50,521 nucleotides of DNA from the NCBI GenBank assembly GCA_036389795.1, contig DASVWD010000025.1:1-50521 (forward strand), in the 5' to 3' direction. This document shows, piece after piece, positions 1 through 50,521 of this stretch (within the stretch, counting starts at the first letter, position 1; every line of letters begins with the position of its first letter). The stretch comes from Longimicrobium sp. (GTDB taxonomy: Bacteria > Gemmatimonadota > Gemmatimonadetes > Longimicrobiales > Longimicrobiaceae). The translations under genes were made by a program, and so were the position numbers. Below the pieces are notes generated by a model. It did no database searches. It was not told the origin of the DNA and was given only the letters and a program-made list of their open reading frames with translations.

Positions 1-1
1 G

Positions 2-682
2 GCGGTGATCCGAGGGCCCGCGGACGCCGACGCCGCCTACAACGAGGTGGCCGCCCACGGCGACGAGCTGATCCTGGAGGCGTTCGTCCGCTTCACCCTG
101 GAAGTCTCCGTCGTCGTCGCGCGGTCGGCGACCGGCGAGACCGCGTGCTTCCCGGCGGCCGAGAACGTCCACCGGCGCGGCATCCTCCACACCAGCGTGG
201 CCCCCGCGCGCATCCCGCCCGCGCAGGCCGAGGAGGCCCGCCGCATCGCCTCCGCGCTGGCCGAGGGGCTGGGCGTCGTGGGCCTCCTGGCGGTGGAGAT
301 GTTCGTGGGCGAAGACGGGGTGATCCGCATGAACGAGATCGCCCCGCGCCCCCACAACTCCGGGCACTACACGCTGGACGCCTGCCCCGTCTCGCAGTTC
401 GAGCAGCAGCTCCGCGCCGTCTGCGGGCTCCCGCTGGGCTCCACCGGGCTGCTGCGCCCCGCCGCCATGGTGAACCTGATGGGCGAGGACGCCGGCACGG
501 GCCTCGGCCGCGCGGGCGTGGCGGCGGCGCTCGGCGTCCCCACCGCGGCGCTCCACCTCTACGGGAAGGCCGAGGCGCGCCCCGGGCGGAAGATGGGGCA
601 CCTGACCGCGCTGGGAGAAACGGTGGACGAGGCGCTCGAGCGCGCGCTCCTGGCATGGCGTCTGGCCACGGGGAAGCCGTGA
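2..682 (+). CDS. purK: 5-(carboxyamino)imidazole ribonucleotide synthase, C-terminal part (cut by window edge)
   Basis: This is the ATP-grasp enzyme that carboxylates aminoimidazole ribonucleotide in purine biosynthesis, a cytosolic housekeeping step. The reading frame is open to the left edge, so the N-terminal ATP-binding part lies outside the window. The visible 226 residues include ATP-grasp catalytic-core sequence (LILEAFV, EVSVVVAR), the typical PurK segment NEIAPRPHNSGHYT and the following SQFEQQLRAVCGLPLG, all characteristic of PurK rather than other ATP-grasp enzymes. The stop TGA shares its last base with the ATG of the next gene, which suggests translational coupling. It is the only clear core-metabolism gene here and marks the chromosomal side of the island. 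Confidence 0.95.
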   Translation, partial: AVIRGPADADAAYNEVAAHGDELILEAFVRFTLEVSVVVARSATGETACFPAAENVHRRGILHTSVAPARIPPAQAEEARRIASALAEGLGVVGLLAVEMFVGEDGVIRMNEIAPRPHNSGHYTLDACPVSQFEQQLRAVCGLPLGSTGLLRPAAMVNLMGEDAGTGLGRAGVAAALGVPTAALHLYGKAEARPGRKMGHLTALGETVDEALERALLAWRLATGKP

Positions 683-1086
683 TGGAGGGGCGTTGGACCG
701 TCGTCCCCGTGCCGATGCTGCGGGATGCGGCAAGGCAGGCGGTGGCGAGGGCCAGTCTGCGGCAGGTAGCGCGCGCCATCGGCGTGAGCGCGCCAGGGCT
801 CCGTCTATTCCTGGAAGGAGGCTCTCCGCGTCGAGCGACGCAGCGGAAGCTGATGGAGTGGTACATCAGGGGGATTGAAACGCAGGAGATCGCCGCGGAC
901 GTGGCGGCGATCGCGATGGCCTTGCTCGTTGCCCGTTTACCCGACGGTCCGCTCAAGCTCGAAACCGAGCGCGAGATCCTTGCGGCAATCCGCAGCGGCC
1001 ACGAAAAAGCTGGTATCTTACCACCAGAGTGGGTCCGAATGCGCACGGATGCCGATCTTACCGGGTCTGGAGGGAACGACGGGTAA
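682..1086 (+). CDS. Small helix-turn-helix protein coupled to purK
   Basis: This 134-residue protein has its ATG overlapping the purK stop by one base. Residues roughly 20-55 (LRQVARAIGVSAPGLRLFLE, then a basic stretch RRATQRKLMEWY) look like an XRE-like DNA-binding helix-turn-helix. The middle part (IAADVAAIAMALLVARLP) is helical and apolar, and the C-terminus is short and polar. I do not recognise the family. The overlap with purK suggests co-transcription, but a regulatory link to purines is only inference. It may be the last chromosomal gene before the accessory region. Confidence 0.7.
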   Translation: MEGRWTVVPVPMLRDAARQAVARASLRQVARAIGVSAPGLRLFLEGGSPRRATQRKLMEWYIRGIETQEIAADVAAIAMALLVARLPDGPLKLETEREILAAIRSGHEKAGILPPEWVRMRTDADLTGSGGNDG

Positions 1087-1849
1087 TCAGGCTCGAAGAA
1101 GAGGTGACATAGTATCCGGCCGGCCGTACGACGTCCGCCCGGATCACACGAGGTGACCGACGCCCTCGATTGAGCGCTCAGCATGTCCACTCCCGTGGGC
1201 AGTCGCGTGTAAACTTTATCTATTCTTAACGTTAGGTTTAGAAGGCGGCCCCACCCTATTGGTCTGCTGCGCGGCGTATTCGGTGCGCGGATGGTTCATG
1301 TGCACCGGCACCGGTCATGTGATGGAAATTTTCTCGAGCCGAGACGTGCAAATAGATTGCAGTTATCTCCACCGGCGTGTTCAGCTTTACACTAGCTTAC
1401 ACAGCCAATCCGTTCGTCGTGAAATGGACGCGGATTGACGCTTTCCCCATACTCACCAGATTAAACGCGGAGCAATGGAGTTGGCGTTGTTGGAAGGCCC
1501 AACCCCTTCGCTCCTGCTCTCGTGACTGCTTGCCAGCAGAAGTTTCGTAGCCTTTGGGAAAGGTGGCATACACGACAAATCCGGGTATTTGCCCTGCACC
1601 ATGCGACCCATCGACGCACGGATACTGAATCCATTCCTCCAACCGCTGGCGACCGGCTCGGAGCATTGCACCGTTTCCGGTCCCCCGCGCAGTTCCACAG
1701 CAATTGCCCCACTCCTGAAGAGCACCCCGGTCGCGAGGCCGGTCCGCAAAGCCAGGGGTCTCACTGAGACAGCCCGGTTGCCGAAGAGTGGCGAGGCTGG
1801 CACCACCCAGGGCGCCAGCCACACCCTCCGATCCAAGGAGCATCGTTCA
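1087..1849. other. Non-coding stretch before the sigma factor gene
   Basis: No convincing gene is visible. The first half is richer in A+T than the rest of the window and contains the 8-base palindrome TAACGTTA near 1230. A weak promoter-like pair (TTGACG at 1435-1440 with GATTAA about 18 bases downstream) points toward the sigma factor gene. Open frames on both strands here have no coding character. No tRNA or direct-repeat attachment site was recognised, though this is a reasonable place for the left edge of the island. Confidence 0.4.
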
Positions 1850-2584
1850 GTGGCCACAGATACGACGCGCGCAGCAGCGCGCGAGCACGACCAGACCCAG
1901 GCCGTTATTGCCGATGCAGTAACTGTCGAGCCGGGTTCCGATTCCGTCCAGCCACGCGGGGCGACGCTTCCCCCGCCGCCCAGGCTCGCCGCCCTTCCCG
2001 AGAGCGACGAGGAGCTCTTCCGGTACTATGCCGACACCGACTCGGACCGGGCCCTGCGCGAGATCGTCAACCGGTACCAGCCGAAGATCGTGCGGTTCTT
2101 CCTGCGAAACTCCGCCACCAGGCATTGTGCGGAGGACCTCACGCAGGAGGTGTTCATCCGGCTGATCCGCAATCGTAAGTCGTACGATCCGACCCAGAAG
2201 TTCTCCACCTGGAGCAAGACGATCGCCGAGCGGATCGCGATCAACGCGGCCCGCGGCGTCCAGCGCAGCCGCGTCACCAGCTTCTCCGACCTGCCGCTCG
2301 ATCCGGAAAACGAGGGAGGGTGGAACCTCGACCCCGGAGACCCGGCGCCCCTACCGGATGAAGTCGCGGAGCGGCGCCAGACCCGGGCCATCATCGACGA
2401 CGCGCTGATGCGCGTCGAGGAGCGGTACCGCGAGCCGGCGAGGCTGCACTTCTTGGAGGGGCTGACGCACACCGAGGCCGCCCGGCGCCTCGGCATCCCC
2501 GTCGGGACGGCGAAGAGCCGCACGCACCACGCGCTCGAGGATCTGCGCTCTCTGCTGAGGGAGCGCGGCTTGGCCGCCGCCTAA
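1850..2584 (+). CDS. ECF-type RNA polymerase sigma factor
   Basis: The 244-residue protein is a sigma70-family factor of ECF size. It has a disordered Ala/Pro-rich N-terminus of about 50 residues. Region 2 follows (LREIVNRYQPKIVRFFLR, CAEDLTQEVFIRLIRN, KFSTWSKTIAERIAINAAR), then an acidic linker, then region 4 (YREPARLHFLEGLTHTEAA, RRLGIPVGTAKSRTHHALEDL). I chose GTG at 1850 because AAGGAG lies at 1835-1840 with ideal spacing; upstream sequence in the same frame has no coding character. No anti-sigma factor gene is adjacent, so how it is held inactive is unknown. It could drive an island promoter, but no target is shown. Confidence 0.9.
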   Translation: MATDTTRAAAREHDQTQAVIADAVTVEPGSDSVQPRGATLPPPPRLAALPESDEELFRYYADTDSDRALREIVNRYQPKIVRFFLRNSATRHCAEDLTQEVFIRLIRNRKSYDPTQKFSTWSKTIAERIAINAARGVQRSRVTSFSDLPLDPENEGGWNLDPGDPAPLPDEVAERRQTRAIIDDALMRVEERYREPARLHFLEGLTHTEAARRLGIPVGTAKSRTHHALEDLRSLLRERGLAAA

Positions 2585-2768
2585 GACCGTTTGGGATCGA
2601 GCGCGTCCCGCGCTGACTGGACGGTGTGGCGAGAGGAGGGGAGGTGGGGCGGGTTGCAGAGGGGGGAAGGGGAGGGGTCCAGCGGGAGCAGGAAGTCGCG
2701 CCAGGTATCCGCGCGGCGAGGCCTTGAGCTTCGCCGCGCGGTCGCGTTCGTTCCGAGCGTCGACACCG

Positions 2769-3596
2769 TCAGCCAGCACGGCCGCGGAGATCTGCATCGA
2801 GAGGCCGCCCGCGTTCCATTTCCCAATCGCGTCCGATCCGGATCACGTATAGCCTCTTGCGGCTGACCATGTGGCGCTGGCCGTTCCCGGCCGGGTAGAG
2901 GTCGGGCGAGAGGGTGGTGAGGACGGCCAGCGCCCGCACGTCCCGGCGAGCGGAGCAGCGCCGGAGGCGCTCGATGGCGGGCAAGGTGCCGCCCGCGTCC
3001 AGCAGGACCGCGACGCCGGCGCCGGCGAGGAAGATCTCGACGCGCTCGTCCAACTCGCCGTCCCTCAGCCGCGCGTCGCGTTCATACACGATCTCGTCTT
3101 CATCCAGCGCACGCGCGAGCAGGTCGATCGCGTCCGCCGGGTCCGCGTACGCGATCCACCGTGCCTCCACCCGCGTCAGCAGGCATCCGACCAGACGGTC
3201 GGCTTCTTTGCATCCAGACATTGCGGCGGCCTGGCGGAGAGAGAGAGTCCATTCGCAGAGATAGCGGGGCTGCGAGGCCGCCTGGCGCGCGTCGCGGAGG
3301 CGGACGAGCGCCGCCCGGGTCTCGCCAATGGCGCCGCGCTGGACGAGCCAGGGGTCGCTCCGCTTCCCGGTGCGGATGAACACGGTGGGAACCTCCGCCC
3401 CCTCCGCGAACGCGAACCCGCCCGCGAACATCGCCACCGGCGGCAGCACTTCCAGGAAGTAGTCGGCGATGCTCTCCGACACGAGCGCCGGCTCGCCGCT
3501 GTGCATCGCCTGCAGCACTGCGCGCCAGTCGTCCTCGCTGACACCGTCGTACTCGATGGCGCTCAGGTCCAGCACCTGCGTCGCTGGTCCGGCCAT
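2769..3596 (-). CDS. Uncharacterised protein, possible degenerate PD-(D/E)XK-like domain
   Basis: The protein has about 275 residues. ATG at 3596 has GGAG nine bases upstream and is preferred to the ATG at 3638, which has no well-placed site. The N-terminal part is acidic and helical. The C-terminal 100 residues (DERVEIFLAGAGVAVLLDAG, then a helix with RLRRCSARRDVRALAVLTT) follow the layout of small PD-(D/E)XK nuclease-like proteins, which usually read R-(I/V)-D-F-L ... ExK ... RYA ... VVT. Here the D is E and the ExK position reads LLD, so catalysis may be lost. This resemblance is from memory, not a search. It stands alone on the minus strand, convergent with the sigma factor gene. Confidence 0.6.
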   Translation of the reverse strand: MAGPATQVLDLSAIEYDGVSEDDWRAVLQAMHSGEPALVSESIADYFLEVLPPVAMFAGGFAFAEGAEVPTVFIRTGKRSDPWLVQRGAIGETRAALVRLRDARQAASQPRYLCEWTLSLRQAAAMSGCKEADRLVGCLLTRVEARWIAYADPADAIDLLARALDEDEIVYERDARLRDGELDERVEIFLAGAGVAVLLDAGGTLPAIERLRRCSARRDVRALAVLTTLSPDLYPAGNGQRHMVSRKRLYVIRIGRDWEMERGRPLDADLRGRAG

Positions 3597-3807
3597 ACCT
3601 GGTCTCTCCACGGCTGAATGGGAATCGCGCCGGGCCATCCCTGGCCCGTCAAGCGCCTCCGTTTTTCTCTGCCGGGTGTGTGCGATGGTGGATAGGGGGC
3701 GGGCCTGATCAGACCGTCGGCCCCTGAGCCCGCACGCAGAGAGTCCGGTGCTCTGGAATAGCGGTTGCTGTGCAGCAGCGGTGTCGGTTTCCGCCCGTGA
3801 GGTCTGA

Positions 3808-4801
3808 ATGCCGCGTATCGAACTTCCGTCTCCTCCAGCCCGTGAGTTCCCGGACTTCCCGCTCCCCCTACGGGATCTTAAGACGGCGTGGGAGGGGTTC
3901 TCGCCCGAGCGCGAGTTTCACCGCGTCGCGTTTGGCGATTGGCTGGAGTACTTGCTTCCGCAGGCGGATGTGCCTGCCCTTGAGGCCGCTCTCACCGGCG
4001 CATCGGGCCGGCCGGACAGTGCCCTCCTGCAGCGGCATTTCTACTGGAGCGCCACGTGCTTCGTCCGGTGCTTCCACCTCTTCCTCAGCTACCTCGTCCT
4101 GGATGTCCGCGGGCTGTACTCCTGGGGCGTGGTGACCGGGTACTATTCCAGGTTCTATTTCGCGAAGGCGTTGCTGAACCTGTGGCTCAGCACATGGGTG
4201 TGGGCCGAGACCCAGACACCCAAAGGGCTGCGCCCGCAGCAGTTCCTGCTGTACATGGGAACCGGCGGCGTTCGTCTCTTGAGCGGAAATGGCATCCCGT
4301 CAGGCCTGAGTCCGCGGAATCGCACGGATCGTGGTGGCGCCTGTTCGGGCAGCTCCAACACGTTCCTGATTTCTCCGAGGACTTCAGCTACGTCCTCTCG
4401 GATCCGACCTTCGACCAGGAGCGGCGGCACGAGATGAATTATTCGGATCGGTGGATGGAGGGCTTCCCTGAGCTGGAGTGGTTCGATCACACCCTCGACC
4501 AGATGCTGGCGCATGCCGGTTTTTCCGAGGGCGGCAGGACCGGGATTTCACCGACATGGACCGATATTTCGAAGGGTACAGCCCGGAGGACGCAGACGTG
4601 GCCGACTTCTATACGGACCCGGTGCAGTCGCTCTGGCAGTCGGTGATGTGCTACCTGGACGTCCTTGAGCAGCTTTCCATTCGACAGGATTTCATTACCC
4701 GGGAGAAGCTGGTGACGCTGAGCGAGCGGGCGCTCGATGGGGTGCTGCCCGAAGGGCTGGAGGGAATCAGGCGAGCGCTGGAGGGATCGAATGCAGGGTA
4801 A
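3808..4801 (+). pseudogene. Broken gene with two frameshifts, HEPN-like N-terminal half
   Basis: A continuous protein can be read only by changing frame twice. Frame 1 runs from ATG 3808 (GAGGT upstream) to about 4280, frame 3 covers about 4281-4530, and frame 2 runs from about 4530 to the TAA at 4799-4801. Each shift equals loss of one base; restoring a G near 4281 (TTGAGCGG) gives a smooth join. The rebuilt protein is about 330 residues. A helical segment (SWGVVTGYYSRFYFAKALLN) recalls HEPN-type RNases, but the RxxxxH motif is not evident. The family is unknown. It sits just upstream of a GHKL ATPase in the same direction. Both shifts fall next to G/T runs, so assembly error is possible. 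Confidence 0.65.
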
Positions 4802-4994
4802 CGAACACTCCGCCGTGTGAACCTCCTCCGCGGTAGCCGTACCAGCCCGGATTGCGTCCATTCATAAGTTTGCGCAAATTTCCTTTCTGTTGGTGCACTC
4901 TGCCTACGCGTCCCGGGCCCCCAGGCGTGGAAGCCACTCCTCATCTCCGCGATTGTCCTCAAGCCCTGCCCCGCAGCTACTTCCCGCACTACCA

Positions 4995-7454
4995 ATGACC
5001 CCTGAGAAACTGTTTCGAGAGCTGTTCGCGGCCGGGTGCGAGTCGGACGTCGATGCCATCGTGGCCAGGCATGAGCATCTGTTCGCGCCGGCGAACTGGA
5101 GGCCCTACGGGGGGAACGACAACAACTTCGGCGTGGTGGAGAACCAGCAGGCTTCACCGATTCCGGCGCTGGCCGAAAAGGTGATCAACTCCATCGACGC
5201 GGTGTTGATGCGCCGCTGCCTGGAGGAAGGAATTGATCCCCGCTCCGCCGCAGCTCCTCAATCCGTGCACGAGGCGGTGCAGCGGTTCTTCCCCGACTCC
5301 CAGCACTGGGACTTGGGGCACGTGCGGAGGGCGCAGGCCGAACGGATCCAGATCGTGGCGGACGGGCCGAAGCGGGATACCTCCGTCATCATCTACGACG
5401 AAGGCGAGGGGCAACACCCCGAGGATTTCGAGGCCACGTTCCTGTCGCTGCTGCGCGGCAACAAGAATGAGATCCACTTTGTGCAGGGCAAGTACAACAT
5501 GGGCGGTGCCGGCGCGATCGTCTTCTGCGGCAAGCACCGCTATCAGCTGATCGGGTCGAAGCGCTACGATGGGTCCGGACGCTTCGGCTTCACGCTTCTG
5601 AGAAAACATCCGCTGCAGGGCGCGGAACGGCAGACGAAGAAGTCGACGTGGTACGAGTACTTTATGATGGATGGGGTCATCCCGGCGTTCGAGATCGACG
5701 AGCTCGAACTGGGGCTGCACAACCGGCGGTTCCGGACGGGCACCGTGATCAAGCTGTACTCGTATGACCTGCCTGGGATCAGCGATCTCTCGCGTGACCT
5801 GACGCTGAGCCTGAACGAGTACCTCTTCAGTCCCGCGCTCCCGCTCTATGTGGTCGAAAAGGCGGAGCGCTACCCGAGGCAGCAGCGCCTAGAGCGTCCG
5901 CTGCAGGGCTTGCGCTATCGGTTGGAGGAGAGCGGGAGTCGGAAGTACTTGGCGGAGGAGCCGTTCTCGGAAGAGTGCGAGGATGCGCGGATCGGGCGCG
6001 TGAAGGTGACGTGCTACGTCTTCAAACCGCGCGTCGACGATCTCTCGACGGCTGAGACGAGGAAGCGGGTCCGGGACGAGTTCTTCGTCAACAACATGTC
6101 CGTGCTGTTCACGCTGAACGGCCAGGTGCACGGGAGCTTCACGTCGGAGTTCATCACCCGCTCGTTGAAGTTCCCGCTGCTGAAGGACTGGCTGCTGATC
6201 CACGTGGACTGTACCGAGGTCAACCTCGAGGTGCGCAATGAACTCTTCATGGCCTCGCGCGACCGGCTGAAGGAAGGCGACGAATCCCGCCGCCTGCGCC
6301 AGATGGTGGCGGAGATCCTGAAGCGCGGCCGCCTCAAGGAGATCCATAAGGAGCGTAAGGACGCGATCACGGTCGACGCCGGAAAGGACACACAGGACCT
6401 GCTGCGGAGCGTGACTCGCCAGCTGCCCCTGAACAGCGATCTTGCGAAGCTGCTGGACCAGACTTTTCGCCTCGGGCGGCAGGAGCCGGGCAAGGGCCCT
6501 TCCGGGAACGGGAAGGAGAAGAGTCCACCGAAGCCGCCGCCGACGCCACGCCCGGAAGCACCGCCCTTCATCCCGCGCCGGTTCCCTTCGTTCTTCCGGC
6601 TGGAAGCAAAGTCGCCACAGGATGGGGACGGCATCCCCACGGTGAAGCTGCCGCTCGGCGGCCACCGCACGATTCGATTCTCGACGGATGTCGAGGATCA
6701 GTACTTCGACCGCACCAGCGAGCCCGGTCACCTGCAGATCGCCTTGCTGGACTACTCCCCCACCCGGACGAAAGGCGGTACCGCGCCGGGACTGCCGGAC
6801 CGTCCGACCGCTTTGTTGGATGTGGTGAAGTCCAGTCCCAGCAAGGGTACGATCCGGGTCACCGTCTCACCGAACCAGGAGGTTTCGGTCGGTGACGCGG
6901 TGAAGGTGCGCGCCTGCCTCTCGGGTGCAGGGGAGGAATTCGATCAGGTGTTCTGGGTGAGGATCACCGACCCCGAGAAGCCGCCGAAGGAGCCGGAACC
7001 GGAGCCAGTGAAGGAGCCGGAGCTGGGCCTTCCGCAGCTGATCCGCGTCTCGCGGACGGGGGAGGGGATCGAGATGAGCTGGGAACAACTGGAAAACCAG
7101 GGGGTCGAGGTCGGCCCCGAGGTTGTGGTTGTGCCTCAGGGCGACGGGGAAAAGCTCACCACGATCTACCTGAACATGGATAGCTCGGCGTTCCTGAGTT
7201 ACCGGGCGAAGTACTCGGGAGAGAAGGCGCTGCTGGTCGCCGAGAAGAGGTACGTGACGTCCGTGTACTTCCACACGCTGTTCCTGTACGCCATCACCAG
7301 GAGCCAGGGCTTCAGTGTGCAGCGGACGGAGAACGGGCACGGCGAGACCCCGGTAGCCATAGAGGACTACATCAGGGATGTATTCAGGAACCACTACTCG
7401 GCGTTCCTGCTGAACTTCGACACTGCGGATCTGCTGACGAGCTTGGAGGAATAG
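4995..7454 (+). CDS. GHKL (MORC/Hsp90-type) ATPase, 819 residues
   Basis: The N-terminal third carries a Bergerat ATP-binding fold. The N-box is EKVINSIDAVL (residues 61-71), the Mg/ATP loop is DEGEG (135-139), and the lid-like glycine motif is GKYNMGGAGA (165-174). The middle part should be the transducer domain. A Pro/Lys-rich linker follows near residue 500, and the C-terminal half is of unknown type, with another Pro/Glu-rich stretch near residue 660. I chose ATG 4995 because the conserved-looking sequence begins there; no ribosome site is obvious, and an upstream GTG (4890) would add an Arg/Ser-rich tail. Prokaryotic MORC-like ATPases often sit in defence islands. Here the gene follows a broken gene and is near a phosphorothioation operon. 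Its exact role is not known. Confidence 0.8.
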   Translation: MTPEKLFRELFAAGCESDVDAIVARHEHLFAPANWRPYGGNDNNFGVVENQQASPIPALAEKVINSIDAVLMRRCLEEGIDPRSAAAPQSVHEAVQRFFPDSQHWDLGHVRRAQAERIQIVADGPKRDTSVIIYDEGEGQHPEDFEATFLSLLRGNKNEIHFVQGKYNMGGAGAIVFCGKHRYQLIGSKRYDGSGRFGFTLLRKHPLQGAERQTKKSTWYEYFMMDGVIPAFEIDELELGLHNRRFRTGTVIKLYSYDLPGISDLSRDLTLSLNEYLFSPALPLYVVEKAERYPRQQRLERPLQGLRYRLEESGSRKYLAEEPFSEECEDARIGRVKVTCYVFKPRVDDLSTAETRKRVRDEFFVNNMSVLFTLNGQVHGSFTSEFITRSLKFPLLKDWLLIHVDCTEVNLEVRNELFMASRDRLKEGDESRRLRQMVAEILKRGRLKEIHKERKDAITVDAGKDTQDLLRSVTRQLPLNSDLAKLLDQTFRLGRQEPGKGPSGNGKEKSPPKPPPTPRPEAPPFIPRRFPSFFRLEAKSPQDGDGIPTVKLPLGGHRTIRFSTDVEDQYFDRTSEPGHLQIALLDYSPTRTKGGTAPGLPDRPTALLDVVKSSPSKGTIRVTVSPNQEVSVGDAVKVRACLSGAGEEFDQVFWVRITDPEKPPKEPEPEPVKEPELGLPQLIRVSRTGEGIEMSWEQLENQGVEVGPEVVVVPQGDGEKLTTIYLNMDSSAFLSYRAKYSGEKALLVAEKRYVTSVYFHTLFLYAITRSQGFSVQRTENGHGETPVAIEDYIRDVFRNHYSAFLLNFDTADLLTSLEE

Positions 7455-7457
7455 TTC

Positions 7458-8513
7458 TCAACCGGGTGAGGGCGTATGCGTGTGAGGAGGTGGCGGAGAA
7501 AGACCGACGCCCGTCTTTGCTGAAGGAACCGTTATTTCGGCAAAGATCGTTTCAGCTCCACCTACCCGAATGGTATTGCCGTAAGGGTCGACCAGCTTCC
7601 ACTCCTCACGGTACGTGCCGGGAGAGGCAGGCGCCATCATTGGCACGCTAAAGATATAGGTGCCGTCTGGCTCTACGGGCTCGCTGACCGCAATGTCGGC
7701 CTGCGACGTGCTTAGGAGCCCGGCCGTGTTGGAGAAGTACTGCAGCCTAATCGGTGAGTCCCAAACGCAGTTGCTACCTTTGTTCCGTAGCGTCCATGTC
7801 TTGGTGAAGCTCTGCCCTGCTGGAACTTCCGTTTTCTGAGGATGGCTTTCACTCACGAGAACCGCTGCCGATGCCTCGGTGCACAGTGGCCTGATTTGCT
7901 TTCTCGGAACGCCAAGCTGGAGCTGACCACGTTCATGACGGAGTTGTTCTATTTCGCCGCGTAACTCGGCTCTGATCCGCTCAGGGAACACTAGATCTTC
8001 GAAGCGCGTCGGCCCTCCGCTCAATTGGCCACGCGCAGCTGCACGTAGCACGCGAAAGTGAGCTCCAGCGGTTGCGAGGGTGAGGTGAAGACCCGCATTT
8101 GTCACAATACCATTATAACGCATGATCAGCTTATCTATCTCTTTTGTGACAAGCATGATCTCTCTCAGCAAAACAGCATCGTTTCCTGAGAAGGTGTGGC
8201 CATCGAGTAGCTTGGTTAATGTACGGAAGTCTTTGCCATTCTTAAATGTTTTGTGAAGGACGTCGCTGATACCTAACAGCTGTAGCATCGGGCCGTAGAA
8301 CTCATTCAGCTGCCGCGTAATCTCGTCAGACCTCTCGCGATTGCTCTGAACGGTCAATGTCCGTTCGTTGACCCTGAGCGTCCATCGAGCCGTCAAATAG
8401 GTAAGCAGTAGTGCGACGATGGCAACTGCTGTCGGGCCCAAGTCCTTTGCATAGCTGACCCAATCGGGCGAGCTGGCGGGAGCTGCCTGCGTTATCGTTA
8501 CCTGAATTATCAT
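7458..8513 (-). CDS. Membrane-anchored protein with C-terminal NBR1-type Ig-like domain
   Basis: The protein has 351 residues. A single membrane helix lies at about residues 28-45 (GPTAVAIVALLLTYLTARW), followed by a long helical region to about 210. Residues about 230-330 match the NBR1/FW Ig-like pattern: VPAGQSFTKTWTLRNKG, a conserved W, PDGTYIFSVPMMAPASPGTY and a final DPYGN. The tail is Pro/His-rich. The membrane helix near the N-terminus with the Ig domain after the helical part leaves the topology uncertain. The gene is less GC-rich than its neighbours, and its stop almost touches that of the GHKL ATPase gene on the other strand. I do not know its function; a surface or sensor role is conjecture. 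Confidence 0.7.
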   Translation of the reverse strand: MIIQVTITQAAPASSPDWVSYAKDLGPTAVAIVALLLTYLTARWTLRVNERTLTVQSNRERSDEITRQLNEFYGPMLQLLGISDVLHKTFKNGKDFRTLTKLLDGHTFSGNDAVLLREIMLVTKEIDKLIMRYNGIVTNAGLHLTLATAGAHFRVLRAAARGQLSGGPTRFEDLVFPERIRAELRGEIEQLRHERGQLQLGVPRKQIRPLCTEASAAVLVSESHPQKTEVPAGQSFTKTWTLRNKGSNCVWDSPIRLQYFSNTAGLLSTSQADIAVSEPVEPDGTYIFSVPMMAPASPGTYREEWKLVDPYGNTIRVGGAETIFAEITVPSAKTGVGLSPPPPHTHTPSPG

Positions 8514-8622
8514 AGGTCACAAAGAATGAAGCGTTCAAGAACGACGGGACTAAACACATAACCGCGCAGCATCCTCTGCGCAACGAGAAAGACTTGCTGC
8601 ACCGTCAGAAACTAAGCCACGC

Positions 8623-9231
8623 TTATCGCGCGGCCAAAGAAACGATCCACGAGATTGGCTGCGTAGTCTCGCTTGTGACAACCGGTGGTTTGATGCTTAA
8701 CCCACAATGCTCGACCGTGAACCCGCTTTCAATCATGAGGTTCTTCCAGTCGTCCACGCTATATAGCGAAAAATATCGTCCATTTGCGTCAATGAGATCT
8801 CCAGTTCCCTCGCGGACCGATGCGATGAATACACCGCCGGTTCCGAGAACTGCGTGGACCGCCTGTAGAATCGCTAATATTTCGTCCCGATGAACGTGCG
8901 ACAACGAGGCAACGGACCACACCACGTCAAAGGAAGCCGATCTAAATGGGAGAGCACGCATGTCTGCGACGATCATAGGCTGGCAGGACACGCGTTTCGC
9001 AATCTTGGCTAGAGCGAAGGAGAGGTCCATCCCAATGGCTCGGTATCCTCGGGCTCCCAGCTCTTTGAGGTCGCGTCCTGCTCCCGCACCAAGATCCAGG
9101 ACCAGCGATCCCGGCTCCACCCTGCCGTCGAGAAGCGACCAGAGTTCCTTTACCTCCCCAGCAAGCGTAAGCTCGGCATATGCGTCGGCATTGGACTCGT
9201 AAAATTCGTGAGTCGAGTGATGCAATCCCAA
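8623..9231 (-). CDS. Class I SAM-dependent methyltransferase
   Basis: The 202-residue protein has the Rossmann methyltransferase signature LVLDLGAGAGRDLKELG (motif I), a following acidic strand end (GMDLSFALA), VADMRALPF and SFDVVWSVASLSHV (motif IV region). It resembles small-molecule or peptide/lipid methyltransferases of the Methyltransf_11/25 type; there is no DNA-methylase NPPY motif. The frame opens with TTG at 9231, and a second TTG six bases on has better spacing to a GGGAG site, so the start is uncertain. It lies 42 bases after the sspA stop on the same strand and may be the last gene of that operon. A+T content is higher than in the ssp genes, which hints at a separate origin. The substrate is unknown. 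Confidence 0.8.
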   Translation of the reverse strand: MGLHHSTHEFYESNADAYAELTLAGEVKELWSLLDGRVEPGSLVLDLGAGAGRDLKELGARGYRAIGMDLSFALAKIAKRVSCQPMIVADMRALPFRSASFDVVWSVASLSHVHRDEILAILQAVHAVLGTGGVFIASVREGTGDLIDANGRYFSLYSVDDWKNLMIESGFTVEHCGLSIKPPVVTSETTQPISWIVSLAAR

Positions 9232-9273
9232 ACTCTCCCTCTCTTAGTGCACCCGTGAGCGCCGGTCGATGCG

Positions 9274-10500
9274 TCATCGCAACGAATGCCGTATCTTCGT
9301 CACGGCCTCCGATACCCACTTGCCCGCGACTTCGATCTCGGTGTCCGTAGTCGATCGTCCCAAGCCGATCCGCAGAGAGCCCCGTACTACTGCATTGGTG
9401 AATCCAAGTGCAGTTAGCACGTGCGAAGGGGCGTCGACACTGGACGCACAAGCCGAACCGCGTGCGAGGGCTACCCTGCCCCGGAGTTGCGCGACCACGG
9501 CAGAACTCGGCACATCCGGGACGGAGATGTGCAGGTTGCCCGCGAGGCGATGTTCAAGATCGCCGCTCACCATCAGGCCGGTGATGGAATCCACCAGGGA
9601 GGCTTGCAGCCGGTCGCGCCGGCGCGCGATGGCCGGCTCATCCTGCGCCATCTCGGCGGCGCGCAGCCGGCACGCTTCGCCGAGTCCAGCAATGCCCGGG
9701 ACGTTGAGGGTACCGGAGCGCAGGCCGCGCTGGTGCCCTCCGCCGCGGAACAGCGGCTCCAGGTATAGGTCCGGATCCACGATCAGTGCGCCTACGCCCT
9801 TGGGGCCGTACATCTTGTGGCCGGCAAGCGCAAGCATGGAGATGCCCCAGTCGCGGACGCGAATCTCCACCTTGCCGGCGGCCTGCGTGGCGTCGGTGAG
9901 GAACGGGATGCCGTGCCGCCGTGCGATAGCCCCGATCTCCGCGAGCGGGTAGAGGTTGCCGATCTCGTTGTTGGCCGCCATTACGACGAGCAGGTCGATC
10001 CCGTCCTGGCAGGCGTACTCGACCGCCTCTAGGTCGATCCGGCCGTGGCCGTCGACGGGCAGCATCCGGAGGCTGGCTTCGCCGCGGTCCGCGAGGTATT
10101 GGCAGACCTCGAGGACCGCGGGATGCTCCACCGGTGGGAGCGCGATACGCACGAGGCCGGACGAGCCGGTACGAGCGAGTTGTGCGCGGACGAAGCCCTG
10201 CAGTGCTAAGTTCAGGCTCTCGGTCGCCCCAGAGGTGAACACGACACTTCGCGGAGAAGCGTCGAGCAGCGTGGCGACGTGGCGCCGTGCCGCGGCTACG
10301 GCCGCGTCAGCCTCGTCGCCGTACTCGTGGTCCTTGCTGCTGGCGTTGCCGAACGCGGTCGTCATGTGGTGCATGACGACCGCGGCGACTCGGGGATCCA
10401 CAGGAGTGGTGGCGTGATGGTCCAGATAGATCGGCAGCCGAAGACCATCGGCGACGATGTCGGCCACTCCTGCCGGACCGGAAGCGGTCAGCACGCTCAT
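9274..10500 (-). CDS. sspA: Cysteine desulfurase of the phosphorothioation operon (SspA/DndA-like)
   Basis: This PLP-dependent NifS/IscS-type enzyme of 408 residues takes sulfur from L-cysteine and passes it on as a persulfide. The sequence shows YLDHHATTPVDPRV at the N-terminus, FTSGATESLNLALQGF, the PLP-lysine segment LALAGHKMYGPKG, and the catalytic cysteine loop GSACASS (Cys about 351). ATG 10500 overlaps the sspD stop as ATGA; another ATG 18 bases upstream is possible. As last of the four coupled genes it is the expected sulfur donor for the PP-loop partner. General Fe-S or tRNA desulfurases look alike, but the operon context argues for DNA phosphorothioation. Confidence 0.9.
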   Translation of the reverse strand: MSVLTASGPAGVADIVADGLRLPIYLDHHATTPVDPRVAAVVMHHMTTAFGNASSKDHEYGDEADAAVAAARRHVATLLDASPRSVVFTSGATESLNLALQGFVRAQLARTGSSGLVRIALPPVEHPAVLEVCQYLADRGEASLRMLPVDGHGRIDLEAVEYACQDGIDLLVVMAANNEIGNLYPLAEIGAIARRHGIPFLTDATQAAGKVEIRVRDWGISMLALAGHKMYGPKGVGALIVDPDLYLEPLFRGGGHQRGLRSGTLNVPGIAGLGEACRLRAAEMAQDEPAIARRRDRLQASLVDSITGLMVSGDLEHRLAGNLHISVPDVPSSAVVAQLRGRVALARGSACASSVDAPSHVLTALGFTNAVVRGSLRIGLGRSTTDTEIEVAGKWVSEAVTKIRHSLR

Positions 10501-11294
10501 AGGTGGCACATCAGGCATCCCAGCTCGTCGTCCTCCTCGTCTAGCGCGGCCGCGAGGACCTGAGCAAGGGGGCGGTTGGGCTGCCGAGCGCGCTCGCGCT
10601 CCTCGAGCTTCTCGTGCGCATCCAGGATTTCGTCGCGGCGCGCCAGGAGATCGCGGAGACTTTCGCCGTGCGACCAGGTGAACGTGCGGCCGTCGCGGTG
10701 CTTCTCCTCGTACTCCACTGCCTCCCAGAAGAGCTTCGGGTGCTCGTCGTGGAGCCTCACCCACTCCGCCTTCCGCTGGAAGAAGCAGAAGAAGCACCCG
10801 GAGCGGGTCCTCCACTTGTAATAGGCCGGGATGCCGATGCCGCTCTCCTCCAGCAGGCGGAAGATGTCCGCTTTGACCAGGCCTTCTTCCTTGAACGGGT
10901 AAACGGCGCGGATGGTCGGCTTGGTGGAGATGTAGCCGGCCCGGTTCTCGTCCGCGCGAATGCCGACGTAGCTGATCGCCTCGTCGTCCCCGATCCACTC
11001 CTCCAGCGGCTCGATCTTGAGCACCTCCGTGCACCACCGGATGTTGGGCGACGGAAGGAAGCCACCCTTCACGTCCAGCCAGTAGTCGAAGCCACGCTGG
11101 GCGTTGAGCCGCACGATCTTGATGCCGAGGCGTGCCTCCAGACGGCCGAGGTATTCGTAAGTCTCAGGAAGCTCCTTGTGCGTGTCGCAGAAGAAGTACT
11201 CCATCTCGGGAACGCGCTTGTGCATCAGCACGGCGAGGGCGGCGCTGTCCTTGCCGCCGGAGAGCCCGAGGATGTGCCGTACGCGCTTACCCAT
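10497..11294 (-). CDS. sspD: PP-loop ATP pyrophosphatase, DndC/SspD-like sulfur transferase
   Basis: The 265-residue protein belongs to the PAPS-reductase/DndC family, which activates its substrate with ATP and inserts sulfur, here expected into the DNA backbone. The PP-loop SGGKDS is at residues 12-17, followed by the CDTHKELPETYEYL segment. Cysteines in RWCTEVLK and SGCFFCFFQ could hold an Fe-S cluster, as in DndC. A C-terminal CLMC pair is an extra feature. ATG 11294 lies eight bases inside the end of sspC, and the stop overlaps the sspA start. BREX type 4 also has such a protein (BrxP), but no PglZ or BrxL gene is present here. Confidence 0.9.
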   Translation of the reverse strand: MGKRVRHILGLSGGKDSAALAVLMHKRVPEMEYFFCDTHKELPETYEYLGRLEARLGIKIVRLNAQRGFDYWLDVKGGFLPSPNIRWCTEVLKIEPLEEWIGDDEAISYVGIRADENRAGYISTKPTIRAVYPFKEEGLVKADIFRLLEESGIGIPAYYKWRTRSGCFFCFFQRKAEWVRLHDEHPKLFWEAVEYEEKHRDGRTFTWSHGESLRDLLARRDEILDAHEKLEERERARQPNRPLAQVLAAALDEEDDELGCLMCHL

Positions 11295-14200
11295 GTCTTC
11301 TCTGTGCCTCCATGCCGGGCGCCTCATCTCTCCGCGGCGCGGGCGGCGCGAGCACCCGCTCGGCGAGCCGGACGATAATGGCCTGGCGCTGTTGTTCGGA
11401 TCGGATGTGCTCCAGCTGCCTGAGCACCGCCTCGACCTGCTGCTCGATGAGATCGCCGTCCTCGCCCGCGATCCACACCATCTGCTGTAGCCTCGTCCCG
11501 TCCGGCTCCATGATGGTGATCCGCCGCGGGTGGAATCCGGCTCGCGCTTCGGCGAGAGCGTCCTCCTGCATGGCGTAGAGTGCCAGGAACCGGCTGGCCA
11601 GCTCGCTCAGGTTTAGCTCGAAGACCAGGAAATCCTCGTCGCTCCAGATGTCGACGGGCTTGTCGGCGATCACCATGGCGACCGATTCCAGCCACCGGTC
11701 CTTTTCGGTATCCTGTTCGACTAAGGCCTTGATGAGCGCGTGCAGGCGGTCCTCGATCACGCGACCGTCCAGGAACCGAGCCCGGACGCGGACATCCTCA
11801 CGCGTGTCGGCCAGGGTCCCCGCGCAGCGGAAGGCCTGGTGCAGCAGGCGATGGCAGCTATCCAGCACCGTGTCGTAATACCCCTGCAGTTCTCGGAGGG
11901 CGGTGAGCAGCGCGCGGCGAAAGGCGTCGCGCCGGTGCGTCTCCACTTCGCCGTCGATGGGTTCGCTGCCGAAGGGATCGAAGCCGAGCGCACGGGGCAG
12001 TTCTTCGAACAGCAGGCGGTCGGGCTCCTGCACTCGCAGCAGTGCGTCGAGCGCCGCCACCGTGGTGGCCGGTAGCCGGCGCGTCCCGCGCGTGACGGCG
12101 GGCAGCTTGAGGGCGAATCTCGTGAGCGGCCTCACGACGGAGAGCACGGTGGCGTTGCGTACTCCGGCAGGCACCTTCCGCGCGCCGGGCGCGGTGAGGA
12201 TCGCCTCCATGTCACGGAAAACGTCCAGGCGGAGACCTTCCAGGCGGAAGTGCTTGACCGCAAACTCCGCCGGGTGCTTGATCAGCAGGTCGAAGTGCTC
12301 GATGCCCAGGATGGGGAGGAAGCTGCCGTGCCGGTACACGCTGACATCGTCGGCGTGGTACAGGAGCACGGCTGCCAGAAAGACCGGGATGACGCCGGAC
12401 TTCACTCCGTAGGGAGGGCGGCCGAGGAGGTCGTAAAGCTCGCTGACCGGCCGCGGCCGGTCGACAGCGGATTGGCAAAAGTTTTCGATCGCTTCCCAGA
12501 GGGGGACGACGCCGTCGTCGTTCGGCCGCTCGATGCGCCACCCGTCGGGGCCATGCCGGTGAATGCCCGTCCGATCGAGGAGAGAGGCGTACATCGCCAC
12601 TTCCGGGCCGTGGCCCGACAGGCCGAGTTTCTCCTTCTCGGGCGAGTTGAGGAGCGCCGCGATCAGGGTTTGCCGGGCGCGAACGCCTTGCGCGGTCAGT
12701 TCACGGCGGTTGACGAGTTCGTTCCAGATGATGGGTGTCTGCCCGTAAGCAGCATCGCATGCATCCGAAAGCGCCTCGTTCAGCCCCGTGCCCGAACGGG
12801 CTTCGCCCCTGACCCAGAATGTCCGTCCGTCGCCCGGCGTGAATGCCGTGGCAACCGCCTCGTCGAGCGCACGGCGGGCGAGCACGAGCCTCTGACGCAC
12901 TTCGCGCTTGGCGACGCCGTCGTTCTGGAGCGACGACCTGTCGCGGTCGAGCTCAGCAAGGGCGATGAACTCACGAACGGCGGCGCTGAGGGTGCGGAGC
13001 CCGTGGGCAGGCAGCACCACGAGGGGCTTTCCGTCGCGCGTCTCCGCGGGGACGCGCGCGGGGCTGGCGTCGCCCACCCAATGGGCGATCACCCCGTCTG
13101 CGTCCGGTACCCGGCACTCCACCGCCGCGAGCGCGTCAGCCGACCCGACGTAGTGCCGCTCGAAGTAGCGCAGGGTGCCCGACTTGTAGCTGGCCCGCTG
13201 GGCGACGGCTGGCTGGAGCGGTGCTGCCTCCGACAGCAGTTCCTCGACCGGGCGCCGCTCGGCCTCCACGCGCTGCCGGAGCAAGAGGGATACGTCGTGG
13301 TGGGAACCTTCCCAAACGCGAAGCTCATCGACGCTCTCGCGATAGGTGACCGAGCCTCGCGCGATCAACCGGTCGATGACCTCCGTCCAGGCCGTTTCCT
13401 CGCGCTCGTCACCAGGGGTTTCACTGAGCGCGGCGATCACGAGCGCGCGTCCAGCCCGGAGCGCCCCCGTGGAGCCGACCAGATTCAGGGTGCCGATCGT
13501 CTTGAGGACCTGGAGTTCGTGCGGGTCCTGTCCGAGGGCGTCACGGACGATGCTGTGGATCTCGGCCCACCGCTGGAACTGCGGCCGCGCGTAAAGCGCG
13601 ATCCCCGCCACGTCCACGAAGTAATCGTACACGTCGGCCAGCCGGAGCCACGGCAGCTTATCCTCGCCGGCCTCGCGCTCCGTGAGGAACCGCGTCATCG
13701 AGTGCGGTTCGGGACTCGCGAGGAAGGTGAACAGGGAACGCTCGTTCTGGGCGTAGCGCGCGCATAGCGTCGGCAACGCGAGCGCCGCCAGCGGGTGCAG
13801 CGGATAGAGCTGCCGGATCCGGTCCGGGGGGAGTGTCTCGCAGATGTAGGAATCCGTCGAGACGCGGCTCAGGCGCTCATGCCAAGCGCCTGATGCCGAG
13901 TGGATCAGGTCCGCGATCGGCTGCGGCGGGTCCGCCTGGATGGCGGCGGCCGCCAGGCGCAGCATCTGACCCGGCGCCTCGGCGAAGGGCACGTCCGCGA
14001 AGCGCCCATGCACCTTCTCCCACTCGCTCCTGCTGGAGGCTGCGAGCCCGTCCGCATATTCGACGAACGCGTGGTGCATCAGGCCCAGCACCAGCACCGG
14101 CGGGTCCGACTCTCCGTTGGGAAGCTCGGCCAGCTGCTGGAGGAGGTAGAGGTCTTCGCCCCCGCCGCTACGGGCAGCTGTCTCCAAGTTCTTGCCCAGC

Positions 14201-14790
14201 TCGTCAAGCACGATCAGCACGCCCGTACGGCTGACGGACGCCAGCTCGCGGACGAGCTCGGGCAGGCCAGCGACGTCTGGCTGCTCGCCGCGCTCGATGG
14301 CGTCGAGTAAGGCCCTGACCCGCTTCAGCGCGCGGGGCCGCGGTCCCTGACGGTTGCGCCAGAACCGGTCGGCGCCACCAGCGAGCGCGCGGACGAGCGT
14401 GTGCGCGAGCCGCTCGCGGCGCCCCGCGGCTACGGCGCAGATGAACCCGTCGGCCGGGACCGAGTCGCGGAACTGCTCGGCGAGCGATTGGGCGCCGTCT
14501 GCTCGCAGCAACTGGAGGGCGAGACGCCGTGCCGGGTGCTCCGCGGGAGCGTAGAGCGAGGACAGGAACTGCGCGAATGCCGACTTGCCTGTGCCGTAGA
14601 CACCTGTGAGAGTCCAGGCGCGCTGGGCGCGCACCTGGACCTGCGCGGTGACGATTCGTTCGGCGAGGTCGCGGATGCGTGGAGTCAGCAGATAGCCGTC
14701 CAGCGCTTCGGCCGATTCCAGGTCGCGCTCGATGTTGACCGAGCGCGCGTAGCGGCGCCCGATCCTGAAGTGATCCGCGAGCAGGGTCAT
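11287..14790 (-). CDS. sspC: Large P-loop ATPase of the phosphorothioation operon (SspC-like)
   Basis: The protein has 1167 residues. An N-terminal ATPase domain carries Walker A GVYGTGKSAF (residues 63-72) and Walker B VLIVLDELGKN (191-201). The rest is long and mostly helical, with no second domain that I recognise. Its ATG overlaps the sspB stop by four bases, and its end overlaps sspD. In Ssp systems SspC supplies ATPase activity needed for single-strand phosphorothioation. BrxC/PglY proteins of BREX have a similar size and layout, so the family name rests on its partners (DUF4007, PP-loop enzyme and desulfurase). I am sure of the ATPase and fairly sure of the system. Confidence 0.8.
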   Translation of the reverse strand: MTLLADHFRIGRRYARSVNIERDLESAEALDGYLLTPRIRDLAERIVTAQVQVRAQRAWTLTGVYGTGKSAFAQFLSSLYAPAEHPARRLALQLLRADGAQSLAEQFRDSVPADGFICAVAAGRRERLAHTLVRALAGGADRFWRNRQGPRPRALKRVRALLDAIERGEQPDVAGLPELVRELASVSRTGVLIVLDELGKNLETAARSGGGEDLYLLQQLAELPNGESDPPVLVLGLMHHAFVEYADGLAASSRSEWEKVHGRFADVPFAEAPGQMLRLAAAAIQADPPQPIADLIHSASGAWHERLSRVSTDSYICETLPPDRIRQLYPLHPLAALALPTLCARYAQNERSLFTFLASPEPHSMTRFLTEREAGEDKLPWLRLADVYDYFVDVAGIALYARPQFQRWAEIHSIVRDALGQDPHELQVLKTIGTLNLVGSTGALRAGRALVIAALSETPGDEREETAWTEVIDRLIARGSVTYRESVDELRVWEGSHHDVSLLLRQRVEAERRPVEELLSEAAPLQPAVAQRASYKSGTLRYFERHYVGSADALAAVECRVPDADGVIAHWVGDASPARVPAETRDGKPLVVLPAHGLRTLSAAVREFIALAELDRDRSSLQNDGVAKREVRQRLVLARRALDEAVATAFTPGDGRTFWVRGEARSGTGLNEALSDACDAAYGQTPIIWNELVNRRELTAQGVRARQTLIAALLNSPEKEKLGLSGHGPEVAMYASLLDRTGIHRHGPDGWRIERPNDDGVVPLWEAIENFCQSAVDRPRPVSELYDLLGRPPYGVKSGVIPVFLAAVLLYHADDVSVYRHGSFLPILGIEHFDLLIKHPAEFAVKHFRLEGLRLDVFRDMEAILTAPGARKVPAGVRNATVLSVVRPLTRFALKLPAVTRGTRRLPATTVAALDALLRVQEPDRLLFEELPRALGFDPFGSEPIDGEVETHRRDAFRRALLTALRELQGYYDTVLDSCHRLLHQAFRCAGTLADTREDVRVRARFLDGRVIEDRLHALIKALVEQDTEKDRWLESVAMVIADKPVDIWSDEDFLVFELNLSELASRFLALYAMQEDALAEARAGFHPRRITIMEPDGTRLQQMVWIAGEDGDLIEQQVEAVLRQLEHIRSEQQRQAIIVRLAERVLAPPAPRRDEAPGMEAQRRHG

Positions 14791-15782
14791 GCGGCCTCCT
14801 GACGGCCGGGACGGCCCAGTCGCCGGGCGTAGTGTTTCTCCCGGAGTTGCTCGGCCAGTTGCAGCGGATCAGCCTCGTAAGCGAGTTGGACTACGCCGGC
14901 GGCTTCGGACAGGGAGATGCCGACGGATCGCGCGGCGACGGCCTCCAGGGCCGCGTAGACGGCGCTCTCGGTCAGCTTGAAAGCCATCCCGGGACTGCCG
15001 GGCTCGTACACCAGCCTGGAGAGCGCGATGGTGCGGGCCTCCGACACGGAGGCTGCAAACTCAAGGCATGCCGAGGCGATCACCGCGTCGGGCAGGGAGA
15101 GCTTCGGTCCGATGGAGAAGGCATAGCCGCCGTGCAATGTGCGGCGGAGAAGCCCAAGCTCCGTGAAGGGTGACTGGAAGGTTTCCTCGCTTGGCCGACC
15201 GCCCGTTTCCTGGAACGCGTACATGCGGGCGAGGCAGGAAGCGTCCTTCTCATACGACGAGCGTGCGTACCGGGCCTCCGGGAACGTGCGTGCGACGTAG
15301 CCTTCCAGCGCCTCCTGGAGCGCGGGCACGGTGAATTCCGTCCGGCCGAAAAGGAAGAACGTGTAGTACCAGGCGGTCGCGAGGTCTGGCCGGTTCACCA
15401 GCCGCCAGTGGAGCAGCCAGAGCGAGGCCGGGTCTTCGAGAAACGGGTCGTAGCCGCCGTCGTCGGCCAGCAGGCTGAGCCCGAAGTCGGTTGGGCGTGC
15501 GACGGTGTGGCCAGCCTCGTCGATCGCGGTCTCGAGCACGCCGAAGGCGTGGCACCAGTACCGGATCGCCCGGACCATGTTTTTCCCTACGCCCAGCACC
15601 ACGGGAGCGTCGGCGCGGGTGAATAGGTCCGGCTCCCGGCGCGCGAGGTCGAAGCCCTTCTTGATCCAGCCGTACCGGGGCGCGAAGGTGTCGTGACGGG
15701 CAAACGCCGGTCCGGCCGGCGCGGCACCCGTAGAGGACCGGGGCCTACCGACCGCGGGGTCGATCTTGATAGAATCTGACAT
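14787..15782 (-). CDS. sspB: DUF4007 protein, SspB-like
   Basis: The 331-residue protein shows the DUF4007 hallmarks near its N-terminus: FARHDTFAPRYGWIKKG (about residues 27-43) and LGVGKNMVRAIRYW (63-76). From memory, SspB of the Ssp phosphorothioation system is a DUF4007 protein with DNA-nicking activity that exposes the site to be modified. The middle part is helical with several aromatic residues (WYYTFFLFGRTEF). ATG 15782 is chosen because the longer frame to 15917 runs through the promoter and operator. It is the first gene of the operon and overlaps sspC by four bases. Confidence 0.85.
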   Translation of the reverse strand: MSDSIKIDPAVGRPRSSTGAAPAGPAFARHDTFAPRYGWIKKGFDLARREPDLFTRADAPVVLGVGKNMVRAIRYWCHAFGVLETAIDEAGHTVARPTDFGLSLLADDGGYDPFLEDPASLWLLHWRLVNRPDLATAWYYTFFLFGRTEFTVPALQEALEGYVARTFPEARYARSSYEKDASCLARMYAFQETGGRPSEETFQSPFTELGLLRRTLHGGYAFSIGPKLSLPDAVIASACLEFAASVSEARTIALSRLVYEPGSPGMAFKLTESAVYAALEAVAARSVGISLSEAAGVVQLAYEADPLQLAEQLREKHYARRLGRPGRQEAA

Positions 15783-15843
15783 TTGGACAGTCTGGGAGGG
15801 TGGGGTGCTCGCCCGACGGCTCGGTGCGGGAAACCCTGCGGGA

Positions 15844-15872
15844 ATAATACGGCAATCGCGCATGCTAGTAAA
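15844..15872 (-). promoter_or_regulatory. Predicted sigma70-type promoter of the ssp operon
   Basis: On the minus strand a -35 box TTTACT (15872-15867) and a -10 box TATTAT (15849-15844) are separated by exactly 17 bases. They match four of six and five of six consensus positions. Transcription would start near 15837, leaving a leader of about 55 bases before the sspB ATG. The boxes sit in a locally A+T-rich patch within very GC-rich DNA. Confidence 0.6.
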
Positions 15873-15903
15873 CACGGTAGCATGTCGGCATGCCGGCATG
15901 CCG
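15861..15903. promoter_or_regulatory. Candidate operator: inverted repeat plus 18-base palindrome
   Basis: CATGCTA (15861-15867) and TAGCATG (15878-15884) form an inverted repeat with a 10-base gap that covers the -35 box of the ssp promoter. Directly next to it, 15886-15903 is a perfect 18-base palindrome centred on GCATGCCGGCATGC. All three arms share the core GCATG. This fits a dimeric repressor binding twice between the divergent ssp and HTH/GIY-YIG/GHKL operons. The regulator is unknown; the HTH protein at 16144 is one candidate. Confidence 0.5.
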
Positions 15904-16143
15904 CTTTCCCGTCCCACCAGTTGATGGGTGGCGTTGAAGCTCGCCTGCCTGTCCCATGTAGGTACGGAGGGCAGCCACGCGGGCGCGCAAGGGGTTGCGG
16001 CCGGCGGAGCGGCTCTCCAGATTTACAGCGTCCCATTTTCCCGGCCGCCGATTTCGCGGCGCCCGAGGGCGGGACGAAAACCATCAGGGGCGAACCGTGG
16101 TCTCGTAGAGAGGCCGGCTATTCGTACCCGGGAAGGAAAACTG

Positions 16144-16686
16144 ATGTACTTCTCCTCGCCTGGCGCGTCGAGCGCCGGCGACGGCGTCCGGTACGCCGTC
16201 GTCACCCGCCTGCAGGACCAGCTCACCCGAAAGAAGCCGGGGAGCCGCGCGTACGAGATCCTCGACCGCGCCATCTCCCTGACCCTCAGCTCCCGGCGCG
16301 CCGTCGTCTCGGCCGCGTACCTGGAGCGCAACGTCCGCCGCGACGCGAGGCGCATCCTTGCGCGCGCCCGCGGGCGGACGGTCGTCGACCCGTTCACCCC
16401 CGACACCGTCATCGGCCGCGCGGTCGAGCAGGGGCTGCACCCCGCCCTGGTGGAAAACGTTTCTACTCCGGAGGCGCTCGCCGTCGCGTCCAGCCTGCGC
16501 CGCGCCATCGAGGCGCGCGTGGTCGCCCGGCTCGGGCTGCGGGGGCTCCGCTGCTTGACCGGCCTCATCGACGCCGAGACGCCGCAGGAGACCGCCGACG
16601 CGCTGGGCGTCTCCAGCCGCACGGTCGACCGCCTGCGCCTCAGCGTCCGCGACATCGCGTCGGCCCTCGTCGCGCAGGAGGCGTGA
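16144..16686 (+). CDS. Helix-turn-helix protein, sigma-region-4-like C-terminus
   Basis: The protein has 180 residues. ATG 16144 has AAGGA six bases upstream. Its C-terminal 40 residues (DAETPQETADALGVSSRTVD, then RLRLSVRDIASAL) form a helix-turn-helix like sigma-factor region 4 or a LuxR-type end. The N-terminal part is helical and basic and does not clearly match sigma region 2. It could be a diverged sigma factor or a DNA-binding regulator. It starts a three-gene operon that diverges from ssp, with the stop sharing a base with the next ATG. Possible functions are local regulator, operator binder, or DNA-recognition subunit of the complex. Confidence 0.65.
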   Translation: MYFSSPGASSAGDGVRYAVVTRLQDQLTRKKPGSRAYEILDRAISLTLSSRRAVVSAAYLERNVRRDARRILARARGRTVVDPFTPDTVIGRAVEQGLHPALVENVSTPEALAVASSLRRAIEARVVARLGLRGLRCLTGLIDAETPQETADALGVSSRTVDRLRLSVRDIASALVAQEA

Positions 16687-17123
16687 TGCGGAGCCTGACG
16701 CTGATCTTCGCCGCGCCCGCGCGGCACGCCTTCCCCCTGCGCCCGGCCGTCATCCGGGCGCTCGTGGGGGCGGGCAACCCCGGCGTGTACCTGCTGCTGC
16801 GGGACGGCCGTCCGATGTATGTCGGGCGCTCGGACACCTGCGTGCAGACGCGCCTCGCCACCCACCCGTACCTGGGCGTGGCCGATCACTTCGTGTGGCA
16901 GCCCTGCCGGAGCCCGCTCCACGCGTTCCACATGGAATCGTACTGGTACCATTCGCTGCAGGATGCGGGTCGCGCCGCCAACCTGATCCACCCGGCGCGC
17001 CCGGCGGGCACTCTGGAGCCGTGCCCGTTTTGCCACGCGGCTGAGAACATCTCCATCATCAACGCCGAGCCCGTGACTGCGGGTGCGGCCGACATCGACG
17101 CCAAGGCCGAGGAGGCTGCATGA
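16686..17123 (+). CDS. GIY-YIG nuclease-like protein with a CxxC pair
   Basis: The 145-residue protein shows a compact GIY-YIG pattern: GVYLLLRDGRPMYVGRS, with GVY at 33-35 and YVG at 45-47, an arginine at 56, and a glutamate in MESYWYHSL (about 84). These are the expected metal and catalytic positions. After the domain a CPFC pair (113-116) may bind metal with other ligands. The start overlaps the upstream stop by one base, and the stop overlaps the GHKL gene as ATGA, so the three proteins are probably made together. A short GIY-YIG protein beside a GHKL ATPase suggests an ATP-gated nuclease, which is inference. Confidence 0.7.
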   Translation: MRSLTLIFAAPARHAFPLRPAVIRALVGAGNPGVYLLLRDGRPMYVGRSDTCVQTRLATHPYLGVADHFVWQPCRSPLHAFHMESYWYHSLQDAGRAANLIHPARPAGTLEPCPFCHAAENISIINAEPVTAGAADIDAKAEEAA

Positions 17124-18913
17124 CCACCACGCGACGCCCGGCCGCCCCCGCGGCCGCCACCACCACCGCCGCCAAGAAGGCGGGTGACGACGACCGGGTT
17201 CCGCTTTTCCTGGGAAGCTCCGGCCTGCGCTCGCTGCGTGACAGCGGGTTCCACTTCTCCGCCGCGCTCGGCGAGCCGATCGACAACAGCCTGGAGTCCA
17301 AGGCGAACAGGATCTCGGTGGTGCTGGAGGACGGCACCATGCCCTCGGGCCGTAAGGGCATCGCCCGCGTCATCATCGCCGACGACGGGACGGGCATGGA
17401 AGACACGGTGCTCCGGCGGTACCTGCAGATCGGATTCTCGACGCGGTACATGTCCACCAAGACGATCGGCAAGTACGGCGTCGGAGCGAAGCTGGCGGCG
17501 CTCAGCGTCGCGCAGCGGATCGACGTCTGGAGCCGGACCAAGCCGAATGCCCCGTGGCGGCACATGCACCTCGATCTCGAGGAGCTGGAAAAGGCCGAGG
17601 AGGCCGGCGAGGAGATCTTCCTCGGCGAGCCGGACGAGCTGGCCTTTCCTGCCGGCGTGAAGGAATACGTCCCCGCAGGCACCGGTACGGTCGTCGTCTG
17701 GTCGAAGGTGGACCGGCTCGAGGAGGGGCGGCGCGCGCGCGACACGGGCAGGCTCCGGGCGGAAGTCGAGCGCGAGATCGCCCGTATGTTCCGGAACTTC
17801 CTGGAGGGCGGCATCCGGATCGAGGTCAACGGCAAGGCGCTGCTCCCGTTCGACCCGCTCTTCCTGATGGAGGGGACGTACAACGACGCCGTGCTGACGA
17901 AGGAGTACCCCGAGCCGGATCAGCCAACCCCCAAGGCGGGCGGCGCTGCCGCGGACGCGAAGGTGCGGCATTTCGCGCCGGAACTGATCGCGGACGAGAA
18001 CATCCCGGTGGGCAACTCCTTCGCCCGGCTGCGCGTGACGCTCTATCCGCGGGAAGTGCTCCGCGAGCGGTTCAAGGGCGGTGACGAGCTGGCGAAGCGG
18101 CTGAACATCCCGGGTTCGGAAGGCGTGATCAGCTTCGTCCGTCTGGATCGGGAGATCAACTACACCCTGGTGCCCCGGATCTTCCCGTCGGCGGTGCGCG
18201 AGTTCGACCGCTTCATCGGCATCGAGGTGGCCTTCCGCCCCGAGCTGGACTCGTACTTCGGGGTGCGCAACGTGAAGCGCGGCGTGGAGCCGGAGGACCA
18301 GCTGCGGGACGAGATCCGCACCCGGCTCTCGCGCTACGTGAACACGGCGCGGAAGCGCCTGAAGGCCGTGTGGGCGGCCGCCGACACGGCCCAGCACAAG
18401 GGTGAGCACGACCAGGTGCTGAAGGCGGTCGCCGATGCGGATCGCACGCTGCCGAAGGGCCGCGTCACGAAGCCGGCGGACCAGGACAGCGAAGGGCTCC
18501 TGCGCCAGATGGCCACTGATGTGGGGCAGGAGACGGAGGCGGGGGTGTCGCGGTATGTCGAGCAGCACCGCACCCTGCCGTTCGTGCTGGAGTCGATGGA
18601 CTTCCCCGGCAACAGCTTCATCGAGGTCCAGCACACGAGCGAGCAGACGCTCATCCGCCTGAACGTGCGGCACCGCTTCTACAAGGAGCTCTGGGGGCCG
18701 CTGCGGAAGATCGTCGACGCGGCGGAGGGCACCTACACGGAGGACATCGTGGAGATGGCGTCCCGCGGGATCGAGGCGCTCACGCTGCTGGTGCTGGCGT
18801 ACGGCAAGGCGGAGTCGATGCAGACCAACCCCCACGAGCTCTACGATGAGCTGCGTGACTACTGGGGGATCTTCCTGAACCAGTTCATGTCCAAGGTACG
18901 CGACGTCATCTGA
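17120..18913 (+). CDS. GHKL (MORC-like) ATPase, 597 residues
   Basis: After a 25-residue Ala/Thr-rich lead, the protein has a Bergerat fold. The N-box is GEPIDNSLESKA (52-63), with the general-base glutamate and Mg-binding asparagine in place. DDGTGM lies at 88-93, and the lid motif GKYGVGAKL at 118-126. The core resembles MORC and other prokaryotic Hsp90-like ATPases more than histidine kinases, as no H-box or receiver is present. The C-terminal half is helical with conserved-looking aromatic residues and no known domain. It differs strongly from the other GHKL ATPase at 4995, so the two are not recent copies. It ends a three-gene operon with a GIY-YIG protein and has a clear terminator after it. 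Confidence 0.85.
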   Translation: MTTTRRPAAPAAATTTAAKKAGDDDRVPLFLGSSGLRSLRDSGFHFSAALGEPIDNSLESKANRISVVLEDGTMPSGRKGIARVIIADDGTGMEDTVLRRYLQIGFSTRYMSTKTIGKYGVGAKLAALSVAQRIDVWSRTKPNAPWRHMHLDLEELEKAEEAGEEIFLGEPDELAFPAGVKEYVPAGTGTVVVWSKVDRLEEGRRARDTGRLRAEVEREIARMFRNFLEGGIRIEVNGKALLPFDPLFLMEGTYNDAVLTKEYPEPDQPTPKAGGAAADAKVRHFAPELIADENIPVGNSFARLRVTLYPREVLRERFKGGDELAKRLNIPGSEGVISFVRLDREINYTLVPRIFPSAVREFDRFIGIEVAFRPELDSYFGVRNVKRGVEPEDQLRDEIRTRLSRYVNTARKRLKAVWAAADTAQHKGEHDQVLKAVADADRTLPKGRVTKPADQDSEGLLRQMATDVGQETEAGVSRYVEQHRTLPFVLESMDFPGNSFIEVQHTSEQTLIRLNVRHRFYKELWGPLRKIVDAAEGTYTEDIVEMASRGIEALTLLVLAYGKAESMQTNPHELYDELRDYWGIFLNQFMSKVRDVI

Positions 18914-18920
18914 CGGTCAG

Positions 18921-18950
18921 GGCCCGGGCGGGGGAGACCCCGCCCGGGCC
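18921..18950 (+). terminator. Strong hairpin terminator after the GHKL gene
   Basis: A perfect 13-base-pair GC stem (18921-18933 with 18938-18950) closes a GAGA loop eight bases after the stop codon and is followed by TTTC. The T-tract is short, as is common in very GC-rich genomes. It also separates the plus-strand operon from the opposing minus-strand genes. Confidence 0.8.
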
Positions 18951-19009
18951 TTTCGCCTCAGTGTCGCCTGGCGAGAGGCCGCGAAACGTCGTCTCCGCGA
19001 TTTGGGGTC

Positions 19010-19423
19010 TCAGGTGGAGAGGAAGCGGGAGTCGACGTGGACTTCGTCCACGGCGCACGCCGCGTGTGCCGCGCGGAGCTCCGCGCGCGGATCCCCGACC
19101 GGCCACCGCACCTGGGTCTGGCGGTGGTGCGCTCGGACAACGGTGCCGCAGTAAGGGCAGAGGGGCAGCTCCGGCCGGCCGGCGGCGAGCTCGGCCCGCA
19201 GCGCCGCTGGGGCCTCGGCGGTGGGGACGAGCTGAAGCACTGCGTCCCAAGCCTCGCTCGCGGATGCGCCGCGGTAAAGGTGGTCACCGTGGATGTAGGC
19301 GGTCGACCTGTGGGCGCTTCGCGGCAGCGCGTCGACACGAAAGAGCTTGTTCTTCTGGTCACCGGCGCCTGCATGGACGGAGAGCTGGACACGGTGGGCC
19401 GGTCCGACGAAGACGTGCTTCAT
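19010..19423 (-). CDS. Hypothetical protein with a CPYC motif
   Basis: The 137-residue protein starts at ATG 19423, with GGAG six bases upstream. A CPYC pair near residue 92, followed by histidines (RAHHRQ) and HAAC further on, could form one small metal site. I do not recognise the family. It is the last gene of the long minus-strand block and converges on the GHKL operon terminator. Confidence 0.55.
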   Translation of the reverse strand: MKHVFVGPAHRVQLSVHAGAGDQKNKLFRVDALPRSAHRSTAYIHGDHLYRGASASEAWDAVLQLVPTAEAPAALRAELAAGRPELPLCPYCGTVVRAHHRQTQVRWPVGDPRAELRAAHAACAVDEVHVDSRFLST

Positions 19424-19610
19424 TGCCAGCTCCAAGCGCTAGGAGAAACGAAGCCCTGGCGGGTGCCACGACCTGGCAGGGTTTGGCTTTAGGCTCAGCC
19501 GCTCGATCAGCAGTGGTGAGGTCGAGCGAGATCCGGTGCGTGCAGACCGTGGGAGGTTCGGCGGAAAGCCGGGACGGGGTGAGTGAGCGCCGCGTGCCGG
19601 GGGGCTGGCG

Positions 19611-20111
19611 TCACCATTCGAACAGGGACGCCTGCCCGTGGGGCTCGTGCGCGGCGGCGTCGAGCACGGCCAAGAAGAAGGCGGTGAGGTCGGGCAGCGC
19701 GCTGGAGTCGATGCGCACGAGGCTGGCTTCCTCGTTCTCCGCCGCCCGACGAAGCTCCGCGAGCACCGCCGGCGCCTCGCCTCGGGCGGTGGCCCTCGCC
19801 GCCTCGCGCAGGAGACGAGCGGCGCGGCCGTCCCGTGAGCCCGGCGGGCCGTCTCGCGGCAGGGTGTCGCAGAAGCGGTGGCCGACGGCGGCCGCGGCGT
19901 CGTGCGCGCTCTCCAGGAGGCGCGCCATCGCGCCGCTCACCGCCGGCGGGAGCAGGAGCAGGATGCCTCTCCGGCAGGGCACGGCGGGCGCGGACGCTTC
20001 GGATTCGGCCAGCTCGCACATCCGCTCGATCGCCACCGCGACCCCGGGGAGCGACCCGAGCGTAGCGGCGGCGCCGAGCAGGAGCAGCGCCGGCGGCGGG
20101 GTGGCGCTCAT
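19611..20111 (-). CDS. Hypothetical helical protein ending in a clamp-binding-like motif
   Basis: The protein has 166 residues. ATG 20111 has GAGGG eight bases upstream. It is mostly Ala-rich helix with a hydrophobic patch (GILLLLPPAVSGAMARLLE). Its last residues are QASLFEW, close to the bacterial sliding-clamp-binding consensus QL(S/D)LF, encoded at 19620-19634. No other domain is recognised. It is followed at a distance by a hypothetical protein and preceded by another small gene; an operon is likely. The clamp link is inference from the tail motif and the presence of dnaN on the same element. Confidence 0.55.
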   Translation of the reverse strand: MSATPPPALLLLGAAATLGSLPGVAVAIERMCELAESEASAPAVPCRRGILLLLPPAVSGAMARLLESAHDAAAAVGHRFCDTLPRDGPPGSRDGRAARLLREAARATARGEAPAVLAELRRAAENEEASLVRIDSSALPDLTAFFLAVLDAAAHEPHGQASLFEW

Positions 20112-20136
20112 CGCTGTGTCCCTCACGGACGAGGTC

Positions 20137-20466
20137 TCAGGCGGCGTCGCGGATCAGGTCGAGCTGGTGGGGCGCAGCGCGCTGGACGCGGCGGAGCGCG
20201 CGCCGGATGTGGCCGGCGTAGACGGAGACCGCGCGCCAGTAGACGGCCATCGGCGCCTTTCGGGTCTTCCAGCTGTGCTCCGCCCGCTCGGCGGCTTCGA
20301 GGTGGATCTCGTGCAGCAGCTCGCAGAGGACCTGCAGCACGTCGGGGTGCAGCGCCGCCAAGCGCTTGAAGGCCCGCAGCCCCAGGATCGGGTTGCGGAC
20401 CTCGGCGAGACTCGCCCGTTCCACCTGGCTGGACCGCGGGTCCGCCCGTCCGGCGCTCGGCACCAT
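20137..20466 (-). CDS. Hypothetical helical protein
   Basis: The 109-residue protein starts at ATG 20466 beside GGAGGGGAG. The frame is open further upstream, but there it would cross a recurrent leader box. It is rich in Leu, Ala, Arg and His and predicted to be helical throughout, with a middle segment LHPDVLQVLCELLHEIHLEA. No family is recognised. It lies 25 bases upstream of the gene ending in QASLFEW and is probably in the same transcript. Confidence 0.5.
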   Translation of the reverse strand: MVPSAGRADPRSSQVERASLAEVRNPILGLRAFKRLAALHPDVLQVLCELLHEIHLEAAERAEHSWKTRKAPMAVYWRAVSVYAGHIRRALRRVQRAAPHQLDLIRDAA

Positions 20467-20537
20467 CTCCCCTCCGGGATCATTGGGATCGCACGCTCCT
20501 CCGGCCGTAGACGCTCCCCTTCCGGGCTCACCAGCCA

Positions 20538-20559
20538 CCCGCTTTTCACCGGCGGGGTC
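20538..20559 (-). promoter_or_regulatory. Recurrent GAAAAGC leader box
   Basis: On the minus strand this reads CCCCGCCGGTGAAAAGCGGG and lies about 72 bases before the ATG at 20466 and just after the stop of the upstream gene. It is one of a family of similar boxes ahead of genes in this element. No strong hairpin follows it in this copy. Confidence 0.45.
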
Positions 20560-20581
20560 GTCGCGCTGCAGGGGAGGAAGG

Positions 20582-20857
20582 CTACCGTGGGATGGGGGGC
20601 TGGCACGCCGCCGCGGCCTCGCGGACACGCTCGACCAGAGCGGACGCGTAGCCGTTCCCGTTCAGCTCGCCGAGCAACTGTTCGACGCGGTAGAGGAGCT
20701 CCGGCAGCTGCGCGAACTCGATGGCGTGGCGCTGATCCTCGGAGGTCCGGGTGCGGGTGCTCACGCCGAAGTGCGCCAGGGGGCGCCGGGCGGGGTCCAG
20801 GACGGTGATTCGTCCGCTGCGCGCGAGGCGCAGCATGCGTTGCTCGGGTAGGGGCAT
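20582..20857 (-). CDS. Hypothetical small protein
   Basis: The 91-residue protein starts at ATG 20857, with GGAG five bases upstream. The N-terminal part reads like a beta-rich fold (RSGRITVLDPARRPLAHFGV) followed by a helical half (LPELLYRVEQLLGELNGNG). No family is recognised. It is preceded by the TGT-like gene on the same strand and followed by a recurrent leader box. Confidence 0.5.
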   Translation of the reverse strand: MPLPEQRMLRLARSGRITVLDPARRPLAHFGVSTRTRTSEDQRHAIEFAQLPELLYRVEQLLGELNGNGYASALVERVREAAAACQPPIPR

Positions 20858-20887
20858 GATCGCTCCAGTAGGGGGCCGCGATGGCGG

Positions 20888-22009
20888 TCAGCCCCGGTAC
20901 AGGTGTCCGTCGTACGCGATCGCGAGCAGCGCTGAGCCCTCGCCGTCGGGCGCCCAGACGCCGACGAAGCGCTCGGGCTCACGCCGGGACAGGTCTAGGG
21001 CGGCCGCCGTGGCGGACGCCGCGTCGGGATGCGCCGGGTCGTCGGGCGCGGGGCACTGCACGTCCCCGGTCCGGTAGCTGCGCGGATCGGTCATCAGGTG
21101 ATCGGGAGGAGGAAGGAAGAGCGGCGGGAGCGTCACGTCGCGCGCGCGAGCCGGGGATTCCCCCCCGGGCGCGGGCGGGACCTCGGCCGGCGGGAGCGAG
21201 GTGGCAGCTCCTCCGAAGAGCTCCATCTGCGGGGCCCCGTTGCGGATCTCGTCGGCGAAGCGCTCGAAGCGCTGGACGGTCCAGAGCGGGAAGGCGGAGT
21301 CCAGGGAGTCGGCGCCCACCTCCCGGGCGAAGCGCGCCTTCGCCGGCGTCCCCGCCCGGGCGTAGTGGAGCGCCAGTCCGCGCGCCTCGCACCAGCGCTT
21401 CCAGCGGGCGGCGTGGGTGACCTTCCAGGTGCTGGAGCCGCCCAGCAGGATGCCGCGGAAGTGCATCCAGGTCGGCAGCCCGTCGAACCAGCCGCAGACG
21501 GGGCACGGGCGCTCCAGGTGCCCGGGCTCGATCCCCGGCTGGACGGCGAGGTAGAACCAAGTCTCTGAGAGCGGGTCGTCCTCCTCGTCGTACTCCACCC
21601 CGTCGGTCACCGCGTCCTCCGCGTTCATCCGGAAGTCTTCCCAGAAGCGGTGGTACCACTCGACGGACGTGGCGAGGCTCCGCTCGCCGTCGCCGACGCG
21701 GTCCGGGAGAACCACGATCTCCGGCTGGCGGTCCCAGCCGAGCTCGCCGGCGCTCAGCACCTGCTCGTACCAGGTGTCGTAGTCGTATTCGAGCTCGGAG
21801 GCCCGGCCGCCGGCGAGGAGCGCGTCGACAGACGCGAAGCCGAGCGTGCGCGCCTGCGCGGCGGCCTGCGCGTAGACGCCGTTGTCCAGCATCCAGGGCT
21901 CGTGCGGCCACGGGTCGAGCCGGCGGTCGACCATGCAGCGCCCCCAGCCGAGCTGCTTCAGCCGGCCGATCATGCGGCGGCTGCGCGTGTGCCCGACGAT
22001 CACTCGCAT
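20888..22009 (-). CDS. TGT/DpdA-like protein (phage-type deazaguanine transglycosylase family)
   Basis: The protein has 373 residues. The order of motifs fits the tRNA-guanine transglycosylase fold of phage DpdA-type proteins: WMLDNGVYAQA (about 52), PEIVVLPDRVGDG, WFYLAVQPG, ILLGGSSTWKVT, a following RAGT segment and the strand GADSLDSAFPLW. DpdA enzymes exchange guanine for 7-deazaguanine precursors in DNA. A CPVCG pair sits in the middle, and QMELFGG (about residue 261, 21215-21229) resembles a sliding-clamp-binding site. A 110-residue C-terminal extension is Pro/Ala-rich. The ATG overlaps the end of the preceding gene by ten bases. No preQ0 synthesis genes are in the window, so the substrate is unproven. 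Confidence 0.6.
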   Translation of the reverse strand: MRVIVGHTRSRRMIGRLKQLGWGRCMVDRRLDPWPHEPWMLDNGVYAQAAAQARTLGFASVDALLAGGRASELEYDYDTWYEQVLSAGELGWDRQPEIVVLPDRVGDGERSLATSVEWYHRFWEDFRMNAEDAVTDGVEYDEEDDPLSETWFYLAVQPGIEPGHLERPCPVCGWFDGLPTWMHFRGILLGGSSTWKVTHAARWKRWCEARGLALHYARAGTPAKARFAREVGADSLDSAFPLWTVQRFERFADEIRNGAPQMELFGGAATSLPPAEVPPAPGGESPARARDVTLPPLFLPPPDHLMTDPRSYRTGDVQCPAPDDPAHPDAASATAAALDLSRREPERFVGVWAPDGEGSALLAIAYDGHLYRG

Positions 22010-22290
22010 CGGGAGGCGGGCGGGCGCTCGCGGAAGCTGGCGAGGAGCGAGCTCTCGCGGATGCGGGCGGCCTCCTCGGGGGTGATCCCGAGGCGGGTGT
22101 TCGCCTCCGCGCAGATCGCGTCCGCCTCCTCGCGGGTCTGCCCCCAGTACCACGGCTGGGCGCACGGGCCGTTGCCGGCCAGGGGATAGAAGCCGGACTC
22201 GTCCTCGAAGACCACGACGGGGATGTAGCCGTGCTCGTCTCGGCTGTTCTCCTCGATGGAGTAGCACCAGGGGCGGGAGAAGTCGGGCAT
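22000..22290 (-). CDS. Small conserved-looking hypothetical protein
   Basis: The 96-residue protein is rich in aromatic and acidic residues (GFYPLAGNG, PWYWGQTREEADAICAEANT). This pattern recurs in small phage and plasmid proteins, as far as I recall, without a known function. Its stop overlaps the start of the TGT-like gene by ten bases, so the two are probably translated together. ATG 22290 is the only reasonable start. Confidence 0.6.
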   Translation of the reverse strand: MPDFSRPWCYSIEENSRDEHGYIPVVVFEDESGFYPLAGNGPCAQPWYWGQTREEADAICAEANTRLGITPEEAARIRESSLLASFRERPPASRCE

Positions 22291-22368
22291 GGTCGGGTTC
22301 CTGAATACGCGGCGAGGGGACCGGAACGGTTTCCTCGGTCGTGGGGATGGATGGGGGCGGCCGCGGGC

Positions 22369-22719
22369 CTACACGCAGAGGAAGAGGCGGACGCCGGCGG
22401 CGAGCCCCAGGCCCCAGGACTCCCCGCCGTGGTGGACCAGGGACCAGCGCTCCGGGTCGCCCTGCAGGCTGGCGATGCGCAGGACGTCGGCGACGGCCGC
22501 GCGGTGGTCTACGAAGGAGACCCAGGTCCCCTCGGGATCGATGCGGACGCGGAAGACGTCCGGGAGCGTGACGGGCTCGCCGTGCTCCCGGTCGCATCCG
22601 GGCTCGCCGAGCCGCCAGGGCGTCACCACCGCGCTGGTCCCCACGCGGGTCACCTCCGCCTTCCCCCAGTACTCGGCCGGGCCGTGCCAGGCGGGGCCGG
22701 CACTCGTGCTCTCCTGCAT
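22369..22719 (-). CDS. Hypothetical protein
   Basis: The 116-residue protein starts at ATG 22719 with GAGGAG about four bases upstream. The middle portion (DVFRVRIDPEGTWVSFVDHR) looks like beta strands. No motif or family is recognised. It lies between other small minus-strand genes of the element. Confidence 0.5.
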   Translation of the reverse strand: MQESTSAGPAWHGPAEYWGKAEVTRVGTSAVVTPWRLGEPGCDREHGEPVTLPDVFRVRIDPEGTWVSFVDHRAAVADVLRIASLQGDPERWSLVHHGGESWGLGLAAGVRLFLCV

Positions 22720-22744
22720 CGTGCTCCTCGGGCTGGGGGAAAGC

Positions 22745-23095
22745 TCAGCTCGCGGCGAGGGGCGTCTCCGCCGCCGTGCTGGCGGGCCCGAGCGGAAGCG
22801 GCAGGCACGCGCTGGTGCTGGCGCGCTCGTGGAGCTGCTCGCTCACGTGCTGGAGCGACGCGATTGCGGTGTCTACCTGGCGGGCCGCGCGCTCGAAGCG
22901 CGCCGACTCCGTCTCGCCCGCGCTGCCGCGGTAGAGCTCGACGGCCAGGAAGTCGGCCAGGGGATCGCTGCCGTTGGCCGCGCGGGGCTCGATGCCCTCG
23001 TAGGCGGAGAGCGCCGCGGCGGTGACCCTGAGTGCCCGCGGATCGCGACCCGGGGCGGCCCCGGCGGCGGCCGGGACGGAGGCGGTGCAGATCAT
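22745..23095 (-). CDS. Hypothetical protein
   Basis: The 116-residue protein starts at ATG 23095 with AGGAG six bases upstream. It is helical and Ala/Glu-rich (DFLAVELYRGS, RFERAARQVDTAIASLQHVS). No family is recognised. A recurrent leader box and a GC hairpin lie directly upstream, so its expression is probably under the element's common control. Confidence 0.5.
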   Translation of the reverse strand: MICTASVPAAAGAAPGRDPRALRVTAAALSAYEGIEPRAANGSDPLADFLAVELYRGSAGETESARFERAARQVDTAIASLQHVSEQLHERASTSACLPLPLGPASTAAETPLAAS

Positions 23096-23124
23096 CGGTG
23101 GCTCCTCTCGCAAGCGTGGTCCTC

Positions 23125-23203
23125 GCGCCGGCCGGCACCGATCCCCGGCCGGCGCGCCGCGGTCGGAGCCGCGGCATCACCCCAGCTTTTCACCGCCGGG
23201 GTT
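23125..23203 (-). promoter_or_regulatory. Leader with GAAAAGC box and GC hairpin
   Basis: On the minus strand the box CCCCGGCGGTGAAAAGCTGG (within 23203-23181) is followed by a perfect 11-base-pair hairpin (23155-23145 with 23135-23125, nine-base loop). About 20 bases later comes the AGGAG site of the gene at 23095. There is no T-tract after the hairpin, so it is more likely an RNA leader structure than a terminator. Confidence 0.5.
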
Positions 23204-23299
23204 GCTCCTCCCCCTCCCCCAACACGACCGGCCCGCGCCTGGGAACGAGGCGCGGGCCGGGAGCAGCAGGTGCGCAGCCGGTCGGCCGGCGGGCAGCGC

Positions 23300-24211
23300 T
23301 CAGGCCGCGGTGGCCGTTTGGTCGGCGCGCAGCAGTGCCTCCACGGCGGTGTCGAGGTCCGCCAGGGTCACCACGCCCGCGAAGGGGGCGAAGAGCGCCT
23401 CCGACACGGACGCGTGCACGATCCCGAGGGTGAGCACGGCCGAGCAGGCATCCGCCGCCGCCCGCTCGAAGTCGGCGGCCTCACCCGTGGTCCACCCCCC
23501 GTGGAAGGCGACGGCGAGGGCGCTGTCGGTCACCCGCCGCGCCTCGGCGACCGTGTCGGGGGCTGGGAGCCACGTGGCGATCGCCTCCGCCGCCATCGCC
23601 CGGGCCTCGGCGAGCCACGCCCCGCCCTCGCGGCGCCGCGCCTCCGCCGGGACGACGCGGAACGACTCGGCGCCGGCCGGGTCCAGCCGGAGCGCGAGCG
23701 CGGTGAGCGCGGCGACGTTCCGGGCGTAGCGGTCGCCCAGCGAGTCGACCACCTCCGCGGCGCGCGCCGGCCACCGCACGTCCTCGGTGTCGGCGACGTC
23801 GACCCGGTTCCCGGCGCGCCCGTGCCAGACGTCCGCCACCACGCGCAGCAGCGTGCGGGTGTCGGCGTCTTGGGCGGTCACCGTCGGGCAGTCCGGCTCG
23901 CCGCACGGGCACTCCAGTACCCGGAACGTCCGCGCGAAGGCGAGGAGCCGCTGGCGGAGGAGCGGCTCCCGGCGCGGCTCCGGGCGGCCGCGCCACTCGG
24001 TCGCGACGGCGCGGAGCATGGAGACCAGGCTCATGGTGTCGACGTGCGCCTCGGGGCACCCGGGCAGGCCGCAGGGGCAGAGGTGCCCCCGCAGGAAGCC
24101 GTGCGTGCTCCCGAAGCGGCGCAGGTGATCGCGCAGATGCGCGAGCGCCGCGTCCAGGGCGGCGGGCGCGGCGGCGAGGGGTGAAGGGGCGGGGGCGGTC
24201 TCGGCGGTCAT
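23300..24211 (-). CDS. Hypothetical protein with duplicated CPCG cysteine modules
   Basis: The protein has 303 residues. It contains two copies of a short module about 55 residues apart: HLCPCGLPGCPEAH followed by LRAVATEWRGR, and LECPCGEPDCPTV followed by LRVVADVWHGR. The CxC-x4-C spacing in each suggests a metal site, perhaps zinc shared between the repeats. The remainder is Ala-rich helix. No family is recognised. It is encoded just downstream of the long helical protein ending at 24250 on the same strand and probably shares its transcript. Confidence 0.6.
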   Translation of the reverse strand: MTAETAPAPSPLAAAPAALDAALAHLRDHLRRFGSTHGFLRGHLCPCGLPGCPEAHVDTMSLVSMLRAVATEWRGRPEPRREPLLRQRLLAFARTFRVLECPCGEPDCPTVTAQDADTRTLLRVVADVWHGRAGNRVDVADTEDVRWPARAAEVVDSLGDRYARNVAALTALALRLDPAGAESFRVVPAEARRREGGAWLAEARAMAAEAIATWLPAPDTVAEARRVTDSALAVAFHGGWTTGEAADFERAAADACSAVLTLGIVHASVSEALFAPFAGVVTLADLDTAVEALLRADQTATAA

Positions 24212-24249
24212 AACGGGTCGGGTGGGGCGGGCGCGGCCCGCGGACAGAG

Positions 24250-26415
24250 TCAGAGCGAGGGGCCGGAGCGGGCGAGCGCGCGCCCTTGGTCCTCCATGAG
24301 CGCGGTGAGGCCGGGGATCTGCCGCATCACCACGCGGCGGTCCTGCTGGTGCAGACCGGTGAAGGCGCGCTCCAACTCCTTCGGCGTGGGGACCTTGCCC
24401 AGCGCCTCGCGGTCCCGGATCGCGGCGGCCTTCTGCTCGCCTGCCTCGGCAAGCCGGGCGGCGCACGCGGCCCCGACCTCCTTGAGCGACGCGCCCGCGT
24501 CCAGGCCGAGGTGCCTCGCCGCGTGCGCGCGGGTGATGCTCCGAGAGCGGATCGCGTCCAGGTAGCGCTCGCCGGCGGACGCCGTCAGGACCCCCGCGCG
24601 CTCCATCGCGCTCACCGCGCCCACGCCACGGCCGGTGCCGGCGAGCTCGCCGGCGTCCCCGAAGTCGCGCCCGTAGCGGGTCGCGAACTCGCGCGCGAAG
24701 TCGCCCGGCCGCTCGCGCAGCACACGCAGCGCGTCGCGCTTCTGCTCGTCGGTGAGCTGCGTGAAGGCCGCCTGGAAGGCTTTGGGGTCGCGGAAGCTCG
24801 CGCGGATCTCCTTAGCGAAGCCGTCGGTGGCGCCGCGGATCTCCTGGTCCGCCCGCTGCAGCGCGCCGGCCCACTTTCGCACCGACTCGCGCATCTCGTC
24901 CGCCTCCCGCACACGCGCCTGCAGCTGGTCGTGCTCCTGGACGCGGCGGGCCATCGCCAGGAACGACTCGGCATCCACGCTCCCGCGCGCCGCCTCCAGG
25001 TTGCCGAGATGGTTCACGTCGTACAGCACGGAGCGTCGCACCTCGCCCTCGCGGACCACCGCGTCCAGCTCGGCGGCGGTCGGGAGGAACACCTCCTTCG
25101 GCCCGCGCGCGGCCTCGATCCGCTCGTGGAGCGGCCGCTCGGGGATGAACTTCCCGATCTCGCGGCCCGGGTTCAGGTCGGGGAGCGAGGTCAGCTCCCG
25201 GATCTTCTCGGCCGGGATCCCCTGCGCGGCGAGCTTCGCGCGCACCTCGCCGAGGAAGCGCTCCACCGCCGCCTCGTGGCGGGCGAGAGCGCTCTTCCTC
25301 CACTCGGGCTCGGCGGAGAAGCCCTCGTCGACGCCGGAGTGCGCGGCCGAGCGGGCGTAGGGCGAGAGTCGCGGACGGGGCTCGGCGAAGTGGCTGACCT
25401 CCACCATCCGGTCCTCGCCCACCAGCGCCATCCGGGGGTCCCACCGCTCCACCAGACGTGCGCGAGTCTGGCGGCGGAGCTCGGGGTCCTCGATCTCGCC
25501 GGCGCGGTCCCAGGCGGCCCGGAAGTTCTCCTTCCGCCGGGCGTTCCACTCCTCGTCGGCCAGGTAGGCGGCGGCCTCGTCGGCCCCGATCCGCGCGGGG
25601 TCGTAGTGGGCGTCGTGGTTCGCGAAGTCGGGGTCGGGCCGGCCGTGGCGGGACCGCCCCTCGCCCGGGGTTTGGCCGGTGAAGTCGGAGAGGCGGGTGC
25701 CGCGCTCGTCGAGCTCGAGGCCGTCGTACTCGCCGTCGTCTTCCACCCCGCCGAGCTGCGCCTCCTCCACGACCCGCGACTCCGCCAGCGCGCTCCCCAG
25801 GTCCTCGCCCCCGACGCCCCGGCGCCAGCGGTCGACCTCGGCGACCCGCTCGGCGATCTCGGCGAACGCCGGGTCGTGCCGGAAGGTGCGCTGCCGGTCC
25901 TCCCGCGCGGCCTGTTCTGCGAAGAGCGCGTACAGCTTCGGGTGGATCTTTCCGTTCGCGTCGTGGCAGGTCTGGCAGACGGTGTAGTTGCGCTCGCCGG
26001 GGCCGAAGTGCTGGAGCTGGCCGGGCGCGAGCTTCTCGCGGTCGAGGCCGTGCGTTGCCGGGTCCCCCAGCCGGTTCTCCAGCTTGCGGTACTCGCAGGC
26101 CACGCACTCCACCACGCGCGGCTTGAAGTCCTTCACCTCGCGGTGGCGGGAGCCGGTGATCCGGGCGGGGTCCTGGAGGGCGGAGTGGTAGGGGAGCGGG
26201 ATGGAGCCCGCGAGCACCGGCTCGCGGGGCTCGCCGCGCGCGGGCCCGAGGCGGGGCGGCGCGGGCTGCGTCTCCGCCAGCCTGCGGTCCACCTCGGCGG
26301 CCATCTCGCGGGCGCGGCGGTTGCGCTCCGCGGGAGTGAGGGCGGGGGCGGACGGCGTCTCCCCGGGCCCGGACGCAGGGGTGTCCTGGAGGAAGGGGAT
26401 CGGGGTGCCATCCAT
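24250..26415 (-). CDS. Long helical protein with zinc-ribbon-like CxxC pairs
   Basis: The protein has about 721 residues from ATG 26415; a longer frame to 26499 would add a basic Pro-rich tail and cross a recurrent promoter-like motif. Near residue 105 it has CVAC and near 145 CQTC, a likely zinc ribbon. The rest is long charged helix, with coiled-coil-like parts (RVQEHDQLQARVREADEM). The segment FRDPKAFQAAFTQLTDEQKR recalls the repeated units in relaxase tails and BID-type proteins. The C-terminus (DRRVVMRQIPGLTALMED) is shared with the protein at 30791-32755. No enzyme motif is seen. A role in DNA transfer or as a scaffold is conjecture. Confidence 0.6.
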   Translation of the reverse strand: MDGTPIPFLQDTPASGPGETPSAPALTPAERNRRAREMAAEVDRRLAETQPAPPRLGPARGEPREPVLAGSIPLPYHSALQDPARITGSRHREVKDFKPRVVECVACEYRKLENRLGDPATHGLDREKLAPGQLQHFGPGERNYTVCQTCHDANGKIHPKLYALFAEQAAREDRQRTFRHDPAFAEIAERVAEVDRWRRGVGGEDLGSALAESRVVEEAQLGGVEDDGEYDGLELDERGTRLSDFTGQTPGEGRSRHGRPDPDFANHDAHYDPARIGADEAAAYLADEEWNARRKENFRAAWDRAGEIEDPELRRQTRARLVERWDPRMALVGEDRMVEVSHFAEPRPRLSPYARSAAHSGVDEGFSAEPEWRKSALARHEAAVERFLGEVRAKLAAQGIPAEKIRELTSLPDLNPGREIGKFIPERPLHERIEAARGPKEVFLPTAAELDAVVREGEVRRSVLYDVNHLGNLEAARGSVDAESFLAMARRVQEHDQLQARVREADEMRESVRKWAGALQRADQEIRGATDGFAKEIRASFRDPKAFQAAFTQLTDEQKRDALRVLRERPGDFAREFATRYGRDFGDAGELAGTGRGVGAVSAMERAGVLTASAGERYLDAIRSRSITRAHAARHLGLDAGASLKEVGAACAARLAEAGEQKAAAIRDREALGKVPTPKELERAFTGLHQQDRRVVMRQIPGLTALMEDQGRALARSGPSL

Positions 26416-26502
26416 GCGGACCGTGCCTGCCGTGAACGGAAGGAGAGCGCGGTCCGGAAAGACGGAGCGCGGGCCCCGCGAGCGCGCGGGTGGCCGCACC
26501 TG

Positions 26503-26575
26503 TGGTACCCCGCCCCGGAAAGGGCGGTTCTGAGGGCGGGCGCTTCCACCAGCGGGCCAATCGCCCGCTTTCAGC
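26503..26575 (-). promoter_or_regulatory. Leader with hairpin and TGGTACCCCG element
   Basis: After the stop at 26576 the minus strand carries a diverged box (CTGAAAGCGGGC), a seven-base-pair hairpin (26551-26557 with 26563-26569), and further down the motif TGGTACCCCG (26503-26512, plus-strand reading). The latter recurs in three other gene gaps. The next ATG is at 26415. This looks like a variant of the element's common leader. Confidence 0.4.
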
Positions 26576-27199
26576 TCAGAGGAGACTGAGCTGGAGAGGT
26601 GGATCCGTGTCCGTCGGCGGCAGGTCGGAAGGCGGCCGATTCCCGTCCGTGGCCGGTGTTTCCGGAGGGGTACCGGTTCCGGGCCGCACCCCCAGGAGGC
26701 GCCGCGCTTCGGCCAGCAATGCGGCCCGGCCGATCCTGCGCTGGCGAGGGCCGGGAAGCTCGGTGATCACGAGCGACGGGCCGCGGGAGTCGAAGTGGAA
26801 GCCCACATTACCCCGCCAGAAGCCGAGCGTCGTCATCTCGTCGGGCTCTCCGGCCGGCCCGCCCATCTCCTGCACGATCGCCGCGGCGAGCTGCGCGTCG
26901 GACATCGCCGGCCAGTGGGCGCGGCGGCACGCCCAGCGCTCCTCCGCACCCTCGAACGGGTGCAGGGCGATCCAGAGGATCCGCTCCCGGTCGAGGTCTC
27001 CGCCTTCGCCCCGGTACCGGCCGAGGAGGGACATGCGGCCCGAGCCCGCGCTGCGGGACACCCGCGCGCCGGTCATGACCTCCCAGGCCGCCAGCGCCTC
27101 GCTCTCCGGGGTTCCGGGCGCCGGAGCCTGGGGGAGCAGGTCCGGGCCCAGAGTGCAGAACGGGGGGAGCACGGGCCCGGCGGGGGTCGGCGGATTCAT
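26576..27199 (-). CDS. Hypothetical protein ending in QLSLL, coupled to the cytosine methyltransferase
   Basis: The protein has 207 residues. ATG 27199 overlaps the stop of the C5 methyltransferase gene as ATGA, so the two are made together. The middle has conserved-looking patches (RERILWIALHPFEGAEERWA, TLGFWRGNVGFHFDSRGPSL), and the last 40 residues are Pro/Thr-rich and disordered. The chain ends exactly at QLSLL (26579-26593), a near-perfect sliding-clamp-binding peptide on a flexible tail. The function is unknown; pairing with the methyltransferase and the clamp is inferred from position and motif. Confidence 0.65.
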   Translation of the reverse strand: MNPPTPAGPVLPPFCTLGPDLLPQAPAPGTPESEALAAWEVMTGARVSRSAGSGRMSLLGRYRGEGGDLDRERILWIALHPFEGAEERWACRRAHWPAMSDAQLAAAIVQEMGGPAGEPDEMTTLGFWRGNVGFHFDSRGPSLVITELPGPRQRRIGRAALLAEARRLLGVRPGTGTPPETPATDGNRPPSDLPPTDTDPPLQLSLL

Positions 27200-29802
27200 G
27201 CGGCGATGCGGTACTCGGGGGTGAACACCGGCGCAGGGCGGGGCGCGCGGGCGCTCCGCGCGGCCGCCAGCGGGACGACGCCGGGGATGTTGCGGATCTG
27301 CGAGAGGACGAGCGCCCGCGCGGTGGATACCGGGACCGAGTTGCCGACTTGGCGGGTCTGCTCGGCCTCGGTCCCCACGAACTCGTACGTCGTCTCCTCG
27401 TCGTCGAACGAGTGGGAGCGTGCCAGCTCCCGGTTGCGGAGCATGCGGAAGGCGACGTCGATCTGCACCAGGACTCCGTCCACCCAGATTATCCGCCCGC
27501 CGCCGAGATCGATCCGGTCGGCGACGGCCGGCCTCGCCTCCGCGAGCGGCAGCTCGAGCGCGCCCTGCGCGGCCGCATCCGCTCCCGGGCCGAGGAGGCT
27601 GAGCTGGTCGCCCGCGCTGGCGCTCACCACGCCCACCTGCGAGCCGCCGCCGGTGAGCGTGGGGATGGGGAGCCCCACGTGCCGCGGGGCCGGGCCGCCG
27701 CCCATGCGGCTGTGGCGCGGGGAGATGATGTAGGACTCCGCTATCCCACAGCCGGTCTTGCCGGTCACGGTCCACAGCGGGTCCCCCGTCCCGCGCACGC
27801 ACGCGCCCCCCGCGCCCGCGTTGTCGAAGCGGACCATCACGGGGACGACGAGCGCGCCGGCGCCGTGACTGGTCACCGCGGGCGCAGGGAGGTCGATCCG
27901 GTGGACGCGTGGCGCCTGGCCCGGCCGCTCCCCGAACTGCGGCACCAGGTACGGTGTGATCGCCGGCAGGCAGAAACCGTAGCGCGCCTTGGTGGTGACG
28001 GCCCCGAGCGGCGAGCGGAGCGCGGCGGCCGCGTTCCGGCGCCCGACGTTGCTCCCGAAGAAGGCCGCGACGTACCCCTGCACCGCGTCGTGGACGTGCG
28101 CGCCGCGGACGGCGGGATCGAGCAGGGCGAGCCCGCGCGTGGCGGTGAGGCCCTGCAGTGGCTCGCCCACGTCGCGCACCCGCCGGCCGTTGTTGCCGCT
28201 CGGGCCGTCGCCGTGGTTGACGGCGACGAGGTACTGCCGGAGCGCCGGGCCGCCGGCACGGGACGCGAGAACGGGGACGGCGAGCGAGATCGCGCCCGCG
28301 GTGGCCACTGCGGGGATCGGCTGCGTGGTCGGCCGCGGGGCGCCGCAGGACTGCTGCGAGAGCACGTACGCCTGCACCCCGGGCCGGGCGAGCCAGAGCC
28401 CGCCACCGGTGCCGGTCAGCACGGGCGCGAGCGGCTGGTGGACGTCGCGGGGTGCGTTCTGGGTGCGGTTCGCGCAGGTGTACGAGAACCACCCTCGGTC
28501 CCGGACGCTGGCCCGCGAGAGTGCGACGTGCAGCCCGCCGGCGGTCACGGTGGGCGCCGGGGCGGCGACCGGGCGGAAGGTGTTGGTCCCGTACAGCATC
28601 ACCAGGTACGGGTCCGGCGCCGCCGCCGGCGCGACGAGCTCCGCCGAGCCGTCCGGGAGGTGGAGGAGCTCGCCCGGATGGAAGACGACCTTCGCTTCGG
28701 CCGGATCGACGCGCACCGCGCCGTCCTCCGTCCAGCGGAAGCAGAGGAGCGCGCGGCGGTCGGGCCGGTCCACCCCGGCCTCGTCCAGCCGCACCAGCTC
28801 CATCTCCTCCTCGATGGCCGCCGCGAACGCGTGGCGCCACGGGCCCGTGAAGCGGTCGGTCCCCGCCCGGACGCGCCGGAGGGTGTTCACCGCGAGCGCG
28901 CGGAGCTGCCGGCTCCCCCTGGGCGCCTTGTAGCCTTTCCGGCGCGGGCGGCGGTTGAAGATGGAGGTGCCGCGGTCGCTCCAGTCGATGATCTCCGCGG
29001 CCCCGCGCCACTTCGGGAGCATGCGCCCATGGGCGTCCACGCCGCCGTGCTTCGAGTGGGTCGCCTGGGGCCACTTGATCGCGACGCCGTCCTTGCGCGC
29101 GATCATGAACCAGCGCTGCCGGCTGGTCGGGTCGCCGTAGTCGGCGCAGGTGAGGATGCGCCACTCGACCCGGTAGCCGCGCTGCTCGATCTTGCGGATC
29201 CAGCGGCGGAAGTACTCGCCCTTGCGCCCCTTCATGGGGCGGTCGGTCTTGGGGTCGATCCGGCACCAGTCTTTGAACTCCGGGACGTTCTCGCAGATCA
29301 GGACGCGGACGTCGATCTCGTCGATCCAGCGGATGATGGCCTCGGGGTCCATCCGCTTCTGATCGCTGTTCGGCCGCCCCCCGCGCGCCCGCGAGAAGAA
29401 CACGCAGCTGGGGCTGCAGAGCAGCACGTCCAGGTAGCGCTCCGGGACGATGTCCACCGGGTTCGCCGCCCGTACGTCCTCGATGTAGTGGCGGACGTGG
29501 GGGTGGTTGAGCCGGTGCGTGGCGATGGCGACGGGCCAGTGGTTGACGGCGGCCATCACCGCCTCCAGCCCCAGCTCCCGGAGCGCGCGCATCGCCCCGC
29601 TGGTGAAGCCGCCGGCGCCGCAGAACAGGTCGCAGAGGAGGAGCACGCGACGGACGCCGTGCCGGTCGTAGGGACCGACGATCCGGTCCATCCACCCCGA
29701 GACGTGTCCGGGCCGCTGGGCGCCCGCCGCGGCGCGGTCGGGCGCACGAGGCCCCGGCGGGCGCAGCCCCCCGGGCGCGCTCCTGTCGGCGATGGCGATC
29801 AC
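27196..29802 (-). CDS. Large C5-cytosine DNA methyltransferase with repeat-rich insertion
   Basis: The protein has 868 residues with all key C5 methylase motifs. Motif I is LLCDLFCGAGGF (55-66), the catalytic cysteine is in SPSC (130-133), ENV is at 171-173, and the QRW motif (SRQRWFMIAR) is near 229-236. Motif X is RQVGNSVP far downstream at 817-824. Between motifs VIII and X lie about 500 residues with at least six loosely repeated units of the form P-x-x-T-(V/L)-T (for example PTVTAGGLHVAL, PTLTGGGSQVGV), known from phage-type methylases. QLSLL at 733-737 resembles a clamp-binding site. GTG 29802 is the longest start; ATG 29691 is also possible. The target sequence is unknown. Confidence 0.9.
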   Translation of the reverse strand: MIAIADRSAPGGLRPPGPRAPDRAAAGAQRPGHVSGWMDRIVGPYDRHGVRRVLLLCDLFCGAGGFTSGAMRALRELGLEAVMAAVNHWPVAIATHRLNHPHVRHYIEDVRAANPVDIVPERYLDVLLCSPSCVFFSRARGGRPNSDQKRMDPEAIIRWIDEIDVRVLICENVPEFKDWCRIDPKTDRPMKGRKGEYFRRWIRKIEQRGYRVEWRILTCADYGDPTSRQRWFMIARKDGVAIKWPQATHSKHGGVDAHGRMLPKWRGAAEIIDWSDRGTSIFNRRPRRKGYKAPRGSRQLRALAVNTLRRVRAGTDRFTGPWRHAFAAAIEEEMELVRLDEAGVDRPDRRALLCFRWTEDGAVRVDPAEAKVVFHPGELLHLPDGSAELVAPAAAPDPYLVMLYGTNTFRPVAAPAPTVTAGGLHVALSRASVRDRGWFSYTCANRTQNAPRDVHQPLAPVLTGTGGGLWLARPGVQAYVLSQQSCGAPRPTTQPIPAVATAGAISLAVPVLASRAGGPALRQYLVAVNHGDGPSGNNGRRVRDVGEPLQGLTATRGLALLDPAVRGAHVHDAVQGYVAAFFGSNVGRRNAAAALRSPLGAVTTKARYGFCLPAITPYLVPQFGERPGQAPRVHRIDLPAPAVTSHGAGALVVPVMVRFDNAGAGGACVRGTGDPLWTVTGKTGCGIAESYIISPRHSRMGGGPAPRHVGLPIPTLTGGGSQVGVVSASAGDQLSLLGPGADAAAQGALELPLAEARPAVADRIDLGGGRIIWVDGVLVQIDVAFRMLRNRELARSHSFDDEETTYEFVGTEAEQTRQVGNSVPVSTARALVLSQIRNIPGVVPLAAARSARAPRPAPVFTPEYRIAA

Positions 29803-29834
29803 GGGACCGGGGAGAGGTGGGGAGGAAACGCGAA

Positions 29835-29980
29835 GGGGGCGGGCGCCCGGTCGGGCGCCCGCCCCCGCTGTCGGAGGTCTTGCTTAGAGAACGGCGGTTC
29901 AGGCGGGGGATCCGCTGGCGCAGACCGGAGGCCCGCTAACCCACGGACACGCGCCGGCTTTTCTCTGGGCTGGGGGTGAC
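29835..29980 (-). promoter_or_regulatory. Leader of the cytosine methyltransferase gene: box and hairpin
   Basis: The minus strand has a box ending AGAGAAAAGCCGG (29980-29953). About 90 bases later comes a perfect 15-base-pair GC hairpin (29866-29852 with 29849-29835), 33 bases before the GTG at 29802. No T-tract follows. The arrangement matches the other leaders in the element. Confidence 0.5.
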
Positions 29981-30050
29981 AAGATCCCTTTCACCACGGG
30001 GGCGGCCGGCGCACGGATGCCGCGTCAGCCCCAGCCCCGGCGAAAACGCA

Positions 30051-30083
30051 GCGAGCCCGCACCGGAATCCGGTGCGGGCTCGC
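30051..30083 (-). terminator. Hairpin terminator after the 30110-30427 gene
   Basis: A near-perfect palindrome (at least 14 base pairs, 30051-30064 with 30070-30083) lies 27 bases after the stop on the minus strand and is followed by TGCGTTTTC. This fits an intrinsic terminator. It separates the small-gene pair from the methyltransferase transcript. Confidence 0.7.
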
Positions 30084-30109
30084 TCAGGCCGAGGGGCCGA
30101 AGGGTTCGT

Positions 30110-30427
30110 CTACAGGTCGTCTCTGTCCTTGTCCGCCCGCTGCAGGCCGACCAGGAACGGGTCGAACTCCTGGTGGAGGGCGTCGTCCTCGGGCGGGACG
30201 AGGCTCGCCCCGTGGTCGCGCAGCCAGGCCGCTTCCTCCGAGTTGCGCTTTACCGGGTAGTACTTCCCCTCTAGCTCCCACACCTCGCCTGGGCTGGGGA
30301 GATGGTCGGCGAAGGTCCGCGCGCCGGCGATCGTGCGGGTCGTGAACATGTACGTGCGCGGGTCGAACGGCGGGAGCGGCGGCAGCTCCCCGAGGATGTC
30401 CTCCGGGGCGTCGGGCTCGGTGGCCAT
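30110..30427 (-). CDS. Hypothetical small protein
   Basis: The 105-residue protein starts at ATG 30427, with GGAG eight bases upstream. It is acidic overall with a Pro-rich start (LGELPPLPPFDP) and a predicted beta part (GEVWELEGKYYPVKR). No family is recognised. It follows the gene at 30436-30720 by eight bases and ends at a clear terminator, so the two form a short transcription unit. Confidence 0.55.
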   Translation of the reverse strand: MATEPDAPEDILGELPPLPPFDPRTYMFTTRTIAGARTFADHLPSPGEVWELEGKYYPVKRNSEEAAWLRDHGASLVPPEDDALHQEFDPFLVGLQRADKDRDDL

Positions 30428-30435
30428 TGGGTCTC

Positions 30436-30720
30436 CTACGTGCCGGAAAGCGGCCCGACGATCAGCTCGGGCTCGTGCGCGAGGGTTTCGGCGAGCCGGG
30501 GGTCGGCCCGAAGCAGGAGCCCGGGGTCGTGCGCCACCAGGTGGCGGAGAAGGGCTTCGCCGCCCTCGCGGCCGGCGCGCACCAGCACCAGCCCCGCCAG
30601 CTCCAGCCCCCGCTCCAGCTCGCTCTCGTCGCCGGCCGCCGACTCCAGCGTGGCGACGACGTCGGCGGGGATGCTCGCGAATGCCGGACCTTCGCGCGTG
30701 TCCACGAACAGGTGTTGCAC
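30436..30720 (-). CDS. Hypothetical small protein
   Basis: The 94-residue protein has GTG 30720 as start, preceded by GAGGGGG. It is helical and Leu/Glu-rich (LERGLELAGLVLVRAGREGG). No family is recognised. A recurrent leader (box plus hairpin) stands directly upstream, and the gene at 30110 follows closely. Confidence 0.5.
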   Translation of the reverse strand: MQHLFVDTREGPAFASIPADVVATLESAAGDESELERGLELAGLVLVRAGREGGEALLRHLVAHDPGLLLRADPRLAETLAHEPELIVGPLSGT

Positions 30721-30743
30721 GTTCCCCCTCGTCTGGTGTCGTT

Positions 30744-30792
30744 GGGCGGCTCCCCCGCCGCCCCTCGCTCCCGCTTTTCTGCCGCCGGGGTC
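30744..30792 (-). promoter_or_regulatory. Leader with GAAAAGC box and GC hairpin
   Basis: The minus-strand box CCCCGGCGGCAGAAAAGCGG begins at the stop codon of the long gene upstream (30792-30770). It is followed by a seven-base-pair hairpin (30763-30757 with 30750-30744) and, after 24 bases, by the GTG at 30720. The box, hairpin and start order is the same as in other copies. Confidence 0.5.
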
Positions 30793-32755
30793 AGAGCCCG
30801 GCCGGCCCTTCCCTCAGCGTGCGGGCCACGCGGGCCGCCTCCACCGTCGCCCGCGCCATCCCCGCCGCGACGTGGAGGGCGGACGCGCCGGTGATCCCGG
30901 TGATCTGGCGCATGGCCACCTGCTTCTGCTCGGGCGAGAGCACCTCCAGCGTCTGCTGTGCCGCCTTCTCCGCGCCCTCGACGCCGCCGAGCGCTTTCAG
31001 GCGCTTCTCGCCCGCGTCGATCTCGCGCTGCCGGCCCTCGTAGACGCCCTGGGCCGCCTCGCGCACCTTCTCCCGCCCGACCACCTTTTCCCCGTCGGGG
31101 GTGGTCCACTCCACCTCGCGGCGGGTCGCTGACTCCGCCTTCCCGAACGCCTCTGCGCGAGCCGCGAGCCGCGAGCGCGCGTCGTCCCCTGCTGCTTCCT
31201 CTCCTCCTGCCGAGCCCCGCCACGCCCGCGCGGCGGCCTGCGCCGCACGCCGGAACGGTCCCGGCTCACCTTCGGTGCGGAGCTCGCCGAGCAGGGCGGG
31301 ATCCTTCTGCAGCCGGGCACGCGCACGCTCGAGGCCGTCGGCCGCGACGGCCTCCTGCCACCGGCGGATGGCGCCGTCTGGGTCGCGGTACACCTCGGCT
31401 GCGACCGCGCGGAAGTCCCGGCGGGCGCGGGCGAGCGTGTCGTCCTGCTCTTTGAGCTCCGCCAGCTTCTCCTCGGCCTTGCGGCGCTCCCCACGGAGGG
31501 TGCGGAGCCGCTTCGTGAGCTCGCGCGCCTCCTCCAGCTCAACGTGCGCCTGCACGGCCGCGTCGACCGATGGGTCGCCGGTGGATACGGGGCCGTTCGC
31601 ACCGCCCGGCGTCCCGTCCTCGACTCCGCCCGGTGCACGGCCTTTCCCTTCGGGACGGGGCCCGGGCGCGTCCGGGGCGGGGCCGCCCGGGCCAGGCTCG
31701 CCGTGGCCAACGCCCCGGTCCCTCTGCCGGTTCAGGTGCGCTTCCAGCTCGGGGCCCCGCAGCTGGACCGCTGCCTGGATCCCCTCCATCGCGCGCTCAG
31801 CGTCCCGGGCGCCGAGTCGCGCCTCCGCAAGCGCGTCCTGCGCCTGGAGCCGCTCGGCCTCCTCCGCCCCGCGGACGCGGTGGTATCCGTACGCGGTGCT
31901 GGCGTAGTCCGTCGCCGACCTGGCGAGCTCCCGCGCCTGCGCGGCCCCTCCGGGCAGGTCCTCGCGCAGCGGCCCCAGGACCGTGGGGTCGCGGCGAACG
32001 AACCCGATGGCGTCCATCCCCCGCTCGTCCACCATCTGGTGGAGCCGGGCCTCGGCGGCGAGCGGGTGCTCGTACGCGCCGGCGAGCCGCTTCCGCAGGC
32101 CGTCGGAGGCGGCCAGCAGACGCTCCCGGAGGTTCTGCGAGAGGTCGCCGGCGGCTTCCTCCAGCGACCGCGGGAGAGGAGCGGAGCGCTCGTCGGCGGG
32201 AGGCTGGACCAGCCCCGCGCGCACGCGCAGGTGGTCGCGGGCCGCGGCGAAGCGCGCGAGCTGCTCGGCCTCGGGGGGGCTCACCCCTTCGCCCAGCACG
32301 TCGCGGGAGCGGCGGGTGAAGAGTCCGGCCGCCTGGTCCGGCCCGTACGCCCGGGTCAGCGCGTCCCACGTCGCGCGGACCTGTTCCCGGTCAATCCCGC
32401 GGACCGCCTGCAGCCGGTCGGTGAGGACCTGGTCGAGCAGGGCGGCGCCGACCTTGGGCTCGCCCTCGGCGACGCGGGAGTGATACGCCTTCGCGCCCAG
32501 CACCGCGGCCTGGCGCGCGACCGCCTCGCCGCCTTCCTTCAACGGCCCGAAGTGCGCCGGGTCGTCCCGCATGCGGATCGCGGCATCCGCCGGGCCGGCG
32601 CGGGATGCCTCCTCGTAGAAACGCCGGGCTGCGTCCTGCGGGTCGGCGTACGCATCCGCGAGCCGGGCGCGGTACTCCCCGCTCAGCTGACGGGTGTGCT
32701 CTCTGAGCACTTCGTCAGGATCGACAGCAGTTGCGGGGTTCGCTGCGGAGTTCAT
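30791..32755 (-). CDS. Long helical protein with BID/relaxase-tail-like repeats
   Basis: The protein has 654 residues, mainly charged helix. Three units follow a common plan: YADPQDAARRFYEEA ending in FGPLKEG, AYEHPLAAEARLHQM ending in LGPLRED, and VYRDPDGAIRRWQEA ending in LGELRTEG. This resembles the repeated BID-like units in the tails of conjugative relaxases. A Gly/Pro-rich linker (about residues 350-385) splits the protein. The C-terminus (EQKQVAMRQITGITGAS) is shared with the protein ending at 24250. No relaxase or ATPase motif is present. A link with type IV secretion would be expected for such repeats, but no secretion gene is in the window. Confidence 0.6.
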   Translation of the reverse strand: MNSAANPATAVDPDEVLREHTRQLSGEYRARLADAYADPQDAARRFYEEASRAGPADAAIRMRDDPAHFGPLKEGGEAVARQAAVLGAKAYHSRVAEGEPKVGAALLDQVLTDRLQAVRGIDREQVRATWDALTRAYGPDQAAGLFTRRSRDVLGEGVSPPEAEQLARFAAARDHLRVRAGLVQPPADERSAPLPRSLEEAAGDLSQNLRERLLAASDGLRKRLAGAYEHPLAAEARLHQMVDERGMDAIGFVRRDPTVLGPLREDLPGGAAQARELARSATDYASTAYGYHRVRGAEEAERLQAQDALAEARLGARDAERAMEGIQAAVQLRGPELEAHLNRQRDRGVGHGEPGPGGPAPDAPGPRPEGKGRAPGGVEDGTPGGANGPVSTGDPSVDAAVQAHVELEEARELTKRLRTLRGERRKAEEKLAELKEQDDTLARARRDFRAVAAEVYRDPDGAIRRWQEAVAADGLERARARLQKDPALLGELRTEGEPGPFRRAAQAAARAWRGSAGGEEAAGDDARSRLAARAEAFGKAESATRREVEWTTPDGEKVVGREKVREAAQGVYEGRQREIDAGEKRLKALGGVEGAEKAAQQTLEVLSPEQKQVAMRQITGITGASALHVAAGMARATVEAARVARTLREGPAGL

Positions 32756-33009
32756 CAGCGGTCAGAAGAGGGGCCGCGTTGGGGACGGTTGGTCGCGGCC
32801 AGGGGCCGCCGCGGAAAGCCCCGAAAATAGTCGGCGTCAGGCGCTCGCGAAAGCGGAAGAAACAGGTGATTTTGGGCCGGGTGGAGGTTGGCGCGTTGGG
32901 AACTCCTTCGAGCCGCCAACATTCCCGGTCAGGGCCGTTGGCGGTCGAGCAACACCTCCGCTGGTACCCCGGTATGTGCGTCGGGGCCGACTGAACCCCT
33001 ATCATGGAA
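32756..33009. other. Gene gap with a TGGTACCCCGG element
   Basis: This 254-base gap contains no gene that I can support. TGGTACCCCGG occurs at 32962-32972, one of four gene-gap copies in the element. There are two A-rich patches near 32825 and 32860. A promoter for the long gene at 30791-32755 is expected here but no standard -35/-10 pair is visible. Confidence 0.35.
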
Positions 33010-33555
33010 TCAGAAAAGGACTCCCTGGCCGTCCTCCCACCGGTTCACCGGCTCCTCGGGAGGAAGCTCCCGGGCCGGGACACCGAACGCACATCGGAAG
33101 GCGTCGCACACCGCGCCGCGTTCCCACCTGACCTTCGAGTCCCCGGGAACATCGCCGGGGCGCGGCTCGACGGCGAGGGTCCAGTAGAAGGCGCGGCGGC
33201 CCATCGCGTCCGGTGGATCCCAGCCGCCGGCGAAGACAACGGTGCCCATCCACTCCGGGGCGACGCCGCGATTCCGGTAGACGGAGTTGCCACCGCACAT
33301 CAGGTTCGCCGAGAGGAAGTCGGAGACCTGCCGATCGTCCATCCCTTTCCCGCGCCCGCGCTCGAGGAGTGAGATCTGGTAGGAGGAGACGTAGCGGCCC
33401 GGCGACGAGACGAGATCGCCGTACGGGTACAGGCGCGCCTCGACGGCGGCGCGCAGAAGGTCCAGGTGAGGGTCGCCGGTATCGGGCCACTGCACCGGGC
33501 GCGAGGGCGTCCAGCGCTCCTCGGCCGCGTGGCGGCGTTTCGTTCGTGCAGGCAT
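33010..33555 (-). CDS. Hypothetical protein ending in QGVLF, coupled to the Mom-like gene
   Basis: The protein has 181 residues. ATG 33555 overlaps the stop of the Mom-like gene as ATGA. The central part has several aromatic and glycine residues (MGTVVFAGGWDPPDAMGRRA, FYWTLAVEP), suggesting a beta fold. The last five residues are QGVLF (33013-33027), which resembles a sliding-clamp-binding peptide. No family is recognised. By position it should act with the Mom-like and SWIM proteins. Confidence 0.6.
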   Translation of the reverse strand: MPARTKRRHAAEERWTPSRPVQWPDTGDPHLDLLRAAVEARLYPYGDLVSSPGRYVSSYQISLLERGRGKGMDDRQVSDFLSANLMCGGNSVYRNRGVAPEWMGTVVFAGGWDPPDAMGRRAFYWTLAVEPRPGDVPGDSKVRWERGAVCDAFRCAFGVPARELPPEEPVNRWEDGQGVLF

Positions 33556-34955
33556 CAGAGAGGTTCGGTGGAAGAGAGCGGGCGCGGCCCGGCGTGGCTG
33601 CGGCCACTCCGCAGCTCGGGGCGGATTTCCTCGGGCGGGATCGTGGTGGGGTAGAAGTCGCGGCGGTGGTCCCGCCGCCGACGCTGGCCGCGCGCGGCCT
33701 CCTCCGCCAGCAGCCGCTCGGTCAGGGGGCGGTGCCGGATCTCGGTCTGGCGCCGGTACCAGGCCGAGCAGCCGAGGCCGGTGAAGTAGGCGTGCTTCGG
33801 CGGGAAGGATTCCATGCGGACGCCGCTCTCCGGCTCCCACCTCAGCGCGACGGCGGTGCCGGGTGGTGCATGGACTCTGCGCCAGTCGCTCCACGCTCCC
33901 TCCAGCGCCGCCGCGATCTCCGGCTCGGTGGCGCCGGGGCGCGTCTCCACCTGCCGCACCCACGCGGCGTCGTGCACCTCGGTCTCCCCACCGCGCCTCA
34001 CCTCGATGCGTACGTGCCCGCCCTCCCACGCCAGGCGGAGCGCTGCGGCGGTGTGGCCGCGCTGGGCGGGCGCGCGCGCCTTCGCCACGGTGCGGGCGCT
34101 CAGCCGCCGCCCCGACCGCAGTCCGACCGCCTCCCGCGTCCAGCGGCCGCCGTTCGTGCGGCCGGTGTAGTGGAAAGCGAGGATCTGGTAGATACGGCCG
34201 AGCATGTTCTCGTACGGGTCGGCCCAGGTGGTCACGCCCTTGATGTAGCCGCGCCCGCGCCCGCGGTCGGCGCCGGCCGACTCGCGCAGGAGGCTCAGGT
34301 GCTCCGGGGCGAGCGCCTCCCCGCGCAGGAGCCGCTGGTGCGCGGACCAGAGCGCGCGGTTGCGCGCCTCCAGCCCCGCGAGGCAGCGGCAGAGGAACCA
34401 GCTGGCCGCCCCGTTGCCGAGCGGCGCTCGGTCGACGTCCGCGGGAGAGAGGGCGAGGCGGCTGAGGGCCGCGTATTCGGCCTCCGTGACCGTGAGGTGC
34501 CGCCGCTGAACCGCGCTGCGGGTGCGGTCGGCGGGAAGGAGGACGAAGTTCTCGCGGGCCCACCGGGGCCGGCACACGCGGCTGAAGACGGCGACGCCGA
34601 GCAGGGCCTCGCCGCGGTACAGTCCGAAGGGGAGCCCGCGCATGCCGGGCCCGGCCGTGTAGTGGTTCCGGGCCAGGAACTCGCCGATTACGCCGGTGGA
34701 GCCGCGCGGCGGGATCCGCCGCACAATGCACCCGTCGGGACGGAAGAGCGGCCCGTCCGGTGGTCCGGCTGGCCGGCGGTGGGGGAGCGCGGCGTCCCAG
34801 AGGCCAAGCTGGTCGAGGAAGAGCGAGGGTCCGCGCGCCGGATCCGCTCCCGGCCAGGCGAGCGGCGAGGCCGGATGCACGGCGCACGGACGGCGGCGCG
34901 CCGGCCGGGTGCCGCGCGGCGCCTGGCATCGGCGGGTGGATGCGGCCCGGATCAC
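33555..34955 (-). CDS. Mom-like (GNAT-fold) putative DNA-base modification protein
   Basis: The protein has 466 residues. GTG 34955 overlaps the upstream stop. The region from about residue 90 to 290 recalls the Mom family of phage Mu, a GNAT-like enzyme that modifies adenine in DNA. It has FLARNHYTAGPGMRGLPFG, GEALLGVAVFSRV, EYAALSRLALSP, AASWFLCRCLAG and later YIKGVTTWADPYENMLGRIY followed by FHYTGRTNGG. This is a pattern match from memory. Ahead of it, QLGLW (residues 49-53, 34797-34811) resembles a clamp-binding site. The C-terminal 180 residues are unrecognised and basic. The gene is flanked by coupled SWIM-finger and QGVLF-tail genes. Confidence 0.6.
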   Translation of the reverse strand: MIRAASTRRCQAPRGTRPARRRPCAVHPASPLAWPGADPARGPSLFLDQLGLWDAALPHRRPAGPPDGPLFRPDGCIVRRIPPRGSTGVIGEFLARNHYTAGPGMRGLPFGLYRGEALLGVAVFSRVCRPRWARENFVLLPADRTRSAVQRRHLTVTEAEYAALSRLALSPADVDRAPLGNGAASWFLCRCLAGLEARNRALWSAHQRLLRGEALAPEHLSLLRESAGADRGRGRGYIKGVTTWADPYENMLGRIYQILAFHYTGRTNGGRWTREAVGLRSGRRLSARTVAKARAPAQRGHTAAALRLAWEGGHVRIEVRRGGETEVHDAAWVRQVETRPGATEPEIAAALEGAWSDWRRVHAPPGTAVALRWEPESGVRMESFPPKHAYFTGLGCSAWYRRQTEIRHRPLTERLLAEEAARGQRRRRDHRRDFYPTTIPPEEIRPELRSGRSHAGPRPLSSTEPL

Positions 34956-35512
34956 GCGGCGATCCGCGTCGCGTCCGCGGCCTCCGGGGCGGGGGAGACG
35001 AACTCCGGGCGGGAGACGCTCCGGGTCACGCGGCCCAGCACCTCGCCCGCGCCGCGGCGCACCACCGTGACGTCCGACGTCTCGCCGTCCCGGTCGCGCC
35101 TGAACTCCAGCTCGTCCACGGGGACGGCGGTGGCGGCCGCCACCCGGCGCTTCAGCGTCTCCGTGAGCACGATGGTGCGGCCGCGCAGTTCCGCGCGGAG
35201 CCGGTCGTTCTCGGCGAGGAGCCGCTGGACCAGCTGGCCGGCCGCGTGCACCACCCGCTCATCCCCCTCGCCGAGGAGGCAGGCGAGGAGGTGCTGGCAC
35301 ACCACCTGGCGCCAGGTGAAGTCGCCGCAGTCGCAGCGCTCCACCGTCGGGTCGATCAGGTCTACGAAGTGCCGTTCGGCGCCGCCGGTCACCGCGTACC
35401 GGCCCCGCTCGGTACGGCGGACGGTGAGGGTGAGGGCGCGCGCCAGGCGGTCCGGGTCGACTCCCCCGGCCGCGTCGATGTTCACCAGGGCGATGATGCG
35501 GGTCCCGTGCAT
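34952..35512 (-). CDS. SWIM zinc-finger protein
   Basis: The protein has 186 residues. It has the SWIM pattern CxC-x(n)-CxH: CDCGDFTWRQVVCQHLLACL at about residues 59-78. This fold binds DNA or proteins and is frequent in nucleic-acid-handling proteins. A helix with a leucine-rich heptad-like stretch follows (LVQRLLAENDRLRAELRGR), which may dimerise. The ATG at 35512 follows a leader with terminator-like hairpin. It is the first of three overlapping genes with the Mom-like protein, so a role as DNA-targeting partner is plausible but not shown. Confidence 0.75.
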   Translation of the reverse strand: MHGTRIIALVNIDAAGGVDPDRLARALTLTVRRTERGRYAVTGGAERHFVDLIDPTVERCDCGDFTWRQVVCQHLLACLLGEGDERVVHAAGQLVQRLLAENDRLRAELRGRTIVLTETLKRRVAAATAVPVDELEFRRDRDGETSDVTVVRRGAGEVLGRVTRSVSRPEFVSPAPEAADATRIAA

Positions 35513-35531
35513 GGTGCGTCGGAGCGCAGGG

Positions 35532-35600
35532 AAAAAAGGCGAGGCCCCGCGCCGGACCGTCCGACGCGGAGCCCCGCCTCCTTTTCTCCCCCGGGGTTGA
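35532..35600 (-). promoter_or_regulatory. Leader with box and perfect attenuator-like terminator hairpin
   Basis: On the minus strand the box CCCCGGGGGAGAAAAGGAGG (within 35600-35576) runs into a hairpin of about 18-20 base pairs including three G-U pairs (35578-35559 with 35557-35538). Six T residues follow at once (35537-35532). This is a textbook intrinsic terminator placed 20 bases before the ATG at 35512. It may simply end the upstream transcript, or it may act as an attenuator of the SWIM/Mom-like operon. Confidence 0.6.
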
Positions 35601-35626
35601 ACCCCTCACCCGCCTGCTGTTCCCGG

Positions 35627-35968
35627 CTACTGGCCGCCGCGTCCGCTCCTCGGCCGGCACGAGAGGGACCTCCACAGCTCGCCGAGCGCCGCACGGAGGT
35701 TGCGGACGAAGCCGTCCAGCAGCTCCCCGCCGGACGAGTGCCGCCGTCCGGGCGCCGCCGCCCGCGGGCTCGCGGGTGCAGGCCGGTGCGACCGGAACTC
35801 CACCGAGCGGCACCGGTCGCAGACGCGGCCCGCCAGCGCGAGCTCGCCAACCATCACCGGTGCGGTCCCCGCGCGGACGGCGGTCCAAGTGCCCATCCGG
35901 CCTTGGGTGCAGCTCCCGCAGGGATCGGCCGGTGGCTCCTCGACCACCATGGCGGGCGTGCCGCTCAC
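35627..35968 (-). CDS. Small protein with two CxxC pairs
   Basis: The 113-residue protein starts at GTG 35968, overlapping the stop of the preceding gene as GTGA. CGSC (about 17) and CDRC (about 50) are spaced like a zinc ribbon. The C-terminal half is basic (SLSCRPRSGRGG). No family is recognised. It belongs to the parA operon by overlap and spacing and may be a DNA-binding accessory. Confidence 0.6.
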   Translation of the reverse strand: MSGTPAMVVEEPPADPCGSCTQGRMGTWTAVRAGTAPVMVGELALAGRVCDRCRSVEFRSHRPAPASPRAAAPGRRHSSGGELLDGFVRNLRAALGELWRSLSCRPRSGRGGQ

Positions 35969-36363
35969 GTCGTCCTCGCCGGCAGGAAGCGCAGCAGGTA
36001 CTCCGTTACTTCATCCTCCGAGTCGCAGAGACCCGCCACGTCCAGCCCACTGCGCAGCACGGCCTTCACCAGGCCGCGCACGAGCGCGCTGCGGTCGAAG
36101 GTCGTCTCGGTGCGCAGGCGGATCGCGAACGCCGTGGTGTCGAGGTAGTCCCGCGGCTCTTTATCGAGCTGGAACTCCCGGGGGCGGAAGGACCGCCCGT
36201 CGGCCGGCGCCGCTTCGGCCGCGGGCTTCGGCCGGACCTCGCGCGGCGGAGCCGCAGGTAGCCGGGCTACCGCGGTGTCGGACGGGCGTGCCACCCCCGG
36301 CAGGCGCGGCACGCGGCCGGGAACGGGCTCCAGGCCGCGACGGGGGAGCGCTTCGTCGGACAT
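35965..36363 (-). CDS. Possible ParA partner protein
   Basis: The protein has 132 residues and starts four bases after the parA stop. The first 60 residues are Pro/Ala-rich and disordered. The rest (DTTAFAIRLRTETTFDRSAL, then VRGLVKAVLRSG and EDEVTEYLLRF) has the size and layout of a small strand-helix-helix DNA-binding domain, as in partition partners of the ParG/RHH type. No ParB-like nuclease domain is present. Position right behind parA supports a partition role; the fold is only my reading. Confidence 0.5.
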   Translation of the reverse strand: MSDEALPRRGLEPVPGRVPRLPGVARPSDTAVARLPAAPPREVRPKPAAEAAPADGRSFRPREFQLDKEPRDYLDTTAFAIRLRTETTFDRSALVRGLVKAVLRSGLDVAGLCDSEDEVTEYLLRFLPARTT

Positions 36364-36367
36364 GGTC

Positions 36368-37273
36368 CTACGCGGCGGACGCGGTCACGGGTGCGGGGAG
36401 GAAGCCCAGGCGCACGCCGCGCAGGCGCACGTCGGCCGCGAGCTCCCGCGCGTCTACGCGGCCCCACTCGACGCCCCGCAGCAGCACCTCGGCGGCCAGG
36501 TCGCGGTAGCACTGGGCTCCGGTGGAGCGCAGCCGCGGGTCTTCCTGGAAGATGGTGCGGAAGTGGTCTTGCGCCCGCTCGATGGTGACGTTCCGGCGGA
36601 TCACGGTCTCGAACACCGCGGTGCCGTAGTCGGCGCGGATCTCGGCCTCCCGCTCCTGGGTGTCTACGAACTGGTAGTTCAGGTCGGTGAGCAGCACGCC
36701 CATGATGTCGGCCATCGGCTCGGCGCTGGTCGCGCGCAGTGCGATCAGGCGTTCCATGAAGCGGAAGAGCCGCCCGGTGCCGTGAAGGGAAAAGCGCTCG
36801 AGCTTGGTCGGGATGATGAAGCGGTCGCCCGCGATCATGGCGAGCGTCATGGGCAGGCCGATCCCCGGCGGGCAGTCGAAGAGGACGACGTCGAACGGCG
36901 TCTCCAGCATCGCGAGCGCGTCGCGGAGCCGGGTGCGGAAACCGGGGACGCGGGCCAGGCGGATCAGCTCGTCCTCGTCGCCGAGCGCCTCACAGGCGGT
37001 GATGAGGTGGAGGTTGGGGGTGGTGGTCGGGCGGATGGCCTCCTCGATGTGCATCCCCTCCAGCAGGACGCCGCCGAGATTGGGCCCATCGTCCTCGGCG
37101 CCCAGGGTGAGCGCGAATGACGTGCTCGCCTGGGGATCCATGTCGATGATCAGCGTGCGGAAGGAGCGCGACGCGATCCCGATCTCGCCGGCCTGGGCCA
37201 GCGCGGCTCCGAGGTTGATGGTGGTGGTGCTCTTTGCGACGCCGCCCTTGCGGTTGACGATGGGGATTCTCAT
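36368..37273 (-). CDS. parA: ParA-family partition ATPase
   Basis: The 301-residue protein has the deviant Walker A KGGVAKSTTTINLG at residues 9-22, a Walker A' region LIIDMDPQASTS, and Walker B FDVVLFDCPPGIG. This is the ParA/MinD-type ATPase that moves DNA or protein cargo along the nucleoid. No N-terminal HTH is present, so it is the short class. It is followed by two small genes in overlapping order. On an integrative element or plasmid it would secure inheritance. Confidence 0.9.
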   Translation of the reverse strand: MRIPIVNRKGGVAKSTTTINLGAALAQAGEIGIASRSFRTLIIDMDPQASTSFALTLGAEDDGPNLGGVLLEGMHIEEAIRPTTTPNLHLITACEALGDEDELIRLARVPGFRTRLRDALAMLETPFDVVLFDCPPGIGLPMTLAMIAGDRFIIPTKLERFSLHGTGRLFRFMERLIALRATSAEPMADIMGVLLTDLNYQFVDTQEREAEIRADYGTAVFETVIRRNVTIERAQDHFRTIFQEDPRLRSTGAQCYRDLAAEVLLRGVEWGRVDARELAADVRLRGVRLGFLPAPVTASAA

Positions 37274-37311
37274 GCGGGTGCGGGAGGAGGTGGGCTGTCT
37301 CTCTCCCGCAC

Positions 37312-37353
37312 TGGTACCCCGGGTGCCGGGGGGCCGCCGGGCCGGGCGCCCGG
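37312..37353. promoter_or_regulatory. TGGTACCCCGG element and palindrome upstream of parA
   Basis: TGGTACCCCGG (37312-37322) ends about 39 bases before the parA ATG. A perfect 12-base palindrome CCGGGCGCCCGG lies at 37342-37353, and an imperfect inverted repeat (TACCC...GGGTA) joins the two. This may be the parA promoter/operator, a centromere-like site, or a terminator for the gene at 37415. The choice cannot be made from sequence alone. Confidence 0.35.
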
Positions 37354-37414
37354 GTATCCGGGTGGCCTCGCCAGCGCTCCGCGTCTATCGCCGCACCGGA
37401 TCAGCGATGCGACG

Positions 37415-38248
37415 TCACGAACCGCCGATGTCCAGGCGCATCGCTCCCTCCTGTTTCAGCACTAGGTCATCGCCCCGCAAATTCACGTTCCTGTGGAAGA
37501 AATCACACGCTCCGTCAAGATCGAGGACGGATTCCAGGAGTGACGCTCGGGTGGTCCGGTTGACCGACTTAACGCCCAGGCAGACAAAGCCGTGCGCCAG
37601 GGCGAAGTTCCCGATGACATCGGCCGCCTGCACCATCGCGGACTGCTCGTCCGGCAACACCCGGAGCTCGTCCATCACCGGAGCGCCCGGGTGATGAAGG
37701 TTCCGGAAGCCGTTGTAGAACGCCCGGAGAAGCACAGCCGCGGAGAGCCGTGCGGCCGGACCGGAGCCTGCCAGCTTGGCGAGCAACTCCCTACGGTCGT
37801 CGCTGTCGACCTCGAAATCGGCCACGGATCCGGGAGCGATCCCGTCCATTACACGCTGGAACGCGACCAGCTGCGGGCCGAAGAGCTTGGACGTCTCCAA
37901 CAGCCTCCGGTCGTGCTGCTGATTCCCGATATACGCCGCCTCCATCAAACCGGTGATTGCGGAGGTGATCCGGTCGCGTTCGCCTGCGCTGTGGAGGACA
38001 AGGGTGATCCTAGACGGGGCGTTGTCCAGCACCGCGTCGCGCACCGCGGACAGGAACTCCGCGTAGGCGGGGGCGTGAGCGGGAGCGAACTTCCGGGCGT
38101 GAAACACAGCGAGGCCGTGTTTCGCCAGGATTCGCTTGGTCTCGGCCTCCAGCGCGGTCGCCGCGATCTCGGGAAGGATGACGTAAGCGTACCCGTCCAC
38201 CTGCTGCGTACCCGAGGCGATCTCGTCCGTCCCGACGATCAGCTTCAT
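37415..38248 (-). CDS. DUF3800-like protein
   Basis: The protein has 277 residues from ATG 38248; longer frames upstream are Arg/Cys-rich and non-coding in character. The start MKLIVGTDEIASG, the later FHARKFAP and the end segment MVQAADVIGNFALAHGF match the pattern of DUF3800 (an RNase H-like family with an early acidic residue and a late QxADxI motif). These proteins are common on mobile elements, with unknown substrate. It follows the preceding gene by four bases and lies upstream of parA. Confidence 0.6.
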   Translation of the reverse strand: MKLIVGTDEIASGTQQVDGYAYVILPEIAATALEAETKRILAKHGLAVFHARKFAPAHAPAYAEFLSAVRDAVLDNAPSRITLVLHSAGERDRITSAITGLMEAAYIGNQQHDRRLLETSKLFGPQLVAFQRVMDGIAPGSVADFEVDSDDRRELLAKLAGSGPAARLSAAVLLRAFYNGFRNLHHPGAPVMDELRVLPDEQSAMVQAADVIGNFALAHGFVCLGVKSVNRTTRASLLESVLDLDGACDFFHRNVNLRGDDLVLKQEGAMRLDIGGS

Positions 38249-38252
38249 CCGC

Positions 38253-38582
38253 TCACTCCCCCGGGATCTCTTCGTTCCACGGCAGGGTCGAGCCCCGGTG
38301 GTGCCGCAGCCGCTCCTCGCGGCCCATGTCCTTCTCCCAGCGCGGCACAGCGTACACGACCCCCTGCGGCAGCACGAGCTCGTCGTCCGACTGCTTCCCA
38401 TCCCGGAAGACGGCGAGACGGTAGCGCGGCTGCCGGTCCGCCTTCGTGGGCGGGAGCAGCTCGATCACCACGCCCTCGCCCGCCTCCCGGCCGGGGCCGT
38501 CCGACCACGCCAGCCGGTCGCCCAGCGTGTGCTCGTGCCGGGGCTCCGGCTTTACTCGTTTCTTCCCCGAACCGCCGCTCAT
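38253..38582 (-). CDS. Hypothetical small protein
   Basis: The 109-residue protein starts at ATG 38582 beside GGAGGGAGC. It has a basic Gly/Lys-rich start and a central beta-like segment (RLAWSDGPGREAGEGVVIEL, YRLAVFRDGKQSD). No family is recognised. It is the first of two adjacent genes with the DUF3800-like one and follows the giant methylase-helicase gene. Confidence 0.55.
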   Translation of the reverse strand: MSGGSGKKRVKPEPRHEHTLGDRLAWSDGPGREAGEGVVIELLPPTKADRQPRYRLAVFRDGKQSDDELVLPQGVVYAVPRWEKDMGREERLRHHRGSTLPWNEEIPGE

Positions 38583-38593
38583 GCTCCCTCCGC

Positions 38594-38630
38594 GCGGGCG
38601 GGGCGCACCGCCCCGCCCGCCTGTGGTTTT
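38594..38630 (-). promoter_or_regulatory. Hairpin leader between the methylase-helicase gene and the small gene
   Basis: A perfect 12-base-pair hairpin (38594-38605 with 38609-38620) stands 12 bases before the ATG at 38582. A weak version of the recurrent box (GGAAAACCACAGG) precedes it and begins right after the upstream stop. This is the box, hairpin and start order in its most compact form. Confidence 0.45.
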
Positions 38631-38638
38631 CCGATGCG

Positions 38639-41600
38639 CTACGCCGCCATCGCCACCGCCTCGGCGTCGTCGGAGACCTCCTCCGGCTCCTCCTCCACGG
38701 TGGCCACCTCCAGCGCGCCCAGGTCCTGGCGCTCGCCGGGCTCGTTCATCCGCAGCGCCCGCTCGATCTCGCGCAGCCGCGCCACCAGGGCATTCAGCTT
38801 CTCCTCCTGCGGGAACGGCTCGTCCGTGATCCCCTCCAGCTGCGCGGCCTGCGTGCGCAGGTAGGCGACCTGGTGCTCGTAGCTCTCCGCGATCCCGTCC
38901 AGCCGCCGCGGCACCGCTTCCAGGCTCTGCACCAGGTGCACCGGCGACTGGAAGAGCTGCACGTCCTGCTCGTAGGTCCGCGCGCCGCGCAGGATCAGCG
39001 CCGTGTCCATGCGCGGGTGCACCGCCGCCAGCAGCTCGAAGCCCGCGAAGCTCCCCACGGCGACCGTCTCGCGCCCGCGCGAGGCGTGGCACGCCTCCTC
39101 CACGAAGCGGCGGAGGGCGGCGCCGCCCTCCGGCCGCTTGGTGTAGAGCTGGCCGGCGACGGTGATCCGGAACGCCTCCCCGGCCGTCCCCTCCCGGCGC
39201 GCCAGGTCGGCGCGCGTGGCGGCCAGCATGGCCTCCGCCTGCTCCAGCCGGCGCGGGAAGTCCTGCCGCTCGGCGCGGGCGCGGATCTGCCGGTCCAGGA
39301 ACGCGCTCCGGGCGCGCTTGAGCCGCGCGATCTCGGCCTCGGCGTTCGCCTTCTCCAAGATCATCGGGTTCCCGGCCGCCAGCGCCTTCACCTCCGCGTA
39401 GCTCAGCGTCACGCTGTCGTTGTCGGCGATCTCGCGGATGCTGGGGTCACCCATCATCACGCGGTTGATCATCTCCAGCTTGTAGTGCAGGAGATTCCAG
39501 ACGTAGAGGTCGAAGGAGCGCTCGGTAACGTAGCGCCGGATCCAGAGGTACGGCCAGATGTTTCCGCGCCGCGCCCCGCGCCCGTCGCGCTGCTCCACGT
39601 CGCTGGGCCGGTAGGGCGCGTCGAGGTGGTGGATGGCGAGGATGCGGTCCTGGACGTTGGTGCCGGTGCCCATGTTCACGGTGCTCCCGAGCGTCACGCG
39701 CACCAGCCCCGCGCGGATCGCCGCCTGCAGCGCCGCCTTCTTCCGCGAGTTGTTGGCCTCCTGCATAAAGGCGATCTCGTGCGCCGGCACCCCGCGCGCG
39801 AGCAGCTTGTCGCGGACGTCGTTGTAGACGCTGAACGATCCGTCGTAGCGCGGGACGGAGAGGTCGCAGAAGACGAGCTGGGTGGCCCGGTCGCGCTGCG
39901 TCTCCTCCCAGCGGCGGAAGACGTCCTCCACCAGCAGGTTCACCTTCGAGCCCGGGTGGTCGGGGAGCCGCAGGTCGATCAGCCGCATGTCCAGCGCGGC
40001 CTTGCGGCCGTCGTTGGTGACCAGGAGCATGTTGTCGACGCGCGGGTCGACGTACTCGTCCGGGTCGCGGATCCGCTCGGCGCGCTCCACCAGCGTCTCG
40101 GTGTACTCCAGTAGCTCGTCCGAGGGCTGGGCGGTGACCACCTCGGGGCGCCCGCCGAAGAGCTTCGGCCGGGGCAGCTGGAGGAGCCGCTTCGGCCCGC
40201 GCTCCCGCACCCGGATGCGCGGCCAGGCCGACTCCTGCATCGACGGCGGCGGAGAGAGCTCGGGCTCGGGCGCCTGCTCCTGCGCCTCGGCGGCCGCCGG
40301 CGGCGGGTCGTAGAGCGACTCGGCGAGCTGGATGTCGATGCGCTGCGTGATGATCCCCAGCAGCTCGGGGACGTTGGTGAAGTGGAAGCGCTCGCGCATC
40401 CGGAAGCCGCCGCCATCCGGGCTCGGCTCCAGCTGCCAGGTGCGGCGGATGAAGTTGGCCGCGAAGGCGTCGAAGTGCTCGATCCCGTACTCGCGCAGGA
40501 GGTCCGGCGCCATGTAGCGCAGGTGGACGTGCAGCTCGGCGATGGTGTTGGAGATCAGCGTCCCGGTCATCCCCACCACGCCGCGCCCGGGCCGGAGCGA
40601 CTCCAGCCAGGCGCACTTCATCATCAGGTCGGAGGAGCGCTTGGACGGCTTCGCCGCCCGCGGCATCCCCGCGATCTTGGTCCGGGTCGCGGCGTTCTTG
40701 TAGAGGTGGATCTCGTCGACGAAGAGCCAGTCGACGCCGAGTTCCTCGAAGGTCAGGTTCTCGTCCTTCCCGCCGTGGTGGGAGACGGCCTTGAGCCGCG
40801 CCTCGTACTGGCGGAGCACCACCTGGATCTGCTTTACGGTGAGGCTCCGCTCGCCCTCCTCGACGATCGCCTCCTGCAGCAGCTCCTCGAACGCCGCGAC
40901 CTCCGCCTCCAGGAAGCGGATCTCGAACGCCTTCGACATCCCCAGCCGCTCGAAGGCGGAGTGGGTGACGATGATCGCGTCGTACTCGCCGCTGGCCGCC
41001 CGGGCGAAGAAGAGCCGGCGCTTCTCCTTGCTGCTCACGTCCTCCACGTGCGCGGTGAGGAGGCGCGCCTCGGGGTACGCCTGCAGGAACTCGCGCGAGT
41101 ACTGCTCCAGCATGTGGTTCATGGTGGCGTGCAGCGGCTTGGAGCAGATGCCGAGCTGCCGCATGCGCATGCTGGCCAGGATCGCGGCGAGCGTCTTCCC
41201 CGCGCCCACCACGTGCGCCATCCCGGCGTTGCCGTGGGAGACGATCTGCCAGGCGACGTTCTTCTGGTGGGGGTCGGGGACGAGCGCGGAGGAGAGGCCG
41301 GGGAACGTCATGTGGCTGCCGTCGTAGTCGCGCAGCCGCACGTCGTTGAAGCACTCGTTGTAGCGCCGCACCAGGTAGTCGGCGCGGTCGGGGTCGGCCC
41401 ACGCCCAGCGCGTGAACTCGTCGGCGATCTGCTGCGCCTTCTCCTGCGCCTCCAGCGTGGCGTCGGCGTTGCGGACGGTCTTCTCCTTCCCGTCCTCCTC
41501 CACGGTGTCGTAGATCACCGTGGCGCGCTGGTTGAGCAGGTCCTCCAGGAGCCGGTAGGCGCTCGCGCGCGCGGTCCCCCAGACCTTGCGGGCGCGCACC

Positions 41601-43789
41601 GAGTCGCGCAGCTCCCGCGAGGCGCGCACGGCCCAGAGCGCCTCCTTCTCGACGTGCGCGAACTGCACGTCGGCGCCCGCCTCCAGCTCCATCAGGTCGA
41701 GCACGAACTGCCGGTAGGCCGCGCGCTCGATCCAGGTGGCGCCGAGGGCGACCGCGATCTCGGAGGGCCCCACGTCCGCCGGCTGCACCATCTCCAGCGC
41801 GTGGACGTTGATGCGGAAGCGCGGGTCGTGCTCCGCCGCCTCGCGCGCCTCGCGGAGCTTCCGGCGCACACGCCCGGAGAGGTACTCGTCGTCCGTCTCC
41901 CACGCGGCGGTCGCGGGGTTCAGGAAGATGCGGCCCTCCAGCTCCGCGACGACCTCCTCCTCGGTGCGCCCCCAGAGCCGCGCGATCAGCGGCAGGTCCA
42001 CGCGGGCCGCGCGGTCGAGCGACAGCAGGAGCGCCTCCTCGGCCGAGGACGCCTCCTCCACGAACGCGAACGGCCGCACCACCCGCTGGGTGAAGATCGC
42101 CGCCTTGCGCACCGTGCCGGCCTCGGCGTCGTAGTGCTCCAGCGCGGCGACGTTCATCGCGTACGGGTCGTCCCGGAACGCGTCGAGGTTGGGGCGGCGG
42201 ACGATCACGTTGCCGGCCGCGTCCTCGATCCGCTTCTCCAGGTTCACGGGCCCGTACTGGCGGACGAACGCGTCGTAGGCGCGGTTCAGCTCGCGGCGCG
42301 CGGCCTCCTGCTCCTCCTCGGCGCACTCCTGGTTCTGCGTGCGCAGCACCTCGCGCTGCGCGTCGCGGATCGCGCAGAGGGCGACCACCTTGTAGACGTC
42401 GCGCTCGTGGCGAAGCCCGTGGAAGACCCAGCGGCCCTCCCGCCAGCGGCGCAGGCGCCCGCGCACCACCTTGAACGCCCCGTCGGCGAGCCCCGCCGCC
42501 GCGGCCGCGTCGGCGAAGTCGATCGCGCCGGCCACGCGCCGGGGCTGGTACACGTCCTCCGGCAGCAGCGCCGCGATCCGCGCGAGCTCGCCCTCCAGCG
42601 TGGCGCCCGGGGCGAGGACCACCGCGGGCTCGCACTCCCGGAACTGGCTCTTCCCGGTGAGTCGGAGGTGCCCGGCCATCATCTCGGGGCGGGCGGCGAA
42701 GTACTCGTTGACCCGGGCCGGGCCGTCCGGGGTCTCCACCTCCACGCTCTCCAGCCACGCCGGCCCCTCCGCCGGCTCGCCGGCCTTCCGGCGCCGCAGG
42801 ATCAGCAGGTCGGTGGTGACCCGCTGCACGGCGCGGCCGCGGAAGGCGCTCTCCGGGAGCCGCACCGCCGCCACCAGGTCGGCGCGCTCGGCCAGGTGGG
42901 CGCGCACCGCGGGGTCGAGCGCGTCCAGGGTGTAGCGGCTGGTGACCAGCGCGACGATCCCGCCGGGGCGGGTGAGCGCCACGCTCTTGGCGATGAAGTA
43001 GTTGTGGATGGTGAAGAGGCGCGGGTTGTGGACGGGGTCGTGCACTGGATAGTTGCCGAAGGGCACGTTCCCGAGGACGAGGTCGTAGGCGTCGCGCGGG
43101 AGGACCGCGTGCTCGAAGCCGCAGACCCGGATGTCGGCGGACGGGTAGAGCGCCCGCGCCACGGCGCCGGCCAGCGGCTCCAGCTCGACGCCGGTCCAGC
43201 GCACCCCCGACTCCGGCGGCGGGCCGTACCCCAGGAACGCCCCCGAGCCCATCCCCGGCTCCAGCGCCTGCAGCCCGTCCCACGCCGGCCCTTCGATCCC
43301 CAGCCGCGCGAGAAGGGCGTAGATCCCGCGCACCAGGGCGGCGGGGGTGTGGTTCGCGTTGGGGGTGCTCGCCTGTGCGGCGCGCCACTCCTCCGGCGTG
43401 AGCAGCTCCTTCAGCTCGCGCCCGAAGCGCCCCCACTCCGGGTGGTCGTCCACGAAGACGCCGGGGAACGGCCCCCAGCCGATGTAGCGGGCCAGGACCT
43501 CCTGCTCCTCGCGCGTGGGCTCGCGCGCCTCGTCCCGCAGGACGTGGAGGAGCCGGACCGCCGCCAGGTTGGCGCGTACCCGGGCGCGGGGGCCGCCCTC
43601 GGGCGCGGGGGTCTCGGGGAAGCGGAAGTCGGGGAATCCGACGGGGACCACCACCGTCTTCGTCCCCTCGCCGGCGTCCTCCGGAACGGTGATCACCAGC
43701 GACCCCTCCGGCGTGAAGCCGAAGAAGCCGAGCTGGTCCTCGGACGGGTGCGTGTCGGCGGTGGGGTCGGCGGGAGCGAGCGAGGCCAT
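38639..43789 (-). CDS. Giant N6-adenine methylase-SNF2-type helicase fusion
   Basis: The protein has 1716 residues. Near the N-terminus QLGFFGF (19-25) resembles a clamp-binding site. A methylase domain follows, with LQALEPGMGSGAFLG (motif I) and DLVLGNVPFGNY in place of NPPY. The second half is an SF2 helicase: HVVGAGKTLAAIL (Walker A), WLFVDEIHLYKN (DEIH box) and VEQRDGRGARRGN (motif VI). A coiled-coil tail ends the protein. Such fusions (COG4646-type, related to phage P1 DarB) are carried by plasmids and phages and are linked to protection from host restriction. ATG 43789 has AGGAG close by. The altered NVPF motif occurs in this family and need not mean loss of activity. Confidence 0.85.
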   Translation of the reverse strand: MASLAPADPTADTHPSEDQLGFFGFTPEGSLVITVPEDAGEGTKTVVVPVGFPDFRFPETPAPEGGPRARVRANLAAVRLLHVLRDEAREPTREEQEVLARYIGWGPFPGVFVDDHPEWGRFGRELKELLTPEEWRAAQASTPNANHTPAALVRGIYALLARLGIEGPAWDGLQALEPGMGSGAFLGYGPPPESGVRWTGVELEPLAGAVARALYPSADIRVCGFEHAVLPRDAYDLVLGNVPFGNYPVHDPVHNPRLFTIHNYFIAKSVALTRPGGIVALVTSRYTLDALDPAVRAHLAERADLVAAVRLPESAFRGRAVQRVTTDLLILRRRKAGEPAEGPAWLESVEVETPDGPARVNEYFAARPEMMAGHLRLTGKSQFRECEPAVVLAPGATLEGELARIAALLPEDVYQPRRVAGAIDFADAAAAAGLADGAFKVVRGRLRRWREGRWVFHGLRHERDVYKVVALCAIRDAQREVLRTQNQECAEEEQEAARRELNRAYDAFVRQYGPVNLEKRIEDAAGNVIVRRPNLDAFRDDPYAMNVAALEHYDAEAGTVRKAAIFTQRVVRPFAFVEEASSAEEALLLSLDRAARVDLPLIARLWGRTEEEVVAELEGRIFLNPATAAWETDDEYLSGRVRRKLREAREAAEHDPRFRINVHALEMVQPADVGPSEIAVALGATWIERAAYRQFVLDLMELEAGADVQFAHVEKEALWAVRASRELRDSVRARKVWGTARASAYRLLEDLLNQRATVIYDTVEEDGKEKTVRNADATLEAQEKAQQIADEFTRWAWADPDRADYLVRRYNECFNDVRLRDYDGSHMTFPGLSSALVPDPHQKNVAWQIVSHGNAGMAHVVGAGKTLAAILASMRMRQLGICSKPLHATMNHMLEQYSREFLQAYPEARLLTAHVEDVSSKEKRRLFFARAASGEYDAIIVTHSAFERLGMSKAFEIRFLEAEVAAFEELLQEAIVEEGERSLTVKQIQVVLRQYEARLKAVSHHGGKDENLTFEELGVDWLFVDEIHLYKNAATRTKIAGMPRAAKPSKRSSDLMMKCAWLESLRPGRGVVGMTGTLISNTIAELHVHLRYMAPDLLREYGIEHFDAFAANFIRRTWQLEPSPDGGGFRMRERFHFTNVPELLGIITQRIDIQLAESLYDPPPAAAEAQEQAPEPELSPPPSMQESAWPRIRVRERGPKRLLQLPRPKLFGGRPEVVTAQPSDELLEYTETLVERAERIRDPDEYVDPRVDNMLLVTNDGRKAALDMRLIDLRLPDHPGSKVNLLVEDVFRRWEETQRDRATQLVFCDLSVPRYDGSFSVYNDVRDKLLARGVPAHEIAFMQEANNSRKKAALQAAIRAGLVRVTLGSTVNMGTGTNVQDRILAIHHLDAPYRPSDVEQRDGRGARRGNIWPYLWIRRYVTERSFDLYVWNLLHYKLEMINRVMMGDPSIREIADNDSVTLSYAEVKALAAGNPMILEKANAEAEIARLKRARSAFLDRQIRARAERQDFPRRLEQAEAMLAATRADLARREGTAGEAFRITVAGQLYTKRPEGGAALRRFVEEACHASRGRETVAVGSFAGFELLAAVHPRMDTALILRGARTYEQDVQLFQSPVHLVQSLEAVPRRLDGIAESYEHQVAYLRTQAAQLEGITDEPFPQEEKLNALVARLREIERALRMNEPGERQDLGALEVATVEEEPEEVSDDAEAVAMAA

Positions 43790-43815
43790 TCTCTCCTCAT
43801 TGCACACAGTGGGGA

Positions 43816-43895
43816 CGCGGGAGGCGCCGGGCGCCGGAATCCACCCCGCTTTTCTCCGCCGGCGGAGTCTCGGCGGGCGCGCGGCGCCTCCCGCG
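43816..43895 (-). promoter_or_regulatory. Leader of the methylase-helicase gene: box inside a 13-base inverted repeat
   Basis: The box GGCGGAGAAAAGCGGGG (43869-43844 on the minus strand) lies about 55 bases before the ATG at 43789. It sits between perfect 13-base inverted repeats (43816-43828 and 43883-43895). Smaller hairpins could form inside, so two competing RNA or DNA structures are possible. Confidence 0.45.
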
Positions 43896-43914
43896 CACGG
43901 CCCGGAACGCGGAA

Positions 43915-43943
43915 AGGCCCACCTCCGAGGGGGAGGCGGGCCT
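43915..43943 (-). terminator. Hairpin terminator after the 43964-44386 gene
   Basis: Stem parts 43915-43920/43938-43943 and 43922-43926/43932-43936 with one mismatch close a short loop, and the minus strand continues with TTTCC. It lies 21 bases after the stop and ends the upstream transcript before the methylase-helicase leader. Confidence 0.6.
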
Positions 43944-43963
43944 ACGACGGGAACGCGCGAGGT

Positions 43964-44386
43964 TCAGCGGGGCGCGAGCGACGCGGTGGGCGCGCTCCCG
44001 CGGAGGAAGTCGAGCAGCTGCTGCACCACCCACGCGGGGACCAGCCGGCCGACGGGGACCTCGTCGTCGGGCGCCGCGTTCAGCCAGTGGAACACCCACG
44101 GGCGGCGGCGGAAGAGCCACGGGTGAGTGGCGGGCCCGACGGCGCGGCCGGAGGCGTCGGTGACGAAGACCTCCCAGGCGGCGACTGCGGCCGGCGGCAC
44201 CGCGGCCCGCGGCTCGCACCAGCGGTGCAGCGCCGACGCCTGCACCGCGACCAAGTAGGTGCCGGCCGGGAGCGGCGCGAAGACGCGGCCGCCGTTCCCG
44301 TCCGCGCACGCTTCGGTGAGGAGGTCGAGGAACGGCTCGCGCGCCCCCGCCTGCGCGGACGCGGGGGTGAGCTGTGGGTTCGGCAT
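43964..44386 (-). CDS. Hypothetical protein
   Basis: The 140-residue protein starts at ATG 44386. It has a beta-like middle (GTYLVAVQASALHRW, AWEVFVTDASGRAV) and several tryptophans (HPWLFRRRPWVFHWLN). No family is recognised. A hairpin separates it from the primase gene upstream and another follows it, so it may be transcribed alone or by read-through. Confidence 0.5.
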   Translation of the reverse strand: MPNPQLTPASAQAGAREPFLDLLTEACADGNGGRVFAPLPAGTYLVAVQASALHRWCEPRAAVPPAAVAAWEVFVTDASGRAVGPATHPWLFRRRPWVFHWLNAAPDDEVPVGRLVPAWVVQQLLDFLRGSAPTASLAPR

Positions 44387-44409
44387 CCGTGTATCCGTAC
44401 GAAAGCGAA

Positions 44410-44438
44410 GCCGGGCGCTGCTCCTGGCGGCGCCCGGC
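44410..44438 (-). terminator. Hairpin after the primase gene
   Basis: A nine-base-pair GC stem (44410-44418 with 44430-44438) with an 11-base loop lies about 30 bases after the primase stop on the minus strand. The following sequence TTCGCTTTCG has a weak T content. It is probably a partial terminator. Confidence 0.45.
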
Positions 44439-44468
44439 GGGGAGGAAGCGAGGACGGAATGCGACCGG

Positions 44469-45665
44469 CTACGCGGCGTGCACCTCCGCCGCGCCGGTGC
44501 ACTCCCAGGCCCGCGTCTCGAGGATGGCGGCGAGCCGCCCCTGCTGGTGGAGCGCGTTGGGGTCTACCTCAGTGATCATCCGCCGCCAGCGCTGCGCGAC
44601 CCACGGCTCGCCGTACGCGGCGACGAGGCGTCTGCGGAGCGCGGCGGCGCCCCGGTCGCCGGCCCGCTTCGGATCCCGACAGTCGTACCAGGCCACGATC
44701 CGGAGCGCGCCGCCGAGCTCCGCCGTCCAGGGGTCGAGCCACATGCCCGCGCCGTAGAGACCGGCCGCGGGCTCGCCGAGCTGGCGGAGCGTCTCCGCGT
44801 TCAGCTCGCCTTCAACTACGTGCACGGTCGGCCGGCGGAGTGCGTCGGCCTCGTAGGGCCAGAGCGGCTTGGCGGCCGCCAGCGTGCGGTAGCGGTTGTG
44901 CTTGTAGTCCGGGTGGTCGGGGAGGAGGTTGCGGAAGCGGATCCCGACCACCTCACCGGCGCGCCGGAAGGGGATCAGGAGCGCCGGGAAGCAGCCGTTG
45001 AAGGGGAGCGTCACCGCTCCGTCCTCCGCAAGCGGGAACCCCGCCGCGGCGAGCTCCTCCATGCCGTAGCTCCCGGCCAGCCGCGCGGCGAGTGCGGCCC
45101 AATCCCGCCGTCCGTCCAGCGAGCGGTAGCCGTACGCCTCCGCCGCGGCCGAGTCGAGGCGGCGCTCGCGCGCCAGGTACGCGGCCCCGCGCCCGGTGAG
45201 CCGCAGACCGTCGAGCACGTCGGAGTAGACCGCCGAAGGGAGGCGCGCGCCCGGGAGCGCGAGGACGGCCGCGAGGTTCCGCTCCTGCGCGCTCGGCTCC
45301 CCGGCGGGTACGGCGGCCGGCCGGGCGCGGGGACGAGACCGGCGGGGCCGCGGCGCGTCCGCGTCGTCGTCATAGACGATGCCGAGCAGGTCGGCGAGGC
45401 GCCGGCAGGCCTCGGCCAGGCCGCAGCCCCAGTGCCGCATCGCCACGTCGAGGTTGGAGTAGCCCCGGCACCCCCGCGGCTGGTCCGCGCCGCACGCCGA
45501 CCAGCACCCGAAGCCCGCGCCCTCGCCCGGGTAGGCGTGGAGCGCGTCCGAGGAGCCGCAGAACGGGCACCCCCACTTCCGCGCCTCGGCCGCCTTCGGC
45601 AGCCCGATCCGCTGGGCGACCGTCTGCGACTCGCGCGCGTTCACCTCCTTCCACGGCAGCGGCAC
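44469..45665 (-). CDS. DNA primase with CHC2-type zinc finger and TOPRIM domain
   Basis: The protein has 398 residues from GTG 45665, with AGGAGG in good position. The N-terminus has a zinc-finger-like cluster (WGCPFCGSSDALHAYPG, then GFGCWSACG). The C-terminal third has TOPRIM-like sequence (VHVVEGELNAETLRQL, IVAWYDCRDPKRAGDRGAAA). It is shorter than DnaG and lacks the helicase-binding tail, as is typical of plasmid and phage primases. It lies next to RecQ and near dnaN, forming the replication group of the element. It makes RNA primers at forks; its partner helicase is not in the window. Confidence 0.8.
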   Translation of the reverse strand: MPLPWKEVNARESQTVAQRIGLPKAAEARKWGCPFCGSSDALHAYPGEGAGFGCWSACGADQPRGCRGYSNLDVAMRHWGCGLAEACRRLADLLGIVYDDDADAPRPRRSRPRARPAAVPAGEPSAQERNLAAVLALPGARLPSAVYSDVLDGLRLTGRGAAYLARERRLDSAAAEAYGYRSLDGRRDWAALAARLAGSYGMEELAAAGFPLAEDGAVTLPFNGCFPALLIPFRRAGEVVGIRFRNLLPDHPDYKHNRYRTLAAAKPLWPYEADALRRPTVHVVEGELNAETLRQLGEPAAGLYGAGMWLDPWTAELGGALRIVAWYDCRDPKRAGDRGAAALRRRLVAAYGEPWVAQRWRRMITEVDPNALHQQGRLAAILETRAWECTGAAEVHAA

Positions 45666-45710
45666 CGGCTACCTCCTGTTGCGGCGTGACGGCGGGCGGC
45701 GGACCCGGCC

Positions 45711-45735
45711 CGCGGCTTTCCTGCGGCTGGGGCGG
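45711..45735 (-). promoter_or_regulatory. Diverged copy of the recurrent leader box before the primase gene
   Basis: The minus strand reads CCCCAGCCGCAGGAAAGCCG, with one A less than in the main family, about 46 bases before the GTG at 45665 and just after the recQ stop. No strong hairpin follows. Confidence 0.35.
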
Positions 45736-45736
45736 T

Positions 45737-47599
45737 TCATCCGGGCCCTCCCCCGCAGCGGTCGCAGTTCCCGCAGCGCGGCGGCGCCTCCTCCCCGAAG
45801 TAGCCGAGCAACGCGCGGCGGCGGCATCCTGCGCCCCGCGCGTACGCCTCCACGGCGTCGACGCGGCGCAGCCGCACGGCGCGCCTCCTCGCCAGGGCGT
45901 CCCAGTCCACGGGGAGCGCGTGGGGCCGGAGCCCGCGGCGGAGCACCCGAGTCCCCGTCTCCTGCTCCCGCCACTCCACCAGCCCCTCCTCCGCGAGCCG
46001 CTCCAGCCGCTCCCGCGCGCGCTTCAGCCCGCCCGTCAGCGCGTCCAGGTCGGCGCGCGCCACCACCTCGCCCTCACCGGGATCGGCGCCGGCGCGGCGG
46101 AGCGCCCGCCAGAGGCCGCGGAGGAACCCCAGGTCGTCCGCCCGGGCGGGACCGGCGAGCGTCGCGGTGATCCGCTCCGGCTCGGCCGCGATCCGGGCGC
46201 GGATGCCGGCCTTTCCCACGGAGACGTGCGATACGACGCCCGCGAGCGCGAGCACGCGGACGCTCGCGTGGAGCGACCGGGCAGCGGGTCCGCCCAGCGA
46301 GCGCTCCAGGTGGGCGAGCGGGCCCGGGAGCCACCCCTCGTCGTCCACGGCGGCCTCCAGCGCAGCGTACGCCTCCTCCACCAGCGCCCGGTCGGGGAAG
46401 CTGCGGTCCAGCAGCAACTCGGCGATCCGCCGGTCGTCGGGGTCGTGGAGGAGGACGCACTCGGCGGGGAGCCCGTCGCGCCCCGCCCGGCCAGCCTCCT
46501 GGTAGTAGGACTCGAGGCTTCCCGGGGCGGCCAGGTGCACCACCGTGCGGACGTCCGACTTGTCGACGCCAAGCCCGAAGGCGTTGGTGGCGACGGCGAC
46601 GCCGACCTGCCCCCCCATGAACTGCTCCTGCGCCTCGGTGCGCGCGGCGGCCGGCAGTTTCCCGTGGTAGGCGACCGCTGGGAAGCCGCATTCGCGCAGC
46701 ACGGCGGCGAGCGCCATGACGTCGCTGCGGGTGGAGGCGTAGACGATGGCCGGCCCCTCGCGCTCGTCCAGGATCTCCAGGACCTGGCGGACCTTGTCGT
46801 CGAACCCGGCCGCGGGGCGGACGCTCCAGCGCAGGTTCGGGCGGTCGAAGCCGGCCACCTGCACCACGGGCGCGTCGAGCCGCAGCACGCTCACGATGTC
46901 GTCGCGCACCTCCGGGGTCGCCGTGGCAGTGAGCGCCACCACCTGCGCCTCCGGGAACGCCGCCCGGTGCCGTCCCAGGCGGACGTACGCCGGACGGAAG
47001 TCGTGCCCCCACTCGCTCACGCAGTGCGCCTCGTCCACCGCGAGGAGGCGGACCGGGAGGCGCCCCACGCGCTCCCGGAACTCCCGCGAGTCGAGCCGCT
47101 CCGGCGAGACGTAGAGGAAGCGGAGCATCCCCGCCTCGGCCGCCTTCACCGCCTCCTCGTTGGCGCGGGGCGTGTTCGTGGAGTTGATGGCGGCGGCGGG
47201 GATCCCGGCGTCGCGGAGCCGGACGACCTGGTCGTGCATGAGCGCGATCAGCGGGGAGACGACGAGCGTGAGCCCGCCCCTGCACAGCCCGCCCAGCACG
47301 TACACGAAGGTTTTCCCGCTCCCCGTCGGCTGGATGGAGACGAGGGTGCGCCCCGCCAGCACGGCGGAGAGCGCCTGCTCCTGCGCCGGCCGCAGCGCCG
47401 GGAGGCCGAAGTGGTGCCGGAGGAGGCTCGTGGCGTCCTCCAGCGAGGGCGCCGCCGCCACACGTGGAGCGGGGCCGCGCGGCCGCGCGGGACGGGCCGC
47501 GCTCCGCGCCCGCCGCGGCGGGGCCGCCACGGGGCCGCCGAGGAGGTCATGGATCGCGTCGGCGTCTGGAGCGATGGTGGGCGATGCGACAGGGGCCAT
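45737..47599 (-). CDS. recQ: RecQ-family ATP-dependent DNA helicase
   Basis: The protein has 620 residues from ATG 47599. After a basic, Pro/Ala-rich lead of about 60 residues it shows all RecQ motifs: LRPAQEQALSAVLAG, TGSGKT, LVVSPLIALMHDQV, LLAVDEAHCVSEWGHDFRP, VALTATATPEV, YYQEAGRAGRDG, and a C-terminal zinc site (CRRRALLGYFGEEA, then CGNCDRC). There is no HRDC domain. RecQ unwinds forks and recombination intermediates 3'-5'. Its place between primase and clamp genes suggests service to element replication; a host copy is presumably elsewhere. Confidence 0.92.
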   Translation of the reverse strand: MAPVASPTIAPDADAIHDLLGGPVAAPPRRARSAARPARPRGPAPRVAAAPSLEDATSLLRHHFGLPALRPAQEQALSAVLAGRTLVSIQPTGSGKTFVYVLGGLCRGGLTLVVSPLIALMHDQVVRLRDAGIPAAAINSTNTPRANEEAVKAAEAGMLRFLYVSPERLDSREFRERVGRLPVRLLAVDEAHCVSEWGHDFRPAYVRLGRHRAAFPEAQVVALTATATPEVRDDIVSVLRLDAPVVQVAGFDRPNLRWSVRPAAGFDDKVRQVLEILDEREGPAIVYASTRSDVMALAAVLRECGFPAVAYHGKLPAAARTEAQEQFMGGQVGVAVATNAFGLGVDKSDVRTVVHLAAPGSLESYYQEAGRAGRDGLPAECVLLHDPDDRRIAELLLDRSFPDRALVEEAYAALEAAVDDEGWLPGPLAHLERSLGGPAARSLHASVRVLALAGVVSHVSVGKAGIRARIAAEPERITATLAGPARADDLGFLRGLWRALRRAGADPGEGEVVARADLDALTGGLKRARERLERLAEEGLVEWREQETGTRVLRRGLRPHALPVDWDALARRRAVRLRRVDAVEAYARGAGCRRRALLGYFGEEAPPRCGNCDRCGGGPG

Positions 47600-47660
47600 G
47601 GAGGTCGCCTGGAGACGGTGGCGGGGGAGCCCCGCCGAGCCGGGCGCCCCCGCCATGAGG

Positions 47661-47671
47661 TGGTACCCCGG
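47661..47671 (-). promoter_or_regulatory. TGGTACCCCGG element upstream of recQ
   Basis: The 11-base element (plus-strand reading) lies 62 bases before the recQ ATG, in the 93-base gap after the Mrr_N-methyltransferase gene. It recurs upstream of parA and in two other gaps. Its role as promoter or operator is inferred from repetition only. Confidence 0.35.
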
Positions 47672-47692
47672 GCCGCGCCGGGCCGCCGGGAG

Positions 47693-48958
47693 TCAGGCCG
47701 CGAAGAGGTCGGCCTGGGCGGGCGGCGCCGGGCGCAGCGGCCCGGGGAGGAAGGAGCGGAAGCCGGGGCTGCGCTCGAAGTGGAAGCTGGAGCCGCGGAC
47801 GTAGGTGAGGGACAGGTCGCAGGCGATCCAGCGGCGGCCGAGCCGCTCCGCGGCCGCGGCCGTCTCCCCGGAGCCGGAGAAGAGGTCGGCCACCAGCCCC
47901 GCGGGCGGGGTGAGGAAGCCGATCACCCGCTCGGGGAGCTCGGGCGGGAAGCGCGCCGGGTGCGGCGGGAGCCCCGTCTCGCGGCAGCGCCGGAAGTAGT
48001 GCGAGTTGCTGTCGGTGTTGGCGGCCGAGAGGAGGGCCCCGGCGATCGCCCCGCCGTTGTCGGCGGAGAAGGCGCCCGGCGCGAGCACGTGCCCGCTCGG
48101 CCGTGCGGCGCCCGCCTCCCCGCCCGCGGCCAGGCGCCGGCGCATCGCCCGGCTGTACGGGCGGAGCACGGCCGTGTTGTCGGCGTAGGGGTGCGGGTGC
48201 TTCGCGAACCAGAGCACCGGCTCGACGTCTGGGACCAGCCGCTCGCGCCGCAGGCACACCCACTCCGCGGGCGCGGGGAGCTTGGCGGGGTTGTGCCAGT
48301 AGAGCGTCTGGCAGAGGACGAGCCCCAGCTCGTCCACCATGCGCAGCACCAGCCGGTGGATCCACGTCGATTCGGCCGGCGCCCCGCGCTCGAACGGCGC
48401 GGCGAGGTTCAGCACCATCGAGCCGCTGTCGCGCAGCTTCGGCCGGACCCGCTCCGCGAGCGTGAGCGCCCAGTCGACCTGCTCGCGCCCGGAGCGCTGC
48501 CCCTCGTAGGCCTTCCGCTGGTCGGGGTAGGGGAGGCTCCCCAGGAACAGGTCGATGGAGTCGTCTTCCACGACCGCCAGGGCGGCCTCCGCCTCCCCCC
48601 AGAGCATCACCCCCTGCTCGGTCACGAACACCTGCACCACCACGCCGGGGAGCGCGTTGTGCAGGGCACGCTCGCCGCGGTCCGTGAGCTCCCACACGCC
48701 GCTCTCGGGTGCGTGCGCCAGCCTCGCCGCCCGGGCGAGCTGGTGCACCCAGCGCACGTGCCGCCCCCACTCGTTCACCTGCGGCCCGGCGGCCCCGGCC
48801 CGCACGCGGCGGGTCCGCTGCTCCTCGTCGAGCCCCGCGGCGTCGGCGAGCCGCGCGCGCACGGTGGCGCTCGTCGCGGCGCCGCCGGCGTCGGCGAGCA
48901 CCTGGAGGAACGGGAAGAGCAGCGCCCCCTGCGAGGGGAGCTTCTTGGCCTCGGACAT
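47693..48958 (-). CDS. Mrr_N winged-helix fused to a DNA methyltransferase, QADLF tail
   Basis: The protein has 421 residues from ATG 48958. The first 100 residues have the layout of the Mrr N-terminal winged helix (LPSQGALLFPFLQVLADAGG, RWVHQLARAARL, GVWELTDRGERAL). The rest is a beta-class N4-cytosine/N6-adenine methyltransferase: DLFLGSLPYPDQ stands for the (D/S)PPY catalytic motif, and DLFSGSGETAAAAERLGRRW is motif I/SAM binding, located C-terminal as in the beta class. The chain ends QADLFAA, with QADLF (47702-47716) resembling a clamp-binding peptide. No cognate restriction enzyme is adjacent, so it looks like a solitary protective methylase. Confidence 0.8.
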   Translation of the reverse strand: MSEAKKLPSQGALLFPFLQVLADAGGAATSATVRARLADAAGLDEEQRTRRVRAGAAGPQVNEWGRHVRWVHQLARAARLAHAPESGVWELTDRGERALHNALPGVVVQVFVTEQGVMLWGEAEAALAVVEDDSIDLFLGSLPYPDQRKAYEGQRSGREQVDWALTLAERVRPKLRDSGSMVLNLAAPFERGAPAESTWIHRLVLRMVDELGLVLCQTLYWHNPAKLPAPAEWVCLRRERLVPDVEPVLWFAKHPHPYADNTAVLRPYSRAMRRRLAAGGEAGAARPSGHVLAPGAFSADNGGAIAGALLSAANTDSNSHYFRRCRETGLPPHPARFPPELPERVIGFLTPPAGLVADLFSGSGETAAAAERLGRRWIACDLSLTYVRGSSFHFERSPGFRSFLPGPLRPAPPAQADLFAA

Positions 48959-48989
48959 GGCTGGAACGCGTGGATGGGGCGCGCGGAAG

Positions 48990-49019
48990 CGTGCCCGGGC
49001 CGACGCGGGCCCGGGCACG
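48990..49019 (-). terminator. Hairpin after dnaN
   Basis: A perfect 12-base-pair GC stem (48990-49001 with 49008-49019) with a six-base loop begins 18 bases after the dnaN stop. The T content after it is low (CTTCC), as in other GC-rich terminators. It lies 32 bases before the methyltransferase ATG and could also be its leader hairpin. Confidence 0.6.
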
Positions 49020-49036
49020 GGGATGGACGCCGCGCG

Positions 49037-50521
49037 TCAGTTGAGGAGCCGGAGCGGCATCACCAGCATCTCCGTCGAGATGCCGTCCTCGTCCTCCACG
49101 GGGCGGAGCATGGCCGCCCGCTCGGGGGCCTTGAAGCTCATCCGCACCTCGCCGGCGGGGAGGTAGCGCAGGAGCTCCAGCAGGTACTGGGCGTTGAAGC
49201 CGATCTCCAGCGGGTCGCCCTGGTAGTCCACGGGCACGTCCTCGTGCGCCGCGCCGAGGTCCGGGGTCTCCACCGAGACGCGCAGCATCGGCCCGCCGAG
49301 GGAGAAGCGGATGCGGTGCGTCTGCTCGCTGGCGACGATGGCCATGCGCCGCACCGCCGCGCTGAGCGCGCCCCGGTCCGCGATCAGGACCCGGTCGTTG
49401 TCCGCGGGGATGACCTGGCGCCAGTTCGGGTACGGCCCCTCGATCGTGCGGGAGACGATCTCCCACCCCTCGCCACGGAAGCCCAGGTGGTTCTGGGTGC
49501 GGGCGACGCGGACCTCCTCCTCCTCGCGCGGCAGGCGCGCCACCATGGCGAGCGCGCGCGGGTGCACGATCACCTCGTGCTCACCGAGCGCCTTGCCGCC
49601 GGCGATGCGCGTAACCGAGAGCCGGTGACCGTTGGTGGCCACCATTGCCATCTCGTCGGGGCCCAACTCCCACAGCACGCCGTTCAGGATCGGGCGCGTC
49701 TCCTCGGTGGAGGCCGCGAACGAGGTGCGCTCGATCAGCAGCGCGAGCGTGGCGCCGGGGACGGTGAAGTAGTTCTCGTCCCACTGGATCCCGGGCGGGG
49801 TCGGGAACTCGTCCACCGGCATGGTCGCCAGCTTGTAGCGGGTCCGGGTCTCCTGGCACCAGAGGTGGAGGGTGTCCTCCTCCAGCCGCACGTCCAGCGT
49901 GCAGCTGTCGGGGATCTCGCGCGCGATCTCCTGCAGCTTCTTCCCCGGCACCAGCACGGCGCCCGGCTTGGCGACCGCCGCCGCGACCGTGCGCGTGACG
50001 GTGGTGTCGAGGTCGGTGGCTGTCATCCGGATCAGCCCGTCGCCCTCGGTGGCGATCAGGACGTTGCTGAGGACCGGGAGGGTGGTCTTCGTCGGAAGCC
50101 CGGCGACCACGGCGGCCAGCCCCGCCTTCAGCACCTGGGGCTTCACCGCGAACTCCATCTCGCGCACCGGCTCCGGCTCCAGGAGCGCGGTCTCGCGCGT
50201 GCCGGCCTCCGCGGCCTCGTTCGGACCGAGGTCCATGGCCAGCGGCGCCTCGCCCTCCGGCACCTCCGCGTCCGCCCCCGCCTGGGCGTCGTGGCCGCTG
50301 GTCGCCGGGGCCGCATCGGCGGCCACGCCCGCGTCGAGCCCCGTCTCCACCTCCCCGGTGGCGGCCGTCACACCGTGCGCCTCCTCCACCACCGCTTCCG
50401 CACCCACCACCTCCGGCCCCGCGCCGGCCGCCGGGCTCTCCACCACCGCACCGGCCTCGGCCTCCGGCGAGACGGCACCCGCCTCGGTCCCGTCCGTGCC
50501 CCGGCGCGACCGCCGCGGCCG
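49037..50521 (-). CDS. dnaN: DNA polymerase III beta sliding clamp with acidic N-terminal extension (5' end open)
   Basis: The clamp core begins near MEFAVKPQVLKAGL (ATG 50158) and has the full length of about 373 residues. It contains LPVLSNVLIATEGD, TATDLDTTVT, VPGKKLQEIAREIP, the second-domain segment RTSFAASTEETRPILNGVLW and the C-terminal end LVMPLRLLN, where binding partners dock. Upstream the frame stays open to the window edge with at least 120 more codons rich in Ala, Glu and Gly, starting at GTG 50446 or beyond the edge. A clamp gene next to RecQ, primase and methylases belongs to the mobile element, not the host dnaA-dnaN locus. The extension is unusual and may be real or a long open leader. 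Confidence 0.9.
   Translation of the reverse strand, partial: RPRRSRRGTDGTEAGAVSPEAEAGAVVESPAAGAGPEVVGAEAVVEEAHGVTAATGEVETGLDAGVAADAAPATSGHDAQAGADAEVPEGEAPLAMDLGPNEAAEAGTRETALLEPEPVREMEFAVKPQVLKAGLAAVVAGLPTKTTLPVLSNVLIATEGDGLIRMTATDLDTTVTRTVAAAVAKPGAVLVPGKKLQEIAREIPDSCTLDVRLEEDTLHLWCQETRTRYKLATMPVDEFPTPPGIQWDENYFTVPGATLALLIERTSFAASTEETRPILNGVLWELGPDEMAMVATNGHRLSVTRIAGGKALGEHEVIVHPRALAMVARLPREEEEVRVARTQNHLGFRGEGWEIVSRTIEGPYPNWRQVIPADNDRVLIADRGALSAAVRRMAIVASEQTHRIRFSLGGPMLRVSVETPDLGAAHEDVPVDYQGDPLEIGFNAQYLLELLRYLPAGEVRMSFKAPERAAMLRPVEDEDGISTEMLVMPLRLLN

Follow-up and report, generated by a model that had tools for sequence, protein, structure and literature searches.

Insertion-sequence transposases (IS1634 and others) are mobile-element enzymes that bind a replication clamp; in them, the QLxLF consensus was shown by mutation to be a clamp-binding signal and is often found in unstructured sequence (PMC4549789). 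The proteins described here resemble them as mobile-element enzymes with a C-terminal QLxLF in variable, unstructured sequence, but the transposases serve to move DNA and rely on the clamp of their host, whereas here several modification enzymes are found on one element together with its own clamp. In eukaryotes, the Dnmt1-PCNA pair offers a DNA methyltransferase that bears a clamp-binding motif and acts on newly replicated DNA (Iida et al. 2002, as cited in PMC9690074); as presented there, it is a single host enzyme with PCNA, whereas here several unrelated bacterial element enzymes would be paired with a beta clamp. Two methyltransferases encoded on plasmids, M.EcoGIX and M.BceJIII, bind to DNA polymerase I and likewise tie plasmid-borne modification to replication and restriction protection (PMC7736820). 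Their authors considered that the sliding clamp might act as an intermediary, but they demonstrated PolI as the partner and described no clamp motif, whereas here an explicit motif is present on a set of enzymes. Finally, the DarB-like methylase-helicases of plasmids and phages (PHROG 10089) share their core with a protein of this element, but an N-terminal clamp motif is present in only part of that family; the literature searched did not mention a clamp motif for DarB-like or Mom-like enzymes. Mobile elements have to get their DNA modified fast enough to escape restriction, yet without modifying all other DNA as well, and a clamp-docking peptide on such enzymes, if true, would be a simple way to do so.

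Here, we describe a mobile element on a contig of Longimicrobium sp., a G+C-rich bacterium, that encodes its own replication clamp; the window is the whole 50,521-nt stretch analyzed. We are fairly confident that a set of its proteins is docked by short peptides on beta clamps, which would concentrate modification enzymes on new DNA.

The element and its clamp

PF00712, PF02767, and PF02768 each scored above cut-off in the element dnaN core, as in a three-domain beta clamp, and the protein is 58% identical to host DnaN (G000:C206) and 68% identical to DnaN of a sister element from the same genus. The core falls in the phage and plasmid DnaN group (PHROG 947), from which the element differs by unusually many motif-bearing neighbor proteins and by a clamp whose N-terminus is extended by a long, disordered stretch. 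The host clamp has no such extension; that of the sister clamp is 232 aa long, with the ribosome-binding-site-like sequence CTGGAG ahead of its ATG. At the 22 positions taken to form the peptide pocket, the element and host clamps are identical (22/22), ruling out a pocket difference between them, and the E. coli clamp is the same or similar at most of these positions. Within its gene block, dnaN is followed directly downstream by the N4/N6 methylase gene. Neither a DNA polymerase nor a clamp loader of the element was seen in the window, whose contig ends inside dnaN. The element does not look PRTRC-type (ThiF and Prok-E2 genes): a ThiF query had no match in genomes G000 and G021 and did match in G003, G015, G018, and G288. 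Genes were taken from a trained gene caller; a plus-strand call at 44478-45689 was judged spurious and dropped by hand, and the primase was kept instead. The counts below cover 29 element proteins and 453 host proteins.

Table 1. Element features, with positions in the window and the matches or sister sequences that bear on them
Feature	Positions	Strand	Evidence
dnaN core, beta sliding clamp, 373 aa	49037-50158	-	Pfam DNA_pol3_beta domains 1-3; PHROG 947, 1.5e-74
In-frame N-terminal extension of clamp, low complexity, truncated by contig edge after 121 aa (minimum length)	50159-50521	-	Coding-like codon-position G+C, 0.88/0.61/0.94
N4/N6 DNA methylase with Mrr N-terminal domain	47693-48958	-	PF01555, 3e-29; PF14338, 4e-12; 76% identity with sister
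Motif QADLF, 2 residues from C-terminus	47702-47716	-	Sister QPDLF
RecQ-type helicase, no motif found	45737-47461	-	Pfam DEAD, Helicase_C, RecQ_Zn_bind
CHC2/TOPRIM-type DNA primase, no motif found	44469-45665	-	PHROG 47 and 849; 65% identity with sister
DarB-like methylase-helicase, 1716 aa	38639-43789	-	PHROG 10089, 1363 bits; 76% identity with sister
Motif QLGFF, residues 19-23 of DarB-like protein	43721-43735	-	Same in sister; QLDLF in homologues
ParA-type partition ATPase	36368-37273	-	Pfam AAA_31, 1e-32; 68% identity with sister
SWIM-zinc-finger-like protein	34952-35512	-	Pfam SWIM below cut-off; 65% identity with sister
Mom-like protein, start codon uncertain	33555-34880	-	Pfam Mom, 5.5e-6; PHROG 1384, 2.8e-5
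Motif QLGLW, ahead of Mom-like domain	34797-34811	-	Sister QLALW; QLAFDLF in ~31% identical homologue
Protein without family match	33010-33552	-	52% identity with sister
Motif QGVLF, exact C-terminus	33013-33027	-	Same sequence and same exact C-terminal position in sister
C5-cytosine DNA methylase, 868 aa	27196-29802	-	PF00145, 2.6e-29; PHROG 116; 77% identity with sister
Motif QLSLL, edge of variable linker in C5 methylase	27592-27606	-	Sister QLTLL
Protein with variable tail, without family match	26576-27199	-	66% identity with sister
Motif QLSLL, exact C-terminus	26579-26593	-	Sister QLTLL, exact C-terminus after divergent tail
Protein first named TGT-like	20888-22009	-	PHROG 15826, family without assigned function
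Motif QMELF, start of linker in 20888-22009 protein	21215-21229	-	Sequence; protein without homologue in sister
Small protein without family match	20137-20424	-	73% identity with sister
Motif QLDLI, 4 residues from C-terminus	20152-20166	-	Sister QLALL
Protein without family match	19611-20111	-	Sequence
Motif QASLF, 2 residues from C-terminus	19620-19634	-	Sequence; protein without homologue in sister

Clamp-binding-like peptides and their carriers

All eight clamp-binding-like peptides quoted in the original prediction lie in open frames at the positions given for them, including QLGFF of the DarB-like protein, which had been listed only as a possible eighth; a ninth, QLDLI, had been missed. 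QADLF had been placed three residues from its C-terminus, whereas only two (AA) follow it. It had also been claimed that most carriers are DNA-modifying, and this stands in part: five are modification enzymes or resemble them (the N4/N6 methylase with its Mrr_N domain, the C5 methylase, the DarB-like methylase-helicase, the Mom-like protein, and, with less certainty, the protein first named TGT-like), and four have no known function. The TGT-like name itself found no support, as Pfam, NCBIfam, and PDB sequences gave no TGT match and PHROG 15826 was the only match, although a distant relationship at the level of the fold may exist. The match of the DarB-like protein to PHROG 10089 spans residues 69-1703, covering the methylase and helicase core, at E = 0; the Mom-like protein scored 26.6 bits against Pfam Mom, just under the cut-off of 27.1.

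The four carriers that have no known function (those starting at 19611, 20137, 26576, and 33010) could be read differently, in that some of them might be clamp blockers that sit on the host clamp and slow host replication, rather than passengers, in the manner of SocB of Caulobacter, which binds the DnaN cleft via a clamp-binding motif (PMC9690074). Their motifs do lie at or near the C-terminus and no enzyme signature is seen in them, but clear enzymes carry the motif equally, and the 26576 and 33010 proteins are well conserved and folded-looking rather than short peptides; we therefore consider blocking improbable. The predicted folds of these two proteins, made from two-sequence alignments, had mean pLDDT values of 39.6 and 44.7 and were left out of fold searches. 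Scans of viral contigs with alignments of the Mom-like protein, the 26576 protein, and the N4/N6 methylase found no relatives.

Enrichment and conservation of the peptides

The original prediction staked itself on the motif rate and on retention of the peptides in relatives; both were checked, and the rate is above that of the host and the peptides are retained. Q-x-x-L-[FLW] within the last 10 residues was found in 4/29 element proteins against 3/453 host proteins (Fisher P = 3e-4), and a broader C-terminal pattern in 5/29 against 4/453 (P = 6e-5). Shuffled tails gave a mean of 0.09 motif proteins and never reached 4 in 20,000 trials. Counted anywhere in the protein, the motif occurs 0.94 times per 1000 residues in the element and 0.38 in the host, and a tight pattern 0.417 and 0.032 times, respectively. 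The reversed form shows no enrichment: forward motifs outnumber reversed ones 9:1 in the element, against 58:50 for the host. None of the 13 proteins of the left contig flank carries the motif.

In the sister element, the motif is kept at 7/7 comparable sites, as expected of clamp-binding proteins (Q-x-x-L/M/F-F/L in terminal or unstructured sequence, conserved against diverged flanks). Key motif residues are identical at 20/21 positions, whereas flanking residues match at 133/247 (54%; P = 8e-5). The motifs occupy protein ends or variable linkers and persist where their surroundings diverge. The sister also keeps dnaN together with the motif proteins, although the 19611-20111 and 20888-22009 carriers have no counterpart there.

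Beyond the sister, the N-terminal motif of the DarB-like protein aligns with its homologues as QLGFF/QLGFF/QLDLF/QLDLF/QLDLF, where Q, L, and the final F never change although the rest of the tail does; the perfect QLDLF at this point of the alignment comes from three verrucomicrobial homologues that are ~40% identical. Host DnaE has QDSFF at the position of the E. coli clamp site, which shows that clamp sites of this clade do use F at position 4. Among 62 DarB-like homologues on viral contigs, a strict motif lies within 200 aa before the core in 8 (0.06 expected, 0 reversed) and is absent from 54. This strict measure is the only informative one, as a loose motif over all upstream tails (17/63) equals the shuffle mean of 17.1. 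An independent dnaN-bearing element of the same family encodes a clear Mom-like protein (Pfam, 1.9e-18) that begins MTQLSLF and a methylase-helicase that begins MQFDLF. Because enrichment, conservation in the sister, and recurrence in DarB-like and Mom-like proteins point the same way, it is likely, judging from sequence, that these enzymes dock on a clamp. Counting against docking, Mom-like homologues on sphingomonad plasmids, some beside dnaN, have no motif, most DarB-like homologues lack a strict one, two carriers are missing from the sister, and four carriers have no known function.

It is very improbable, by contrast, that the peptides bind no clamp and arise from sequence composition or from some other C-terminal signal. 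Such a signal does exist in element proteins, given that those ending in -AA are in excess (8/29, against 14/453 in the host), but the excess of the motif holds against shuffles, the reversed motif, and the host control; it is Q, L, and F that are conserved, rather than the flanks; and homologues carry the motif at the N-terminus, for which a C-terminal signal cannot account.

Which clamp the peptides could use

The original prediction named a private clamp as the partner. In its strong form, the peptides would be tuned to the element clamp, which would be loaded on element DNA and carry the modification enzymes behind the element's own fork. The position of dnaN in the same block as, and directly upstream of, the N4/N6 methylase gene is in its favor, as are the pairing of dnaN with motif proteins in the sister, the extension that the host clamp lacks, and two further kinds of dnaN-bearing elements with motif-bearing modification proteins. 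However, the pocket is that of the host clamp; DarB-like homologues have the motif although no dnaN was detected within 7-10 kb of them; on some plasmids that do carry dnaN, DarB-like or Mom-like proteins have no motif; seven other dnaN-bearing phages and plasmids show no enrichment (5/395, an ordinary rate), so that dnaN-bearing elements are not generally motif-rich; and no polymerase or clamp loader of the element was seen in the window. A preference for the private clamp over that of the host is thus unsupported, and the strong form is doubtful. A further-reaching version is unlikely, in which the extended clamp on element DNA would be a moving platform for four to five chemically different modification enzymes and accessory proteins, so that progeny would be marked behind the fork and host DNA spared.

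At the other extreme, the host clamp alone could be the partner, with the element dnaN serving another role, for example, in replicating the element or in taking the place of the host clamp. Such use of the host clamp is known from transposases (PMC4549789), the pockets are identical, and the motif is found without dnaN nearby both in DarB-like proteins and in a Microvirga Mom-like protein. However, the element clamp has an intact pocket and should therefore compete for the same peptides, and the C-terminal motif, present in 5/29 proteins here, is found in 0/139 on three DarB-bearing plasmids that were not found among the dnaN carriers. We regard exclusive use of the host clamp as rather unlikely.

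The reading that we favor is docking on beta clamps without such exclusivity. The Q-x-x-L/F-F/L/W peptides, at protein ends or in disordered linkers, would putatively bind either clamp, and both should accept them because their pockets are the same; apart from its N-terminal extension, nothing visible in the element clamp might give it a different role, for example, enrichment on element DNA. The carriers that can be named (the N4/N6 methylase, C5 methylase, DarB-like methylase-helicase, and Mom-like protein) would ride clamps loaded at the fork or left behind it and so be concentrated on newly made DNA, where modification could precede attack by host or rival restriction. That new DNA is modified at once, as originally suggested, is plausible, and since a clamp and at least eight motif-bearing proteins are encoded by the element itself, modification of its DNA is probably coupled to replication.

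A candidate fusion of a methyltransferase to DnaN in genome G003 (L083:2390-4996, one 868-aa open frame) was considered unproven because codon-position G+C collapses in its linker (0.80/0.83/0.72). The DarB-like family occurs on at least 1471 plasmid records, and through it an N-terminal QLDLF could tie anti-restriction to replication across many organisms.

The element and its motif-bearing proteins

The window is the complete 50,521-base contig G000:C25 of the host genome (7.5 Mb in 285 contigs), and from about 19 kb to its right end, at a G+C content of 70-77% (72% in the host contigs sampled), it carries a mobile-element-like gene block lying nearly all on the minus strand. This element encodes a sliding clamp (dnaN), an N4/N6 methylase with an Mrr N-terminal domain, RecQ, a primase, a DarB-like methylase-helicase, ParA, a SWIM-like protein, a Mom-like protein, a C5 methylase, and many proteins without known function; the contig terminates within the dnaN reading frame, and the element is therefore incomplete. 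The left flank, of lower G+C, encodes cysteine-desulfurase-like and PAPS-reductase-like proteins (the latter DndC-like by eye), a 1167-aa ATPase, and a DUF4007 protein (Pfam 3e-85); together they resemble a phosphorothioation or defence island. Endings in -AA are frequent in element proteins (8/29 versus 14/453 in the host, p = 1e-5; 4/18 in the related "sister" element), being common to the DarB-like, ParA, SWIM-like, and C5 methylase proteins of both elements, and are possibly a degradation-type tail.

Motif sites and other features
Feature	Location	Motif	Sister motif
Motif site	19620	QASLF
Motif site	20152	QLDLI	QLALL
Motif site, protein once labelled TGT-like (20888-22009)	21215	QMELF
Motif site, protein 26576 (26576..27199, minus strand)	26579	QLSLL	QLTLL
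Motif site, C5 methylase	27592	QLSLL	QLTLL
Motif site	33013	QGVLF	QGVLF
Motif site, Mom-like	34797	QLGLW	QLALW
Motif site, DarB-like	43721	QLGFF	QLGFF
Motif site	47702	QADLF	QPDLF
Element proteins scored for -AA	19010-50521
dnaN core	50158-49037
Clamp extension	50159-50521
Left-flank genes	9274-15782
Sister clamp extension region	G021:C104:28489-29184
Sister genes 5' of dnaN	L030:15688-20000, L031:1-8346
G003 methyltransferase-DnaN frame	L083:2390-4996
Mesorhizobium phage-plasmid C5 methylase	L102:46260-47579
Ancylobacter plasmid protein	L107:17011-17817
Rhizobium phage methyltransferase	L103:36002-36841	QLSLFGDAA

The peptides quoted in the original prediction are all in frame where it had placed them; QADLF, described there as three residues from a C-terminus, lies two from it; no support was found for the TGT-like label. 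Gene calling with a trained model on ~600 kb of host contigs gave 29 element proteins and 453 host proteins (a sample of ~8% of the genome), with N-terminal motif counts resting on predicted gene starts. By the test set in the original prediction there is an excess over the host: its own pattern, Q-x-x-L-[FLW], falls within the last 10 residues of 4/29 element and 3/453 host proteins (p = 3e-4), and a wider pattern in 5/29 and 4/453 (p = 6e-5), these p values being somewhat optimistic because the pattern came from the same data. Shuffled tails never reached four matches, and the forward-to-reversed motif ratio is 9:1 in the element and 58:50 in the host.

Conservation and recurrence of the motifs

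Comparisons with the sister and with homologues draw on sequences other than those that suggested the pattern. The sister, on contig G021:C104 from a different species of the host's genus, has the same gene order, with identities of 68% (dnaN), 76% (Mrr_N methylase), 76% (DarB-like), 70% (Mom-like), and 77% (C5 methylase), and also has ParA, SWIM, and several proteins without known function. All seven sites with a sister counterpart are retained there, although the sister is a single genome and conservation is thus two-point except for the DarB-like and Mom-like families; QASLF and QMELF are without a sister counterpart. The three key motif positions are identical between the elements in 20/21 cases, versus 133/247 in the flanks (Fisher p = 8e-5). 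Protein 26576 is the clearest case: its tail is just 7/25 identical, yet QLSLL or QLTLL still stands at the exact end, the hallmark of a short linear motif maintained by selection.

A perfect QLDLF stands in the short N-terminal tails of three verrucomicrobial DarB-like homologues (40-44% identical), and the alignment shows Q, L, and the last F unchanged throughout within a tail that otherwise varies. Among 62 non-redundant viral-contig DarB-like homologues, eight have the strict motif in the 200 residues preceding the core, where shuffles predict 0.06; the reversed motif occurs there in none. A Mom-like homologue (~31% identical), encoded like the element's own on a contig with dnaN (G288:C14/G363:C68), shows QLAFDLF in the corresponding place, and an independent element on G015:C111 encodes a clear Mom-family protein (Pfam 1.9e-18) starting MTQLSLF and a methylase-helicase starting MQFDLF; the MTQLSLF start recurs in a Microvirga plasmid Mom-like protein and is absent from most sphingomonad homologues. 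Host DnaE has QDSFF at the position matching QADMF, the clamp site of E. coli DnaE; F at position 4, as in the DarB-like QLGFF, is therefore in use within this clade.

Docking and the choice of clamp

The motif proteins probably dock on sliding clamps (the element's, the host's, or both), which would gather DNA-modification enzymes on newly replicated DNA, and early modification would then protect it from restriction. This proposal builds on an intact clamp pocket and on the peptides themselves: their sequences, enrichment, conservation, and reappearance in independent families; binding, its timing, and a gain from early protection are what we infer. Clamp-binding peptides are established in transposases of mobile elements (PMC4549789), Dnmt1 docks on PCNA (PMC9690074), and for the plasmid-borne methyltransferases M.EcoGIX and M.BceJIII, which associate with DNA polymerase I, the clamp has been raised as a possible intermediary (PMC7736820); no report of a clamp motif on DarB-like, Mom-like, or element-borne methylases was found in the mostly open-access literature searched. 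The small motif proteins without known function could instead be clamp blockers like SocB, a known example (PMC9690074). Fold models of two of them (26576 and 33010) were of too low a quality to identify them.

The element and host clamps are 58% identical and equal at 22/22 pocket positions examined, chosen by analogy to E. coli beta, and on this comparison the pocket would offer the peptides no means of discriminating between them. The 7-10 kb around the motif-carrying DarB-like homologues yielded no dnaN, and a private clamp is therefore not a prerequisite for the motif. The C-terminal rate is ordinary in seven other dnaN-bearing phages and plasmids (5/395) and zero (0/139) in three DarB-bearing plasmids not listed among the dnaN carriers. 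We consider the strong form of the original prediction, in which a private clamp carries the modification enzymes, rather unlikely. A private function would most naturally be sought in the element clamp's in-frame, low-complexity N-terminal extension, which is truncated by the contig end and counts at least 121 residues; the host clamp has none, and the sister's extension is 232 residues long, has a coding-like base composition, and comes with a sequence resembling a ribosome-binding site.

Clamp genes and motif-like peptides elsewhere

In genome G003, a single 868-aa open frame spans a methyltransferase domain and DnaN, but its linker is not coding-like, so a true methylase-clamp fusion is putative at most. 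A separate element type, in three genomes of the same family (L082-L087, L089, L090), brings together dnaN, RecQ, primase, ThiF, and Prok-E2; its RecQ begins MQTDL(R/C)F(D/E)I in 3/3 elements, perhaps a six-residue clamp motif, and in G003 and G015 it has neighbouring genes that were judged by eye to be type IV pilus-like. The Mesorhizobium and Ancylobacter proteins share a tail (QLNLFLNECEGMCGV / QLDLWPNECEGMCGL) in which a clamp-like motif precedes a conserved NECEGMCG end, and Rhizobium phage RHph_TM3_3_14B encodes, besides DnaN, a methyltransferase whose C-terminus is QLSLFGDAA. On the sister contig, the genes 5' of dnaN encode PilM- and secretin-like proteins, prepilins, and a small GTPase, and by eye resemble a cluster for a type IV pilus or for secretion, possibly outside the element.
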